DNA of 53,236 bases, from positions 71,261 to 124,496 of the forward strand of contig JAGWBV010000002.1 in the NCBI GenBank assembly GCA_021295715.1. Reading direction: 5' to 3'. The DNA is from Candidatus Poribacteria bacterium. GTDB taxonomy: Bacteria > Poribacteria > WGA-4E > WGA-3G. The translations under genes were made by a program, and so were the position numbers. The notes under the pieces were generated by a model, which saw only the letters and a program-made list of their open reading frames with translations, was not told the origin of the DNA and searched no databases. Position 1 is the stretch's first letter, and each line of letters opens with the position of its first letter. Positions 1 through 53,236 of the stretch are shown here, piece by piece.

Positions 1-200
1 CCGTCATTGTCGGCATCGAAGAAGGCACCACCTGCGCCAAGCGTTTCGGGCAGATGATATGCCCCTTCTGCACCATTAATGTGCCGAAAATTGATACCTG
101 CCTCTGCAGTCACATCAACGAATTGGATCGCGGCAGATGACAGTGAAAATGAAACACACATAAGGAGGACTATGAAAATATGGATGCTTTTATTTTTCAT
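1..200 (-). CDS. FG-GAP/UnbV-like secreted protein, N-terminal part (runs off the left edge)
   Basis: Reading the minus strand from an ATG at 200 gives 66 residues: a clear signal peptide (MKNKSIHIFIVLLMCVSFSL, then SSAA) followed by FVDVTAEAGINFRHINGAEG and an ending AFFDADNDG. The pattern FxDVTxxAGIxFxHxnG...LPExxGxGxxxxDxdnDG is the usual opening of FG-GAP/VCBS beta-propeller proteins of the ASPIC/UnbV group, whose Asp-rich loops bind calcium. The ATG overlaps the stop of the SUMF1-like gene (190-192) in a different frame, which implies translational coupling within one minus-strand operon. The rest lies outside the window. Function beyond an extracytoplasmic propeller is unknown. Confidence 0.8.
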   Translation of the reverse strand, partial: MKNKSIHIFIVLLMCVSFSLSSAAIQFVDVTAEAGINFRHINGAEGAYHLPETLGAGGAFFDADND

Positions 201-1065
201 GCCCGGAACCTGCGTCTTTCGCGAGGCGGAATCCGATAAAACTGGTCCCGATCGCTGGATACTGCCCAATTCGCGTGGAGCATCTCGCTAACTTTTCCCG
301 GTTCAACCAGGATCCGCCTCTCACAATACGGCGACTCCCAATCCCCGGTCCTTTTGGGTTTCGATCAGGACTCTGGCGATAGTACGTTTCGGAATACCAG
401 TCAGCGACCCATTCCCAGACGTTACCTGCCATGTCGTGCGTGCCGTAAGGACTTGCCCCTGTAGGATAGGCACCGACGGGTTGCAGATGTCCACCCGATT
501 GCTTCCATGTGTTCGCATGGACGGTTGCTCCTTTGATACGTTGCGTGAAAGTATTACCCCAGGGCCACCGCCTTGCGTTTGTCCCGCGTGCCGCTTTTTC
601 CCATTCCGCTTCAGTAGGCAGCCGCATGCCTCGCCACGTCGCGTAGGCAACAGCAGAATGCCATGATACACCTATGACTGGATGATTTGGTTTCGTTTCT
701 GCGATGCGGGGCCAAGTGCCAAATTCACCGTCATAACTAATTGGAGTGTGTTCACTACCAATGCTTCCATTTTCGAGCCAAAACTGATGGTATTCAGCAT
801 TGGTTACCTCTGTTTTACCGATATAATAGGCGTCCAGATAGATTTTGTGTGCTGGTGCTTCATTCGGTAGATCGTCATCGCTGCCCATAGTGAAATGCCC
901 CGCGGGGATGAGACACATTTCGGGCTCGCTCCATGCACAGGGTGAAAACGCCAGAAGGATATAAAGTAAGATGACTTTCGGTATATTGGCTATCGGTTGT
1001 CGGAAACAGAAGGTTTCTGGCAGCAAGAGAATTTTATGGCAGGTGAAAATGATAGCAACTGCCAT
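190..1065 (-). CDS. SUMF1/FGE-fold (formylglycine-generating-enzyme-like) secreted protein
   Basis: About 291 residues from the ATG at 1065. The C-type-lectin-like SUMF1 fold is clear: IPAGHFTMGSDDD opening, GKTEVTNAEYHQFW, GVSWHSAVAYATWRGMRLPT, EAEWEKAARG, a HDMAGNVWEWVADWY block, VRGGSW and a closing IGFRLA. True FGE uses two cysteines five residues apart just before the final GFR; here only the second is present (ARCSTR) and the first position is Glu, so converting sulfatases is unlikely and an uncharacterised SUMF1-domain role is the safer call. A hydrophobic stretch (VILLYILLAFSPCAWS) suggests export, but its N-region is long for any available ATG. The longer frame to 1167 runs through a repeat element (1081-1137), so I rejected that start. 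It sits between the TPR and FG-GAP genes on one strand. Confidence 0.8.
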   Translation of the reverse strand: MAVAIIFTCHKILLLPETFCFRQPIANIPKVILLYILLAFSPCAWSEPEMCLIPAGHFTMGSDDDLPNEAPAHKIYLDAYYIGKTEVTNAEYHQFWLENGSIGSEHTPISYDGEFGTWPRIAETKPNHPVIGVSWHSAVAYATWRGMRLPTEAEWEKAARGTNARRWPWGNTFTQRIKGATVHANTWKQSGGHLQPVGAYPTGASPYGTHDMAGNVWEWVADWYSETYYRQSPDRNPKGPGIGSRRIVRGGSWLNREKLARCSTRIGQYPAIGTSFIGFRLAKDAGSGHEK

Positions 1066-1080
1066 ACGCTCTACTGACCG

Positions 1081-1137
1081 CAGCGCAAGCCACATGTGGG
1101 CTTGCGGAACAATGCTGACTGCTGATGGCTGACCGCT
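1081..1137. repeat. Palindromic repeat plus GCTGACTGCTGATGGCTGAC tail
   Basis: Contains the inverted repeat GCAAGCC (1085-1091) / GGCTTGC (1099-1105), followed by ACAATGC and a CTGACTGCTGATGGCTGAC run. The palindromic half recurs almost exactly at about 35402-35433 (GCAAGCCGCGTGTGGGCTTG and flanks), and the CTGAC/TCAGC half belongs to the repeat family found in many gaps of this window. It separates the TPR stop from the SUMF1-like start. Confidence 0.75.
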
Positions 1138-2299
1138 ATTCCGTGGATTTTGACGTGAGACGTTCATATTCTTGATAGGTCTTCTCGGCTTCTGTGTGTG
1201 CCCCAGTGAGTTCGTAAGCTTTGGAGAGGTTGAGATAGAAGCGCGGTTCGGAAGGTTTTAACTGAATGGCTGTTTGGTATTGCGCTATCGCTTCGGAATA
1301 CTGTTTTAACATCAAATAAGCACCGGCAAGGCTGTTGCGGTAAGTGGCAACGTTCGGTTTCTGCCGAATTGCTTTCTGGTACATCGCTACCGCCTGCTTG
1401 TAGTTCTGTCCCTGAAAGTGAACGTATCCGAGTGCTTCATACCCCCGTGTTTCTTGCGGGACGAGTGCGATATAACGTTCCAAAGATTGCGTTGCCTCAG
1501 CCCAGAGTTGGCGTTTTAATTGGATTCTACCGAGTCGGTACCACGGATCGGCATTGGTAGGGTTTAGCTGCACAAATCGCTTGAGATGGGTTAATTGTTC
1601 TTCCTCAATAGATAGCACCTCAAAACGTTGTAAATTCCGCTGTGCGACTTCTGTTTCTCCAATACGACGATAGGCGGTGCCTAAAGAAAAATGTGCCTTC
1701 GCGTGGAACGGATCAATTTCAATGAGTGCTTTGAGAGTATCAATAGCGGATTGCCACGCTTCCTGTTGAAGAAAGGCATTTCCAAGTGTGTAACGTGCCG
1801 TTAGCGAAGTCGGATCGAGTTTAAGTGCGTGTTGAAGCTCACGAATAGCCGCATCGGTGAGATTATCACGAAAATAGGCGATGCCTAATAGGGTCCGCGT
1901 GCGTGCATGATTCGTATCCATCGCGATTGCTTTCTGTAAGATTTGTGTCGCCTGCGCGGTGTCGCCTAAGTGAACGAGTAGCACATCACCCAGTTCATAA
2001 TACGACTCAATATAGTTTTCGTCTGCGACTATCGCCCGTTGGAACGCTTCAGCCGCGGCAGGGGTCTCCTCAGCACCTTTATAAATCAAACCCAAAACGC
2101 AGTGTGCATCCGCCAACGATGCATCCAGCATAACGGCTTTCTCTAAAGCGGTTCTTGCTTTTTCCTGATCTCCATGAGCGAGCGCGCGTAATCCAGCATC
2201 ATATAACCGTGCCGCTTCGGGATGGTATCTCGGTGCTGCAATGGTAAGCGGGGTCAAAAACAGTATCAGGAGTGCGAAAACGCATTTGAATGGGGTCAT
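1136..2299 (-). CDS. Secreted TPR-repeat protein
   Basis: 387 residues with an N-terminal signal peptide (KCVFALLILFLTPLTIAAP). From residue 25 to the end I count about ten 34-residue tetratricopeptide repeats with the usual pattern of small residues and a closing Pro, for example YKQAVAMYQKAIRQKP and YSEAIAQYQTAIQLKP. One repeat near residue 220 carries an insertion (EEEQLTHLKRF). TPR solenoids bind protein partners; in this setting it is a likely scaffold for an extracytoplasmic complex with the downstream SUMF1-like and FG-GAP proteins. First gene of the minus-strand trio. No catalytic domain is present and the partner is unknown. Confidence 0.85.
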   Translation of the reverse strand: MTPFKCVFALLILFLTPLTIAAPRYHPEAARLYDAGLRALAHGDQEKARTALEKAVMLDASLADAHCVLGLIYKGAEETPAAAEAFQRAIVADENYIESYYELGDVLLVHLGDTAQATQILQKAIAMDTNHARTRTLLGIAYFRDNLTDAAIRELQHALKLDPTSLTARYTLGNAFLQQEAWQSAIDTLKALIEIDPFHAKAHFSLGTAYRRIGETEVAQRNLQRFEVLSIEEEQLTHLKRFVQLNPTNADPWYRLGRIQLKRQLWAEATQSLERYIALVPQETRGYEALGYVHFQGQNYKQAVAMYQKAIRQKPNVATYRNSLAGAYLMLKQYSEAIAQYQTAIQLKPSEPRFYLNLSKAYELTGAHTEAEKTYQEYERLTSKSTE

Positions 2300-2365
2300 A
2301 GGTTCGAGGGAATAGGAATGTATAGGGACGGAGTTTTACCCCCGTCCACTACCACTATATCCAAA

Positions 2366-3169
2366 TTATTGTGATTTAATGTCTGCCCACGTTGTTGTGA
2401 GCCGTCCCTGCGGGGTGACAGGCGTTAAACCGAGCACAGAGCCAAGTCCATCGTTCATCAGATTTTGGATATCGGCTTGTTCGAGTGGCACATTGAAGAC
2501 TGCAATCTCGTCCATCAATCCCAGTGCTTGTCTTTCGGTGGGTGTTCCCCCTAAATGGACATCAACACCTGTAACGCCAAAGACTCCGGTTGTATCCTGC
2601 TCGATGTCAACTTCACCATCAACGTAGAGGATTTTCTTCGCACCGTCGTAGGTGAAAGCGAGGTGATGCCACTGATCGTCGTTAACAACGGTGGGTCCGA
2701 AGAGCCAGCGCGGATTCAGTTCACGGCTACCGACTTCGATTTTCCCTTGATTTCCGCCTCTGCCGGGACCAAAGACGTTCAGGATATTGTTCCATTGTGT
2801 TGTGAAGGCGATGACCATGTGGTCATCTGCGCAGCAGCCACCGTGTGGATCGCCTTTTCTTTGGATTTTCACCCATGCGACACCGGTGTAGGCTTCGGCT
2901 GTGCTGTCTAAACTATCTGAATTTGCGACATTGACGTAGTCATCGTCCCCATCGAGGCTAAGTGCTTTGCCCCACTTGCCGCCATCGGTAACTTCTGCGC
3001 CGTTTATAAGTTCGCCATCGTTTCCGTAGCTGCTGGAATCACTAACATCGCCATCGTCAAAAAGCCAGACACCGACAGCGGTTTCACTGTCAACTGCGGC
3101 GAAACTCTGCAGCGGGATGAATGCCAATCCCAGGACCGCCAAAACGCACAGTATAGCACGATTTTTCAT
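2366..3169 (-). CDS. Secreted LamG-domain protein with C-terminal TTTW tail
   Basis: 267 residues from ATG 3169, chosen because AAAGGAG lies 9 bases upstream and a signal peptide follows at once (MKNRAILCVLAVLGLAFIPL, QSFAA). The body is a LamG/concanavalin-like jelly roll: GVWLFDDGDVSDSSSYGNDG opening, GKWGKALSLDGDDDYV, WHHLAFTYDGAKKILYVDGE and a closing MDEIAVFNVPLEQADIQNLM. Such domains bind glycans or act as exported adhesive modules. The last residues, VTPQGRLTTTWADIKSQ, carry the tail shared with five other proteins here. Codons of this tail (ctc aca aca acg tgg gca gac att aaa) differ from those of its relatives, so the match is not a recent DNA duplication. Confidence 0.85.
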   Translation of the reverse strand: MKNRAILCVLAVLGLAFIPLQSFAAVDSETAVGVWLFDDGDVSDSSSYGNDGELINGAEVTDGGKWGKALSLDGDDDYVNVANSDSLDSTAEAYTGVAWVKIQRKGDPHGGCCADDHMVIAFTTQWNNILNVFGPGRGGNQGKIEVGSRELNPRWLFGPTVVNDDQWHHLAFTYDGAKKILYVDGEVDIEQDTTGVFGVTGVDVHLGGTPTERQALGLMDEIAVFNVPLEQADIQNLMNDGLGSVLGLTPVTPQGRLTTTWADIKSQ

Positions 3170-3288
3170 TTTACAAATCTCCTTTGAAATGTGAGTGGGT
3201 TGCCTAAACAAAACGCTTAGGCATCAATTTTCCGCTATTTTATCGTAACGGACGCGTAATGTCAAGCGGAATCTATTTTCCTTTTTTA

Positions 3289-3318
3289 TTGATTCTACGC
3301 ATTGAGATGCGCTATAAT
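3289..3318 (+). promoter_or_regulatory. Sigma-70-type promoter
   Basis: TTGATT (3289-3294), an 18-base spacer, then TATAAT (3313-3318), about 100 bases before the small membrane-protein start at 3422 and pointing towards it. Confidence 0.5.
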
Positions 3319-3421
3319 TTTATAACTAAGAAGATGTAGAAACGCTACACCAGCGATGACTCTGAAACCGGAGCGGCATTTCGTATCCGAAAACGACCTA
3401 CTTATCAGGAAGGAGAAAACG

Positions 3422-3793
3422 ATGGAAGGTAAGCATCTGCCTTGGCATTTACCTCTAACGGATTGGTTTCTCGGAGCAACGGTTTTGTTCGCAACCACTG
3501 GCACCGTCATCCTATGTCGGTTCTTGTTACGAAAATGGCAAGCGTGGCGGATTCAAAAGTTTCTCGATCAACGGTCAGCACTCGCATCTCCGGGCGAGCA
3601 GAAGTTTACGGCATACGATAAGCAGCTGCTTACGAGAAGGATTCGGCAATCCGGAAATGAGCGTTTGGAGAAAAGTTTCGCCTTTCAGGGGAACGCCGAT
3701 CTCTACGTTGCTATTGGGCTTTTCGGACTGGCGATGATCGCTTTGGTCTTGTTAGCCCTCGCGAATGGTTTCCATAAACATGGACTTCCATAA
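3422..3793 (+). CDS. Small two-helix membrane protein of unknown function
   Basis: 123 residues from ATG 3422, which follows AAGGAGAAAACG. Two hydrophobic helices are visible: FLGATVLFATTGTVILCRFL (about residues 16-36) and LYVAIGLFGLAMIALVLLAL near the C terminus, separated by a basic, Gln/Arg-rich loop of about 60 residues. I do not recognise a family. The C-terminal helix is copied in the fragment at 4466-4530 after the next gene, which suggests the nuclease-like gene was placed next to it by a duplication or insertion event. Confidence 0.65.
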   Translation: MEGKHLPWHLPLTDWFLGATVLFATTGTVILCRFLLRKWQAWRIQKFLDQRSALASPGEQKFTAYDKQLLTRRIRQSGNERLEKSFAFQGNADLYVAIGLFGLAMIALVLLALANGFHKHGLP

Positions 3794-3839
3794 GCACGGA
3801 AGACCTTTAACCGATGACTATTCTGAGGAATCCATCATA

Positions 3840-4445
3840 ATGGCATACAGCAATTTTACCTTAGAAACGGTACGGAAGACGTTTCATCTTGAAAAAATTG
3901 AATCTACAGACATCTTCTCCGATATTGAGCCGCTGGAGCCAAGCGAAGACCTCACGAGGGAATTGGCAAAGAAAGTGCCGTTAGCGATCGCTATTAGAAC
4001 AGAGAAAGCACGCTCGGAATTGATTGTTGCCAGTGTTCTTGTTGAACTCCGTGAGCACTTTGAGCATCGCATTAGTTTCTTTTCTGGAATTGACTTCAGT
4101 GTTGATCCCGAAAGCGGATTAGCAGGTGTATGCGATTTTTTAGTGAGCCGATCGCCAGATCAATTTTACTTGGAGGCACCTGTTATTGTCCTCGTTGAAG
4201 CCAAAAACGCTGATCCGGCAACCGGATTAGGACAGTGTGTTGCGGAGATGCTCGCCGCCCAACGCTTTAATGCAGAAAGAGGAAATGAAATTCCATGTAT
4301 TTATGGAGCTACGACTACAGGCACCGAGTGGCTCTTCCTGAAATTGAAAGGTCAGCAGCTCTATGTTGATATGGAGGTCTACCCAATTAGGCAATGCGGC
4401 GAGATCCTTGGCATCCTTTCAAGCATGATTGACCAAAAAGCGTAA
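3840..4445 (+). CDS. Predicted PD-(D/E)XK-superfamily nuclease-like protein
   Basis: 201 residues from ATG 3840; the frame is open upstream to 3765 but that part overlaps the membrane gene and lacks a ribosome site. The order of acidic residues fits a PD-(D/E)XK fold: Glu60 in a helix (KARSELIVASVLVEL), Asp99 at the end of a strand (GVCDFLVS), then Glu120-x-Lys122 in VIVLVEAKN, followed by a helix with Gln132 (GLGQCVAEML). Many small proteins of this type in bacteria with large genomes are annotated only as hypothetical. No partner methylase, toxin or transposase is next to it, so a restriction or defence role is not shown. Assignment rests on motif order alone. Confidence 0.6.
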   Translation: MAYSNFTLETVRKTFHLEKIESTDIFSDIEPLEPSEDLTRELAKKVPLAIAIRTEKARSELIVASVLVELREHFEHRISFFSGIDFSVDPESGLAGVCDFLVSRSPDQFYLEAPVIVLVEAKNADPATGLGQCVAEMLAAQRFNAERGNEIPCIYGATTTGTEWLFLKLKGQQLYVDMEVYPIRQCGEILGILSSMIDQKA

Positions 4446-4465
4446 ATTTTGACACTGGGCTGTTG

Positions 4466-4530
4466 GTGACTCGATGATTGCCCTGGTCGTGTTAGCCCTC
4501 GCAAATGGCTTACACAAAAGTGAGGTTTGA
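4466..4530 (+). pseudogene. Duplicated 3' fragment of the small membrane-protein gene
   Basis: Translates as SMIALVVLALANGLHKSEV and stop, matching AMIALVLLALANGFHKHGLP at the end of the gene at 3422-3793 with high DNA identity (shared run GTTAGCCCTCGC). It has no start of its own and lies directly before the next LamG gene, whose ribosome site (GTGAGG) is inside it. Confidence 0.7.
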
Positions 4531-4533
4531 AAA

Positions 4534-5292
4534 ATGAAGGTCGTAATGGCGAATTTAATGCGTGTGAGTTTAATTATTCTGAGTCTGATGTTTGCGGGCA
4601 TCAGTGCTGCCGAATTTGATCTGAAAACCGTTGCCGGGATGTGGCTTTTTGATGAGGGCAAGGGCAATACAACAGCGGATTTCTCTGAAAATGGTAATGA
4701 TGGGAAACTTGAGAACGGTCCGAAATGGATAAAGAACGGTCAATTCGGATCCGCGCTGGAATTTGATGGAAATGAGAGTAAGGGACATGTCGTTGTCGGG
4801 GATTTAGGGTTGGCTGGGGCACTTACATTGGTTTTGTGGGCGAAACCGAGTGACGCCGCCGATGATGATCGGTTAATATCGAATCTCAGTGGACCAACAA
4901 ATCCAGCTTTCGCAATTCGGTTTCAAAGTGGCGCGGTTGACATTTGGGGTAGGGCGTGGAAACCCGTCATCCCAAAATTTGATGACAAAAAATGGGGACA
5001 CTATGCGTTTGTATTAGATGATGAAGGAAACGCGACGGGCTATTACAATGGCAAAGAAGGTGAGACGGTTACCGATACCTATATTTTAACGGAAATCGGC
5101 ATCGGGGCAACTTTTTTGCATCAATGGGGACAATATTATTCCGGTCAGTTTGACGATATCGCGTTTTTCAGTGTCGCGCTCACTGAAGATGACATCAACG
5201 TCGCTATGACAAAAGGTCTGAAATCTGCCTTGGCGGTTTACCCAGCGGGCAAATTAACCACCACATGGGGAAATATCAAAACCAATCCTTGA
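4534..5292 (+). CDS. Secreted LamG-domain protein with C-terminal TTTW tail
   Basis: 252 residues. Signal peptide MRVSLIILSLMFAGISAAE follows the first few residues. The LamG fold is intact: VAGMWLFDEGKGNTTADFS, ENGNDGKLENGPKW, GSALEFDGN, WGHYAFVLDDEGNATGYYNG and a closing FDDIAFFSVALTEDDINVAM. It resembles the LamG protein at 2366-3169 in domain order but is clearly diverged. It ends VYPAGKLTTTWGNIKTNP, the tail common to six exported proteins here. The ribosome site lies within the duplicated fragment just upstream. The next gene (5329) follows at 36 bases and also opens with a LamG domain, so the two are likely co-expressed. Confidence 0.85.
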   Translation: MKVVMANLMRVSLIILSLMFAGISAAEFDLKTVAGMWLFDEGKGNTTADFSENGNDGKLENGPKWIKNGQFGSALEFDGNESKGHVVVGDLGLAGALTLVLWAKPSDAADDDRLISNLSGPTNPAFAIRFQSGAVDIWGRAWKPVIPKFDDKKWGHYAFVLDDEGNATGYYNGKEGETVTDTYILTEIGIGATFLHQWGQYYSGQFDDIAFFSVALTEDDINVAMTKGLKSALAVYPAGKLTTTWGNIKTNP

Positions 5293-5328
5293 GATCCTTT
5301 GATACATACAGATATATGGAGACTACAC

Positions 5329-8300
5329 ATGGAATATCAAGTACTCCTTACCCTTTTTGTAATAGCGGCACTGGTATTGGCAGGTGAACTCAGTAGTGTA
5401 CCAGCGGGTGAAATCGGAGGGCTGGTTGGTCATTGGGATTTTGACGACGGAACGGGGACCGACCTCTCTGGGAATGGGAACCACGCCGTGCTGGGTGAAA
5501 CAAAGATTTATTCGCTCGGTGAAGGACGTGCCTGTATTGAAACAATGTCCAAGACCGAACCGATGCGGATTCCGGTGCCTGAGAATTCTCCACTTGCGAT
5601 GTCGCGCGGCACAATCTGTTTTTGGCTAAATACGATATCGGATAGGTCCAACATTCTCAGGTATAACAACGATGGTCTCGAACTTAACACCTATCGTGGC
5701 TGTTTCCAGGTGCGTTTCCGTGGTGAAAAGGATTTTGAATACTGGGAAGGGATTCTCGACTATGACTGGCACAAGTACGACATGCGCGAATGGGCGTTCT
5801 ATCCGCATGTGAAAGCCTCCATCGGCGATTCCGAATGGCATCTGTTTGCGGTTGCCTACGACGACAAAGCGAAGCAAATCGTGGGATGGCGGGATGGCGA
5901 ACAGATCGCAACAATTGATTTATCAACAGTTAATACAGAGCCGCTGCGTCAAGAGGGTTTAACGGAGATTCACACGGGTGAACGCTTTGTCGGTTATCTC
6001 GACGATTTGCGCATCTATAACAAGCCACTCACCGATGCTGAAGTCCGTCGGATTTACAATGAGACCAAAGCCATTTATGCGGGAAGACGGGATACGAATC
6101 CGGCTGAAAGAAGGCAGAACACTTACAAGTACCAAGAAATAGACAGGACACTCTACAAGGCGTGGTTACAGTTCGATCCGCCTGCTACAAAACAACACAG
6201 TCAGGATTTATTCAAAAACATTGTTGCTGAGGGAGCGAATTCGACTGTTCAGATGGCTGGTTCTGAGTTAGTCCAGGCGGTAGAATCCATGTTCGGCTTC
6301 ACGCCTTCCATTTCGGAGACTGTCCCTGTCACTGGACCGAAGATTATTCTCGGTACAGTTGAAACCTCCAACTGGATCCGCGATCGTGCTGCAGACCTCC
6401 AACTGGATCGAATCGAAGGTGATGGGTTCGTCATCAAGGCAATGGAAGGAGCGATTGTTGTTGCCGGAGGAATACCCGCGGGGGTTGTTTTCGGTACCTT
6501 CGACCTGATTCGCCGCATCCAGATTGGACAGGATCCGCTCGCATTTGATGTGCTGGAAAATCCGCAAGTGCCTATCCGTATGGTGGCACACTGGTCGTAT
6601 TTCCGCGGACTTTTCGGGGACAGATGGCGCGGTGGTGGCAGAGACGATTCAATTTTCAGCTGGGAAGAGTTGCGGACTGGCGATACCAAACGCATCCGAG
6701 ATTGGGTGCGCATGTTGGCATCGTGCGGTTGGAATGCGCTTTGTCCGAGTGAAATTAACTGGCATTATCGCAACAATTTTCTGGATCATCTCGATGAGGT
6801 CGAAAAACTCGCTGACATCTGCCGAGACTACGGTATCAAACTTTATTGGAGTCCGAGTTATCTCCTTGCACTCGACCCTAAAACCGCTGATACCCTCTAT
6901 GCCCGCGTGCCTGACTTCGGTGGATACATGATGAAACTCGGTTCAGAGAAACAGAACGGCGATCCGCGCCCTCCGATGACGAACCGGATTGCGGATACAC
7001 TAAAGCCGTATGATGGGAAGGTACTTGTGCGCGCGTTCGTCTACGGCAATCTGCGATACACACCTGAACCCTACCGAAATTTGATTCCGTATGATTTATT
7101 CGCACACGAGGATGGTAATTTCCGAGACAACGTTGTTATAGTCCCGAAAGGCAGCCCCATGGATTGGGATCTGTGGGCACCAATACCAGCGCTTGATGGT
7201 GCGATTCAGAAAAACCTATATGGAAGTGAACTCGTCGTTGACAAGAGTTGGCCCGTCTCTTGGGTCAAAAAGTGGAAATGGTGGTTTGAACAAGACACGT
7301 ATCGCAATGGACCGGGGAGCCTGAACAAATTCAGTGTGGACTGCATCATGGGGGTGTCCATGATCTCGCCCTCACCGGCGTGGACGAAATGTCCATTGAA
7401 CGCCGTGAACTATTATGGACTCGGACGACTCGCTTGGAACCCAGACCTGACGGTAGATGAGATTTACACGGAATGGATTCAGCAGACATTTGGCGATGCT
7501 CCAGATGTACTTGAAACAGTCAAGACTATCCTGATGATCCTTGAAGAGGTGACGCGTAAGTCCTACAACTATCGTGGGTACCGCGGTATATGGCTTGATT
7601 CCTCCGACCCCGGTATGACGGAAAACAAGACCCCTTATGTCGTCAATGAAGACGGTGTAGGTGTTATGACACCTGCGTTGCGTGAGCGCGTGTTAGCACA
7701 GTATGCCCAAGGGCTTCAAAAAATATATGGAGATCCGTTGCGCGGGGAGGCACACCTCGTTACCTTCCACTTCACAGAACACGATCAGCAACTTTCTATC
7801 GGCAGAACCCTCATCCAAGACATCTACGCCAACATGGAAGAGGGTGTTGAGATGGCAACGCAGGCAGCTGAACTCTGGAAAATGCTTGAAGGCAAAGTAG
7901 ACCAGCATAGATATGAATACACGCTAAAAACGCTGGTGGACTATGCCGCATCTGTCCGCAGCCTCACCCTTAAGAAATGGGTCACGAACTTTGAGAAGTA
8001 TACCAATAGAAAACGCGAGGAAACACTCGCAGAACTGACTGCGGAAGCACTTGCGAAAGTTGGCACATATAACGTGCGGCATTTCGGTGCTGTTGCCGAT
8101 GGAAAATCAGATGATGCAGGCGCGATCAACGAAGCCATTACAGCCTGCTATACTGCTGGGGGTGGGACAGTCTTCGTGCCGTCAGGTGTCTATGCAACGG
8201 GTTCTATCCATCTGAAAAGCAACGTTACGCTCGCGGTTGACGCAGGGGCGATCCTTATGTTTTCCAACCCTAATCCAGATTCCTTATTGCTTGTTGGAGA

Positions 8301-8664
8301 GGACTTGGAAAACGTGAAAATATACGGTCCTGGGACCCTTGATGGCATGGGTAGCGTATGTATCGCCTTGAAACGCTGTAAAAATGTGGAAATCCGAAAC
8401 TTGAGTGTCCATAGAGGCGGCGATTCCGCGATTCTGGCTGAAGATTGTGACGGAACGCTTATCGACAACGTGAACATCCGGACGGATAACGATGGGCTTA
8501 CGCTTTCTGAGTCTTACAACGTAACGATTACCGACTGTCGTATCGATACGGTGCACCGCGAATATGGGAGACCTATCGGAGGCGGCGAAGCAATCAAAGT
8601 CAAGAGCGAAGAACGCTCGTCCGAAAGCATCACCGTTCAAGATTGCTTCCTTACACATCCGTAG
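5329..8664 (+). CDS. LamG - GH67 alpha-glucuronidase-like - GH28-like beta-helix fusion
   Basis: 1111 residues from ATG 5329 (TGGAGA upstream; signal peptide VLLTLFVIAALVLAGELSS). Three modules follow. Residues about 30-255: LamG lectin-like fold (VGHWDFDDGTGTDLSGNGNH; FVGYLDDLRIYNKPLTDAEV). Residues about 280-895: GH67-like, with an N-terminal domain (GPKIILGTVETSNWI), then barrel motifs IRMVAHWSYFRG, PDFGGYMMKLGSE, VLVRAFVYG, a PKGSPMDWD block and LVTFHFTEHDQQL, which match alpha-glucuronidases that remove (methyl)glucuronate from xylan. Residues about 915-1111: opening of a GH28/pectate-lyase-3 parallel beta-helix (YNVRHFGAVADGKSDDAGAI; GGGTVFVPSGVYATGSIHLK; GPGTLDGMG). The helix stops early (DCFLTHP), lacking the usual C-terminal coils, so this module may be truncated. 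Catalytic residues could not be verified by alignment. Confidence 0.75.
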   Translation: MEYQVLLTLFVIAALVLAGELSSVPAGEIGGLVGHWDFDDGTGTDLSGNGNHAVLGETKIYSLGEGRACIETMSKTEPMRIPVPENSPLAMSRGTICFWLNTISDRSNILRYNNDGLELNTYRGCFQVRFRGEKDFEYWEGILDYDWHKYDMREWAFYPHVKASIGDSEWHLFAVAYDDKAKQIVGWRDGEQIATIDLSTVNTEPLRQEGLTEIHTGERFVGYLDDLRIYNKPLTDAEVRRIYNETKAIYAGRRDTNPAERRQNTYKYQEIDRTLYKAWLQFDPPATKQHSQDLFKNIVAEGANSTVQMAGSELVQAVESMFGFTPSISETVPVTGPKIILGTVETSNWIRDRAADLQLDRIEGDGFVIKAMEGAIVVAGGIPAGVVFGTFDLIRRIQIGQDPLAFDVLENPQVPIRMVAHWSYFRGLFGDRWRGGGRDDSIFSWEELRTGDTKRIRDWVRMLASCGWNALCPSEINWHYRNNFLDHLDEVEKLADICRDYGIKLYWSPSYLLALDPKTADTLYARVPDFGGYMMKLGSEKQNGDPRPPMTNRIADTLKPYDGKVLVRAFVYGNLRYTPEPYRNLIPYDLFAHEDGNFRDNVVIVPKGSPMDWDLWAPIPALDGAIQKNLYGSELVVDKSWPVSWVKKWKWWFEQDTYRNGPGSLNKFSVDCIMGVSMISPSPAWTKCPLNAVNYYGLGRLAWNPDLTVDEIYTEWIQQTFGDAPDVLETVKTILMILEEVTRKSYNYRGYRGIWLDSSDPGMTENKTPYVVNEDGVGVMTPALRERVLAQYAQGLQKIYGDPLRGEAHLVTFHFTEHDQQLSIGRTLIQDIYANMEEGVEMATQAAELWKMLEGKVDQHRYEYTLKTLVDYAASVRSLTLKKWVTNFEKYTNRKREETLAELTAEALAKVGTYNVRHFGAVADGKSDDAGAINEAITACYTAGGGTVFVPSGVYATGSIHLKSNVTLAVDAGAILMFSNPNPDSLLLVGEDLENVKIYGPGTLDGMGSVCIALKRCKNVEIRNLSVHRGGDSAILAEDCDGTLIDNVNIRTDNDGLTLSESYNVTITDCRIDTVHREYGRPIGGGEAIKVKSEERSSESITVQDCFLTHP

Positions 8665-8672
8665 CAAATGAA

Positions 8673-8697
8673 TAGGCGAGGATAGAATCCTCGCCTA
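8673..8697. terminator. Hairpin between convergent genes
   Basis: TAGGCGAGGA / TCCTCGCCTA, a perfect 10-base stem with loop TAGAA, 8 bases after the GH67 fusion stop. There is no T-run, so it could equally be a small intergenic repeat. Confidence 0.45.
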
Positions 8698-8766
8698 CAA
8701 GGATAGGACCTTGTTCATTGAACAATTGTCCACATATTTTGGGGGCTACTTTATAAGCCAGCGGTA

Positions 8767-10611
8767 TCAATCATCGTCGCGTTCACTCAATAACTCACCC
8801 CGCGCGAGACGCTCTGCGTTCTCGGTAGACCACAAGATGTTCTTCATCAGCTTCTGTGCTGTGATGTAACGGGTCGCTGCCAATAAGTGCATCCGTTGCT
8901 CTTCGCGATCAACCGCTAACTCGTAATGCCGGAATGCCACTTCCAGCACCTGAAACATGTGCAGTTCTGCATCCTCGCGGAGCAGGATGTGCGCGAGTGC
9001 TTGTTTCAATGGCGCAATCTCATGCCCTTCTTCCAGATATTGGTTCACCAGAATTTCTGCTTCATAGACCTTCTGGAAGTCCGCAAACTCTTGTAGCCTC
9101 TCCAGCATTTTATCAGAAGAATCATAGGTTTCATCAGGTATCCGCTGCCCTGGTCTTGGTATGCGGGCGGCAGGCATGTTCAACCAACGCAGATATGCCA
9201 AGAAAACGACACCGTGAAAAATACCGCGTAGTAGGTTGGCACTCGGTGAATACTCAAAAGCGTGGTAAAGCGCATGAGCATACGAGTAAATGTTCGCGAC
9301 ATCGTGCCAATCGCCTTCGTTCTTCAGATGAAAACGAGCCGTCCGAATTGCAGAAGCATAGGTCATCGCACGGCAGATGTCTCTCGGATTCACACCGGCA
9401 CGCAGTTTTTCTTCGACTTCAACGACAGTCGGCTCGAAATCGTCACCGAGAAGTGTCTGTGTAAACGCTGAAATATCGAGTTTCGCTTTGTTGGCTTGGT
9501 TGTCTTTCCAGATACTATCAAGCCGCTCAAAGACGGGTTCTAAGACAGGCACGGCATCTGCCCAACGCGAGGTCTCCTCATGACGAGTTCGGCTCACGAG
9601 ATCGACAACAATCGGACGTAAGATTTCGTGTGCGCCTTCCCATTCGACATAATCCAACGCCTCGAACATCTTGTTGGCAAAATCGAGGGCGTGTCCATCG
9701 CCTGTAAAGTAGAAATCGGTCGCTGCAGTGAAGACAAAATCCGCAATCACCGATTTATCGTAGCCTCGGTTATTAAGCGTCAACAAGATACGCTCGGCTG
9801 CACCTGAGTGCCGTTTATCTATAAAGTAGCGGAACCACCGCATGAGTGTTTCAAGGTCGTGCTCCTCACCCATTGCGGGAAACGGTGCGCGATAGGGGCG
9901 AGAACTTCCTGTCGTTCGACGGCTAATTTGACTCAAGCCGTGTACAAGGAAGAGGTTATGGTCTTTTGGGTCTACATCGTCCCACAAATTCGCCGCTAAA
10001 GTGAGGATAGCGACACCAGACGACCACCCCTCGCTACTCTTATGTGCGCCGTAGTGGAGTCCTTGGTGAATAATTTCGTTCGGTGCTGCGCCTGCGTCCC
10101 GAAGGGCGGTGACAGCTTTCGCGATAAAGAAGGTGCTACGGTCTTTGAGCCCTCGCTCAAGTGCCCGTTTGCCACGGTCAATGACGCGTCGTTTTGCTGC
10201 TTCTCGCTCACCCTTTGCTAATCCAACATACAGATAGCCATCATCGCGGAGTTCGACGGGAAACGCTTTCAGATCATCGCCGAAAGCCTGAAAGCAACCA
10301 CCGGATTTGAGGTCAAATTCCCAGTGGTGCCAATGACAAATCAGGACACCATCTCGGATGCTGCCTTTGGACATAGGATACCCCATGTGTGGGCACCGAT
10401 TATCAATTGCGTAATATTTATCTTGGTATTTGAAAACAGCCATGTGTGTGCCGTTGACGTGGAACGGTTTGCCTTCCAAGTCTTGGAACTCATCAGCGCG
10501 ACAGAGTTGATGATAGTCAAGATCGGTTTGATCCATCGTCTCCACGGGTACTGGTTCAAAATTAATAGTCCCGGCACCGGCTTCTTCGGGTGTAAAGGTT
10601 GAAGTACGCAC
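8767..10611 (-). CDS. Rieske [2Fe-2S] protein with a long helical C-terminal domain
   Basis: 614 residues from a GTG at 10611. The frame is open upstream, but CAGGAGG lies 6 bases before this GTG and would be inside the gene if a more distal start were used. Residues about 30-135 are a Rieske ferredoxin domain: Cys73-x-His75 (CPHMGYPMSKG) and Cys92-x-x-His95 (CHWHHWEFD) bind the cluster. The remaining 480 residues are helical, with motifs such as IIHQGLHYGAHKSSEGWSSG, FLVHGLSQISRR and YSYAHALYHAFEYSP; the conserved His residues recall questin-oxidase-like helical proteins, but I cannot confirm this. There is no typical ring-hydroxylating oxygenase iron motif. A cytosolic oxidoreductase on an unknown substrate is the best call. 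Confidence 0.75.
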   Translation of the reverse strand: MRTSTFTPEEAGAGTINFEPVPVETMDQTDLDYHQLCRADEFQDLEGKPFHVNGTHMAVFKYQDKYYAIDNRCPHMGYPMSKGSIRDGVLICHWHHWEFDLKSGGCFQAFGDDLKAFPVELRDDGYLYVGLAKGEREAAKRRVIDRGKRALERGLKDRSTFFIAKAVTALRDAGAAPNEIIHQGLHYGAHKSSEGWSSGVAILTLAANLWDDVDPKDHNLFLVHGLSQISRRTTGSSRPYRAPFPAMGEEHDLETLMRWFRYFIDKRHSGAAERILLTLNNRGYDKSVIADFVFTAATDFYFTGDGHALDFANKMFEALDYVEWEGAHEILRPIVVDLVSRTRHEETSRWADAVPVLEPVFERLDSIWKDNQANKAKLDISAFTQTLLGDDFEPTVVEVEEKLRAGVNPRDICRAMTYASAIRTARFHLKNEGDWHDVANIYSYAHALYHAFEYSPSANLLRGIFHGVVFLAYLRWLNMPAARIPRPGQRIPDETYDSSDKMLERLQEFADFQKVYEAEILVNQYLEEGHEIAPLKQALAHILLREDAELHMFQVLEVAFRHYELAVDREEQRMHLLAATRYITAQKLMKNILWSTENAERLARGELLSERDDD

Positions 10612-10664
10612 AATTAACCTCCTGAAACTTAGCACTCAATTCAAACACATTCGGTGTAAAAATT

Positions 10665-10720
10665 TTCATTTTTTGTTTCATTCTAACTATAATTATAGCA
10701 TCTATTAATTTTTAAGGCAA
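10665..10720. promoter_or_regulatory. Divergent promoters sharing a palindromic -10 region
   Basis: The palindrome CTATAATTATAG (10687-10698) supplies a TATAAT on each strand. Plus: TTCATT (10665-10670), 17 bases, TATAAT (10688-10693) towards the enolase-family gene. Minus: TTGCCT (10720-10715), 17 bases, TATAAT (10697-10692) towards the Rieske gene. The two polymerases could not bind at once, so expression may be mutually exclusive or co-regulated. Confidence 0.5.
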
Positions 10721-10741
10721 GTTTGGCAGGGGGCATTGAAT

Positions 10742-11977
10742 ATGAAAATTACAGAGATTGAAATTCATGAAATTACGCTTGAATACCAAGATTTTCTCGC
10801 CTACCAACTCAATCACTACTACGGTCCGATCCGGCGTACTATATATGTTGTCCGCACAGACACCGGCTTGGAAGGGTTGGGTGAGAGCGGGAGACGCGAA
10901 CCTCAAGATGTTATCAATCAATACATCGGGTCAAATCCCTTTGACTGGGTAGGAGACGAAACCTCGCTTGGACTTGGTACGGCGATGTACGACTTAATGG
11001 GGAAGGCAGCGGGCGTGCCCGTGTATAAGTTGTTCGGACAAAAGTATCGTTCATGGGTGCCTGTGGGCTGTTGGACGGTTTCGACTGATCCCACGCGTAT
11101 GGCAGAGACCGTCACTACGTATGCAGCACAAGGGTACACATGGATGAAATATCATCTTTCACCCTTCGAGAATGTCATCGACCAAACCGAGGCGATGGAA
11201 GCCGTCGCACCGGAGGGATTCAAGATCCATTACGACTTCACGATGGGCGGAACAGATGACCATATTCCTGAATTGGTTGATGCGTTGTCTCAATACGGGA
11301 TCGCGGGTTGTTTTGAAGACCCGTTGCCCGGTGAAGACATACAGGGATACATCGAACTCCGCCAACGCTCAAGATTGCCGATTGTGCTGCATCACTTTCC
11401 GATGGGGGCGACGTACGAGGTGTTTATGCGACCTGCGGACATTTACATGCTTGGGCACGCGAAGATTGGTGATGCGGTTCGGCGCGCAGGACTTTTTGCG
11501 GCAAATGAGAGTCCGTTCATGCTTCAAAATGTAGGAGGAAATATCACGCGTGCGATGACAACCCACATGATGGCGGCGTTTCCAACGGCGACCTTTCATT
11601 TCCATTCGGATACCGAGACGTGGAAAACGGATGTGGTCAACGAGCAATTGACCCCGATTAACGGGTTCCTACGTGTTCCTGAATCTCCTGGACTTGGGGT
11701 GACACTGAATCGTGATGAATTAGAACGTCTGAAGTCTTTAAATCTACCGGAACAGAAGCGGTGGATTCTCAACTCTCAATTCAGGAACGGCACACGTATG
11801 TATAACATCGCGGATCCGACGAATTCGCTTTTCATGGTCCGTCCGGATCGGAGTCGCCTGATTTCGATGCGTTACACCTCCCCTATTTCTACGACGTATT
11901 GGGATGATGATGGCAGTGCTGAATACAAAGAAACCTTCGCGCGTATTGAACGGGAAGGCGTGGTTTTGGAGAGGTGA
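10742..11977 (+). CDS. Enolase-superfamily (mandelate racemase/muconate-lactonizing-like) enzyme, atypical metal site
   Basis: 411 residues from ATG 10742 (MKITEIEIHEITLEYQDFLA). Capping domain and barrel are recognisable: TGLEGLGESG, GLGTAMYDLMGKAAGVPVYK, a strand-2 Lys136 (WMKYH), Asp165 (IHYDFTMGG) and Glu192 (CFEDPLPG). Family members bind Mg through Asp-Glu-Glu/Asp at the ends of strands 3, 4 and 5; the third position here reads PIVLHHFPMG instead of the usual GE or DE, so the third ligand is changed to His or lost. A C-terminal extension of about 70 residues after the barrel is also unusual. Substrate is likely a sugar acid or related carboxylate, but this altered site means chemistry cannot be inferred. 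Divergent from the Rieske gene, so possibly one pathway. Confidence 0.8.
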   Translation: MKITEIEIHEITLEYQDFLAYQLNHYYGPIRRTIYVVRTDTGLEGLGESGRREPQDVINQYIGSNPFDWVGDETSLGLGTAMYDLMGKAAGVPVYKLFGQKYRSWVPVGCWTVSTDPTRMAETVTTYAAQGYTWMKYHLSPFENVIDQTEAMEAVAPEGFKIHYDFTMGGTDDHIPELVDALSQYGIAGCFEDPLPGEDIQGYIELRQRSRLPIVLHHFPMGATYEVFMRPADIYMLGHAKIGDAVRRAGLFAANESPFMLQNVGGNITRAMTTHMMAAFPTATFHFHSDTETWKTDVVNEQLTPINGFLRVPESPGLGVTLNRDELERLKSLNLPEQKRWILNSQFRNGTRMYNIADPTNSLFMVRPDRSRLISMRYTSPISTTYWDDDGSAEYKETFARIEREGVVLER

Positions 11978-11984
11978 TAGAGGT

Positions 11985-12017
11985 GGGGAGGATGCCGGGC
12001 GACTGTGGAGCCTCCCC
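11985..12017. terminator. Possible hairpin between convergent genes
   Basis: GGGGAGG (11985-11991) and CCTCCCC (12011-12017) pair around a 19-base loop, in the gap between the enolase-family gene and the sigma-fusion gene. Weak because the loop is long and there is no T-run. Confidence 0.3.
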
Positions 12018-12108
12018 ATAAGTTGATACGCTTACTGGTTTGTAGTTGTTAACCATTATTTCGTGTGAGTGGTTCATGGCTGTGGATGTTGTGAGTTTAC
12101 GGGAAAGT

Positions 12109-14988
12109 TTAGAACGAGTTGGCTATATCCATTCGCTCCTTAAGTGAGATGTGGAACATGCCATGGTTATGGGTTCCGACGTAAAGTCGATCGTTACTGA
12201 CAACGAGTGATAGAATATTATCGGGAACGTCTGCAGAAAGCAATTCCCACTCGCTGTGAGCATCTAATCGATAGGTACCACTATCACCGACCCCATAGAG
12301 TGTCGTGCCGTCTACAGCGAATTTGCCTATGACGGTGGGCATCTGGTTTTTATCAGTGATGACTTGCCAGTGTTCTCCAGTTTTTGAGATCAAGACACCT
12401 TTGTCGGTTGCGATACAAATTGTTGAACCCGCGAAGATAATCTCCTTGAAATGCGCAAAGCGGATCGGTAGCGTTGACGTGATGTCTTTCCAACTGTCTC
12501 CGCTGTCAAAGGATTGAAACAATTTTCCATTCGTCTTACCGGCGTAGATGGTTTCCCCAGAAACCGCCAATGCAAATTTGGGACTGATACCAACGAATTC
12601 TGTGTCTATCCATTCCGGAGTGCCAGGTTTCCACTTGAAAAGCCGGTGATTGTATTCAGCGTAAAATGTTTCACCATCGACGACGAAGGCTCCGATTTTC
12701 GTATTTTTTTCCCTCAGTAGATGCCACATATATGAGGCAGAGTCATTGTCTGGTGCTAGCTCAGCTTCAAAAGGGGGGACCCCATGAATCGGGATGAGTT
12801 CTTCACCGGCAGGAAATGTGCGGAAGATACTCGGTTTGTTCTCCTGAATCGAAATGGCGTAGAGGACGTTATCGGCGATGGTTAACTTTACGTTGTTATA
12901 AAAATCTGTATCCAATTTGTGTGTGTGCTCGTGGGTATTGAAGTGAACACTTTCCCAAGTCTCACCGCCATCCGTTGACCGGACAAGGTCTCTGCCGATA
13001 TGCATATAGAGTCTATGATTTAGGGCAATCAAGTCGTACATTGCGGGACCTGTCATTCCGTCTACATACGGGTGCCAAGACTCACCAGCATCGGTTGTGC
13101 GGCTGATCCCAAATGCATCTGCCTTGTAAAATGTATTTTCATCGATAGCAACAGATGGAAATCTCGGTGTGCCAAGTGAACTGATGTTAGATCTGAGGTG
13201 GGTCCAAGTTTTTCCACCATCGGTGGATCGAAATTCGGCTACTCCGAGGACGAAGAGGGTTTTACCTGCAGCGAGGACCTGTATAGCGGATTCTAAGTTT
13301 ATGACGCCAGATTCATCCGTAGGTGTTATTTCAGTCCATGAGTCTCCAATATCTGGTGAGTGGAAGATCCTTTTCTGTAATACTTCAATGGTCCTTGGTA
13401 TCTCTGGAAATGATTTAGTGGATTCCGAGTAGACAACATCAGGTGCCATTCCAACGTAGAGGTTATTTTTCTCAACGGTCAAGGCGTAAACGGCACCGGA
13501 TGCGTCAGTGATCAATTGCTGCCAGTTGCTCGAACTGAGACGATAGAGGCCTTGGTTTGTGCCAGCGAATAGGGTGTTTCCCACTACAGCGATTGTAAAA
13601 ATCCGTTTCCCTGTCAATTCGTTGTTTATGGGTGTCCAGTGCTGACCGGCATCAGTAGATCGAAAGATTCCTTGCTCTTGAAGGGCAATATACAACGTTA
13701 CAGGTGCTTTCGGGTCGTATTTTTGGGTTTCCGCTGTGACGATGAGTCCATTCGCGACCCCTTTCGGACGCGGTCCGAGAGCATCCCACGTTTCACCGCC
13801 ATCTCCTGAAGCGAGCACCTCATCAACGGAAACAGTATAAAGGATACCTTGGTGTTCTGTCATAGGCACTCGGTACTGTCCGGTGGGGATATTGGTGTTA
13901 ATAAGCACCCATGTCGCGTTGGGGGTCAATCTATAGAGTCCCGTTTTTGCGGCAGCATAGATTGTTCCGTCAGTAGCTTCAAAGATGTTAAAGACGATAC
14001 CGCCTTTGGGTCCGATTGACTGTGTCCACTGTGAATTCGAAAGTTGGGAGGCCTCGTCGTCCCACGCGTTTGTTGTGAGGGTGGTCTGCGAGGGTTGCAT
14101 GCCGGTACCGCTGTTTTTACTGGGGATAATTGTTCTGCCGATCTGATTCCGCACCGCGGGTTTTGCGACAATCTCAAGGTAGATAGGCTCATCAACGAGT
14201 TCAATGGTAGGTTCAGATTGTGCGTCAAAACTATATGGCTGCTGGAACCGGAGGCGGTATTGACCGCCGATGCCAAAGAGTATTACTAATGCCACTGCAG
14301 AACCGAAGGCTACCCAAGGGAGTAGCGGTTTTTTTGCCGGTGGTGTTGGTGTCGGGCTCAGGTCGGCAATGTGTCGCATGACGTTCTCAGTGAGATTGTC
14401 AGACAATTGCACGCCGCTCAGCGTTTCGCGCACCAGCGTTTCCTCTTCTTGTAGACGCTTGCGTGCGCGCCGGAGTCGGCTCTTAATTGTATTCACCGAC
14501 ACGCCTAAAAATTTACCTATCTCCTTCGCCGTCATTTCGCCGAGGTAGTAGAGCGTCACGACGGTGCGTTCACTCTCTGGAAGTTTCTCCAGAAGCGTTT
14601 TGACGAGATTCTGGCGACGATTTGTGGCTTCAGTTTCACGTTGATGGAAATGGGAAGCCTTTTCTACCTCTTCTGGAAGTGTCTCCTCTAAGGATTGCAT
14701 ATTCAACCTGTCTGTTTTCGCTTTATTTCGCTTTATCCAATTAATGCAGAGTCGATTGGCGATGACATAAAGCCATCCATCAAATCGGTTTGGATCCTCC
14801 AGTGTCCCAAGTTTTTTGTAGACTTGGATGAAGGTGTCTTGGGTAATTTCCTCGGCAGTCTGAAAATCCCCGATTTTCCGCCATAGAAGGGCATGAACAC
14901 CTTTTTGGTGTTTCCGCATCAATATACTGAATGCTTCGTCGTCGCCCGACAAAATTCTGCGAATCAGTTGCACATCGTTATCTATCAT
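12109..14988 (-). CDS. ECF sigma factor fused by a membrane helix to an extracytoplasmic beta-propeller
   Basis: 959 residues. Residues about 20-88 are sigma region 2 (AEEITQDTFIQVYKKL; FDGWLYVIANRLCINWIKR) and 128-180 are sigma region 4 with its helix-turn-helix (MTAKEIGKFLGVSVNTIKSR). A linker (residues 183-222), like those tying sigma factors to inner-membrane partners, leads to one transmembrane helix at 224-241 (PWVAFGSAVALVILFGIGG). The remaining 700 residues are BNR/Ycf48-type propeller repeats: YAAAKTGLYRL, VLASGDGGETWDALG, GIFRSTDAGQHWTPI, FRSTDGGKTWTHL, LVRSTDGGETWESV and more. This puts the promoter-recognition module, membrane anchor and putative sensor in one chain, so release by proteolysis is a plausible but unproven control step. 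Start ATG 14988 follows TGGAGAA. Confidence 0.85.
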   Translation of the reverse strand: MIDNDVQLIRRILSGDDEAFSILMRKHQKGVHALLWRKIGDFQTAEEITQDTFIQVYKKLGTLEDPNRFDGWLYVIANRLCINWIKRNKAKTDRLNMQSLEETLPEEVEKASHFHQRETEATNRRQNLVKTLLEKLPESERTVVTLYYLGEMTAKEIGKFLGVSVNTIKSRLRRARKRLQEEETLVRETLSGVQLSDNLTENVMRHIADLSPTPTPPAKKPLLPWVAFGSAVALVILFGIGGQYRLRFQQPYSFDAQSEPTIELVDEPIYLEIVAKPAVRNQIGRTIIPSKNSGTGMQPSQTTLTTNAWDDEASQLSNSQWTQSIGPKGGIVFNIFEATDGTIYAAAKTGLYRLTPNATWVLINTNIPTGQYRVPMTEHQGILYTVSVDEVLASGDGGETWDALGPRPKGVANGLIVTAETQKYDPKAPVTLYIALQEQGIFRSTDAGQHWTPINNELTGKRIFTIAVVGNTLFAGTNQGLYRLSSSNWQQLITDASGAVYALTVEKNNLYVGMAPDVVYSESTKSFPEIPRTIEVLQKRIFHSPDIGDSWTEITPTDESGVINLESAIQVLAAGKTLFVLGVAEFRSTDGGKTWTHLRSNISSLGTPRFPSVAIDENTFYKADAFGISRTTDAGESWHPYVDGMTGPAMYDLIALNHRLYMHIGRDLVRSTDGGETWESVHFNTHEHTHKLDTDFYNNVKLTIADNVLYAISIQENKPSIFRTFPAGEELIPIHGVPPFEAELAPDNDSASYMWHLLREKNTKIGAFVVDGETFYAEYNHRLFKWKPGTPEWIDTEFVGISPKFALAVSGETIYAGKTNGKLFQSFDSGDSWKDITSTLPIRFAHFKEIIFAGSTICIATDKGVLISKTGEHWQVITDKNQMPTVIGKFAVDGTTLYGVGDSGTYRLDAHSEWELLSADVPDNILSLVVSNDRLYVGTHNHGMFHISLKERMDIANSF

Positions 14989-15004
14989 CAGAATTCTCCA
15001 CCAT

Positions 15005-15054
15005 CTTGGTTAATGAAGGATCCTCCTTGGTTGATGAACCATCTTCGTTAATAG
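15005..15054. promoter_or_regulatory. Three imperfect 12-13-base repeats upstream of the sigma-fusion gene
   Basis: CTTGGTTAATGAA (15005-15017), CTTGGTTGATGAA (15026-15038) and CTTCGTTAATAG (15043-15054) lie 17-66 bases before the start codon, at spacings of 21 and 17. On the coding strand they read TTCATTAACCAAG-like. They may be an operator or autoregulatory site, or a small slippage repeat. Confidence 0.4.
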
Positions 15055-15610
15055 AGTTTAATTAGAATTACGCTACCCTTTTTTAATTATAAAGACACAA
15101 TTTATTGGGAAAAGGGTGCATTTAGATCGAAAATATTTGAAAAATATGAGTTTTTTTATTTTTTTACGAATTGGTGGCTTGTTTAGGGCAAGAAATCTGC
15201 CTACATTGACCCTCAGCTGTCAGTAGGATCACGAAATATTTTTTTTGAACTGACGCTGCGCGATTTTGAGTAAGTTCCCGTTCAAATAGCGGACGATGGT
15301 TTAGTTTTTCGTCGGGATATTTTCAACTGACGCGTCCGTGCGATTCTATCGCGATAACAAGGCTAACCTAATTGTAGCATAACACACAATTCCTAAGCAA
15401 CTGAGGGTACACCTATGTCACGCGACGACCCTTCTCTTATATCTTTGGCATTTACTTTCGGTGGGTATGCGAGTTATACCAATCTGAAGAAAAATTGGTG
15501 TTTATGCACCCATTCGCTGCAAAACGGTGTCTTTAAACTTTAAAGGATATCCTTACAACCCGTAACTTGCGTTATATTAACTTTTTTAAGTGACTATCGG
15601 AGGAATACAG
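15055..15610. other. Non-coding gap between divergent sigma-fusion and PD40 genes
   Basis: About 550 bases with no credible gene on either strand. It holds an AT-rich tract (about 15121-15175, with TTTTTTTATTTTTTT), two partly similar stretches each containing AACTGACGC followed by GCGATT (about 15245 and 15318), and a CTTTAAA/TTTAAAG inverted repeat near 15533. Promoters for both flanking genes are expected here; I cannot pick a convincing -35/-10 pair. Confidence 0.5.
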
Positions 15611-16621
15611 ATGAAATATGTACGCGCCTTCTACGTAATCAGTGGGATACTACTATGTGCGAACGTTTCTTCACTTTTCGCAAAAGCCCCAGAAACTGCC
15701 AAAATCGTATTCAGATCAACGCGTGATGGCAACTTTGAGATTTATAGCATGAACCCGGATGGCTCTGATCAGAAAAACTTAACCCGGCACCGTGCCAATG
15801 ATTCCGCGCCTGTCTGGTCGCCGACAGGTAGACAGATTCTTTTTCTCTCGGATCGAGGTGGGATACCAGATCTCTACCTTATGGATGCCGATGGAACGAA
15901 TGTGCGTCAGGTGTTCAAAAAATTAATAGGCAGAGAGTTTCCAACGTGGTCGCCTGACGGAAAAGCGATTGCTTATCACCGATTTCACACATTCTCTATC
16001 TACACCGCCTCAATTGACGGAACAAATGAGGAAAAACTTGCGGATGGCTTATGGCCTGCGTGGTCTCCCCACGGTGCTGAGATAGCTTTTATGGCAGGCG
16101 AGTTTGTTTGGGCTGACAACGGCAACCTCAGATTTCCGGACGTCAGCGTCGAGATTATCAATCTACAAACGCATGCAAAAGAGAAACTTCTTCCGAGGAG
16201 TATTTCGATGTATAGACCTATCTGGGTACCCGATAGTGATCAGATAACCTTTTCTTGGAACGGTAGGCAAGAGAACGGTTTTTTAGAAGCTAACAAGAGA
16301 GTGCATACCATAGATATCTACGTTGTGAACCGAGATGGTAGCGGACTCAGGAAGATTATTGAGTCTGGAGCAGACATTGGAGTGTCTAACCCTACTTGGT
16401 CACCACGCGGGGATGAACTCATTTACAACATTTACAATCATCAAGGTCGTGGCTCCAGACAGCTCTTTAAAGCCACTTTGGACGGCGGTACCCCAGAGCA
16501 GCTCACACACCGGGGTAATAATTTCCGCGCCGATTGGTTCGATCCGGCGTTTGCTTTGCCGGTGTCACCCCAACCGTCCCTTTTGACGACCACGTGGGGG
16601 AAACTCAAAACACGAGACTAA
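15611..16621 (+). CDS. Secreted PD40 (TolB-type) beta-propeller protein with C-terminal TTTW tail
   Basis: 336 residues from ATG 15611 (CGGAGGA upstream). Signal peptide YVISGILLCANVSSLFAKA. Then six-bladed-propeller PD40 repeats: IVFRSTRDGNFEIYSMNPDG, PVWSPTGRQILFLSDRGG, TWSPDGKAIAYH, AWSPHGAEIAFM, VPDSDQITFSW and TWSPRGDELIYN. It ends FALPVSPQPSLLTTTWGKLKTRD (21 residues back from the stop begins the tail motif). Such propellers bind peptides or glycans; nothing here suggests the Tol-Pal TolB itself, since no TolA, TolR or Pal is present. Closely related in layout to the proteins at 20474 and 47755. Confidence 0.85.
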   Translation: MKYVRAFYVISGILLCANVSSLFAKAPETAKIVFRSTRDGNFEIYSMNPDGSDQKNLTRHRANDSAPVWSPTGRQILFLSDRGGIPDLYLMDADGTNVRQVFKKLIGREFPTWSPDGKAIAYHRFHTFSIYTASIDGTNEEKLADGLWPAWSPHGAEIAFMAGEFVWADNGNLRFPDVSVEIINLQTHAKEKLLPRSISMYRPIWVPDSDQITFSWNGRQENGFLEANKRVHTIDIYVVNRDGSGLRKIIESGADIGVSNPTWSPRGDELIYNIYNHQGRGSRQLFKATLDGGTPEQLTHRGNNFRADWFDPAFALPVSPQPSLLTTTWGKLKTRD

Positions 16622-16775
16622 CATCATGGAGAAATACTTTCTTTAGAAAGCATATCCAAGGGGAGGGCTTCACTCCCGTATCAATAGTATTCGTCCTGGA
16701 GATGGTGTTCCCAATACTGTTTGGGAATCCAATCTTGCCGGAAGAGAAGCACCAGCAGAAAGGAGAAAAACCGAG

Positions 16776-17075
16776 ATGAAAAATAACCTTCGCGATAAAT
16801 TCCGTGACTTCCTGCAATCGGAGGAAGGACGTGTCGGTGTCAAGGCACCGCTTGTAGTAGGTATCGCAGGCGGGAGTTTGTTGTTAGCACAGGCAATGCT
16901 CCCCTCCTCGACACAGGCGCATGGCAATCATCAGGGTTGCCCTCAGTGTCCTGAGGGGCAAGTCTGCGAATCAGGAGAGAAGTGGCAATGGTCTCCCGAC
17001 TGCGATAACGGCCCGGACGAGGAACCGGGATGCATGATATCTCTGGGATGGCACTTCAAGTGTGTTGATCCGTAA
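16776..17075 (+). CDS. Small Cys-rich exported peptide with a SEEG leader
   Basis: 99 residues; AAAGGAG lies 11 bases before the ATG. The first 45 residues form a leader: basic and amphipathic LRDKFRDFLQSEEGRVGVKA, then a hydrophobic stretch (PLVVGIAGGSLLLAQAML) and an export-type site (PSSTQAHG). The remaining half is acidic with six Cys (GCPQCPEGQVC, PDC, PGC, FKC), suited to disulfides or metal binding. The FLxSEEG leader resembles class III (Flp-type) pilin leaders and also some RiPP leaders, but the downstream sequence fits neither well, and no maturase or prepilin peptidase is nearby. It lies between two PD40 genes, a possible ligand or partner for them. Confidence 0.65.
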   Translation: MKNNLRDKFRDFLQSEEGRVGVKAPLVVGIAGGSLLLAQAMLPSSTQAHGNHQGCPQCPEGQVCESGEKWQWSPDCDNGPDEEPGCMISLGWHFKCVDP

Positions 17076-17098
17076 GAACCTCTATCAATCTGCTGTTA

Positions 17099-17128
17099 TC
17101 GGTCCTGCTGTTTCTTCAGCAGGACCGA
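17099..17128 (+). terminator. Strong hairpin after the Cys-rich peptide gene
   Basis: TCGGTCCTGCTG (17099-17110) and CAGCAGGACCGA (17117-17128) form a perfect 12-base stem with a 6-base loop, followed by CCTTTC. It sits 24 bases after the peptide stop and 30 bases before the next gene; it could act as an attenuator or processing site. Confidence 0.6.
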
Positions 17129-17158
17129 CCTTTCAAAAAACTTTGCGAGGAGGACATG

Positions 17159-18280
17159 ATGAGATGGACAAGGATTGAGGACCCTCTCTTTCTGATAAAA
17201 GGCGGGCTTGTATATTATACAATGTTAGGGATTGTCCTTTTTCTAAGTGGTGGTCTGCTGTTCATAGCCAACTGGGCAGACGCTGCTAAAAGCGACCGGA
17301 TCTCTTTTGCTTCCAATCGTGGAGGAAACTTTGATATCTATGTCAGGGACATCAACGGTGAGCACGCCCGCAACTTGACGAACCACCCAACGGATGAGTT
17401 TGGTCCCTGGGCTGGCATAGGATTGCCTGTGCATACCTGGTCTCCAGATGGACGTTTCTTGGCTTATGTCTCCGGGCGAGATGGAGTTTTTAAGATTTAT
17501 GTCATGGACACACGGACGAGGGAACACCGGCGACTCACACATCGCCGCGAAAAAGAATTGGCTCCTGCGTGGTCTCCGGATGGCAAGTGGATTACCTTTG
17601 TCTCCCATGATAACGAAGGTGACAGCGAAATCTACAAAATGGAGGTCAAAAGCGCACATCTGGTCCAATTGACAGACTTTGGAGGAAACGAGCACCCTGC
17701 GTGGTCTCCGGATGGCAAACAGATCGCTTTTGTCTCTTTATCCCACAATCGAGGGGGTAAGAGGGACGGTCTCTATATAATGAATGCCGATGGGGAACGG
17801 TTGAGACGAGTGCCTAACGCCAACAGAGGTTTGATTGGGAAAGGATGTGCGTGGTCTCCGGATGGCAAACAGATCACTTTTAGTGTCTACATCCCTAACA
17901 CCCGGCGAGAGCATCTCTGTGTGATTGACGTGGATGGCAGGAACTTTCGCCAACTCACCCGAGGCGGTCCGATACCCATATTAGGGAATAAGGAACCCGC
18001 CTTTCCGCTTTTACCTCGACCTCCTCTTCCGGAGATTGGTTCTCCCGCATGGTCCTCCGATGGCAAGTGGATTGCCTACGTTTATTCAGAGACAATACTC
18101 TGGCAAACTGCTGACATCTATATTATAGACGCGGCGGGGAACGGGCGCGGTCAACCACTTGTAACGGGTGCACGGCAAAATTTATCTCCTGCGTGGGTGC
18201 CGGAGGGGTTTCTCTCTGTATCGCCGAGCATCGAGAAGCAGACAACCGTCTGGGGCAGGCTGAAAGAAAAAACAGATTAA
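17159..18280 (+). CDS. PD40 (TolB-type) beta-propeller protein with C-terminal TTxW tail
   Basis: 373 residues. Two adjacent ATGs (17156, 17159) follow GAGGAGGA; the second has the better spacing. A long N-region precedes a hydrophobic helix (MLGIVLFLSGGLLFIANWAD), so this may be a signal anchor or a cleaved peptide. PD40 repeats are regular: TWSPDGRFLAYVS, AWSPDGKWITFVS, AWSPDGKQIAFVS, AWSPDGKQITFSV and AWSSDGKWIAYVY. It ends LSVSPSIEKQTTVWGRLKEK plus TD, a diverged version of the shared tail (TTVW rather than TTTW). It follows the Cys-rich peptide gene and its hairpin. Confidence 0.85.
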   Translation: MRWTRIEDPLFLIKGGLVYYTMLGIVLFLSGGLLFIANWADAAKSDRISFASNRGGNFDIYVRDINGEHARNLTNHPTDEFGPWAGIGLPVHTWSPDGRFLAYVSGRDGVFKIYVMDTRTREHRRLTHRREKELAPAWSPDGKWITFVSHDNEGDSEIYKMEVKSAHLVQLTDFGGNEHPAWSPDGKQIAFVSLSHNRGGKRDGLYIMNADGERLRRVPNANRGLIGKGCAWSPDGKQITFSVYIPNTRREHLCVIDVDGRNFRQLTRGGPIPILGNKEPAFPLLPRPPLPEIGSPAWSSDGKWIAYVYSETILWQTADIYIIDAAGNGRGQPLVTGARQNLSPAWVPEGFLSVSPSIEKQTTVWGRLKEKTD

Positions 18281-18371
18281 AAACTGATGCAGTGGCTTCA
18301 ACTGCAAGCGGAATGGCATCTTAGATTGGGTGGACATAGTACTGCTACCAATAAAACAATCAGCGAGGATG

Positions 18372-19512
18372 ATGAATCCTTATGAAAAACCATTTATCAA
18401 GCCTTTGAGCAACTACACAATTCTTTTCTTGGAACAGTGTGCCCACTATTGTACGCATTCATAGTGGTGCTAAAAACGGAGCTGCTTTTATAAATTTTGT
18501 TTTGGCTGTATACGGAGCGAAGCGTCCCTTTGATGCCATCGTCGTTGATGCCCCTTGGCTCATACATCGTTTTCAAGAAATATTGTCATCTGACATTGAT
18601 TTTTCTTTTCTCCCTGATCCGATTGATCTCGAAAGGTTTCAGCCATACCAAGACAAGATAATAGGGAAGCGATGTATAAACGCCATTTTTGACACACAAG
18701 AGGTCTTCCAAAAACCCGTTGTCGGAATCATCCTTGGAGAAGTGCCCGAAGTCAATTATCGTGTTGGGGAATTCATTGCTCAGTTGTGTCCAGAACTCTT
18801 CTTTGTTGTATTCGCACCTGAGTTACCAGATATGTATTTAAATAATCTGCCTAATAACCTTGTTTTTTATACAGAAACTGAACAACTTGGGACGGATCCA
18901 CACTTGCTCCCGATGCTATTCAACGCTATGGATATCTGCTTCTTCCATGCAAACTTACAAAGCTCCAGTTCGCTACTGTTCCAGGGTTTGGCTTGCGGAG
19001 TCCCTACGCTTATAGGGACGAGTGTTGCTATACCTGAGTTTGGGAACGCCTGTGCTTTTATAGATTCAAAAAGAGAGATTACAGACCACGAATACTTGAA
19101 ACACGTTCTCGAGGACTCAAAGCAGTTATTGGCAGATAGCTCAGAAATAGATCGGCTCTCCAAGGAGGGCCGGAAATTGGCAGAAAGTTTTTCTTCCGAT
19201 GCCATTTCGGAGCATTTTATTAACCTTATTCACTCATTAACGCAGCGACAGATCGAAACTGAGGCGATGTCCACTTTCAATTCTTTCCCTAATCTGTTCT
19301 GCTATAATTATGATAACAATCATGGGACTGTCCGATCTCAAGCACTTCAGCATCCACACTATTCCGCAGAAAGTATTGAGGTTGGACTTGCTAAAGAGCT
19401 TCTCAACTCTCACTCACGCCCGCAGGTTGAGACGCTTCTCACTGAAATATGCGATGATAATAGAGAGAAGGTATCTCACATTTTAGACACACTTTCCGGG
19501 TCGGTGCTGTAG
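18372..19512 (+). pseudogene. GT4-like glycosyltransferase, frameshifted and N-terminally shortened
   Basis: The main frame (18439-19512, 357 residues) has no good start: its GTG lacks a ribosome site and TGA stands upstream at 18406. A second frame from ATG 18372 gives NPYEKPFIKPLSNYTILFLE and then stops at 18462, so a one-base shift near 18436-18450 would join the two. Downstream is a GT-B glycosyltransferase second half: FLPDPIDLERFQPY, VVGIILGEVPEVNYRVGEFI, DICFFHANLQSSSSLLFQGL and ACGVPTLIGTSVAIPEFGN. The expected donor-binding Glu of the E-x7-E block is replaced (LLFQGL). Together with the broken nucleotidyltransferase next to it, this was a sugar-activation and transfer pair. Sequencing error is an alternative. 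Confidence 0.7.
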
Positions 19513-19624
19513 TCTGGGTTGTCACTCATACTAATGATTTTGGTGGATATTCGCAAATTTTAAACGAATCAACTCTTACGGGCGGGCGGAACACCCTGCC
19601 AGTGAAAGAAGGTACCGGTATCCT

Positions 19625-20320
19625 ATGCAAGCGATTATTCTGTGTGGCGGTTTAGCAAAGCGGTTGGGTGAGACTACGAAAACAGTCCCAAGATTTTGCT
19701 TGACATTGCTGATCAAACAGTGTTGAATTGGCAACTGCAACTACTCAAAGAGGCAGGTGTCAGAGAGGTCATCCTCGCCTCGGGCCACCTGCACAATGTG
19801 CTGTATGAACGCGTGGGAGACTGCTACGGTGGTGTGTATTCGCTATGCGAAAGAAGAGAAAAGACTCGGTACCGGCGGCGCGATCCGGAACGCTATGAAA
19901 TATATCACCGCGTCCCCTTTTTTGGCCTCAACGGCGATGTGCTCCTTGATAACTTTTCGTTCCGAGGGATGTTAAATTACTTTCGCCCAAGACATGACAG
20001 GATTGTTACTGAGTGTGTATGTTGATGATATGCGTCCCTACGGATAGATTGTATCCGACAGAAACGGGAAAATTATAACCTTCTGTGAGAAACAATTAAC
20101 CTGTTCTGCAGGATACATCAATGGGGGAATGTATCTCTTCAACGAAGCAATTACTGAGGTGTTTCCCAAGGATAGGGACAGTTTCTCAATTGAACAGAAT
20201 GTTTTCCCTTACGTGTCCGATTTGTGGACGTTGTGCACCGATGCGAATTGGATTGATATAGGTGTCCCAGAACGGCTAGCGTATGCGAGACAGCACTTCC
20301 GAAATGGAGGGTTTCGGTAA
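19625..20320 (+). pseudogene. Sugar-phosphate nucleotidyltransferase (HddC/ManC-like), multiply frameshifted
   Basis: Family motifs are all present but spread over two frames: MQAIILCGGLAKRLGETTKT at 19625, then KILLDIADQTVLNWQLQLL from about 19690, GTGGAIRNAMKYI near 19870, FGLNGDVLLDN near 19925, SAGYINGGMYLFNEA near 20120 and ANWIDIGVPERLAYARQHF at the end. Joining them needs four frame changes (near 19695, 19845, 19905 and 19995), and an in-frame TAG stands at 20045. An intact enzyme would activate a sugar-1-phosphate with NTP (GDP-heptose or GDP-mannose type). This much damage points to real decay rather than one sequencing slip. Confidence 0.75.
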
Positions 20321-20473
20321 AGGGAGTGTCGTTGGTAATCGGTGTTGCGCCTGATATTTTTCAAGTCCCAGAAAGAAGTCGTCTATTTGAGAAAAAATGA
20401 TACAATAGGCATTGGGGAACTCCTTTTTCAGGGGTTAGGTTACCTCATGATACCAGATGGAGGAAAGAATCTT

Positions 20474-21445
20474 ATGAACCGCTCGTGTTTGTTTATTTTT
20501 TTTACACTCAGTCTGATGCTGTTGTACCAAGGGCTGTGTCCTGTTTTGGCAAATGCTCCAGCAACTGCTAAAATCGTGTTTAGCTCCACTCTTGACGGCA
20601 ACGCGGAAATTTATATGATGAACCCAGATGGGAGTCAACGGGTGAGATTAACCAATCACCCAGCGCGCGATTCGGCACCCGTTTGGTCACCAACAGGCGA
20701 ACAGATTGTTTTTAACTCCGATCGCGATGGGAAATGGGACATCTACATTATGGATGCGGACGGGACAAATGTGAGGAGGGTGTTTAAGACGCTTGCACAT
20801 AGAGAACATCCAGCATGGTCTCCCGATGGAAAATGGATTGCTTACACGCTGCATGCTGAATGGGCTATCTATATTGCGAAGACTGATGGGCGCGATGCCA
20901 AGAGAATCGCTTCGACGGGTTTTCTTGGAGGGGATCCAGCATGGTCTCCCGACGGAACGCAGATCGCGTTCTGTTTGGCACAAGCTATAAATCCAGGAAG
21001 TTACCAACTTCGACTTGTCAACCTAAAGACCGGTGATCAAGAAACGATCCATCCGGAGCCTTGGCTGCGAATGACCCAACCGGCTTGGTCTCCGAATAGC
21101 GACCAAATCGCCTTTGCCCACATTCCAGTATTGAGACAGGATGTCCCTAAAGGGACAATCTACACGCTGAATCGTTTTGGTGGCGAACTCAGACGAATTG
21201 TTTCTGAGAAGGGTGGGAGGGCATCCCATCCTACATGGTCTCCAGATGGAGAGGAACTTCTTTATCAACAGAAAATCGGAAATCATACGCAGCTCTTTAA
21301 AATCAATTTGGGTACGAGTCAAATCCAAAAACTCACCCGCCGTGGTAGCAATTTCCACGCCGATTGGTTTGATCCACAGGTGTTGCCCGTTCAGCCAGCG
21401 AAAAAGACAATCACAACAATTTGGGCTGAAGTGAAGAAGGAGTAA
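20474..21445 (+). CDS. Secreted PD40 (TolB-type) beta-propeller protein with C-terminal TTxW tail
   Basis: 323 residues from ATG 20474, chosen over upstream starts because GGAGGA lies 8 bases before it and a signal peptide follows at once (CLFIFFTLSLMLLYQGLCPV, LANA). PD40 repeats: [76 protein letters not shown] and TWSPDGEELLYQQ. It shares HADWFDPQVLPVQP with the RADWFDPAFALPVSP of the protein at 15611, marking them as close paralogues. The tail is KKTITTIWAEVKKE, so Gly of the motif is Ala and the helix residue is Val. It lies downstream of the decayed glycosylation pair. Confidence 0.85.
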   Translation: MNRSCLFIFFTLSLMLLYQGLCPVLANAPATAKIVFSSTLDGNAEIYMMNPDGSQRVRLTNHPARDSAPVWSPTGEQIVFNSDRDGKWDIYIMDADGTNVRRVFKTLAHREHPAWSPDGKWIAYTLHAEWAIYIAKTDGRDAKRIASTGFLGGDPAWSPDGTQIAFCLAQAINPGSYQLRLVNLKTGDQETIHPEPWLRMTQPAWSPNSDQIAFAHIPVLRQDVPKGTIYTLNRFGGELRRIVSEKGGRASHPTWSPDGEELLYQQKIGNHTQLFKINLGTSQIQKLTRRGSNFHADWFDPQVLPVQPAKKTITTIWAEVKKE

Positions 21446-21483
21446 AGTGAGTGTGCAGCGTGGGAAAATCCAAAGAAACACCG

Positions 21484-21545
21484 GAAGTGTTCAGCCTTCA
21501 GCGATCAGCGATTAGCAAATTCGCGAGTAAAGTTCGCTCCTACGG
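21484..21545. repeat. Partial copy of the TCAGC-type intergenic repeat
   Basis: GTTCAGCCTTCAGCGATCAG followed by CGATTAGCAAATTCGCG and GTTCGCTCCTACGGGCAG. It occupies the gap between the convergent PD40 and propeller-glycosidase genes. It matches the left arm of the family only. Confidence 0.5.
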
Positions 21546-21553
21546 GCAGTGTG

Positions 21554-22921
21554 TTACAGCAAATCGAATGTCTGTCCGCCTTCCGTCTGCCAGTTGGTGA
21601 GATTGTCCAGCCGGATTGTTCGTAATCCGACTTGGGCGTTTCCTGTGTAAAAAACGTATCCGACACTGTCTTTGATGTACATACGGGGCCAGCCTACCCA
21701 GTTACTGTCGAATTGCTCGGCGTTGATACCGAGACCGGGCAGTGCTGGATTTCTCGGATAGTATTCCCAGTTGATGAGGTCTTTTGAACGTGCGAGTCCT
21801 ACTGTATCCCACCACCCGTGATGGGACACACCTTCCGGTTTCCATGTGTTGCACCCTTCATACCACAGATACCACATATCATCGACCCGATTCAAGGATC
21901 TCGGTCGGACGTGAATCGCGTCCCAGTTATCCAGTGTTTCGGGAGCAAAGACCGGATTCCGCTCGTCGGGATGCCAGTTCACCAAATCATTGCTGTAGAG
22001 TAGATACCCGCGATCGCCTGCCAATCCGCGTTGTGGCTCTGGCGTGAAACCCGCGTAGAAAAGGAGATAGCGGGACGGTAACCCTTCAGCACGGATGAGG
22101 TCGAATTCGTGCGCGTGGGTGAAGTGTTTGTAGACTGGGTTGTTCGGATATTGAAAGAATGGACCCATCGGATAGTCTGCCATAGCCAACATGAACCCTC
22201 GCCATTCTGGGAACTTCTGTGCAGAGAACATGATAGCGACGCGCCCGTCATTTGTAACGACTGCACCGCTGATATAGAGATTATCATACGGCGTATCGAG
22301 ATAGGAGATAAGGGGTTCAACGTGTCCTTCCCACTGCTTCAGGTCTGAACTCACAGTCACACCGATTGACCGTCTTGAAGACCCCTCCTCATCACCTGCC
22401 ATTCCTGTCATGACGTACATGTAATACAAACCGTCGTATTCAATAATCGCGCCCGGGATGACCTGTTTCTCATAGAAAGAACCTTTGGGACCACGGGATA
22501 TAATCGGTTTGGTAATCTCTTGGAGCCATGGGAGGGTTGTCACGGTGAAGGACTGGAGTCGGACACCTGACGGGGTTTCAACGCCAAGGCTGTTGTCAGT
22601 GGGTTCGTAAAGGTCTTCCCATTCACCCAACGGGCCCCGCATCCAACCGGTTGTATCGTTGACCCAGAACCTAAAAAAATTGCCTTTCTTCAGAATTCTG
22701 ATGTTCCACGGCGGTCTTCCGATGTTATTATACGTCTTCCAAGTTCGTGTGTCAGTATTGATTTCGCGGACAATCTTGAATTCGTCAGTAGAAATCGCGA
22801 GGTATGCCCTTTTGCCTAACGTTGTATCTCCGGAGAAGAAGACTTTGACCGGTTCGGTGGTCAGTTCTCCTGTCAGCACCAGATTCATTTCGTAGTTTCC
22901 AGAGACGCGTCTTTCTGTCAC
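21554..22921 (-). CDS. Five-bladed-propeller glycosidase-like protein (GH43/GH32/GH130 clan type)
   Basis: 455 residues from a GTG at 22921 (AAAGGA 8 bases upstream). Residues 1-125 form a jelly-roll-like domain (FFSGDTTLGKRAYLAIST; VRLQSFTVTTLPW). From 140 on, five-bladed-propeller motifs follow: GAIIEYDGLYYMYVMTGMAG, ISGAVVTNDGRVAIMFSAQ, YLLFYAGFTPEPQRG, LLYSNDLVNWHPDERNPVF, WYLWYEGCNTWKPEGVSHHG and VGYVFYTGNAQVG. The pattern of blade-ending Asp and Trp residues fits GH43-like or GH130-like enzymes on plant or algal glycans, but the family cannot be fixed without alignment. No signal peptide is seen, so it is probably cytosolic. It follows the MlrC gene on the same strand. Confidence 0.7.
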   Translation of the reverse strand: MTERRVSGNYEMNLVLTGELTTEPVKVFFSGDTTLGKRAYLAISTDEFKIVREINTDTRTWKTYNNIGRPPWNIRILKKGNFFRFWVNDTTGWMRGPLGEWEDLYEPTDNSLGVETPSGVRLQSFTVTTLPWLQEITKPIISRGPKGSFYEKQVIPGAIIEYDGLYYMYVMTGMAGDEEGSSRRSIGVTVSSDLKQWEGHVEPLISYLDTPYDNLYISGAVVTNDGRVAIMFSAQKFPEWRGFMLAMADYPMGPFFQYPNNPVYKHFTHAHEFDLIRAEGLPSRYLLFYAGFTPEPQRGLAGDRGYLLYSNDLVNWHPDERNPVFAPETLDNWDAIHVRPRSLNRVDDMWYLWYEGCNTWKPEGVSHHGWWDTVGLARSKDLINWEYYPRNPALPGLGINAEQFDSNWVGWPRMYIKDSVGYVFYTGNAQVGLRTIRLDNLTNWQTEGGQTFDLL

Positions 22922-22964
22922 GTTTTTTGTCCTTTGAATAGGTGATCGGTTTTCGGTGAGAGAA

Positions 22965-22985
22965 GGGTAGGCACAAGACCTACCC
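22965..22985. repeat. Short inverted repeat GGGTAGG/CCTACCC
   Basis: GGGTAGG and CCTACCC around a 7-base loop, followed by CCTACA, between MlrC and the glycosidase on the minus strand. It may be a weak terminator or a dispersed repeat. Confidence 0.4.
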
Positions 22986-23001
22986 CTACAGCGTAACAGA
23001 T

Positions 23002-24492
23002 TTAGGTTGCGTCGGTTTTACCGTAAGTAACGGTTGGATCGAGCGGGTAAATCGGATGCCTTAACTTCTGATAGTCATAACTGAAAAGGTTCGGACTGTG
23101 AACGCCGGGGGTATCCACGTCCAAAATCTGGTGCGCAATGGGTGTATAGTCTGCGCGAAAATGGACAGCGGATTTGAGGGCGATGAGTTTGCGCGCCTGC
23201 GGTTCAATCCCAACACTCCGAAGTACTTGCGCATCGTAAGGTTGAATCCGTCTTTCTGTGAGGATAATCTTAATGCCATTGACTTGGACGACGGCTGTTC
23301 TGCCCATGTTCGCAGCGGTGCCGCGCCCCATTGGACCCTTCAAGATAAATCTGCCGTCAGAGAGGGTTTTGACGGATGCTGTTAGCGCGACGGGTGCTCC
23401 GTGTTGTGTGTCCGTTTTGCCACCGACATTCAACCGAACACTGTTTCCGACACCTGCTTCAACTGCTTGGGCAACTGATTCGGGATCTGCGATGACCGCG
23501 ATGATTGCGTCTTGAACATCTGCCTCAATAAACTTTCGTAAAATCGTTGTGCCGTCACAGGGACCGCCACCGCCAGGGTTGTCCGCGCCATCGGCGAGTA
23601 CAATCGGGTTGCCATCTGTTTCGTTGGCGATTTCGATTGCAGCTTCGACGGTGTGTAAGTTAAAAGTAAACTGCTCGCGCATGTTCCAAATATTGGAGGC
23701 GAATTGGTCAGCGTGGGTCTCTGCGAGTGCCATATCCCCGTTGGTGGTGACGAGGACTGAAACGCCAGCATCCGTTATATCCGCAAATGGGAAGCCCATA
23801 GAGAGGGTTGCCGTTACAACACCGCGCTCGGTTTCAAGGTGATGCAGTGCTTGGATAACTTCTATCATTGGATTTTTCATTGTGCACTGCGCAGGCGGCG
23901 CGGTCAGTAAAGGGAGTTGACGGTATGCCATCGTCGGTTGAATCTTCCCTTGGTTCATACCGAAGAGAAGTTGCCCTGCTTCAAACCCGCGTTCGTAGCA
24001 GTCTATGTGCGGATAGGTATCAAACCCGATGATAACATCGGAGTAATGTGCCATTTTATCGGTGATATTGGCGTGTAAGTCGAGTGTTGTGACGATCCAC
24101 GTTTCACCTACGATCTCACGAACTGCCTGAATCAAGTCGCCTTCGGCATCTTCATGCTCCTCTGTTACCATTGCGCCGTGTAAGTCGAGGAGGACCCCAT
24201 CAAATTCTCCAGCGTTCTGTAAGAGCGTCAGGAACTCCGCTTTAAGGGTCTGATAAGCGGTTTGCTCTACCATGCCGGAAGGTGTCGCAAACGCCCACAG
24301 GAGCGGGACAGGTTGTAAATTGAGTTGTTCGGCGACATCAAGGAAACCGCCGGTAATGGTTCGAGTGCCTCGAAACGCGGCGATAATCTCTTCACCGCGG
24401 TGGTAACTCCCCTTTTTGAAACTCTCAATGGTTGTCAAAACGGGTGAAAATGTGTTAGTTTCGTGTCCGATACAACCGACTGCAATTCGCAT
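23002..24492 (-). CDS. mlrC: M81-family metallopeptidase-like protein (MlrC/microcystinase C type)
   Basis: 496 residues; GAAAGGAG lies 9 bases before the ATG. The whole M81 pattern is present: RIAVGCIGHETNTFSPV at the start, LLDLHGAMVTEEHEDAEGDL, then TTLDLHANITDKM (Asp138, His140) and GFDTYPHIDCYERG (His162), the expected zinc ligands, and VLADGADNPGGGGPCDGT opening the C-terminal domain. Named after the enzyme that finishes breakdown of the linear microcystin peptide, the family is broad in environmental bacteria and most members probably act on other small amides. The protein has no signal peptide, so it is cytosolic. It is adjacent to a glycosidase and divergent from an aldo/keto reductase, so the true substrate may be a host- or algae-derived metabolite. 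Confidence 0.88.
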   Translation of the reverse strand: MRIAVGCIGHETNTFSPVLTTIESFKKGSYHRGEEIIAAFRGTRTITGGFLDVAEQLNLQPVPLLWAFATPSGMVEQTAYQTLKAEFLTLLQNAGEFDGVLLDLHGAMVTEEHEDAEGDLIQAVREIVGETWIVTTLDLHANITDKMAHYSDVIIGFDTYPHIDCYERGFEAGQLLFGMNQGKIQPTMAYRQLPLLTAPPAQCTMKNPMIEVIQALHHLETERGVVTATLSMGFPFADITDAGVSVLVTTNGDMALAETHADQFASNIWNMREQFTFNLHTVEAAIEIANETDGNPIVLADGADNPGGGGPCDGTTILRKFIEADVQDAIIAVIADPESVAQAVEAGVGNSVRLNVGGKTDTQHGAPVALTASVKTLSDGRFILKGPMGRGTAANMGRTAVVQVNGIKIILTERRIQPYDAQVLRSVGIEPQARKLIALKSAVHFRADYTPIAHQILDVDTPGVHSPNLFSYDYQKLRHPIYPLDPTVTYGKTDAT

Positions 24493-24573
24493 GCGTTATC
24501 TCCTTTCGCACTTGGATACGAAACCAATTTACCATGTATTTATCGGCATAGCAAGCAAAAGTGTGCCAGATTT

Positions 24574-24603
24574 TTGTTAATCAAAAAGCCAAGATTTGAT
24601 AAA
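24574..24603 (+). promoter_or_regulatory. Possible promoter before the aldo/keto reductase gene
   Basis: TTGTTA (24574-24579) and GATAAA (24598-24603) with an 18-base spacer, about 65 bases before the start at 24670. Confidence 0.35.
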
Positions 24604-24669
24604 ATGGTTAGCAAACGTGTTTAACTGCCAAATTTAAGAGTTACGAACATTCATACAGGAGCAATCACT

Positions 24670-25629
24670 ATGGAATATACCTATCTCGGTCGGATTGGGC
24701 TACGGGTAAGTCGTTTCTGTCTCGGAACTGTCAATTTTGGGGGGCATACATCCGCAGAAGATTCGTTGCCGGTCCTCAGCCGGGCATTGCAATCCGGAAT
24801 TAACTTTTTCGATACCGCTAACATTTATAACGATGGTTTAACAGAGACGATTGTTGGAAATTGGTTGACAGAGGATAAAAGTCGACGCGATCAGATTGTC
24901 TTGGCGACCAAATTGTACGGTTCAACGGGTGAGGGACCCAATGACGGTCGACTATCGGCGTACCATATCCGTCGCGCATGCGAAGACAGTCTACGTCGCC
25001 TACGAACTGACCATATAGATTTATATCAGATGCACCATATTGATCGTCGGACACCGTGGGATGAGATTTGGCAAGCGATGGAGCAATTGGTGCGTGAAGG
25101 CAAAATTTCGTACGTCGGCAGTAGCAACTTCGCAGGGTGGCACATTGCCCACGCGCAGGGTATCGCTACGCAACGCAATTTCCTTGGACTCGTCTCAGAG
25201 CAGAGCGTCTATAATCTCCGCAGCCGGAAAATTGAACTTGAAGTGTTACCGTGTTGCCGCGAACTCGGTTTGGCGGTGATCCCTTATAGTCCGATGGGAG
25301 GTGGGCTGCTCTGCGGTGTGCTGGATAACCCGACCACCGGTCGACGGGGAAGGGAATCGCACAGAGAAACGATTGCGACGCATCGAGCACAGTTTGAAGC
25401 CTACGAAGCACTTTGCGCCTCAATGGGAGAACCTCCCGCGAACGTTGCTCTGGCATGGGTGCTCAGCAATCCAGACATTACAGCACCGATTATTGGTCCG
25501 CGGACGATCGAACAACTTGAGGCGAACTTATCGGTCTTGGAATTGAAACTGGACGATGAAACTCTCGCGAAACTTGATGAGATTTGGACGGGTCCTGGTG
25601 GTGAAGCACCAGAGGCGTATGCATGGTAG
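24670..25629 (+). CDS. Aldo/keto reductase
   Basis: 319 residues; CAGGAG lies 8 bases before the ATG. The catalytic tetrad is in place: Asp48 and Tyr53 (FFDTANIYNDG), Lys81 (VLATKLYGS) and His122 (LYQMHHID). The NADPH-binding end reads APIIGPRTIEQLEANLSVLE. It belongs to the group close to YajO/Tas and K-channel beta subunits, with SRFCLGTVNFGG near the start. It reduces an aldehyde or ketone, or oxidises a sugar, in the cytosol. The PhyH gene follows on the same strand after 58 bases with its own ribosome site, so the two may share a transcript. The substrate is not predictable. Confidence 0.9.
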   Translation: MEYTYLGRIGLRVSRFCLGTVNFGGHTSAEDSLPVLSRALQSGINFFDTANIYNDGLTETIVGNWLTEDKSRRDQIVLATKLYGSTGEGPNDGRLSAYHIRRACEDSLRRLRTDHIDLYQMHHIDRRTPWDEIWQAMEQLVREGKISYVGSSNFAGWHIAHAQGIATQRNFLGLVSEQSVYNLRSRKIELEVLPCCRELGLAVIPYSPMGGGLLCGVLDNPTTGRRGRESHRETIATHRAQFEAYEALCASMGEPPANVALAWVLSNPDITAPIIGPRTIEQLEANLSVLELKLDDETLAKLDEIWTGPGGEAPEAYAW

Positions 25630-25687
25630 TACTTAAGCGCGTTAAAGTGAATCTTCGGATATTGGAAACAGATAAGGAGTGAAGTTG

Positions 25688-26896
25688 ATGGCATACGAGA
25701 ATGAGCTTTTTCAAGAACGCGTCGTTCGTGTGGAGCGTCCGTCAGCACATTGGACGTTGTTGCGCGCCCCGAACGGTGAGTTTCTTGGCGCGTCTGGCGA
25801 TGGACTTGCAGTTTTTGATTATGTAGATGATAAAGCGATATGGGAGTCGGTTGAAGGTGGCACTGCGTATCGTCATGTGGTCACCGATCTTGTCCTTGAA
25901 GCGAAGGCTGCGGGTTCAGAGAAAGGTTGTTATCTTCAGCATAACGGTGCTCGACTTGCCAGTGACGGCACTGCAGCAGTTGATGAAGGAACGGTCTTTT
26001 CTCTTGGACATGGACCTGCGCATCTGCCATCGGAGTATCTAAAATCGCTCCAAGAGAACGGTTGGGTATGTCTTCCGTCCATCATAGCACCCGATGTTGT
26101 TGAAGAATTGGCGCGGATTAGTTGTACGGGGCGGTGGGATCACGAAACCTATGACCGAAGCACAGGCTCACTGGTGAAGGGTGTTGCCGTGGCACAAGCA
26201 GCAACAGAACCAGTGTCCTTGTGGGTGATGCGCCAATATATGCGAACGAGCGAAATTCGACTGGGGCATCCACCCGGTTTCGCGATACTCACGCCGGACG
26301 ATGGCGAGCGGGATGTGCAAGGTTGGCATTCCGATTTCCCTTACCATTGGGGGATTTTCGCTACGCGTGGCACTGGTCCAGAGATACCACTCCATAATTT
26401 CCCGGAATTGGTTATGGGTGTTCAGCGCAATTTGTGTGTTTCCGAATTCCGCAAGGAGAACGGTGCAACCTGTTTCAAACTTGGATCGCATACGCTCGGT
26501 GAAGGTCCACCGGACGAATGGGGACCCGGACACATCTATCGACAACCTGGCTATCGAGCTGCCCACGGGTTGCCCTACAACGGACCAGATGCGGATGTCG
26601 TCGAGGCACCGGGTGGGAGTTATATCCTCTACGACTCCAGAATTTGGCATCGCGCCGGGGTGAACCGGACAGCGCGTAAACGCGCCGCAATGTTGCAAGC
26701 CATCATCCCGATGTACATCATGCCCAAAACGGACACCAGTCGTGCCTATCGGAACTTCATTGCGAGTCCTCTCGTTGAGGAACTGACACCGTTAGAGCTG
26801 AAAGAACTCAAAGCCTTGATGATAACCAGAATTGAGGGTTCAGGTGGAAAACATGTCGTCACAACTGATTCGGCACTGAGTGAAATAGTAGGATAG
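25688..26896 (+). CDS. Phytanoyl-CoA dioxygenase (PhyH) family protein with an N-terminal extension
   Basis: 402 residues from ATG 25688 (AAGGAGTG upstream; the earlier GTG is too near the ribosome site). Residues about 115-385 are a PhyH double-stranded beta-helix: the Fe(II) ligands are His214-x-Asp216 (GWHSDFPYH) and His321 (SRIWHRAGVNR), with Arg330 for 2-oxoglutarate. The first 110 residues are a small beta-rich domain (SAHWTLLRAPNGEFLGASGD; CYLQHNGARL) not usual for PhyH and unlike the second PhyH protein at 51011. The reaction is a 2-oxoglutarate-dependent hydroxylation, substrate unknown. PhyH genes are abundant in sponge-associated Poribacteria, which fits the proposed host. Confidence 0.85.
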   Translation: MAYENELFQERVVRVERPSAHWTLLRAPNGEFLGASGDGLAVFDYVDDKAIWESVEGGTAYRHVVTDLVLEAKAAGSEKGCYLQHNGARLASDGTAAVDEGTVFSLGHGPAHLPSEYLKSLQENGWVCLPSIIAPDVVEELARISCTGRWDHETYDRSTGSLVKGVAVAQAATEPVSLWVMRQYMRTSEIRLGHPPGFAILTPDDGERDVQGWHSDFPYHWGIFATRGTGPEIPLHNFPELVMGVQRNLCVSEFRKENGATCFKLGSHTLGEGPPDEWGPGHIYRQPGYRAAHGLPYNGPDADVVEAPGGSYILYDSRIWHRAGVNRTARKRAAMLQAIIPMYIMPKTDTSRAYRNFIASPLVEELTPLELKELKALMITRIEGSGGKHVVTTDSALSEIVG

Positions 26897-27022
26897 CCGT
26901 CAGCAGTCAGTAATCAGCAGTCAGCCAGTAGAGTAGCCATCAGCGGTCAGCAAAGAGGTTATCGCCTCACAAAGCCTCTTGACTGACAGCCGAAAGCCGA
27001 TGGCTGACAGCCACTAAAAAAG
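26897..27022. repeat. Full copy of the TCAGC inverted-repeat element, upstream of the sulfatase gene
   Basis: Left arm CCGTCAGCAGTCAGTAATCA and further AGCAGTCAGC/CATCAGCGGTCAGC units, AAAGAGG, a variable centre, CCTCTT, then right arm GACTGACAGCCGAAAGCCGA and TGGCTGACAGCC. AAAGAGG and CCTCTT form an inner stem, and the arms are largely inverted. It ends in ACTAAAAAAGGAG, which is the ribosome site of the next gene. Confidence 0.8.
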
Positions 27023-27030
27023 GAGCAAAC

Positions 27031-28468
27031 ATGGAAAAACGTCCAAATATTTTATGGTACTGCACAGACCAGCAACGTTTCGACACTATCGGAGCGTTGG
27101 GAAATTCACACATCAACACGCCGAGACTCGATGAATTCATGCGTCAGTCAGTCACATTCACCCACGCCTATTGCCAATCTCCCATCTGCACACCTTCTCG
27201 TGCGAGTTTTATGACCGGTATGTACCCTTCAGCCGTGAGCGTCACTGGCAACGGTAACGCCGTTTTCCCCGAATATTATGAAGATCGATTGATAACTCAC
27301 GCATTGGCGCAAGATGGCTATGACTGTGGGTTAATTGGTAAACTCCATCTCGCGAGTGCTTTTGAGGCACAAGAACAGCGCGTGGATGATGGATACCGCT
27401 ACTTCCAGTATAGCCATGACCATGGGAAACCGAATGCGCTCGGACACGAATATGCCGATTGGCAACGTGCACAAGGGGTCGATCCTGAGGCGTTGATCGC
27501 GGAGAAGGCAATTTCTCAAAGGTATCCGAACAGGAGTGGGCGTGTGCATGAACCGTCCCCCGATCGCGATAATGTTCCACCGCACCTGCATCAGACTTAC
27601 TGGTGCACCGAGAAAACAATCGAATTTGCCGAGAAAAATCGTCGAGAAAATCAGCCGTGGATGCTGAGTATCAATCCATTTGACCCACATCCACCGTTTG
27701 ACGCGCCGTGGGAGTATTATCGACGGTACGACCCGGAAACACTGCCCGGTCCCTATTTTCAGGAGAGCGATATCGCCTTTCAGTCGCAATTGACAGATGC
27801 GGGTATCGATTTCCAATCTCAGGCGAAACCACCTTCGGAGTGGGACGACAAACGGATGCAAGCATCTTATTACGCCATGATAGAACAACTCGACCATGAG
27901 TTCGGACGTATACTCGACTACCTTGATGCCGAGGGACTTCGTGAAGATACGATTGTTATCTTCACTTCTGACCATGGAGAGGCACTTGGCGACCACGGGT
28001 TGGTATACAAAGGGTGCCGTTTTTACGAAGGATCCGTGGCCCGGACATTTCTTACAGGATGTTCAAAGCGACGCCCTCGTTGAACTGCTTGATATTGTTC
28101 CTACACTATATGATGCATCAAGTGTGGAGGTTCCGTACTACGTACAAGGCAAATCTCTTGCCCCACTATTGCGCGGTGATGTTCCTGCCAACGAGCATCG
28201 AGAGGCGGTTCGTTGCGAATTTTTCGATGCAATCTCAATGCCCGATCAGACACACGCCACGATGTATCGGGACCAACGCTGGAAGCTTGTAACCTACCAT
28301 CAAAAAGGGCTTTGTGAACTTTACGATCTCGACAACGACCCTTGGGAACATAACGATCTTTCGGAGCATGCCGATTATCAAGCCGTCAAATGGGAATTGA
28401 TGCAGAAAAGCTTCGACGCGACCGTTTATGCGCACCCTCAGATGATACCGCGTGTCGCTTCGCACTAA
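27031..28468 (+). pseudogene. Type I sulfatase, disrupted by a small deletion/frameshift
   Basis: The 5' frame (27031-28083, 350 residues) has the alkaline-phosphatase-fold sulfatase core: PNILWYCTDQQRFDTIG with Asp13, the formylglycine site Cys53-Thr-Pro-Ser-Arg57 (PICTPSRASFMTG), NPFDPHPPFD and TSDHGEALGDHGL. After FYEGSV the frame is lost near 28035, and the C-terminal part resumes in the +1 frame as WPGHFLQDVQSDALVELLDI and RDQRWKLVTYHQKGLCELYD, ending at 28468. Relatives have about seven residues (a VPFIIS-type segment) at the junction, so roughly 20 bases are missing. An intact enzyme would desulfate carbohydrate or other sulfate esters. Real decay or an assembly gap are both possible. 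A TCAGC element lies just upstream. Confidence 0.8.
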
Positions 28469-28796
28469 CAAAACTGCGACTTTGGTATGCTGAATGGGTG
28501 TGCTTTGTAAACGCGATTGGCGTGAATTCGGTTTAAGAATTCACGCCAACGCACAGAGGAATCCGACGGACTTCGGTGGTTTTCCGAGATTCTGCAACCT
28601 TTTCACCCTAAAAGTGTGTCACTAAGAAGTAACAACTAACGTAAGTTCAAACCGTAGTAAAGGGTTTTTCTGTGCTTTGTGTTTGCATATAGGTGGTTTT
28701 TTGATTCTTCTAAAATTATGCACCATTTCCGCTGCGACGGTGCGTCACTAATAATTGAATGCGATCAGATACCACGTTTAGAAGAACAGTTTTCAG
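28469..28796. other. Non-coding gap between the sulfatase and the MoxR operon
   Basis: Apart from the hairpin at 28517-28549, I see no gene on either strand in this 330-base stretch. It has two short GTGTCACTAA/GCGTCACTAA matches (about 28614 and 28743). A promoter for the MoxR operon is expected here or in the adjacent repeat, but no convincing pair is visible. Confidence 0.4.
28517..28549 (+). terminator. Strong hairpin after the sulfatase
   Basis: TTGGCGTGAATTC (28517-28529) and GAATTCACGCCAA (28537-28549) make a perfect 13-base stem with a 7-base loop. No T-run follows, so it is either a rho-aided stop or a structured repeat. Confidence 0.5.
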
Positions 28797-28922
28797 CACG
28801 GGTTGCTATGCAACCCTTTCAGTGATCGGTTATCAGTTAAAGATGGTGTTTTGCGGATTTCCCTTGTAAAACGAAGACCTCTTACCGATAACCGAAGGCC
28901 GAAAACTGAAAACCACTGAAAA
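28797..28922. repeat. TCAGC/ATCGGT-type inverted-repeat element before the MoxR gene
   Basis: Starts with the palindrome GGGTTGCTATGCAACCC and CTTTCAG, then CGGTTATCAGTTAAAGATGG, a centre, GACCTCTTACCGATAACCGA and AGGCCGAAAACTGAAAACCA, ending in CTGAAAAGGAAT, the ribosome site of the next gene. The palindrome recurs inverted at 35366-35388 (CTGAAAGGGTTGCGTAGCAA). Confidence 0.7.
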
Positions 28923-28930
28923 GGAATATT

Positions 28931-29947
28931 ATGGCGACCTCAACAAATAACGGAATGCATGCCGATGACGTTGCTGCAATTGATGAACTCCGAGACGTCT
29001 ACGACCAGTTAAAGGTATCACTGGCGAGGATCATCATTGGTCAGGAGCAGGTCATCGAACACTTGTCGATATGTCTGTTTTCTCAAGGTCACGCGCTGTT
29101 GATGGGGGTTCCCGGCTTGGCGAAAACATTGCTGGTCAGTCGGTTTGCTGAAACGATGGCGTTGCAGTTTAGTCGTATCCAATTCACGCCTGATCTCATG
29201 CCGATGGACATCACCGGCACAGACATTCTTCAGGAAATCCCCGGCGGCAGACGGGAGTTCGAGTTCGTAAAGGGTCCCCTCTTTGCAAATCTTATTTTAG
29301 CGGATGAGATTAATCGCGCCCCTTCAAAGACCCAAGCCGCTATGCTTGAGGCGATGCAGGAATACAAAATCACTGTCATCGGCAGAACCTACTCTCTGGA
29401 TCCTCCTTTCTTTGTCTTAGCGACACAAAACCCAATCGAGCAGGAAGGCACATATCCGTTACCGGAAGCACAATTAGACCGGTTCATGTTCAGAATCGAG
29501 GTGGACTATCCGGGACGGTTTGAAGAGATTGAGATTGCCCGGACGACGACTGGCGCGTCTCTCCCGACACTGGAGCACGTTCTGACGGGTGAGCGAGTGC
29601 GTGCGTTTCAAGACCTTGTGCGTCGCGTCCCGGTCGCTGAGCACATCTACGAATTCGCTGTGGATCTCGCCCGGAGCACACGTCCAAAAGGCGATGCAGC
29701 TCCTGACTGGTTGAAGCCCCTCGTTGCTTGGGGTGCCGGTCCGCGGGCGGTTCAGTATCTAATTCTCGGTGCGAAAGCCCGTGCAGCACTCAGTGGCAGC
29801 TACATGGCACGACTTGAAGATGTTGTTGCGGTGGCGAATCCAGTGCTGGCGCATCGTGTTATTACCTCCTTTGCTGCGGAGTCTGAGAATATCACCAGTA
29901 AAGACATCGTCAATCGACTCCTTGAGGAGTTGTCTGAAGGAAATTAA
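28931..29947 (+). CDS. MoxR-family AAA+ ATPase
   Basis: 338 residues. Walker A is GVPGLAKT (59-66), Walker B LILADEINRA with Asp125-Glu126, followed by the MoxR-typical ATQNPIEQEGTYPLPEAQLD and its sensor/arginine-finger region (RFMFRIEVDYPG). MoxR ATPases work with neighbouring VWA/DUF58 proteins as chaperone-like machines that assemble or activate envelope or cofactor-bearing complexes. The gene starts a long co-directional operon; the DUF58 gene follows after 3 bases, consistent with coupled translation. AAAAGGAAT just before the ATG is the end of a repeat element. Confidence 0.92.
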   Translation: MATSTNNGMHADDVAAIDELRDVYDQLKVSLARIIIGQEQVIEHLSICLFSQGHALLMGVPGLAKTLLVSRFAETMALQFSRIQFTPDLMPMDITGTDILQEIPGGRREFEFVKGPLFANLILADEINRAPSKTQAAMLEAMQEYKITVIGRTYSLDPPFFVLATQNPIEQEGTYPLPEAQLDRFMFRIEVDYPGRFEEIEIARTTTGASLPTLEHVLTGERVRAFQDLVRRVPVAEHIYEFAVDLARSTRPKGDAAPDWLKPLVAWGAGPRAVQYLILGAKARAALSGSYMARLEDVVAVANPVLAHRVITSFAAESENITSKDIVNRLLEELSEGN

Positions 29948-29950
29948 GGT

Positions 29951-30853
29951 ATGCTGCAACTCAAACGGGATTACCTCGATCAGAAGGTTCTGGAACGGCT
30001 TTCAACGCTTCAACTGCATGCTCGGTTGCCTATGATCGGAAGCGTATCAGGCAAACATCGGAGTCCGATTCGCGGTTCGAGCCTTGAGTTTGCAGAATAC
30101 CGTAAGTACGTACCGGGCGATGACCCTCGAAGACTTGATTGGCGGGCTTATGCGCGAAATGATCGCTACTACATCAAAGAGTTTGAGGCTGACACCAATT
30201 TACGGATGTGTTTAATCGTTGATACCAGCGGTTCCATGAACTTCACATACAACGGCATGAGTAAATTGGATTATGCCCGTCGTATCGCTGGGACTTTAGC
30301 CTATATTGCGGCACAGCAAGGTGATGCTGTTGGACTCTATTGTGCTGGCACGGGGTTCCACAAAGAGATCCCGCCGAAACGGAGTGCAAAGCATCTTAGC
30401 GCGGTCCTTGATGAATTGGGTACGATGGAGGCAACTGGTGAGACGGGATTAGCGAACGTTCTCCATGAAACCGCTGAACGCGTCCCGCAAAGGGCACTCA
30501 TTGTCGTTCTTTCCGATCTGTTTATCGAACCAGAAGTTGTGCGAAACTGTCTTGAGCACCTACGATTCCGTAAGCACGACATCGCCGTGTTTCATCTGTT
30601 GGAGCAGAGCGAGTTGGAATTGGAATTCGATCGCCCAATGCGTTTCGTTGACATGGAGGGAGGCGAACCTATATTGGCGGATCCGACTGTCATTGGGGCT
30701 CAATACCAGCGTGCACTCGAAATGTATCTCGAAAGTATGAACACAGTCGTTCAGGATACTGAAGTCGATTACCACCGTATCCGCATCAATGAGAACTACG
30801 ACGATGTGTTAGCGCGATTCCTATTGGGACGGACACCGAAGCGGCATTCTTAA
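29951..30853 (+). CDS. DUF58-family protein with a VWA-like domain
   Basis: 300 residues. The DUF58 signature reads EYRKYVPGDDPRRLDWRAYA, then RNDRYYIKEFEADTNLR, followed by a MIDAS-like motif CLIVDTSGSMNF. Later VWA strands are ALIVVLSDLF and DIAVFHLLEQSELEL. There is no membrane helix, so it is cytosolic and probably binds MoxR. It begins 3 bases after the MoxR stop. Function is inferred from the usual MoxR-DUF58-BatA trio; the client is unknown. Confidence 0.9.
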   Translation: MLQLKRDYLDQKVLERLSTLQLHARLPMIGSVSGKHRSPIRGSSLEFAEYRKYVPGDDPRRLDWRAYARNDRYYIKEFEADTNLRMCLIVDTSGSMNFTYNGMSKLDYARRIAGTLAYIAAQQGDAVGLYCAGTGFHKEIPPKRSAKHLSAVLDELGTMEATGETGLANVLHETAERVPQRALIVVLSDLFIEPEVVRNCLEHLRFRKHDIAVFHLLEQSELELEFDRPMRFVDMEGGEPILADPTVIGAQYQRALEMYLESMNTVVQDTEVDYHRIRINENYDDVLARFLLGRTPKRHS

Positions 30854-30856
30854 TAG

Positions 30857-30972
30857 TTTTCAGCAGTCGGCAGTCAGCAATTAGCAATTAGCAATTAGTA
30901 GTTAGCAAAGAGGCACCTAATTGCTATCAACTAACAGTGAGCGTAGCGAACGCCCTAACCGCTAACGAGTAA
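30857..30972. repeat. TCAGC/TTAGC inverted-repeat element between DUF58 and BatA-like genes
   Basis: TCAGCAGTCGGCAGTCAGCA, then three ATTAGCA units, TAGTTAGCAAAGAGGCACC, then TATCAACTAACAGTGAGCG and CCTAACCGCTAACGAGTAAA. The arms are imperfect inverted copies. Unlike other copies it ends in AAAAAAATATG without a clear ribosome site. Confidence 0.75.
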
Positions 30973-30978
30973 AAAAAT

Positions 30979-32967
30979 ATGGGTTTTCTGCAACCGTTGG
31001 CATTAATTGCCCTCCCTTTAATCGCGTTACCGATCCTTATTCATCTTATCAATCGGCATCGGCATCGCACGATCCCTTGGGCAGCGATGATGTTTCTCAT
31101 GAGTGCAAAGCGTATGAGCAAGGGCATGGCACGTCTTCGGCATTTCCTGATCCTATTAATGCGTGTGCTTGCAGTCGCGGCTCTGATTTTTGTCGTCAGT
31201 CGTCCGTTATCTGGTGGATGGTTGGGTAGCATTGGAATGAGTAAACCGGATGCTACCTTGATACTCCTGGACCGTTCTGCGAGCATGGAAATGCAGGACT
31301 TACAAGCGGGTCAGTCGAAGCGAACCGCGGCACTGCAAAAACTCGCGGAATTGCTGGAACAGGGGGATTACGGGGCGCACTTAATTCTCATTGATAGTGC
31401 GAGTGGTCAACTGCAAGAGATAGATTCACCGAAGGTACTATTGGATATACCCATCGCCGAATCGAGTGCCACCAGTGCGGATATTCCGGGTATGCTTGAG
31501 TCTGCCTTGGCGTATCTCAAAGCGAATAAGTCGGGACGAGCTGACGTGTGGATCTGCTCTGACTTAAGCGAGAACGATTGGGATGTTGAAAGCGGACGCT
31601 GGCAAGCGATATACGAGGAATTTGCGCAGTTAGAGGGTGTACATCATTTCTTGCTGGCATACGCAGATTTACCTTCAAGCAATTTGTCGATAAGGGTAGA
31701 AAACGTACAACGATGGGAACGCGGTCACGATGCGGAGCTCGTTCTTGATGTGATAGTTCGGGCGAAGGGGAGCAGTGGCGCAACACTTCAAGGAGTTCCA
31801 ATTGAGTTTGAAGTCAACGACGTTCGATCTGTCGTTGAGGTCGAGATTGACAGACAGGGTGCCTCACTGAAAGGACACCGTATCCCGATTGATACCAAAC
31901 TGCGTTCAGGATGGGGTTCAGTTGGGTTGCCGGGTGATGCGAATCCCTTAGATAATCGATTTTTCTTTGTGTTTTCAGAATCGACGGTGCGAAGAGCCGT
32001 TGTCGTCAGTGATGATGTAAAGAATGGTGAAGCGTTTCGTCGGGCACTTACTATTCCGATAGCCCCTCGACTCGAACATCGGGTTGATGTGGTCTCCGTG
32101 GATCGCGCTGCAGAAATTGATTGGGAAAATACGGGGTTGTTGATCTGGCAAGCGGCTCTACCGCGCGGGTCAGTAGCAGAGCAGATTGCGCAATTTGTTG
32201 ACACTGGACGTGTGGTTATGTTCTTTCCGCCGAGTCAAAACGCAGATGAACGGCTATTTGGCTCACGTTGGGGGGACTGGCAAACTCCCGGAAGTCAACA
32301 GATTTTTAATCCCTCATGGTGGCGTGGCGATACAGATCTGCTGGCGCACGTAGAGAGCGGAGACGCGTTGCCGCTGAACGAACTGCGTATCTATCGATAC
32401 CGTTCTATTGAAAGTTTTGGGACACCGTTGGCGAGATTTGACGACGATGCTCCTCTGCTCACGCGTGTCGCCACGGATCGTGGTGCGGTATATTTCTGTA
32501 GCACGCTACCTACGGCGCAATTCTCCTCCCTCGAACGCGATGGTGTCATCTTTTACGTGATTTTACAGCGGGCATTGGATCAAGGCTGTCGCGCGCTGGC
32601 GGTTGCATCGCAACGCGACGCGGGTCCTGACGCGCTGGCTGGTGCTTCGGCTTGGGAGTTAGTGGCACCTGCTGACAATTCGCCACTCCTTTCACAACGC
32701 GGGTTACACGCCGGTGTGTACCGAGACGGCGCGTATTGGACGGCTGTGAATCGTAGTCAAATTGAAGACAGTGCTACGGCGGCCCCTGTCGAGACGGTGG
32801 ATGCCCTGTTTGACGGGATGTCTTATCGGCGGATTGATGTAGATGTTGGGGATACATCTGCCTTAGCGAGTGAATTGTGGCGTATCTTTCTCATTGCAAT
32901 GATAGTGGCACTTCTTGTAGAGTCGGTATTGAGTTTACCGAGTAAAAAAGTTAGGACGACCCTTTAA
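30979..32967 (+). CDS. BatA-like membrane-anchored VWA protein
   Basis: 662 residues. The N-terminal aerotolerance-regulator (BatA) segment has two membrane helices: LIALPLIALPILIHLI (about 8-24) and FLILLMRVLAVAALIFVVS (about 54-72), with the WAAMMFLMSAKRMSKG loop typical of the family. A VWA domain follows (ATLILLDRSASMEMQD, a degenerate MIDAS; VWICSDLSENDWDV). A long periplasmic part, including GLLIWQAALPRGSVAEQIAQ, ends in another membrane helix (IFLIAMIVALLVESVLS). It is expected to face the periplasm and work with the MoxR/DUF58 pair. Lacking a ribosome site at its start, it may be translated weakly or through coupling. Confidence 0.85.
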   Translation: MGFLQPLALIALPLIALPILIHLINRHRHRTIPWAAMMFLMSAKRMSKGMARLRHFLILLMRVLAVAALIFVVSRPLSGGWLGSIGMSKPDATLILLDRSASMEMQDLQAGQSKRTAALQKLAELLEQGDYGAHLILIDSASGQLQEIDSPKVLLDIPIAESSATSADIPGMLESALAYLKANKSGRADVWICSDLSENDWDVESGRWQAIYEEFAQLEGVHHFLLAYADLPSSNLSIRVENVQRWERGHDAELVLDVIVRAKGSSGATLQGVPIEFEVNDVRSVVEVEIDRQGASLKGHRIPIDTKLRSGWGSVGLPGDANPLDNRFFFVFSESTVRRAVVVSDDVKNGEAFRRALTIPIAPRLEHRVDVVSVDRAAEIDWENTGLLIWQAALPRGSVAEQIAQFVDTGRVVMFFPPSQNADERLFGSRWGDWQTPGSQQIFNPSWWRGDTDLLAHVESGDALPLNELRIYRYRSIESFGTPLARFDDDAPLLTRVATDRGAVYFCSTLPTAQFSSLERDGVIFYVILQRALDQGCRALAVASQRDAGPDALAGASAWELVAPADNSPLLSQRGLHAGVYRDGAYWTAVNRSQIEDSATAAPVETVDALFDGMSYRRIDVDVGDTSALASELWRIFLIAMIVALLVESVLSLPSKKVRTTL

Positions 32968-33006
32968 TCGATTTTTAAACTTTTAACTGAGGTCATAATT
33001 TAAAAA

Positions 33007-35268
33007 ATGCAGGAACAACAGGGAAACCTTGAATTTTTCTCAAGTGGCACCTTTTTAGGTTTGAGTTTGGTTGTTATAATTGTGGCAGGTGTGTTGTGCT
33101 GGTTGGCGTGGCATCGCAGCGGTTATAGCAAAAAGACAGCGGTGCTTGAGTTACTGCGTTTTGTGTTGATTTGCTTGGTCGTTGTAACCTTGAACCAACC
33201 CGAATGGTTGCAAACGCAACTTCCAGATCGGCGTTCGACGCTCGCCGTGCTTTGGGACAAATCTAACAGCATGAAAACTCGGGATGTAGTTTTGACCCAC
33301 AATTCGATTCCGATACAAAACAGCAAAGCACGAGTTGCGGGTCAAGCACAAGACCTTGACCGAAGAGACCTGAAAAGACGAGACGAGACGATTCAACCGC
33401 TGATGTCTGAGGAGGTATGGAAACCTTCGGATGCCAACGACCTCAATGTGGTGTTTGAACCCTTCTCGTCACAGTTAGATCCAGCGGAGGAAGCGACTGA
33501 TTTGAATGCCGGACTGTCGCAGGTTTTGGACACGCATGCGAATCTTCGCGGTGTTGTGCTATTGTCGGACGGTGATTGGAATGTTGGTAACTCGCCTGTT
33601 GAAGCGGCGACGCGGTTTCGGATGCGAGGAATTCCCGTTTTCGCGGTTGGCGTCGGCAGTAAAGTACCCTTACCTGACCTTGAGTTGGTGAGTATGGATG
33701 CCCCGACTTATGCGGTTGTCAATAAGCAACTTCGTATTCCGTTTGTCGTTCGCAGTACTTTGGGTCAGGACACGGATGTGAACGTTACACTCAGTATTGA
33801 CAAAAAATCAACGGTTAGCAAACTTATTCGTGTCCCCGCTATGAGTCAGGCACAAGAGAATATGGTTTGGACACCACCCGCAACCGGTGACTATACACTA
33901 ACGATGCATATCCCGAGAGATACACAAGAATTAATCCCAGAAAACAATGCGCTTTCTGTGCCGATATCGGTGCGCAAGGAACAATTGAAAGTCCTCGTCG
34001 TTGAATCCTACCCACGATGGGAGTACCGCTACCTACGCAACGCATTGGAACGGGATCCGGGGGTCGAATTAACATGCCTACTTTTTCATCCGAAGTTACC
34101 GAAGGTCGGCGGAGGACGTAGTTATATCAAGAGTTTTCCCACGACGAACGAACTGAGTCGCTACGACGTGGTGTTCCTTGGTGATGTCGGTATCGAAAAG
34201 AAGCAGTTAACAGTCGGACAGGCACAGGACTTACGGCAGCTTGTCAGTGCTCAGGCTTCTGGACTCGTCTTTATGCCCGGACGGACGGGGATGCATGCGT
34301 CGTTGATATCGGGTCCGCTGTCGGATCTCTATCCCGTGGTTTTGGACGCTGCGACCCCCTATGGTGTTGGATCAGCGACACCGGGATATTTCGCACTCAC
34401 GCAGTTGGGACAACGAAGTTTATTAACTCGCCTTGGTGAGACTGAAGAGATTAACCGTCAAGTATGGCGCACATTGCCGGGGTTCTACTGGTACGCTGGT
34501 GTCAAACGTGCCAAGGCAGGCACTGAGACTTTAGCGGTGCACGATGGGGTGGCGACGGCTTCCGGACGCGTGCCTCTCATCGTGACCAAAACGTACGGTG
34601 CAGGTAAAGTGTTGTTTATGGGAACAGACAGCGCATGGCGGTGGCGGCAGGGTGTTGAGGATAAGTATCACTACCGCTTCTGGAGCCAAGTTGCTCGATG
34701 GATGGCGTATCGTCGGCAGATGGCACAAGGCGAATCAATGCGGTTGTTTTATTCACCAGATCGCCCACACGTCGACGATGCAGTGATGTTAAATGCCAAT
34801 GTGAACGATCCTTTGGGTAGTCCGTTAGATAGAGGCTCGGTTATTGTAGAAGCAATTGCGCCGTCGGGTAAAACACAAACGATCCGACTGCAGCCCGGTG
34901 AGGGTGATGCGATCGGGTTGTTCACGGGTTCGTTTGTGCCGAAAGAATCTGGCAATTATCAACTCGTCGCCAGTAGCACTGAAACCGTGGCTTCAGTACA
35001 GACCGATCTGTCAGTCCAGGGTTTAAATCGGGAGCAACAAGGACGTTTGGCGCGTTTTGAGGTTTTAGATGAAATCGCCAAAATTACGAACGGCAAGTTA
35101 GTGTCGGTTTCTGAGGCGAGGAGTCTGTTGGATTATCTCGCCGCCTTGCCGGAGCCTGAGCCGACGGTGCATCGGACACGCATCTGGGCACACCCCCTTT
35201 GGGCGGGACTTCTTATTCTACTACTCGGCGTGTTCTGGATTGCGAGAAAAATGACGGGAGCTGTGTAG
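33007..35268 (+). CDS. Membrane-anchored VWA protein with glutamine-amidotransferase-like domain
   Basis: 753 residues. Two N-terminal helices (LGLSLVVIIVAGVLCWLAW; LLRFVLICLVVVTL), then a VWA-like fold (STLAVLWDKSNSM; GVVLLSDGDWNVGNSPVEAA; FAVGVGSKV). Residues about 325-560 resemble the glutamine-amidotransferase-like domain found in such operons (KVLVVESYPRWEYRYLRNAL; GLVFMPGRTGMHASL; GAGKVLFMGTDSAWRWR), without a Cys-based catalytic triad. It closes with a helix (LWAGLLILLLGVFWIARKM). It continues the MoxR operon 39 bases after BatA-like. Role is inferred from family context. Confidence 0.82.
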   Translation: MQEQQGNLEFFSSGTFLGLSLVVIIVAGVLCWLAWHRSGYSKKTAVLELLRFVLICLVVVTLNQPEWLQTQLPDRRSTLAVLWDKSNSMKTRDVVLTHNSIPIQNSKARVAGQAQDLDRRDLKRRDETIQPLMSEEVWKPSDANDLNVVFEPFSSQLDPAEEATDLNAGLSQVLDTHANLRGVVLLSDGDWNVGNSPVEAATRFRMRGIPVFAVGVGSKVPLPDLELVSMDAPTYAVVNKQLRIPFVVRSTLGQDTDVNVTLSIDKKSTVSKLIRVPAMSQAQENMVWTPPATGDYTLTMHIPRDTQELIPENNALSVPISVRKEQLKVLVVESYPRWEYRYLRNALERDPGVELTCLLFHPKLPKVGGGRSYIKSFPTTNELSRYDVVFLGDVGIEKKQLTVGQAQDLRQLVSAQASGLVFMPGRTGMHASLISGPLSDLYPVVLDAATPYGVGSATPGYFALTQLGQRSLLTRLGETEEINRQVWRTLPGFYWYAGVKRAKAGTETLAVHDGVATASGRVPLIVTKTYGAGKVLFMGTDSAWRWRQGVEDKYHYRFWSQVARWMAYRRQMAQGESMRLFYSPDRPHVDDAVMLNANVNDPLGSPLDRGSVIVEAIAPSGKTQTIRLQPGEGDAIGLFTGSFVPKESGNYQLVASSTETVASVQTDLSVQGLNREQQGRLARFEVLDEIAKITNGKLVSVSEARSLLDYLAALPEPEPTVHRTRIWAHPLWAGLLILLLGVFWIARKMTGAV

Positions 35269-35505
35269 CCGTCAGCAAATTAGCCATCAGCAATCGGCAA
35301 TCGGCAATCAGCAAAGACGCAAGCGGTACAGAACGCCGCTTTTCTTTATTCTCACTGCGAAGCATGCTGAAAGGGTTGCGTAGCAACCCGACCTGACTGC
35401 GACGCAAGCCGCGTGTGGGCTTGCGGGACAATGCCATTCTTTACCGATCGCTGAAAGGTTTTTTCGCAAGAAAAAATCGCCCCGACAGCCGACAGCCATT
35501 AAAGG
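35266..35505. repeat. Compound repeat: TCAGC arms around two palindromes
   Basis: Left arm AGCCGTCAGCAAATTAGCCA, TCAGCAATCGGCAATCGGCA, ATCAGC; then CTGAAAGGGTTGCGTAGCAA and CCCG (inverted relative of 28797-28822); then the GCAAGCC...GGCTTGC palindrome (about 35404-35424) shared with 1085-1105; right arm CCCCGACAGCCGACAGCCAT and TAAAGGAG. At 240 bases this is the largest copy and looks like three repeat types nested together. It ends in the ribosome site of the next gene. Confidence 0.75.
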
Positions 35506-35514
35506 AGATTTTCG

Positions 35515-38500
35515 GTGGACCAGATGCAAACAAAAGCACAATCACAAAATGGAGCGGTCAACCTACCACCGCGTATGAAAGCGGCACTCGAACAGTACCA
35601 AAAACGGGTATGGACGATCAAACTCGCTGAAGGTGTACTGGCGGGAATTTTTGGTATCCTTGTCTCATATATCATCGTTTTTTGCTTAGACCGAGTCTTC
35701 GATACACCTACGCTTTTGCGATTACTCATTTTAGTAAGTGGTATGGTAGGAATGGTCTTTCTCTTACCTATGAAGTACTACAATTGGGTCTGGAAGCATA
35801 GGCAATTGGAGGGGGTCGCTCGGTTGTTGCAGCAAAGGTTCCCACGTTTTGGGGATCACGTGCTCGGTATCGTAGAATTAGCGCGTAATAGAGAGGATCA
35901 ATTGTCAAGTCCTACGCTGGTTGAGGCTGCCATGCGTCAGGTTGATGCCGAGGTCGCAAAACATAATTTGGCAGATGCGGTTCCGAATCCGAGGCACCGT
36001 CGCTGGGTAGGGTCGGTAGCATTCCCATTGGTATTGGTGGTAATCGGAGCCTTTGCAATACCCGCAACGAGTTGGAATACCTTTGCTCGGTGGCTGACCC
36101 CGTGGCGTGATGTGCCGCGTTACACTTTTGCCCAATTGGAGGGTGAATCAGGATTGCGTGTGGTCCCGTACGCCGAACCTTTCGATGTGGAAGCACGCCT
36201 AAAGGACGATTCGCCGTGGAAACCTGAGTCTGGAGAAGCCCGTTACGCAAACCAAGTCCCGGTGGTTGCGACGCGAGACGCAGCAGCGTACCGATTTCAA
36301 CTACCCCCGCAAACAAGGGATGGACGGCTCAAACTTCGAGTCGGAGATGCACGACGCTCCATCCGCATCGAACCCAAATTGCGTCCCGCCCTGACGCAGC
36401 TTACTGCAAAGGTAGAATTACCAGCCTATTTACAACGCAGTGAACCCCTTGTGGAGGATGTCCGCGGAGGGACACTCAGTTTATTGAAGGGGAGTACCGC
36501 AGTCTTAGAAGCCACAGCAACACGAGAACTCGCAGAAGCGACTTTGAATGATCGTCCACAACATGTTGATGGCGCGCGTGTGACGACTGATCCTATCAGC
36601 GTCGTAGGAGGGGTTTCTAACCCCGATACCTTACTCCAGTTGGCATGGCGTGATCGCTTTGGTCTTGCTGCCCGTGAACCCCAAGTGATACAGTTAGAGG
36701 TGCAAGAAGATGAATCCCCGAGGGTTAGTTTCAACAAACTAAAGAATAATCGTGTTGTCCTTTCGAGTGAGGTTCTCACTTTTGAGATTCAGGCGGGTGA
36801 CGACTTCGGTGTAAAACAAGTGGGTTTGGAATGGGAAGGCATTGGCAACCCGATTCACAATCCCGAACCTACGAGTGGTGAGAAAACAGTAGCATCCGGC
36901 ACACCAACTACGGATGTTATGACGGTTGCTGCTACCTTTTCTGCTGTGCGTGAAAATGTGCGTCCACAGAGTCTGCGCCTGCGCGCCTTCGCTGAGGATT
37001 ATTTTCCCGGTCGCGAGCGCGTCCGTTCACCGGACCTTGTTGTACATGTGCTGACCCCAGCGGAACATTTCAAATGGTTAGTCGGGCAGATGGAACTCTG
37101 GATGGGGGCAGCACAGGAGGTCCACGACAAGGAATTGCAGTTGCACGAAACCAATCGTGAACTGCGTGACCTGCCCCCCGAAGCACTTGACGATCCGGCG
37201 CAGCGCAGGAAACTGCAAAATCAAGCGGCTGCCGAGCGTGCCAATGCAGCAAGACTTGAGAGTCTCATCCAACTTGGAACTGAACTGGTGCAAGAAGCGA
37301 CAAAGAACGAAGAATTCGATCCGAATCATCTTGAATTGTGGGCAGAAACACTCAAGATGTTAGAGGAGATCGCAGGGCAGAGAATGCCCTCTGTTGCTGA
37401 CTTACTTGCGCGGGCGGCTGAGGCACCAGGGATGAGCAACGGTAAGCCCATTAGCAATCAGCCATCAGCCATCAGCCATCAGCAAGAAAACCGAAAGGAG
37501 GGGACTGACAGCCGACTGCTGACGACTGATAGCCACTCTGTGGAGAAATACGGTCCTGAGAGCAAGAATCCTCCTGAAGGGTTAGACGAAATACCAGAAG
37601 ATCCGAATACTCTGGGAGCGGGAGTTAATGTAAATCGAAGCAAACAACCTGAGGGTAAGCCGGGTTATATACCCGCCAATCCCACGCCGCGTGTCCTTGA
37701 TGTTGAATCCGGTTTCAATGAGGAGGAAGACGCGGCAGGACAGGCACCACAAGTCGTTGGTGGACTCGGAATCCCTACGACGACCCTCAAAGGGAGCGGT
37801 AGAAAGGATGAGGAGGAAGAACCCCCAGCTCCCCAGACAGCGGAACTCGTCTTGGAAGCGGTCAAAGAACAGCAGGAATTGTTGGATGCCTTTGCCGAGT
37901 TGGCAGCAGAAATGAACAAATTGCTCACAGGTTTTGAAAACAGTACATTTGTGAAACGTTTGAAAGCCGCATCGCGACGGCAGATTGACATCGCAGTGGA
38001 CCTGAACGATCTGGACGGTTTCGGTCAGGATGCAGGTGATGCAGTGGAAAATGCGTTTGATCGGGAGCGTTTGGCTGAAAAAGAGATCTCGGAGTCTAAG
38101 GTAGCATCTACACTGCTACAAGACATGGCTGCTTATGCTGACAGGCGACCCTCCGAAGGTTTCTCGCGTGTGCTTTCGGAGATGCAAGACGCTATTGTAT
38201 CCGACCAGATGCAGGACATGGCGGCAGCGATTAATGACAATTTTATCGGTGACGCAACAATCGAGGCGGAATTCTGGGCAGATACCTTGGATCGGTGGGC
38301 AGAGCAGTTGGTGGATCCGCTCCCTGAAGGAGAACCTCCAGGAGAGGGTGGAATGGTTACATTGCCGAACCTACCCCCGGAAATCGTTGTCGAAGTGATG
38401 CGGATCATCAATCGTGAAATCCAATTACGGGAAGAGACACGGAAGCTTGAGCAGGCGAAGGAGGCACTTACTCCTGATGAATACCGTGAGCGCAGCATCG

Positions 38501-38937
38501 CGCTGTACGATACACAAATCACGCTCACTGAAGACACTCGCGAGGTAGAGGCACAGATGAGTCTTCTGCCTAACGCACAGGAACGCTTCATCCAGGGACA
38601 ACTCGCGAAGGTAGGACGAGCGGCAGAGGTTATGGAGGAGGTAGAAGACATACTCGCAGAACCGGATACCGGTCCCAAAGCGATTGCTGCAATAACGGAA
38701 GTAATTGAAATCCTACTCCAAACCGGACGGGTTCCAAATGCTCCTATGATTACCAATGCACCGCCAGCCACTGCTTCTGCTTTGATGCTCCTCGGTGTCG
38801 GTGATGACAGCGGTAGAGCTTCCATTGAAAATCGTTCACCGAGACAGGCAACTGGGAAAGCAGGGCGCGTGTTACCGGAAGAGTTTCGTCAAGGTTTGGA
38901 CGCTTATTTTGATGCTTTGGAAGGGAGAACCCAATGA
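35515..38937 (+). CDS. Giant DUF4175-like membrane-anchored periplasmic protein, with repeat insertion
   Basis: 1140 residues from a GTG at 35515 (AAAGGAG 8 bases upstream). Three helices near the N terminus: VLAGIFGILVSYIIVF, LLILVSGMVGMVFLLPM and VAFPLVLVVIGAFAIP. A long periplasmic region follows, with beta-rich modules (PLSVVGGVSNPDT-like, DDFGVKQVGLEWEG) and then coiled helices rich in Glu and Gln (QEVHDKELQLHETNRELRDL; REIQLREETRKLEQAKEALT). It resembles DUF4175-type proteins that accompany MoxR operons. Residues about 645-674 (ISNQPSAISHQQENR, TDSRLLTTDSHS) are encoded by a copy of the TCAGC element (37448-37537), kept in frame. The last base run ATGA overlaps the next start. Confidence 0.8.
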   Translation: MDQMQTKAQSQNGAVNLPPRMKAALEQYQKRVWTIKLAEGVLAGIFGILVSYIIVFCLDRVFDTPTLLRLLILVSGMVGMVFLLPMKYYNWVWKHRQLEGVARLLQQRFPRFGDHVLGIVELARNREDQLSSPTLVEAAMRQVDAEVAKHNLADAVPNPRHRRWVGSVAFPLVLVVIGAFAIPATSWNTFARWLTPWRDVPRYTFAQLEGESGLRVVPYAEPFDVEARLKDDSPWKPESGEARYANQVPVVATRDAAAYRFQLPPQTRDGRLKLRVGDARRSIRIEPKLRPALTQLTAKVELPAYLQRSEPLVEDVRGGTLSLLKGSTAVLEATATRELAEATLNDRPQHVDGARVTTDPISVVGGVSNPDTLLQLAWRDRFGLAAREPQVIQLEVQEDESPRVSFNKLKNNRVVLSSEVLTFEIQAGDDFGVKQVGLEWEGIGNPIHNPEPTSGEKTVASGTPTTDVMTVAATFSAVRENVRPQSLRLRAFAEDYFPGRERVRSPDLVVHVLTPAEHFKWLVGQMELWMGAAQEVHDKELQLHETNRELRDLPPEALDDPAQRRKLQNQAAAERANAARLESLIQLGTELVQEATKNEEFDPNHLELWAETLKMLEEIAGQRMPSVADLLARAAEAPGMSNGKPISNQPSAISHQQENRKEGTDSRLLTTDSHSVEKYGPESKNPPEGLDEIPEDPNTLGAGVNVNRSKQPEGKPGYIPANPTPRVLDVESGFNEEEDAAGQAPQVVGGLGIPTTTLKGSGRKDEEEEPPAPQTAELVLEAVKEQQELLDAFAELAAEMNKLLTGFENSTFVKRLKAASRRQIDIAVDLNDLDGFGQDAGDAVENAFDRERLAEKEISESKVASTLLQDMAAYADRRPSEGFSRVLSEMQDAIVSDQMQDMAAAINDNFIGDATIEAEFWADTLDRWAEQLVDPLPEGEPPGEGGMVTLPNLPPEIVVEVMRIINREIQLREETRKLEQAKEALTPDEYRERSIALYDTQITLTEDTREVEAQMSLLPNAQERFIQGQLAKVGRAAEVMEEVEDILAEPDTGPKAIAAITEVIEILLQTGRVPNAPMITNAPPATASALMLLGVGDDSGRASIENRSPRQATGKAGRVLPEEFRQGLDAYFDALEGRTQ
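37448..37537. repeat. TCAGC element inserted in frame in the giant DUF4175-like gene
   Basis: CCATTAGCAATCAGCCATCA, GCCATCAGCCATCAGC, AAGAAAACCGAAAGGAGGGG, ACTGACAGCCGACTGCTGAC and GACTGATAGCCACT. It has the same arm order as the intergenic copies (left TCAGC run, inner centre, right CTGACAGCCGA) and encodes 30 residues without a stop. Confidence 0.8.
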
Positions 38938-39881
38938 CAAATCCATGGAAAGAGCCTATTCCGTTCGAGGTATTCGCCAGTTTCAAGAGGATTGAGACGG
39001 GCAATCCAATCATTTCTCTGCCACCACCGCTTTGGGCAGCGGCGACCCACGCTATTATCGTTGATGAAACGGTACACTATATCTGGTGTAAGCGTGACCT
39101 TGGTGTCCGATGGTTGATAATGCATGCGACGGCTCCGATGAGTGATCTTACCAACATTACACAGGATGCCCGGAATCCTATCCTTGAACCTTCAGCGGAT
39201 GGCTTCGATGACGCAGCCGTTGAGTACCCTTTCCCGTTTCTGAATCCTGCTGATGGCAAATTCTACATGTATTATCGGGGCAAGGGGAAAACGACCCCTG
39301 AACAGACGGGACTACTCGTGAGCGATGGAGACCTTGGTGAGTGGCGACGTGTCCGGCACTCACCCGTCATTCCTGCGGATACCGAACACGAACGACACGG
39401 CTCAACCCACCCCTCGATTGCGATAGAGGACGACACAATCCACATCGTTTATACAGGAAAGGCAACACAGTCATTCGGAGAGGGATTGACGATGTGTCAT
39501 GCGACCGCGCCGACGAGTAATCCAGCATCGGTCAGAAAAAATCCTGACAATCCCGTTTTTACGGGGAGCGGACAAGCGTGGGACAGTAAATCCGTTCGTG
39601 AAACCGAGTTGTTCAAGGATTCACAGTACTTCCATATTCTCTATGGTGGATACGATGGCGAAGTTTGGCGGATTGGGCACGTGCGCACTCGCGATTTCCA
39701 TACCTTTGAACCGAACCCCTATAATCCGATATTTACACCGTCTGACGATCCCGATGCGTTTGATTGCGATGGGGTGCTGACAGGCCAGATCTTCGAAGTT
39801 GGAGACACCTACGCTATGCTTTACGCAGGCAAGAAGGGTCAGGAATGGCAGACGGGCTTGGCTACAATCCGAGAAAATTAG
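38934..39881 (+). CDS. GH130/GH43-like five-bladed-propeller glycosidase or phosphorylase
   Basis: 315 residues; its ATG overlaps the previous stop by four bases (ATGA), so it is translated as part of the MoxR operon. Propeller blades are visible: WAAATHAIIVDETVHYIWCK, EYPFPFLNPADGKFYMYYRG, STHPSIAIEDDTIHIVYTGK, RETELFKDSQYFHILYGGYD and CDGVLTGQIFEVGDTYAMLY. The spacing and the NPILEPS / NPVFTGSG / NPIFTPSDDP blade edges fit GH130-like mannoside phosphorylases or GH43-like glycosidases. No signal peptide, so the substrate is met in the cytosol. A carbohydrate enzyme inside a MoxR/VWA operon is unusual. Family choice is uncertain. Confidence 0.7.
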   Translation: MTNPWKEPIPFEVFASFKRIETGNPIISLPPPLWAAATHAIIVDETVHYIWCKRDLGVRWLIMHATAPMSDLTNITQDARNPILEPSADGFDDAAVEYPFPFLNPADGKFYMYYRGKGKTTPEQTGLLVSDGDLGEWRRVRHSPVIPADTEHERHGSTHPSIAIEDDTIHIVYTGKATQSFGEGLTMCHATAPTSNPASVRKNPDNPVFTGSGQAWDSKSVRETELFKDSQYFHILYGGYDGEVWRIGHVRTRDFHTFEPNPYNPIFTPSDDPDAFDCDGVLTGQIFEVGDTYAMLYAGKKGQEWQTGLATIREN

Positions 39882-39896
39882 AGGAGGACTGAAGAG

Positions 39897-41729
39897 ATGC
39901 GTCATTTACGATATGTCTTAATAATGGGTGCTTGCGTCGGTATGTCGCTTGGCGTTGTTTTTGCACAGGACAAGGTTCTGAGCGTTGGGACCCTCCGAGG
40001 TCACATTACTGATTTAACGCCAGCACAGAACCCGGTTGAAGGCGTTGAGGTCAAGATTGTTGCCCAAGATGGCGGTAAGGAGTTTATAACTGAGACAGAT
40101 GCAAAGGGGAATTACAAACACGCCTTGCTTCCCGCCGGACGCTACATGATTAGCATATCTAAAGAGGGATACGACGAGCGAGTTGGGCGACCTGTTAATG
40201 TCGTTAAAGGTGGTGACCACTTCATCCCGCTCAAAATGGCTAAAAAAGGCAAAATCAAAATGTTCGTTGACGTGCAACGGGATGAAAGAATGAACATTGT
40301 TATCAAACAGCGAATTGTATCCCTGCTTCAACGTGTCGCCGAAGGTGTCGGCAAACGTTACGATTTGGATGAGGCAGCTGTCAAAACACTTCATCAGTCA
40401 TTTCTCGATTCAATTGAGGGGGCATCGGAATCGGGTGGCGATCTGAGTGTCTTTGCAAAGCCAGTGGAAGAAGGAAACATATCGTTGCTTGAAATGTTAT
40501 TATCGCATCCGGTTTGCCAGGCGGCGTTCGCTAAACACTTGAGCGAGGCACAACTTCAAGATTATTTGGAATTTACGGAGGCACGAGAAGTTCGAGATCG
40601 ACAGGCAGTCGTTCAGTGGATTACTGCCATACTTGATAAGGAACTCAGTTTGAGAACAGAGCAACGCGAAAAGGTTGTCCAGTCGCTACTTGATGCAACA
40701 GAGAACGAACTTTTTCCGAACTCAATGAACGCATTGCGGCTCAAGCCACAACAAGCGGCACAGTTGATGCACTACAGGTTAAAAATTTCATTGGATGGCA
40801 TTTTAAGTGAGGCACAGTCCAAGGTTTGGCAGGGATTGGTTAGGGCTAAGGCAAACAAAGTGGATATGTTTATTATCGCACCAGAGGTCGGTATCCAAAA
40901 AGTAATCAGGGCTGAGAAGATAAATGACGGAGATGTTGCCGCCCCGAACAAGAGGTTTGTGTTTATCCCCGATGAACCAGACAAGCATGTTGGAATAGAG
41001 AAAGAATTTGAAGTCGTGATCGATGATATAATGATTGATCGACAAGAACAGCAACCTTGGATTGAGCTTAACACTAATATAGCGGAATCGCAGGAGCAAA
41101 GAATGGAGATCGCCGAAGCTAAACTCGTAGCACATACCGAGTTGTTAGGCACCCTCGATGAACGTGCTGCTCGACGTTTGGCACTCGTTGCCAAGGGTGT
41201 GGCACAACAGCACTTTGAAGCCCACGACGAAACCCGTGAAGCGTTATCCCGGGAAATCGAAGCGGATCTCACGAAGAAAGTCGAAGATGGCAAAATGACT
41301 CGTGAAGAGGCGACTGCGATGCTTAACTTCACTCTGAAAAACGCGATGGATGAATTATGGGGAGATGGAGGACCAAACATTGAGATTACAAGTCATCCGC
41401 TGTATCAACAGGCGATCAAAGATGTGCTTTCTGAAGAGGCATTTGCGGCATATAGCAAACACCAAACCGAGAGAGTGGCTTTGCATCAACAGGTGTTACG
41501 TGATGTAGTGGTGGCGTGCACCGATATGCATCTGCTTTTAGATGACACACAACGGGAGCGGTTGGAAACGGCAGCATCGCAGTTGGTACCGAACCTACTT
41601 AGCAAGAGAAGTCCTTCGATCTTGATGTTTTTCCAACTCTTTCCACAGACGGTAGATTTTGAAGTCCTGACAGCCTGGCAGCAGACGGAGTTTGAACGTG
41701 TATTCGGTCCGATGGTATGGAGGAGATAA
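39897..41729 (+). CDS. Secreted protein with a carboxypeptidase-regulatory-like domain and a helical body
   Basis: 610 residues; AGGAGG lies 9 bases before the ATG. Signal peptide LIMGACVGMSLGVVFAQ. Residues about 28-115 form a carboxypeptidase-regulatory-like beta sandwich (LRGHITDLTPAQNPVEGVEV; DAKGNYKHALLPAGRYMISI). The rest is helical and rich in Glu, Gln and Lys; a similar unit seems to occur twice (EQREKVVQSLLDATENELF ... QWITAILDKEL and HDETREALSREIEADLTKK ... EEATAMLNFTL). This is typical of planctomycete exported proteins of unknown function. The next gene starts 3 bases after the stop, so both belong to the operon. Confidence 0.7.
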   Translation: MRHLRYVLIMGACVGMSLGVVFAQDKVLSVGTLRGHITDLTPAQNPVEGVEVKIVAQDGGKEFITETDAKGNYKHALLPAGRYMISISKEGYDERVGRPVNVVKGGDHFIPLKMAKKGKIKMFVDVQRDERMNIVIKQRIVSLLQRVAEGVGKRYDLDEAAVKTLHQSFLDSIEGASESGGDLSVFAKPVEEGNISLLEMLLSHPVCQAAFAKHLSEAQLQDYLEFTEAREVRDRQAVVQWITAILDKELSLRTEQREKVVQSLLDATENELFPNSMNALRLKPQQAAQLMHYRLKISLDGILSEAQSKVWQGLVRAKANKVDMFIIAPEVGIQKVIRAEKINDGDVAAPNKRFVFIPDEPDKHVGIEKEFEVVIDDIMIDRQEQQPWIELNTNIAESQEQRMEIAEAKLVAHTELLGTLDERAARRLALVAKGVAQQHFEAHDETREALSREIEADLTKKVEDGKMTREEATAMLNFTLKNAMDELWGDGGPNIEITSHPLYQQAIKDVLSEEAFAAYSKHQTERVALHQQVLRDVVVACTDMHLLLDDTQRERLETAASQLVPNLLSKRSPSILMFFQLFPQTVDFEVLTAWQQTEFERVFGPMVWRR

Positions 41730-41731
41730 CG

Positions 41732-42931
41732 ATGATGACAGTTTCAAAGTCTGTAAAGTGTGCTAAAGTCCGTAAAGTCGTCAATAGCTTTCATCGGGAA
41801 TCGGAGTGTTTTTGCTTAGGCGTTTCCCCCTTTCCTACAGGAAAAGTCGGGAATCGGAGTTCCCGCCTGCTAACTTGCGAACTTTTTTATTTTTTTCTTG
41901 TGATGCTGGTCATATTTTTAATTGAAACCGCGAATGCCCAGGAGGTCGCCCTCCGTTATGGGACGGGTGTCCCTGCGGCAGTTCGTATCATCAATGATCG
42001 CGGCTTACGCTATCTTGCGAACACGCAAATGGAGGACGGCGGTTGGTCAGGTGCGGGGAGCGGACCCGGCGTAACAGGAATTTGTGTCATGGCATTGATG
42101 GCGAGTGGCGAAGATCCTGACTTCGGTCCTTATACCACGAACATCCGTAAAGCCTTGCAGCATATTATCAGCAATCAGGATACAAGGACGGGATACATCG
42201 GTGGGACTTGGGGCGGACATGGATCGATGTACCAGCACGGTTTTGCTCTCTTGGCACTCTCCGAAGCGTATGGTGCGGTCAGTGAACGACTGCTCTGGGA
42301 AGGGAGCGATGTCCCATCTCAACGGCGACGCACCCTTAGCGAAGCATTGGAGCTGGCAGTGCGCTCCTCATTGACTTCACAGCGGAAGAATCCGTGGGGG
42401 GCTTGGCGTTACTCTCCAGATTCCCAAGATGCTGACACAACTGTGGCTGGAACTGTGTTGATGGGCGTACTGGGTGCTCGAAATGCCGGTATTGAAATTC
42501 CCAACGAAGCCGTTGACAAGGCGGTGAGTTTTTTCCAGACACATACGATGCAAAACGGGAGTGTAACGTATCAGATGACAAGCAGTCACGGTGGTGGACT
42601 CACTCGGACGGCAATTGGTACCCTAATTTATGCGATTGCAAAAAGAAAGGATACGCCTGAGTACAAAGCCGCTTCTGAGTTCATCAAACGTAGAATTGAC
42701 CAGCGCGGTACTGGACATCTGTTCTATAATCTTTACTATATGGCGCAGGCGCTGTTTCAAAGTGACTTTGAGGCGTGGAAGGCGTGGAATCAGAGGACCA
42801 TCGAGTGGCTTCAGAAGACACAGGCAGAAGATGGCAGTTTCTCGAGTTCCCATGGCAGAGCCTACGGCACGGGTATGGCTATCCTCGCTTTGGCGTTGAA
42901 CTATCGTCTCTTGCCTATCTATGAAAGATAG
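41732..42931 (+). CDS. Secreted prenyltransferase/squalene-cyclase-fold (alpha6-alpha6 barrel) protein
   Basis: 399 residues from ATG 41732 (GGAGGAGATAACG upstream). The mature part is an alpha/alpha-barrel with QW-like motifs: GLRYLANTQMEDGGWSGAGS, ALQHIISNQDTRTGYIGGTW, NPWGAWRYSPDSQDADTTVA, FFQTHTMQNGSVTYQM and WLQKTQAEDGSFSSSHGRAY. There is no cyclase DXDD motif, so catalysis of terpene cyclisation is doubtful; secreted members of this fold are common in PVC bacteria with unknown roles. Between the start codon and the signal peptide (VMLVIFLIETANAQ) lie about 50 odd residues encoded by repeat-like DNA (41743-41880), so a downstream start may be the real one. Confidence 0.75.
   Translation: MMTVSKSVKCAKVRKVVNSFHRESECFCLGVSPFPTGKVGNRSSRLLTCELFYFFLVMLVIFLIETANAQEVALRYGTGVPAAVRIINDRGLRYLANTQMEDGGWSGAGSGPGVTGICVMALMASGEDPDFGPYTTNIRKALQHIISNQDTRTGYIGGTWGGHGSMYQHGFALLALSEAYGAVSERLLWEGSDVPSQRRRTLSEALELAVRSSLTSQRKNPWGAWRYSPDSQDADTTVAGTVLMGVLGARNAGIEIPNEAVDKAVSFFQTHTMQNGSVTYQMTSSHGGGLTRTAIGTLIYAIAKRKDTPEYKAASEFIKRRIDQRGTGHLFYNLYYMAQALFQSDFEAWKAWNQRTIEWLQKTQAEDGSFSSSHGRAYGTGMAILALALNYRLLPIYER
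41743..41880. repeat. Repeat-like DNA at the 5' end of the prenyltransferase-fold gene
   Basis: Two near copies of AAAGTCTGTAAAGTGTG / AAAGTCCGTAAAGTCGTC (about 41745-41780) followed by CGGGAATCGGAG, a spacer and the inverted repeat GGGAATCGGAGTTCCC, ending near CTAACTTGCG. It is translated as part of the gene's N terminus. Confidence 0.5.
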
Positions 42932-43032
42932 CAGTCAGTCGTCAGCAATCAGCAGTCAGAAAGAAGGTGCTACTTTGTCAGGAACCTTTTACCGATAGCT
43001 GAAAGCCGAAAGCCGACGGCTACTAAAAAAGG
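42930..43032. repeat. Full copy of the TCAGC inverted-repeat element
   Basis: GCAGTCAGTCGTCAGCAATC, AGCAGTCAGAAAGAAGG, a centre, CCTTTTACCGATAGCTGAAA, GCCGAAAGCCGACGGC and TACTAAAAAAGGAG. Its right arm closely matches the copy at 26897-27022, and it also ends exactly in the ribosome site of the following gene. Confidence 0.8.
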
Positions 43033-43041
43033 AGAAATACG

Positions 43042-45573
43042 ATGCAATGGAATCTAAGGAAACTACTTGTTGTTGCTGTGGGATTGGCGGTGTTATACGC
43101 GCCAGTAATACACGCTCAAAACGCAGCGACTCCGCAACCTGGTATGCAAACATTGCGTTGGAAAAATGGTGATGTCCTTCCCGGCAACCTACTGAAAAGC
43201 GCGTCTGGCGTGTTCCACTGGTCATCACCCTATTTTTCGGACGATCTGGCTGTTGATATTGGTGTATTGGATTCGGTTGCTTTCCCAAGGCAGTCTGCAC
43301 CTGCAACGGAGGCTTTTCGCGTTGGCACTGTATCGGGGGATATCTGGATCGCGAATATCGTTGATTCGGACGAGGATACCTTTCTCTTTTCCAGTGAGCG
43401 ACACGGTCGGTTTCGAGTGAATCGTGAGGCGATCTATACCCTTGAACGTCAGGCGCACCCGAATCTTATCTTCGACGGTTCCCAAATGACGAATTGGCAG
43501 AAGCCACGCGATCAGGATCATCGTGATGGTGGACTTCCGCAGGAATTACCTAAACCGGATGCGAATCAGCCCATATTGCTGTTCGGTGGAAATGCCCTTC
43601 CAGATTGGTACGCGGATCGCGGCGGTCATCCACGAACGGATAAAGTCAAGGCAAAAATCTTCTATGCACTTGACTGGCCCCAGCGTTTTGAGATAGACTT
43701 GGAGTTAGCATCAGCGGCGCGTCCTCCGGGTTTTGTTTTCGCACTTGGTAAAAATCTATACGAGGCATTGCGGTTAGAAACTTGGGTTAACGAACTCGTC
43801 GTCGTCCAAGGCACTCTGTTCGAGCCGGTATTGACGATTCAGCCGGATCGGCGAAACTTTCGTTTACGTCTTGCCTATAATGGAGATACAGGTGTACTGG
43901 AAGTCTTTGATTTTGCGGGCAATTTGCTCCTGAAATTGGACGAGGTGGGACAGACGGTTAAGGAAGCTGGGGTCTACATTTACAACCGAGGTCAGAATCT
44001 GACGGTGCGACGGTTAAGGGTCTACCGGCAGCCCATTGGCTCTACGAAGCAGCAAATCGATGTTTCCAAATCCCGGATCCACATGATGAATGGACAAGTC
44101 GTTTATGGCAAATTGTTCGTAGAGAAAGAAATTACTTATGTTCTTGATGACGACGGAAATCGGTATGACCTCGATATCCAACAAATTGACCGCGTTGTCC
44201 AACCGGGTGCTGCCTTAGTTGAAATGGAGCAACCCGTTGCATTGACATATCCCGACGGTGCGGTTTTGGGCGGCAAAATTGCACAGGTGAACCCAGATAG
44301 TGTATTGTTACAGACTGCGTTCTCAAATGAACCGATAGAATGCGTGTTTGAGGGTGCTTCACTGCTTCGGGTGGAAGTAGGAGCGACCTCCAGTTCACGA
44401 TTTCCACAGAATCATGGGCAAATTGAAGACGAGGATAGATTATTTCATCCGTCAGGGAATCTCCGTGGTCGTGTTCACTTCGATATGGAAGATGGATCGT
44501 TTATCCGTTGGAAACCTGTCGGTGCGTTGAAGGCAGTGCGACTGGCGAACATTCGGCAAGCCTACATAGAACGCAACAATAGGCGCGCATCGAAGATGTA
44601 TCCCTTTGACACGTCCCAGTTCCGTCATATATTGCATCTGAAAAGCGGTGAGATCATTCCGTGTCAAATCTCGTCATACGACGAAAAGACCGTCGGTTTC
44701 CAGTCTCCTTTTACCAGCGCACACTTGGTTGATTCGGCAGACGTGAAAGCACTTGAATTCTCTGGTAGAACACATGCGAACTATATCGACAGGGCACATT
44801 CGACAAACAACAAACCTTCCTATACCGTTTTGGGGCATGGAAAAGGAAACCGATTCAATAATCACGTAATCCATAGAATCGAGGTCAAAGGAGATGGTAA
44901 CTTAGAGGGATTTCTGGAAGGTGGCAAGATAGATGTGGAAGATGGCGAAATCATACTCATGGTAGATGGCAAGAAAATAAACATTCGTCCTGACCAGAAT
45001 ATGGCAGAAGTGATCTTTGATGATGGCGTATCTAAAAATTACAAGTTAGACGTGAAATTGGAGCGTGCGTTAACCATTCCGCGTTTCAGCCGTGACACCC
45101 CACCGAATCATATCTTGGTGGCAGAGAACGGTGATATGAAACGGGGCAAGCTGCTCAGCTTCGATGGAGAAACGATTCAATTTGATTCTAAGCTACGTCA
45201 GTTTTCCGTTCCTATAGACCGTGTAGCGCGGGTGGTCGAAGTCAGCAGAGAAGCGGTCAGCCATCAGCAATCGGCAGCCAGTAAAGAGAGCGTTAATCGA
45301 CCGAAAGCCTCTTATGCTGAGAACCAGAAGTCAATAGCCACTCAATCTGAGGTCTCTATGAGGTTAACCGATGGCTCAATTCTGATGTTTGAACCGCTTG
45401 AAATCAGAGATGATACATTGTTGGGACGTTCGTCAATTTACGGAGAAATAACAGTTCCGATCGAGAGTATTCAGCAGCTCTATCTCGGAGACACGACAGC
45501 GTCGTTTGAGGCAGCCTTCGCCGCGTGGGTGGTCCGTCCGGCGAAAGAGCCGGTGTTCAGCGACGAACCGTAA
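43042..45573 (+). CDS. Secreted protein with several small beta-barrel repeats and a LamG/DUF1080-like domain
   Basis: 843 residues; AAAAGGAG before the ATG comes from the repeat element. Signal peptide LLVVAVGLAVLYAPVIHAQ. A roughly 40-residue module of the form xxxGxxxxGxLxxxxxxxVxFxS recurs about six times: near residues 39 (RWKNGDVLPGNLLK), 346 (HMMNGQVVYGKL), 399 (YPDGAVLGGKI), 530 (HLKSGEIIPCQIS), 691 (VAENGDMKRGKLL) and 774 (LTDGSILMFEPLE). Residues about 140-330 form a jelly-roll domain (LIFDGSQMTNW; RFEIDLELASAARPPGFVFA). Residues about 737-767 derive from a TCAGC element in frame. I do not recognise a named family; the role is probably structural or carbohydrate-binding in the envelope. 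Confidence 0.7.
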   Translation: MQWNLRKLLVVAVGLAVLYAPVIHAQNAATPQPGMQTLRWKNGDVLPGNLLKSASGVFHWSSPYFSDDLAVDIGVLDSVAFPRQSAPATEAFRVGTVSGDIWIANIVDSDEDTFLFSSERHGRFRVNREAIYTLERQAHPNLIFDGSQMTNWQKPRDQDHRDGGLPQELPKPDANQPILLFGGNALPDWYADRGGHPRTDKVKAKIFYALDWPQRFEIDLELASAARPPGFVFALGKNLYEALRLETWVNELVVVQGTLFEPVLTIQPDRRNFRLRLAYNGDTGVLEVFDFAGNLLLKLDEVGQTVKEAGVYIYNRGQNLTVRRLRVYRQPIGSTKQQIDVSKSRIHMMNGQVVYGKLFVEKEITYVLDDDGNRYDLDIQQIDRVVQPGAALVEMEQPVALTYPDGAVLGGKIAQVNPDSVLLQTAFSNEPIECVFEGASLLRVEVGATSSSRFPQNHGQIEDEDRLFHPSGNLRGRVHFDMEDGSFIRWKPVGALKAVRLANIRQAYIERNNRRASKMYPFDTSQFRHILHLKSGEIIPCQISSYDEKTVGFQSPFTSAHLVDSADVKALEFSGRTHANYIDRAHSTNNKPSYTVLGHGKGNRFNNHVIHRIEVKGDGNLEGFLEGGKIDVEDGEIILMVDGKKINIRPDQNMAEVIFDDGVSKNYKLDVKLERALTIPRFSRDTPPNHILVAENGDMKRGKLLSFDGETIQFDSKLRQFSVPIDRVARVVEVSREAVSHQQSAASKESVNRPKASYAENQKSIATQSEVSMRLTDGSILMFEPLEIRDDTLLGRSSIYGEITVPIESIQQLYLGDTTASFEAAFAAWVVRPAKEPVFSDEP
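45252..45342. repeat. TCAGC element inserted in frame in the 843-residue protein gene
   Basis: GCGGTCAGCCATCAGCAATC, GGCAGCCAGTAAAGAGAGCG, a centre, CCGAAAGCCTCTTATGCTGA and AGTCAATAGCCACTC. The arms match the intergenic copies; it encodes SHQQSAASKESVN and the following residues without a stop. Confidence 0.75.
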
Positions 45574-45732
45574 TCCATTACAAGGATGCCAAAGAACAGA
45601 GCCTGCAACAATACGCAGAAATACTTTCTTCGCATTGGATTTTAGCGTTTGCAAAAACACGCAGGCGGGTCTACGTAAAGGCACTTCAAAATCTCAATTT
45701 CACCTGACCGAACCGCAAGGAATAATTAAAAA

Positions 45733-47646
45733 ATGAGCGTGAGAGCAATTCTGATCGGTTTGGCACTCGTCATTATACAAACAGCAATTACCCCCTATAA
45801 CGACTACTACCTCCAAGGGACAGATATTGCCGGAAATCATTTCCCTTTGGGGACAGTGTTCACACTGATTTTTCTCACCTTAGTCGTCAATCCCATTCTG
45901 AAAAAAGTATTTCCCCGAGCAGTGCTAAGTCCAGGCGAATTGATGATCGTCTGGGTGATGATGGTCATCAGTTCAGCGATTCCATCGAAAGGAATGGTCG
46001 GGTACTTACTACCCTATTTGGCGGCACCGGTCTATTTTGCTACACCTGAGAATGAGTGGGCAGAAACGCTGCATCCGCATTTCCGCGAATGGTTAATTGT
46101 GTGGGATGAACATGCCGTTACGGATTTCTATGAGGGAGAATCAATTGTTCCTTGGGTACTTTGGGCAAAACCGCTTGTTGTTTGGACGGTTTTCATCCTA
46201 CTGTTCTATGCGCTGACGATCTGCGTATCGGTTGTGTTAAGGAAACAGTGGGTTGAACGCGAGAGGTTCATCTTTCCGCTCGTTACTGTGCCTGTAGAGA
46301 TGGTTCAGCAAACCTCAATGCACGCCGGACTGAACAGTTTGTTCAGGAATCGGCTCGTGTGGGTAGGGTTTGGAATCGCCGCCTTTTTTCATCTACTTAA
46401 TGGATTACACGAGTATTTCCCCGCACTCCCGCGAATTCCGAATCGGTATGATTTGTATACCCCATTCACAGAGCGTCCGTGGATTGTGATGGGTTGGTGG
46501 CCCCAATTTCGGTTCTTTCTCTACTTCTCGGTTATCGGGATAACCTACTTTCTCGCAATGGAAGTGTCTTTCAGTTGCTGGTTTTTTTTCCTATTCTTCA
46601 AGTTACAGTACATCATCATCAACGCCTTTGCTATCCCTATCAGTCCGTGGATCTCTGCAAGAGGACAGACAATGGCTGCCTATGTGGTCATGGTTCTTGC
46701 CTTTCTGCTTAATAGTCGGACTCATATCACGGATCTCTTGAGGAGAACGTTTCTGGAGTCCACTTCATCTACAACGATCGACGATTCAGACGAGGTATTA
46801 CCGTATAGATGGGCGGTGCTGGGAACAATTCTTAGTTTTCTGTTGCTTGCGGGTCTCTGCGTCTATGCTGGGATGTCATTTTGGGTCGCCTGTAGCATTA
46901 TTGCGCTGTTCCTGATTGCTTCTACCGCGCTGTCATGGATGGTCGTCAACGGTGGAATGCTACTGATCCAAGCACCGATGTACCCTGTGGAATACTTTGA
47001 GATTATTACGGGTTCAAGAATTATTAACGCAAATAGCTTAGCACTCTTGGGATTTCAGCGGGTAATGATGCGCGACTGGGGCGGTATTTTGATGCCGAGC
47101 GTTTTGCACGGCTTCAAAGCGGCGGATCCGGTCGGATTAAATCGAAGAAGTATCCTTGGGGCAATGGTGCTCTCGATTGCTGTTGCTATCGGTGTTTCCT
47201 ATGTTGCATCGCTGCCGTTGATTTATGAAAAAGGCGGCTTAAATCTGCAGAGAGGTCCCTTCGTCGGATCACCGAGATACTTTAATCATATCGTCTCACT
47301 GATTCAGTATCCGAAAGACGCGAAATTGGGGGAAGCGTACAGCATGCTCTTGGGAACCGGAATCACTACCTTTCTCTTGATTATGCAGCGTCAATTTATG
47401 TGGTGGCAACTTCACCCGATTGGATATGTGATGGGCGCGGTGTATTCCTCCTATTTCCTCTGGTCCTGTATATGTATTGGCTGGTTTTTGAAGTATCTGG
47501 CACTGAAATCGGGTGGGATCGGATCCTATAGAAGGCTTCGACCGCTGTTTATGGGATTGGTTATCGGCGAGTTTGGTATTGTAGGGGTTTGGATGATAAT
47601 CGGAATGTTTACGGGTGTGAATTACCAAGGTGCCTTACCCGGATAA
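45733..47646 (+). CDS. Polytopic membrane protein (DUF6785/DUF6784-like)
   Basis: 637 residues; CAAGGAATAATTAAAAA precedes the ATG. I count at least ten membrane helices, for example LGTVFTLIFLTLVVNPIL, MIVWVMMVISSAIPSKGMVG, VWTVFILLFYALTICVSVVL, LGTILSFLLLAGLCVYAGMS, CSIIALFLIASTALSWMVVN and LVIGEFGIVGVWMIIGMFTG. The LSPGELMIVWVMM opening and the VERERFIFPLVTVPVEMVQQ loop fit the DUF6785-type family found in PVC and related bacteria, often in gene sets for exported glycan or protein turnover. A transport role is possible but unproven. It is the last gene of the long operon. Confidence 0.75.
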   Translation: MSVRAILIGLALVIIQTAITPYNDYYLQGTDIAGNHFPLGTVFTLIFLTLVVNPILKKVFPRAVLSPGELMIVWVMMVISSAIPSKGMVGYLLPYLAAPVYFATPENEWAETLHPHFREWLIVWDEHAVTDFYEGESIVPWVLWAKPLVVWTVFILLFYALTICVSVVLRKQWVERERFIFPLVTVPVEMVQQTSMHAGLNSLFRNRLVWVGFGIAAFFHLLNGLHEYFPALPRIPNRYDLYTPFTERPWIVMGWWPQFRFFLYFSVIGITYFLAMEVSFSCWFFFLFFKLQYIIINAFAIPISPWISARGQTMAAYVVMVLAFLLNSRTHITDLLRRTFLESTSSTTIDDSDEVLPYRWAVLGTILSFLLLAGLCVYAGMSFWVACSIIALFLIASTALSWMVVNGGMLLIQAPMYPVEYFEIITGSRIINANSLALLGFQRVMMRDWGGILMPSVLHGFKAADPVGLNRRSILGAMVLSIAVAIGVSYVASLPLIYEKGGLNLQRGPFVGSPRYFNHIVSLIQYPKDAKLGEAYSMLLGTGITTFLLIMQRQFMWWQLHPIGYVMGAVYSSYFLWSCICIGWFLKYLALKSGGIGSYRRLRPLFMGLVIGEFGIVGVWMIIGMFTGVNYQGALPG

Positions 47647-47754
47647 TTTTCCCCTACTCGTTTCTTGAGCGTCTGTGTAAACCCTTATACCCAACGCTCG
47701 TTAAAAATACAAGGTCCTCAAGGATTTTCGTTCAGATCGCTAAGGAGGTAAATT

Positions 47755-48738
47755 ATGAAGTTGATGTTTCCTAAAGGAATCATAAAACTGTTCTGTTTAC
47801 AGAAGTGTTTTTTGGCAGTATTGGCAGGCCTTTTCACCGTATTGGCAAATCAGACTCCCGCGGATGTTATGAAGATCGCCTTCACCTCAACCAGAAATGG
47901 TAATTCTGAAATCTATGTGATGAATACCGATGGAACAAATCCGGTCAGACTCACTAAAAATCCGGCATCAGACAGTGGGCCCACTTGGTCTCCAGACGGT
48001 AAGCGCATTGCTTTTACCTCGAACCCAAAAGGCGTCTACGATATCTATGCGATAAATGCTGATGGGACAAACCGCATCAATCTCACACGAAATTCGTCAG
48101 GCGACTTTGGTGCTGATTGGTCTCCGGATGGGACGCAAATCGTCTATGGTTCAAACCGAGGGAACGAAGAGATCTATATCATGCGCGCAGATGGTAGCAA
48201 GCCTACGAATATCTCACGGCATGTAAAAGCCGACCGCCACCCAGATTGGTCTCCGGATGGAACACGAATTGCCTTCACCTCAGACCGAGATGGTGATCGT
48301 GAGATCTATGTGATAGGCGTTGGTGGAGGCAGACCTATTCAACTGACGAAAAACTTGGAACCATGGGACAGGGCTGCTGCCTGGTCTCCAGATGGCAAGC
48401 GAATTGCCTTCACTTCAGGCAGAGATGGTGATTTTGAAATCTATGTGATGGATGCCGATGGTTCCGATACCATTCAACTAACGCATAACCTATTCGCATT
48501 TGATGATCATGCTGCCTGGTCTCCAGATGGGACAAAAATCGCCTTCAGTTCTGACCGAGATGGTGAGGATGACATCTATGTGATGAATGACGACGGCTCC
48601 AACCCTGTCAATCTCACTCAAAATCTGGCTGGCAGTAATAGGAGTCCCGCTTGGCAGCCGCTACCGTTAGCGGTTTCGCCGCAAGAAAAGTTGGTGACGC
48701 TGTGGGGAAACCTCAAAAGCAAGCAGAAACCGTATTAG
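47755..48738 (+). CDS. Secreted PD40 (TolB-type) beta-propeller protein with C-terminal TTxW-type tail
   Basis: 327 residues; AAGGAGGT lies 7 bases before the ATG. Signal peptide [19 protein letters not shown]. Six very regular PD40 blades: [84 protein letters not shown] and a closing AWQPLP. The high blade-to-blade identity suggests recent internal amplification. It ends [20 protein letters not shown] plus KPY; Thr-Thr has become Val-Thr-Leu before Trp-Gly, the most diverged tail of the six. Faces a convergent enolase-family gene. Confidence 0.88.
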
Positions 48739-48792
48739 TGGCGAGATGTTTGCTTGGGTGTTTCCGCCAAGAGCCCTCGGCAGCGAAGAAGC

Positions 48793-48814
48793 GGTGTATA
48801 CTTCAAAATACACC
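48793..48814. terminator. Hairpin between convergent genes
   Basis: GGTGTAT (48793-48799) and ATACACC (48808-48814) with loop ACTTCAAA, flanked by a weaker AGCGA/TCGCT pairing. Could end transcription from both sides. Confidence 0.45.
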
Positions 48815-48826
48815 CGTCGCTGAAAT

Positions 48827-49960
48827 TTAGGCGATGCCAAAATGGTCAGACCCCGGCATGAGATATTCTCTGGCAACGTCTGCGTTGATTTCGATACCCA
48901 GTCCCGGCTGCTCTGGCACCACAAATGCGCTATCCTGCATGAGGGGCTCGTTGGTAATTGCGAGATCCCATCGCCATTCAACTTGATCGGCATGATATGG
49001 AAGTTCCATAACGATGAAGTTCCGCACGGCGGCACAAACATGTGCTGTCGCTGTCATTCCGATTGGCGACGTGATGTTGTGTGCAGCAAATGGGATGTAA
49101 TAGAGGTCTGCGAGATCCGCAATTTTCTTCGCCTCAAGCATTCCGCCTGTTCCAGACACATCAACATGTAGCATATCACACGCTTGGGCCTGAATCAACT
49201 CTCGGAAACCGTCTCGTCGGAACAGGAATTCACCGGTACAGATCGGAATGGAGGTCGCGGAACTCACCTTCGCCATCGCTTCAACGTTATCATTCGGCAC
49301 TGGATCCTCCAAGAACATTAAATCGAACGGTTCTAAGCGTTCGGCAAGTTTCATCGCCGAATGGGTGCTGAATAGGCTGTGACAGTCAATACTGATGTCG
49401 ATTCCATCGCCAGCAGCCTCCCGTGCAGCGGCGACCAAAGATGTCATTTTCTGTAATTCCGCTGTGCTGAGTTCCCGATTGACCGTATCCTGCTTGAGTT
49501 CGTTTGCGGAGTTATCGATGTCAAATTTGATTGCTTGGTAGCCGTCTGCAACGCCTTCTTTGGCGCGTTGTGCCCAGCCTTCAGGTGTGTTCCCTTTTCC
49601 GTGTCCGACATCGGCATAGAGTCGGATACGATCCCGATATTTTCCACCTAATAGCTGATAGACCGGCACGCCCAGGCTTTTCCCAAGTATATCCCACAAT
49701 GCTGTCTCTATTCCACCGATAGCCGATAAACCCATTGCGTATCGGTTGCTCGCTGCACCAATCATTCGGTGGTAGAGGGGTTCTATGTTTCTTGGATCCG
49801 CGCCGATAAGTATCTTTTTGAATTGCAGGATAATTTCAGCGATTCCTGCGCCAGGATGCGCCTCACCTATCCCCGTCAATCCGTCATCGGTTTTAATCTG
49901 GACGTAGTTCCACTGTTTGTAGCCTTTTAACGTCATCGCTTTTACATCAGTAATTTTCAT
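48827..49960 (-). CDS. Enolase-superfamily sugar-acid dehydratase (galactonate-dehydratase-like)
   Basis: 377 residues from ATG 49960 (AAAGGA upstream); the earlier GTG-frame start lies outside the ribosome site. Metal ligands are complete: Asp192 (ISIDCHS), Glu218 (MFLEDPVP) and Glu244 (ICTGEFLF). His294 (FAAHNITSPIG) is the expected base on the strand-7 side, and Lys145-x-Asp147 (AIKFDID) matches the galactonate-dehydratase subgroup. It should remove water from a sugar acid in the cytosol. In contrast, the enolase-family protein at 10742 has lost its third ligand. Downstream on the same strand of the S51 peptidase gene. Confidence 0.85.
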   Translation of the reverse strand: MKITDVKAMTLKGYKQWNYVQIKTDDGLTGIGEAHPGAGIAEIILQFKKILIGADPRNIEPLYHRMIGAASNRYAMGLSAIGGIETALWDILGKSLGVPVYQLLGGKYRDRIRLYADVGHGKGNTPEGWAQRAKEGVADGYQAIKFDIDNSANELKQDTVNRELSTAELQKMTSLVAAAREAAGDGIDISIDCHSLFSTHSAMKLAERLEPFDLMFLEDPVPNDNVEAMAKVSSATSIPICTGEFLFRRDGFRELIQAQACDMLHVDVSGTGGMLEAKKIADLADLYYIPFAAHNITSPIGMTATAHVCAAVRNFIVMELPYHADQVEWRWDLAITNEPLMQDSAFVVPEQPGLGIEINADVAREYLMPGSDHFGIA

Positions 49961-50030
49961 ATCTATTCCTTTCTGTGTATGAAATCGGCTGAAAGAATCA
50001 ATAGGTGCTGTAATCCGAAGCAATGTGGTG

Positions 50031-50780
50031 TTATTTACGCTTCAAGAGATTGTCCAAAGGTGTATATTCACCCTCTTGAGGTAATTCCGAAACAACAGCG
50101 CGCCCCTTCCGTTTGAAGAGTTTGTATGCCTTTGCATTCGGAGCAGAGGTAATCACGCGGTAATGATTTCCAACAATCTCAATCGCAGCGTTATTGTCGC
50201 AGGCAATTCCGATACCACCGCGTTTTTCAATCATCTTCGAGAAGGCATCTTCCCGCTTCTCGCTGTGGTAATGCGGGCAATACGTAGCATTGATGAATCC
50301 CAATCCACCCACACGGATATAGTCCCAAGCTACGTTGTCCGAGAAGGAGCGAGAATCACTGCAACCGTATCTGAACCAGCAAATCGCGCCTGCGCTGAGA
50401 CCTGACAGGACAATACCACGAGACGCGGCTTCTGCTAAAACAGTATTCAATCCCAATCGTCTCCATATTTTCATCATCCTATAGGTATTTCCACCACCGA
50501 CATAAACGAGATCTGACTCCAACACCAATGCTGACATCTTCTCAAATGTTGGAGGATTTTGGATTAGATTGAGGGTGCGTGTTTGGCAACCGAAGTGCTC
50601 ACCGTAACACGTCTCAAAGGTATCCGCATACCCAGCAGGGTCGCCACTGGCAGTTGGAATAAAGAGTGCCTTTGGTCGTGTTTTACCGGTCAATTCGATG
50701 ATGCGTTTGTCGATATCGGCGGTTTCCAGTAATTTAAGTTCTCCACCACCGATTGCGACAATCTTACGTGTTGTGTTCAC
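50031..50780 (-). CDS. Peptidase S51-like (dipeptidase E/cyanophycinase-type) protein
   Basis: 249 residues from a GTG at 50780 (GGAGA 7 bases upstream). Class I glutamine-amidotransferase-like fold of family S51: IVAIGGGELKLLET opening, LVYVGGGNTYRMMKIWRRLG, nucleophile Ser129 in the elbow GLSAGAICW, and the His segment NATYCPHYHSEK. S51 enzymes release Asp-containing dipeptides or act on cyanophycin. No signal peptide, so cytosolic. It stands 70 bases upstream of the galactonate-dehydratase-like gene on the same strand, so the two are probably co-transcribed. Confidence 0.88.
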   Translation of the reverse strand: MNTTRKIVAIGGGELKLLETADIDKRIIELTGKTRPKALFIPTASGDPAGYADTFETCYGEHFGCQTRTLNLIQNPPTFEKMSALVLESDLVYVGGGNTYRMMKIWRRLGLNTVLAEAASRGIVLSGLSAGAICWFRYGCSDSRSFSDNVAWDYIRVGGLGFINATYCPHYHSEKREDAFSKMIEKRGGIGIACDNNAAIEIVGNHYRVITSAPNAKAYKLFKRKGRAVVSELPQEGEYTPLDNLLKRK

Positions 50781-51010
50781 TCAATTATCTCCGAAACTGC
50801 CGATGCGTGTTGATGAGAAAAATTACAATTATGTTGCGCCTGTTAAGTATTCATGATAGCATATCCTTTGAGATTGTGCAACAGCGACGGAAGGTTTTTA
50901 ATTATACCTTGCGGTTAGAGAGCGTGACGTTGAGCTTTGAGGTATCTTTTTGAAATCCGCTCTCCATTTCATTACGAGCTATGCGTTGAGTGATATAAGG
51001 AGATTAACTA

Positions 51011-51901
51011 ATGGCAGATCAGGAAATTAAGACCGCTTATGAACGTGATGGTTATGTGGTGGTCAGAGACCTTATTGATGATAGGGATTTAGAACCCATT
51101 CGAGATTTCATCAAGGCAAAGGTTGATGCGCATAGCCGTGAGCTGTATAGTGAAGGGAAACTATCGTCGCGCTATGAAAACGAATCCTTTGTGCGGCGTT
51201 ATGCAGCGATCTGCGAAGAGTTGGATATAGTGCCTCGTAACTGGTCTTTCGGTATGTATGGACGTGAGTTTTACGATCTCTACAACCTCCCCGGTGTTCT
51301 TAACGTGCTTCGTCTTCTCTTGGGTCCTGAAGTCTCGAATATCGGCACGCCTGCGTTACGAACGAAACTCCCCGGAAGCGTGATTACCTCATTCCCGTGG
51401 CACCAAGACAGTCAATATCTCGATCAGTCAACTATCGGGAAAAAAGAGAAGCACACGGGTGGTCTTCACATGGTTACGGTATGGGTGCCGCTGGTGGAAG
51501 CGACGGTCGAAAATGGGTGTTGTTGGGTCATTCCGGGGAGTCACCGTTGGGGTTTGCTGGACGGTGCGCGCGGAGCAGACTCAAACGTCCGAATGGAGGA
51601 AGACGTTGAAGCGCGTGGAACACCAACGCCTATCCCTCTGAAACCCGGTGGTGCGTTGTTCATGTCGAACCTTTGCGTGCATACCAGTAAAGTGAACACA
51701 ACGCGGAAATCCCGTTGGAGTATCGACTTCCGCTACTTTCCGACACCTGATCGGGCAGACATGACTGCCGGAGCACGCGAAGCCGCCGAATTTGTGAAAA
51801 ACAAAGCACTGAAGGGACGAAGAGTGCCGCTTGTCGTGATTTCCGAAGGCGACAAACCGACGTGGGAGGAGTGGGACGCAGCGCATCGTAAATTGGATTG
51901 A
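51011..51901 (+). CDS. Phytanoyl-CoA dioxygenase (PhyH) family protein
   Basis: 296 residues; AAGGAG lies 7 bases before the ATG. A plain PhyH fold without extra domain: AYERDGYVVVRDLIDD opening, His131-x-Asp133 (FPWHQDSQY), His224 (NLCVHTSKVN) and Arg235 for 2-oxoglutarate binding, then the NGCCWVIPGSHRWGLL strand. It hydroxylates an unknown lipid or secondary metabolite using Fe(II) and 2-oxoglutarate. It is divergent from the S51 peptidase gene and ends at a good terminator, so it is probably a single-gene unit. Confidence 0.92.
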   Translation: MADQEIKTAYERDGYVVVRDLIDDRDLEPIRDFIKAKVDAHSRELYSEGKLSSRYENESFVRRYAAICEELDIVPRNWSFGMYGREFYDLYNLPGVLNVLRLLLGPEVSNIGTPALRTKLPGSVITSFPWHQDSQYLDQSTIGKKEKHTGGLHMVTVWVPLVEATVENGCCWVIPGSHRWGLLDGARGADSNVRMEEDVEARGTPTPIPLKPGGALFMSNLCVHTSKVNTTRKSRWSIDFRYFPTPDRADMTAGAREAAEFVKNKALKGRRVPLVVISEGDKPTWEEWDAAHRKLD

Positions 51902-52036
51902 ATGAATCCCTACTCTTCATAATGCTCTGGATTTTTTATGAGTCTACTATGAAGTCGCTTGTATGAAGCAGTTATCTTTTTATCTCACAGATGAATTGCT
52001 TAGTCTTGTATCAAAAAAGAATATTTTGACCAAGCC

Positions 52037-52046
52037 AGCCATGGCT
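52037..52046. repeat. Short palindrome CCAGCCATGGCTGG (core)
   Basis: A perfect self-complementary 14-base sequence (about 52035-52048) just before the terminator; significance unknown. Confidence 0.3.
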
Positions 52047-52058
52047 GGAGGAAAATAA

Positions 52059-52088
52059 AAAGGCATTGACTGACTTGCCAATGCCTTT
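52059..52088. terminator. Bidirectional rho-independent terminator
   Basis: AAAGGCATTG (52059-52068) and CAATGCCTTT (52079-52088) form a 10-base stem with a 10-base loop, flanked by AAAA and T-rich ends, between the convergent PhyH and beta-barrel genes. Confidence 0.7.
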
Positions 52089-52134
52089 CTGTGACGAGAT
52101 TATAACCTAAATCTATCTATAGGCAACGCTTCAT

Positions 52135-52656
52135 CTAAAAATAGGCATGTATACCCATTCCTACAAAAACACCCGCGAGACCTTTAGATTGTGAGGCGGT
52201 TTTTTCCCTACCAAATCCTTGCCCGACTTCCACGTTCAAACCGAGCGGAATACCGCCGAGTGAGAACACAAGTTCACCTCCAAAAGCGAGTCCACCGCCT
52301 AACGTCGTGGTAAGAACATCCTGTTCCTCTTTATATTGCCACCCTCCTTCTAAGGTGAAATAGAGTCGTGATGTATGCCACCTGCCTTGGTGCTCAAATA
52401 TAGCGTATGAGATGCCACCTCCGAACATGTGGTCGCTATCCTGATCCTTGAGAATAAAACGTCCAACGGTTTGAAAGTATATGGGGGCGAGCCCGGTGTA
52501 GCGAAAACTAATTCCACCAAATTCAGAGGTAGCCCCCTGAAGTCCGATACCAAATGTCGAGTCACTCGTGAGGAATTTGTCTTGCTGCACACCGTTTTGA
52601 GCAGGGTCGTTTTTCCCGATAAGGATATAGGTCAGACAGAAAATTGTGCGTGTCAT
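52135..52656 (-). CDS. Predicted outer-membrane beta-barrel protein
   Basis: 173 residues; AGGAGT lies 8 bases before the ATG. Alternating strands with aromatic girdle residues (FGIGLQGATSEFGGISFRYT; LYFTLEGGWQYKEEQDVLTT; GGGLAFGGELVFSLGG) and a final Tyr-Phe (GIHAYF) fit a small outer-membrane beta-barrel recognised by the BAM machinery. The N terminus (MTRTIFCLTYILIGKNDPAQ) is a poor signal peptide, so the start or export route is unclear. It follows a 26-codon fragment on the minus strand. No family name is certain. Confidence 0.65.
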   Translation of the reverse strand: MTRTIFCLTYILIGKNDPAQNGVQQDKFLTSDSTFGIGLQGATSEFGGISFRYTGLAPIYFQTVGRFILKDQDSDHMFGGGISYAIFEHQGRWHTSRLYFTLEGGWQYKEEQDVLTTTLGGGLAFGGELVFSLGGIPLGLNVEVGQGFGREKTASQSKGLAGVFVGMGIHAYF

Positions 52657-52674
52657 TGTTTTACTCCTTTTTGT

Positions 52675-52755
52675 TTATTGAGCGACCAGTAGTGTCACCC
52701 GATGTGGTTCGGTATCGGAAATCCAGTATTTGTGGAATAGGTTTCGTTTTTTCAT
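52675..52755 (-). pseudogene. 26-codon fragment resembling the tail of the FG-GAP gene upstream
   Basis: GGAGA before an ATG at 52755 and a reading frame MKKRNLFHKYWISDTEPHRV ending TLLVAQ. Its end (TEPHRVTLLVAQ and stop) matches the end of the FG-GAP protein that stops at 52844 (TEPNRVRLMIAR and stop). It looks like a diverged remnant copy of that gene's 3' end, or a short leader peptide for the beta-barrel gene. Confidence 0.45.
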
Positions 52756-52843
52756 TTTTGTTCTCCGTTCGGATTTTCAATAAATTAATACGGGTAAATA
52801 AATCAACAGTGTTAACCTACAGACAAAAATATAACCGATGGAT

Positions 52844-53236
52844 TTATCGGGCAATCATCAATCTCACACGATTCGGTTCAGTTCCCGCAGGCAGTTTCTG
52901 GGCTCCGTGAGCGTCTCGTAGCGTGAAAGGGTAATGCATAAGGATATCCTGTATCCCGTCCTTGTTGAGGTCAACGATCCACGTGTATTCCTCGTCGTTG
53001 GGAATGGCGACCTTCACTTGCTGAGGTTGCCGGGCAAATATTTCTGGTCCCGGTACGCCGACGAAAACAACCATAATCCGCGGGTGATCGGCGATGAGGA
53101 GATCCGAGTAGCCATCGCCAGTAACATCCCCGATGTGTAAGGTTGTATTGAACGCTCGCGGGTAACTCTGCTGAGTTTTCCGACGCTCGTGTGTCGCGCC
53201 TCGAAGCACAACATCCAGTGGCACCCATCCCGGCTC
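52844..53236 (-). CDS. FG-GAP/VCBS beta-propeller protein, C-terminal part (runs off the right edge)
   Basis: 130 residues visible; the frame stays open to the window end, so the start lies outside. FG-GAP/VCBS blades with Asp-rich calcium loops are plain: IGDVTGDGYSDLLIAD and VDLNKDGIQDILMHYP, with a blade edge IMVVFVGVPGP between them. It ends LPAGTEPNRVRLMIAR. A 26-codon fragment just downstream repeats this ending. The protein is likely secreted and calcium-bound like the FG-GAP gene at the left edge, but the two need not be related as neighbours. Confidence 0.75.
   Translation of the reverse strand, partial: EPGWVPLDVVLRGATHERRKTQQSYPRAFNTTLHIGDVTGDGYSDLLIADHPRIMVVFVGVPGPEIFARQPQQVKVAIPNDEEYTWIVDLNKDGIQDILMHYPFTLRDAHGAQKLPAGTEPNRVRLMIAR

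What the first reader, a model, noticed from the sequence alone, without database searches (positions are those of the whole stretch)
2366..48738. Shared C-terminal tail on six exported proteins of two different folds
Sequence: LTTTWADIKSQ (LamG, stop at 2366), LTTTWGNIKTNP (LamG, 5292), LLTTTWGKLKTRD (PD40, 16621), QTTVWGRLKEKTD (PD40, 18280), TITTIWAEVKKE (PD40, 21445), [15 protein letters not shown] (PD40, 48738). Each is preceded by a V-x-P linker (VTPQGR, VYPAGK, VSPQPS, VSPSIEK, VQPAKK, VSPQEK), lies at the very end, and sits on a protein with a signal peptide or signal anchor. The codons differ between copies (aca aca acg tgg; acc acc aca tgg; acg acc acg tgg), so protein-level selection keeps it. 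Knowledge: it does not look like LPXTG, PEP-CTERM or T9SS tails (no transmembrane helix, no basic end rule, no Ig-like domain). Inference: a previously undescribed C-terminal sorting, anchoring or processing tag, possibly with a dedicated machine elsewhere in the genome.
Basis: partly seen in the sequence, partly recalled or inferred. Interest (0 to 1): 0.9.

Follow-up and report, generated by a model that had tools for sequence, protein, structure and literature searches.

The report
Poribacteria's shared protein tail tag
Poribacteria, uncultured bacteria best known from marine sponges, stamp dozens to well over a hundred exported proteins of many kinds with the same roughly 20-amino-acid tail, which looks like an undescribed address label and may be read by an outer-membrane secretion machine that these bacteria also seem to carry.

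Summary
The six tails are real; a profile of them scored 150 matches in the genome (its cap). All 147 fetched lie at the C terminus. Consensus: V-x-P-x-[GD]-K-L-[TA]-T-T-W-[GA]-x-[LIV]-K, usually 1-4 residues from the end. 128 complete carriers form 27 sequence clusters. In an unbiased 435 kb, 23 of 24 tail genes look exported, against 59 of 336 others. All 82 genomes of the phylum searched have it, 27 to 107 (the cap) scored copies each. A sparse codon pattern over 84,980 species hit only records titled Poribacteria (23 of 23 stretches). The tail lies outside the fold in two AlphaFold models. Exosortase and sortase: 0 of 20 genomes each. The same phylum encodes a divergent T9SS-like set: SprA-like (73 of 79), PorV family (39 of 39), PorU-like (20 of 20, none over cut-off), type A domains (20 of 20). 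Best reading: a new short C-terminal sorting signal, most likely used by this T9SS-like machine to put soluble proteins on the cell surface. The tag is well supported. The T9SS link is inference: tails are not enriched near PorV genes.

The parts
2366..3169 (-). LamG-domain exported protein (267 aa) ending in the tail
   Evidence: Pfam Laminin_G_3 2e-19; hydrophobic N terminus
2369..2434 (-). tail ..PVTPQGRLTTTWADIKSQ
4534..5292 (+). LamG-domain exported protein (252 aa) ending in the tail
   Evidence: Pfam Laminin_G_3 1e-13; AF2 model (mean pLDDT 66.8): tail residues 235-252 pLDDT<50, outside the fold
5221..5286 (+). tail ..LAVYPAGKLTTTWGNIKTNP (profile match; the last residue lies just beyond it)
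15590..16621 (+). PD40 beta-propeller exported protein ending in the tail
   Evidence: Pfam PD40 1.5e-21
16541..16618 (+). tail ..LPVSPQPSLLTTTWGKLKTRD
   Evidence: E 7.9e-12
17156..18280 (+). PD40 beta-propeller exported protein ending in the tail
   Evidence: Pfam PD40 6e-41
18203..18274 (+). tail ..LSVSPSIEKQTTVWGRLKEKTD (profile match; the last residue lies just beyond it)
20474..21445 (+). PD40 beta-propeller exported protein ending in the tail (ORF opens at 20342; likely start 20474)
   Evidence: Pfam PD40 1.3e-38 for the whole ORF
21371..21442 (+). tail ..LPVQPAKKTITTIWAEVKKE
47755..48738 (+). PD40 (TolB-like) beta-propeller exported protein ending in the tail
   Evidence: Pfam PD40 1.4e-57; AF2 model (mean pLDDT 81.9): propeller confident, tail residues 306-327 pLDDT<50; best PDB fold TolB
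48658..48726 (+). tail ..[23 protein letters not shown] (profile match; the last three residues lie just beyond it)

Best explanation
The tail is a phylum-wide Poribacterial C-terminal sorting signal. Shown: a separate ~20-residue module at the end of soluble proteins that look Sec-exported and belong to many families, with a W-[GA]-x-[LIV]-K core that hardly varies. Inferred: after Sec export the tail is bound by an outer-membrane receptor, the W and K being read and the V-x-P stretch serving as spacer, and the protein is moved to or held at the cell surface. Most likely machine (inference): the T9SS-like set found in the same phylum, that is an SprA-like translocon, one or more PorV-family shuttles and PorU-like proteins. 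The tail would then be a minimal second signal class beside the ~70-residue type A domains carried by larger proteins. Whether the tail is cleaved is unknown. I put the claim 'a real C-terminal localisation or docking tag' at about 0.9; the figure below is for the T9SS-like reading.
For: Tag: 147 of 147 fetched matches terminal; 27 hits against 0 reversed; 128 carriers in 27 core clusters; 82 of 82 genomes. Export: in 360 crude gene calls of C2+C3, 23 of 24 tail genes count as exported by a hydrophobicity rule and the 24th misses the cut by about 0.01, against 59 of 336 others (Fisher 2e-15). Other anchors: lipobox-like 1 of 128 tail proteins against 8 of 59 exported others by one rule (p 5e-4); within C2+C3 alone 0 of 23 against 8 of 59 (p 0.1). 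Tail outside the fold in 2 of 2 models. Machine: SprA_N in 73 of 79 genomes, one each, 28 of 79 over cut-off, and TIGR04189 surface_SprA E 1e-42 to 5e-51 in 3 of 3 ORFs tested; PorV_fam in 39 of 39 genomes, 13-25 matches, at least one over cut-off in each; PorU-like in 20 of 20, best E about 1e-72 or better, none over cut-off, with a PorV gene directly downstream in 4 of 4 loci inspected, two of which were picked because the lists already showed this; type A domains, 27-78 matches in 20 of 20. Exosortase 0 of 20 and sortase 0 of 20, with control genomes positive.
Against: No direct link between tail and T9SS. In the own genome 3 of 15 PorV genes lie within 5 kb of a tail, against 3.6 expected for random places on the same contigs. 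The tail profile has no similarity to the ends of 8 Poribacterial type A domains (hhalign probability 0.24%). It is far shorter than the T9SS signals I read of (shortest 40-55 residues; the same passages say motif B of RgpB was needed for secretion; PMC11969387). Phyla that I recall having T9SS did not appear in the sparse scan. SprA hits stay under the equivalog cut-off, PorU hits under theirs, and no positive control rang for SprA_N. GldM was found in 0 of 20, though no control rang either. In the own genome 7 of 16 PorV matches are over cut-off.
Confidence: 0.42

Rival explanations
1. A dedicated, T9SS-independent receptor: the tail docks exported proteins onto an unidentified outer-membrane or surface scaffold protein specific to Poribacteria.
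For: Tail hits only in Poribacteria records in the sparse scan while the T9SS-like parts belong to wider families; no similarity to type A ends; no PorV-tail clustering; strong W and K conservation fits a tight pocket.
Against: No candidate receptor found; SprA-like and PorV-family genes are already present in most genomes sampled (73 of 79; 39 of 39).
Confidence: 0.3
2. A periplasmic or compartment docking peptide, working like encapsulin or microcompartment cargo peptides (short C-terminal peptide after a flexible linker), clustering lectin-like proteins without crossing the outer membrane.
For: Shape of the tail: linker plus short end; weak short helix at low confidence in both models. Resemblance to encapsulin cargo peptides is recalled, not tested.
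Against: Carriers look exported, unlike cytosolic encapsulin cargo; no shell gene was searched.
Confidence: 0.12
3. A C-terminal handle for quality control or turnover of exported proteins, read by a periplasmic protease or chaperone.
For: Terminal position; conserved near-terminal K and hydrophobic residue.
Against: Present on 23 of 82 soluble exported proteins in the sample and not on the rest, and seldom if ever with a lipobox, which fits localisation better than turnover.
Confidence: 0.08
4. Not a tag: the last strand of the LamG and PD40 folds, or a relic shared by descent of a few paralogue families.
For: LamG and PD40 make up 57 and 26 of 128 carriers.
Against: 27 core clusters share it; low-confidence extension outside both folds; found in 82 of 82 genomes; codons diverged.
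Confidence: 0.02

Closest known systems
T9SS type A C-terminal domain (TIGR04183, Por_Secre_tail)
   Same: C-terminal, on Sec-exported soluble proteins, dozens of matches per genome in the same phylum; ends near a basic residue
   Different: The model has 72 positions and the domain is Ig-like, ~100 aa (PMC12618676, introduction); no profile similarity to the tail
Short T9SS CTDs of Prevotella intermedia (PMC11969387, passages read)
   Same: Shortened C-terminal T9SS signals on exported proteins; the passages also say that in P. gingivalis only the last 22 residues of Hbp35 were absolutely required for secretion and attachment of GFP
   Different: 40-55 residues with motifs B, D, E and three predicted strands; motif B of RgpB was needed for secretion. 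The tail has ~20 residues and none of these motifs that I could recognise by eye
PEP-CTERM / exosortase and LPXTG / sortase
   Same: Short C-terminal tag on many unrelated exported proteins (recalled)
   Different: No transmembrane helix in the tail; exosortase and sortase in 0 of 20 genomes each
GlyGly-CTERM / rhombosortase (PMC3237569, search listing only)
   Same: Many-to-one pairing of a C-terminal signal with one enzyme (title)
   Different: Has a C-terminal transmembrane helix (recalled), absent here
Encapsulin cargo-loading peptides (recalled)
   Same: Short C-terminal docking peptide after a linker
   Different: Carriers here look exported

Membership tests
T9SS type A CTD | match to TIGR04183 or similarity to its end | tested here: not met
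   TIGR04183 not among the 25 listed of 34 families matched by 128 tail proteins (each unlisted one matches at most 1 member); hhalign 0.24%
T9SS type A CTD | Ig-like beta-sandwich C-terminal domain | tested here: not met
   AF2: low-confidence tail beyond the fold in 2 of 2 models
T9SS substrate in general | Sec signal peptide plus C-terminal signal | tested here: met
   23 of 24 against 59 of 336 (own hydrophobicity rule, no SignalP at hand). The laxer rule (127 of 131) passes 194 of 336 non-tail genes too, so it adds little
T9SS substrate in general | secretion depends on SprA and a shuttle | not testable with these tools
   needs genetics or co-complex modelling
T9SS machine in Poribacteria | SprA/Sov translocon | tested here: met
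   SprA_N 73 of 79 genomes, 28 of 79 over cut-off, 0 of 14 controls, so no positive control; TIGR04189 145-173 bits in 3 of 3 ORFs, under the 200-bit equivalog cut-off
T9SS machine in Poribacteria | PorV shuttle | tested here: met
   PorV_fam over cut-off in 39 of 39 genomes; this is a PorV family model, not PorV alone
T9SS machine in Poribacteria | PorU sortase | tested here: inconclusive
   20 of 20 with hits up to 353 bits, 0 of 20 over the 420 cut-off; two unrelated controls ring below cut-off; porU-porV order in 4 of 4 inspected, two picked for it
T9SS machine in Poribacteria | PorL/M (GldL/M) motor | tested here: inconclusive
   GldM 0 of 20, but no control genome rang either; the other motor and ring parts not searched
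PEP-CTERM/exosortase | exosortase gene | tested here: not met
   0 of 20, control M. jannaschii positive
LPXTG/sortase | sortase gene | tested here: not met
   0 of 20, three Gram-positive controls positive
Lipoprotein | lipobox | tested here: not met
   1 doubtful of 128
Encapsulin cargo | encapsulin shell gene and cytosolic cargo | not tested
   shell gene not searched; the carriers look exported

The most novel reading that the evidence does not exclude
A new class of C-terminal sorting signal: a ~20-residue tag without a transmembrane helix, ending in W-[GA]-x-[LIV]-K, read by its own Poribacteria-specific receptor, independent of type A T9SS sorting, and governing much of the surface proteome of a whole phylum.
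Probability: 0.3. Interest if true: 0.9.

Novelty: new variant of a known kind. Interest (0 to 1): 0.78.

Why it matters
If true, two open points become testable. First, a short sequence label predicts a large part of the exported proteome of Poribacteria (23 of 82 soluble exported proteins in the 435 kb sample), rich in lectin-like and propeller proteins that may meet the sponge host. Second, a 2014 study (PMC3909097, passages read) reported Por-type C-terminal domains in Poribacteria but found no structural genes of the Por system; the genomes searched here carry SprA-like, PorV-family and PorU-like genes, which could supply the missing pathway and take the T9SS beyond the phylum in which a 2025 paper says it is exclusively found (PMC12618676, outline and introduction read).

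Tried and rejected
Last strand of the folds: rejected. LPXTG and PEP-CTERM: rejected. Lipoprotein: rejected. Truncated type A CTD: no support. Genetic linkage of tails to PorV: not enriched, 3 of 15 against 3.6 expected. One PorV paralogue does lie near tail genes in 7 loci (L224-L229 and L137), but L224-L229 were picked because the lists showed both on one contig, and the paralogue sits next to a large protein whose end looks CTD-like by eye, so the neighbourhood looks inherited; L144 has the same coordinates and gene order as L226 and is not counted. A tail gene is the divergent neighbour of sprA in the own genome and lies one gene away from it in G077, but I saw none in the other 7 SprA neighbourhoods printed. 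PorP-type shuttles: weak, 8 of 20, none over cut-off. Solved structures: the tail profile has no match below E 0.2.

Literature: no paper that I saw describes the tail. One search listed 20 of 2,309, one search listed 1 of 1, one search listed 15 of 12,567 and one search listed 8 of 21 papers holding a TTTWG-like string; the rest were not seen. For a Poribacterial T9SS, searches gave the same 3 papers (passages of all three seen; none describes one) and one search listed 10 of 13. One search (T9SS outside Bacteroidota) listed 12 of 122 and (short CTDs) 2 of 2. Subscription papers and preprints are not held.

Limits: the genome search scored at most 150 matches in the own genome (265 first-look candidates) and at most 107 per genome, so counts are lower bounds; scaling 27 tails in 435 kb gives about 319 for the genome. 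The sparse pattern fits only 1 of 147 own tails, so small tail sets in other phyla could be missed. No genome outside the phylum was searched with the tail profile. The signal-peptide rules are plain hydrophobicity rules of mine; the lax one also passes 194 of 336 non-tail genes, and the one is about as lax, so only the comparison discriminates. W and K counts come from tails found by a profile and anchored on W-x-x-x-K, so they overstate invariance.
Full report
OBSERVATION. Two carriers are LamG proteins and four are PD40 propellers.

I fetched DNA for 147 of the 150 (three left out). The match ends 0-9 residues before the stop in 146 of 147 and 16 before it in one. Of 146 distinct tails, all anchored on W-x-x-x-K, residue +1 after W is G in 114 and A in 32, +3 is L, I, V or M in all, -2 is T in 125, -5 is K in 112, -10 is V in 112; 1-4 residues follow the K in 125. 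The K is not absolute: PD40 homologues in several genomes end in QQWGKIR...

CONTROLS. On contigs C2 (144 of 147 kb) and C3, together 435 kb, a profile of 64 tails hits 27 of 5,843 ORFs at E<=0.01 and none of the reversed ORFs (at 0.1: 28 against 1); all 27 are terminal. In 360 crude gene calls, 24 of the 27 tail ORFs are present: 23 count as exported, and the 24th misses the cut by about 0.01 and has a signal-like N terminus; among the 336 non-tail genes 59 count as exported, 60 as multi-pass and 217 as cytosolic (Fisher 2e-15). A laxer N-terminal rule gives 127 of 131 in the own genome and 76 of 78 in loci of other genomes, but the rule also passes 194 of 336 non-tail genes, so these two figures discriminate little. 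In loci of other genomes 89 of 89 tails are terminal, up to 24 of them by construction of the pattern that fetched them. The tail profile finds nothing below E 0.2 among 177,635 solved sequences.

CARRIERS. Of 128 complete, distinct carriers, 57 match LamG, 26 PD40, 7 the 3-keto-disaccharide hydrolase domain, 4 CBM9 and 2 Kelch (25 of 48 families listed). With both ends trimmed they form 27 BLAST clusters (54, 26, 8, then small ones and 14 singletons), some of which may be distant relatives. Lipobox-like motifs by one rule: 1 doubtful of 128 against 8 of 59 exported non-tail proteins (p 5e-4); within C2+C3 alone 0 of 23 against 8 of 59 (p 0.1). AlphaFold models of one PD40 and one LamG carrier from the window put the tail beyond the fold at pLDDT under 50, with a weak short helix; the LamG model is only moderate (mean pLDDT 66.8).

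DISTRIBUTION. A strict codon pattern scanned over the 84,980-species collection gave 24 matches in 23 stretches, all 23 in records titled Poribacteria; only 1 of 147 own tails fits that pattern, so this is a sparse sample. The same pattern gave 0 in viral contigs. That the phylum is Poribacteria follows from these titles and from three contigs of the phylum set that equal named Poribacteria records in length.

MACHINE. Exosortase and sortase are each found in 0 of 20 genomes while control genomes respond. SprA_N matches one ORF in 73 of 79 genomes (28 of 79 over cut-off, 0 of 14 controls); three of three such ORFs match the Sov/SprA model at 145-173 bits, below its 200-bit equivalog cut-off, so this is a divergent SprA. 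PorV-family: 39 of 39 genomes, 13-25 matches, at least one over cut-off in each; in the own genome 16 matches in 15 genes, 7 matches over cut-off. PorU-like: 20 of 20 with best E about 1e-72 or better in open frames of 1,973-2,324 aa, none over cut-off, two unrelated controls ringing below cut-off. In 4 of 4 loci inspected such an ORF is followed at once by a PorV gene on the same strand (two were picked because the lists showed it), as I recall for porU-porV in Bacteroidota. Type A CTDs: 27-78 matches in 20 of 20 genomes, the best ones mostly on long ORFs; 2 of 14 controls ring, 1 over cut-off. GldM gave nothing in Poribacteria or controls; PorP was weak.

INTERPRETATION. Shown: a conserved terminal module on many families of soluble exported proteins in every genome searched of one phylum, outside the folds, absent from clear cytosolic proteins in the sample, and seldom if ever combined with a lipobox. 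That is the pattern of a localisation or docking tag. For: of the C-terminal-signal machines I searched for, it is the only one found. Against: no linkage of tail and PorV genes (3 of 15, 3.6 expected), no similarity to type A ends, and a length well below the T9SS signals I read about. A separate receptor remains a serious rival.

KNOWN WORK. A 2014 single-cell study reported domains potentially of TIGR04183 on Poribacterial proteins, WD40 ones above all, and no Por structural genes (PMC3909097, passages). A 2025 paper calls the T9SS exclusive to Bacteroidota and describes type A (~100 aa) and type B (150-235 aa) signals (PMC12618676, outline and introduction). The shortest T9SS signals I read of are 40-55 residues (PMC11969387, outline and passages). 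No paper that I saw describes the tail or a Poribacterial T9SS machine; the lists were partly capped.

MENDED ON CHECKING. The lax signal-peptide counts, the lipobox test, the PorV expectation, the 24 tails terminal by construction, the selection of the porU-porV loci and the capped lists are stated above as the calls bear them out.

Noticed in passing
L178:7586-14443, L179-L186; A divergent SprA/Sov-like translocon gene (mostly ~2,150-2,300 aa, one per genome) in 73 of 79 Poribacteria genomes, although the T9SS is described as exclusive to Bacteroidota.
   Followed up: partly
L230:2840-10294, L231, L232, L233: PorU-like protein of 2,084-2,147 aa followed directly by a PorV-family gene in 4 of 4 loci inspected (two picked for it).
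   Followed up: partly
L224:1489-2412, L225:8564-9556, L226:2129-3160, L227:7605-8576: PD40-like exported proteins beside tail genes carry a variant tail (IEPSTLQIQQWGKIR or QQWGKLKTPYEVINN) that the profile misses, so the tag family is wider than counted.
   Followed up: no
window 27031-28468: A sulfatase appears split between two overlapping frames (27031-28083 and 27896-28468), suggesting a frameshift in the gene or the assembly (named by eye).
   Followed up: no
window 18439-20025: ORFs that look by eye like a glycosyltransferase and a short piece of a nucleotidyltransferase (19696-20025); the latter seems truncated.
   Followed up: no
L050 (C3:183662 and C3:185958): Two nearly identical short ORFs (MPHNKFKKDRET...) both ending in the tail but with no signal peptide in the frame; probably remnants or misread starts.
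   Followed up: no
L225:2-3859, L228:7345-12000: Very large proteins ending in ..RGLYVFRLEA.N..GNRANVVGKVLVVE, CTD-like by eye, next to the same PorV paralogue in the 7 loci seen.
   Followed up: no
L039, L067: Runs of N inside two tail-bearing ORFs of the own genome (withheld or unresolved sequence); left as they are.
   Followed up: no

Follow-up and report, generated by a model that had tools for sequence, protein, structure and literature searches.

A Candidatus Poribacteria family of Cys-rich peptides with a common leader, encoded beside RRE-glycosyltransferases, an A24 peptidase and propeller proteins and preceded by a structured RNA

The closest described counterparts of the peptides analyzed here are the RRE-dependent RiPPs (SCIFF/ranthipeptide maturases, CteB; PqqD), whose leader-plus-core precursors are encoded beside an enzyme with an N-terminal RiPP-recognition-element (RRE) domain. 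In contrast, the enzyme of the Poribacteria clusters is a GT4-type glycosyltransferase rather than a radical SAM or YcaO protein, the leader includes a membrane segment, an A24 peptidase is present, and one genome can hold up to 20 precursors. Fusions of an RRE to a glycosyltransferase, as found here, have been flagged by RRE-Finder as candidate novel RiPP enzymes (PMC7470986, Fig. S7; PMC12710340). As far as its main text goes, the fusions of PMC12710340 are GT2 proteins (PF00535), whereas the Poribacteria enzymes belong to GT4 (PF00534). In their main texts, neither paper describes a precursor family, an A24 peptidase, pairing with propellers or a structured RNA, and their supplementary figures may overlap with our findings. 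A literature search covering main texts returned no paper joining RRE-glycosyltransferase fusions to such precursors; in the literature found, the fusions are so far orphan architectures.

Other systems share single traits. Glycocins (PMC12457901, PMC8620827) pair a disulfide-rich peptide with a clustered glycosyltransferase, but the Poribacteria enzyme is a GT4 with an RRE, not a SunS-type GT2, the leader is very different, and neither a double-Gly leader nor an ABC transporter/protease was noticed in Poribacteria clusters. DUF2282 precursors with DUF2063-associated RREs resemble our family in their RRE association and Sec-type signal peptide. According to the main text of PMC12710340, they yielded no RRE-binding motif, whereas the Poribacteria peptides have a fixed motif and other enzymes. 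The N-terminal model of HxsA3 (NF038309) was weakly matched by 10 of 16 leaders (best E 0.01), far under the model cut-off, and His-Xaa-Ser repeats were not seen here. Lastly, Flp/type IV prepilins processed by TadV/PilD (A24) have a basic N-region, a Gly before the hydrophobic helix and an A24 peptidase nearby. We consider it the best reading, at a probability of about 60%, that the peptides are RRE-guided, probably glycosylated, disulfide-rich secreted products whose leader a dedicated A24 peptidase would remove and which would function together with paired propellers.

The window, i.e., the whole stretch of 53,236 nucleotides that was analyzed, contains one such precursor gene in the following setting.

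12109 to 14988, minus strand: ECF sigma factor fused to a BNR/YCF48-type propeller (Pfam)
15590 to 16621, plus strand: upstream PD40 propeller with a WGKLK tail (Pfam PF07676, E 1.5e-21)
16651 to 16765, plus strand: predicted structured 5' UTR RNA, made up of P1 with two inner hairpins, P2 and P3, and terminating at the Shine-Dalgarno sequence (cmsearch model R1)
16759 to 16765, plus strand: Shine-Dalgarno sequence AAAGGAG, 10 nt 5' of the ATG (from the sequence)
16776 to 17075, plus strand: precursor peptide gene, 99 aa, ATG start
16776 to 16829, plus strand: leader residues 1 to 18, basic and amphipathic, ending in S-E-E-G (S-E-[ED]-G in 70 of 70 members)
16830 to 16919, plus strand: residues 19 to 48, RVGVKAP and a hydrophobic segment ending in STQA, a putative signal-peptidase-I-like site
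16920 to 17072, plus strand: core, the acidic, six-Cys predicted mature part (hypervariable half)
17156 to 18280, plus strand: paired downstream PD40 propeller with a WGRLK tail (Pfam PF07676, E 6.1e-41; family pairing statistic)
18439 to 19512, plus strand: truncated RRE-glycosyltransferase that has lost the RRE (residues 195 to 557 of a 557-aa homologue)
19625 to 20323, plus strand: nucleotidyltransferase pseudogene with three in-frame stops, 50% identical to an intact copy
20342 to 21445, plus strand: third PD40 propeller with a WAEVK tail (Pfam, tail)

An earlier note on this DNA had described the small ORF as a Cys-rich peptide between two PD40 genes. The gene itself held up, with its ATG, Shine-Dalgarno sequence, basic amphipathic FLQSEEG leader, hydrophobic part and six-Cys acidic half. 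It is indeed flanked by the PD40 genes at 15590-16621 and 17156-18280, but a third, at 20342, lies nearby. The leader of the window peptide, MKNNLRDKFRDFLQSEEGRVGVKAPL, has FLQSEEG as its terminal residues, and we propose an A24 peptidase site after Gly18. The hydrophobic stretch reaches about residue 40, TQA occupies the position of an AxA site, and the six Cys (residues 55, 58, 64, 76, 86 and 96) all lie in the acidic C-terminal half. AlphaFold2 (AF2) modeled the peptide with an overall pLDDT of 70, placing a low-confidence helix at residues 23 to 40 and a beta hairpin, at a pLDDT of about 80, in the core only. A Foldseek search with this model gave no match, and Pfam and NCBIfam searches gave none above cut-off. 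The core profile was also run against PDB sequences and retrieved only spider cystine-knot peptides at E 0.5 to 5, a chance level due to the Cys pattern, and these were set aside.

Homologues sharing the leader, which the earlier note had suggested looking for, were abundant. A whole-genome tblastn search with the window peptide gave 16 matches in its own genome, 12 of them at E<1e-5, so that the window gene is one of at least 16 paralogues, and many of these lie in tandem with PD40 genes (contigs C143, C56, C75, C151 and C125). The four weakest matches (E 0.01 to 0.06) represent a second subfamily of identical anatomy (FFVKEDGHVAHKNAL), encoded on C85 and C11 with Kelch propellers. First-type peptides were present in 37 of 97 genomes (own and relatives), in up to 20 copies per genome, with more than 140 matches among those listed for the relatives. 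The second-type query matched 27 of the 97 genomes at E up to 0.01, some of them because it cross-matched first-type peptides. Given the 16 matches in its own genome and many more in relatives, the small ORF is more than a chance reading frame. When 84,980 species genomes were scanned with one conserved pattern, which more distant relatives could escape, 25 loci came back, all in Candidatus Poribacteria. In one genome (G018 contig 2, 8-20 kb and 244-258 kb), a near-identical peptide cluster occurs twice, with several peptides identical, which reflects either duplication of a large segment or overlap in the assembly.

The peptides are conserved at one end and diverse at the other, as the earlier note had anticipated for a SEEGxxxxKxP leader followed by varying C-terminal halves. 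Mean pairwise identity among 70 peptides was 67% in the leader versus 25% in the core. S-E-[E/D]-G and a Lys at +5 are invariant (70/70 each), and Pro at +7 occurs in 66/70. The hydrophobic segment (mean KD 1.86 over 17 residues) is followed by an AxA site in 56 of 77 members, and net charge goes from +3 in the N-region to -4 in the core. Cys residues, three to six per peptide, are confined to the core (four in 41 peptides, six in 21). Most cores have a Ser or Thr immediately N-terminal to one particular Cys, namely, the last one when there are four (34 of 43 cores) and the fifth when there are six (16 of 22). Ser/Thr account for 8.9% of core residues as background, making this residue a candidate glycosylation site; the window peptide has PGC at its fifth Cys and no Ser/Thr there. 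Among 22 alignable close pairs, pN/pS was 0.25 for leaders and 0.52 for cores with overlapping intervals, so that there was no sign of positive selection on the cores, and that idea was dropped. Synonymous sites in the leader have diverged (pS 0.46), while SEEG and Lys+5 stay invariant.

The main clusters encode two glycosyltransferases, each with an N-terminal RRE domain. A profile of these N-termini (A4) aligned with the radical SAM protein 5wgg over residues 6-78 at an E value of 2.6e-13; 5wgg is the sactisynthase CteB, and its N-terminal domain is an RRE. PqqD was the top Pfam family for 11 of 15 N-termini, with mostly weak matches (best E 1.5e-4), and NCBIfam radical SAM peptide maturases matched up to 14 of the 15. 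In an AF2 model with a pLDDT mostly of 80 to 93, the domain consists of three strands followed by three helices. This is the order required of an RRE in the account of PMC12710340. The remainder of the protein has a GT4 fold (best match MshA, E 2.6e-13; Pfam PF00534). The EX7E motif of GT4 enzymes is kept in one of the two proteins, RREGT_c; the other, RREGT_a, is missing the first Glu and may be inactive or changed in activity, judging from its sequence.

Complete clusters are arranged as RRE-glycosyltransferase (c), RRE-glycosyltransferase (a), peptide, PD40, methyltransferase, A24 peptidase and UshA-like/cytochrome c554 protein, followed by further (peptide, PD40)n units, a nucleotidyltransferase, a phosphomannomutase (PMM) and an ECF sigma/BNR protein. 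Hallmarks of RRE-dependent RiPPs were thus found, namely, a precursor with a conserved leader and a variable core, modifying enzymes (GT4, methyltransferase) clustered with it, and an RRE (PqqD-like) domain in a clustered protein. One A24 peptidase just missed the PF01478 cut-off (E 2e-5, 25.4 bits against 26.5), another exceeded it (E 1e-7, 32.8 bits), and the catalytic Asp motifs (TD..., GD) are present. Among the shared neighbors that the earlier note had envisaged, the prepilin-type peptidase was there, joined by the RRE-glycosyltransferases, but no radical SAM enzyme was recognized among cluster neighbors, although radical SAM peptide maturases carry an RRE of this type. Two other conserved neighbors were observed. 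The UshA-like protein (NF041198) fused to cytochrome c554 domains (L021:5864-7490; homologues in L057, L059 and L062) is constant in the clusters, and NF041198 has selenoprotein members with PCGU where PCGC is found here. The other conserved neighbor is about 103 aa long (RVFYILTL...GCLEVELLD.Y.DRAGYCISE.WE; L022:3279-3587, L144:5769-6080, L145:10056-10367) and adjoins the A24 gene in second-subfamily and class-level clusters.

Peptides and A24 genes occurred together in 32 of the 97 genomes, each without the other in five, and neither in 55 (p 2.9e-15); for peptides and RREGT_a, the numbers were 28 with both, nine with peptides only, one with the enzyme only and 59 with neither (p 1.7e-15). 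Within the genus, the corresponding p values were 1.1e-3 and 7e-7. All these values are optimistic because related genomes were counted as independent, and some of the genomes with peptides and no A24 (five) or no RREGT_a (nine) are fragmented.

An A24 peptidase that is clustered and co-occurs with the peptides, a Gly that in all 70 members immediately precedes the basic/hydrophobic part, and a basic N-region with a hydrophobic helix would all fit small class-III-signal (Flp/type-IV-like) prepilins. Such peptides would retain the helix after A24 cleavage and form a filament or anchor that shows a Cys-rich tip and holds the propellers, and the glycosyltransferases would glycosylate the pilin. 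The earlier note had proposed a pilin-like or modified peptide; the peptides fall outside the pilins in the strict sense, because +5 is Lys instead of Glu in all 70. Pro at +7 in 66/70, AxA-type sites beyond the helix in 56/77 and the very different cores of many members also argue against prepilins, and no pilus assembly ATPase or platform gene was recognized in the loci by reading and BLAST to reference genes. We regard a pilin-type system as unlikely. Since Lys at +5 is unlike prepilin substrates, A24 cleavage at Gly18 within the RRE-guided peptide reading is likewise guessed from where the Gly lies and from the co-occurrence.

Distant relatives bear on a simpler possibility. The AxA site and signal-like h-region would also suit plain secreted Cys-rich peptides whose signal peptide is extended; the leader would then be kept through recent duplication, and the RRE-glycosyltransferases would make a surface polysaccharide. 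Duplicated units do carry remnants of a glycosyltransferase 3' end, and the nucleotidyltransferase and PMM are sugar-nucleotide genes; the glycan enzymes could indeed serve a polysaccharide instead. However, what is retained over large distances speaks against this account. Two class-level relatives keep the RRE-glycosyltransferase pair, A24 and alternating peptide and propeller genes with much diverged leaders (ILSEEGRVGSRTAL, LLLSECGDVPRKNAL), and a phylum-level relative has peptide-LamG pairs 3' of a c554 gene. At both levels, the motif E-x-G-x-V-x-x-[KR] persists in otherwise different leaders. Together with the invariance of SEEG and Lys+5 despite the leader pS and pN/pS values given above, the RRE domains on the glycosyltransferases and the dedicated A24 peptidase, this makes simple secretion a rather improbable account of the family.

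The precursor gene is preceded by an RNA element of about 115 nt with 36 base pairs in the model. The window RNA scored 109.1 bits (E 1.8e-23) in a cmsearch with model R1, a match by construction, since the window sequence is among the 26 used to build it. In this 26-sequence seed, 90% of the pairs form and 19 of the 36 vary on both sides (9.2 in shuffles). In 72 distinct sequences, aligned by fitting to the model and hence leaning towards it, 35 of 36 pairs changed on both sides, with 187 two-sided cells versus 57 in shuffles (0 of 500 shuffles). The loci contain 75 matches, some of them not independent, and all but one (74) are located immediately 5' of a leader-peptide gene or its remnant; in 66 clear cases the ATG follows the element by 9 to 14 nt. 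No match near a gathering score was found among 4227 Rfam models, and the element corresponds to no known riboswitch in that set. With its strong covariation, the predicted RNA counts as a separate, new motif, and it may have a role in translation control. The element is absent from the second subfamily. In loci where the glycosyltransferase gene precedes the peptide, its stop codon lies inside P1 (VFKHFQ...stop), so that translational coupling is possible there.

This overlap of the RNA 5' arm with the glycosyltransferase 3' end in some loci could mean that the conserved sequence is a by-product of that 3' end, copied with each unit and without RNA function. The two-sided changes, in pairs and in cells, far exceed those of the shuffles, the stems are kept in many copies that are non-coding there, G-U outnumbers A-C on the transcribed strand (79 versus 40), and the element was not found in seven genomes without first-type (SEEG-type) peptides. 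We therefore consider a mere copying by-product very improbable and retain a functional 5' UTR RNA. In two loci (L057 16087-16201 and L090 12771-12885), intact RNA elements precede peptide genes without a reading frame or start codon; these losses are recent gene decay.

A propeller gene is commonly found 3' of each peptide gene, and a BNR or LamG protein also in distant relatives. Core identity correlated with the identity of the downstream PD40 protein (Mantel r 0.40, p 5e-4, 56 pairs) and not with that of the upstream one (r 0.06, p 0.2, 32 pairs), in a test that counts related units as independent. The comparison shows that peptide and downstream propeller are inherited jointly as a unit, which does not thereby prove binding. 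A pairing like that of methylamine dehydrogenase (propeller plus Cys-rich small subunit) was also considered and dropped, as one propeller matched TTQ_MADH_Hv at chance level (E 0.09). Secreted PD40, Kelch, BNR and LamG proteins throughout Poribacteria, also those far from peptide genes, end in a short tail of the approximate form V-x-P-x-x-K-L-T-T-x-W-[GA]-x-[LIV]-K. It is present in the window at 2366-3211 (minus strand), 4534-5292 (plus strand), 15590-16621, 17156-18280, 20342-21445 and 47755-48738, and in L144, L145 and L146, and looks like a sorting or attachment tag.

These features can be assembled into a tentative pathway. The 5' UTR RNA would govern translation of the peptide, and the RRE domains of both GT4 glycosyltransferases would bind the common leader, allowing a sugar to be placed on the core, perhaps at the Ser/Thr that most cores have next to a Cys on its N-terminal side. 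The hydrophobic segment would direct the peptide to the membrane, where the A24 peptidase may cleave behind S-E-E-G and signal peptidase I probably behind AxA. Outside the cytoplasm, the acidic core would form two or three disulfides and work with the propeller encoded 3', as its ligand or assembly partner. The stronger proposal, of a new glyco-RiPP class restricted to Poribacteria, in which hypervariable glycopeptides share one leader, A24 release and RNA control and each has its own propeller, is one that we put forward as possible but somewhat doubtful. If true, it would amount to a diversified peptide-receptor or surface-recognition repertoire for these sponge symbionts and to a case in which a prepilin-type peptidase works in the maturation of peptides. 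Among sponge symbionts, Poribacteria are dominant and uncultured, and the family would be a concrete, testable candidate for the means by which they affect the host or one another. RRE-glycosyltransferase fusions would also gain from it a natural substrate and a context.

The window copy itself is best described, from its gene content, as a reduced satellite in a decayed cluster, in which the peptide, RNA and downstream propeller are intact and the glycosyltransferase and nucleotidyltransferase are broken. In a tblastn comparison, the glycosyltransferase fragment was 82% identical over 363 aa to L072:13737-15410, with stop codons lying 5' of the fragment, and the locus resembles L072 (G017 contig 6) with RREGT_c deleted. 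Since the local glycosyltransferase and nucleotidyltransferase are broken, processing enzymes would come from other clusters (C125, C75, C151). Homologues of the ECF sigma/BNR fusion (ECF_L019/ECF_BNR) border most peptide clusters, and this protein could be their regulator.
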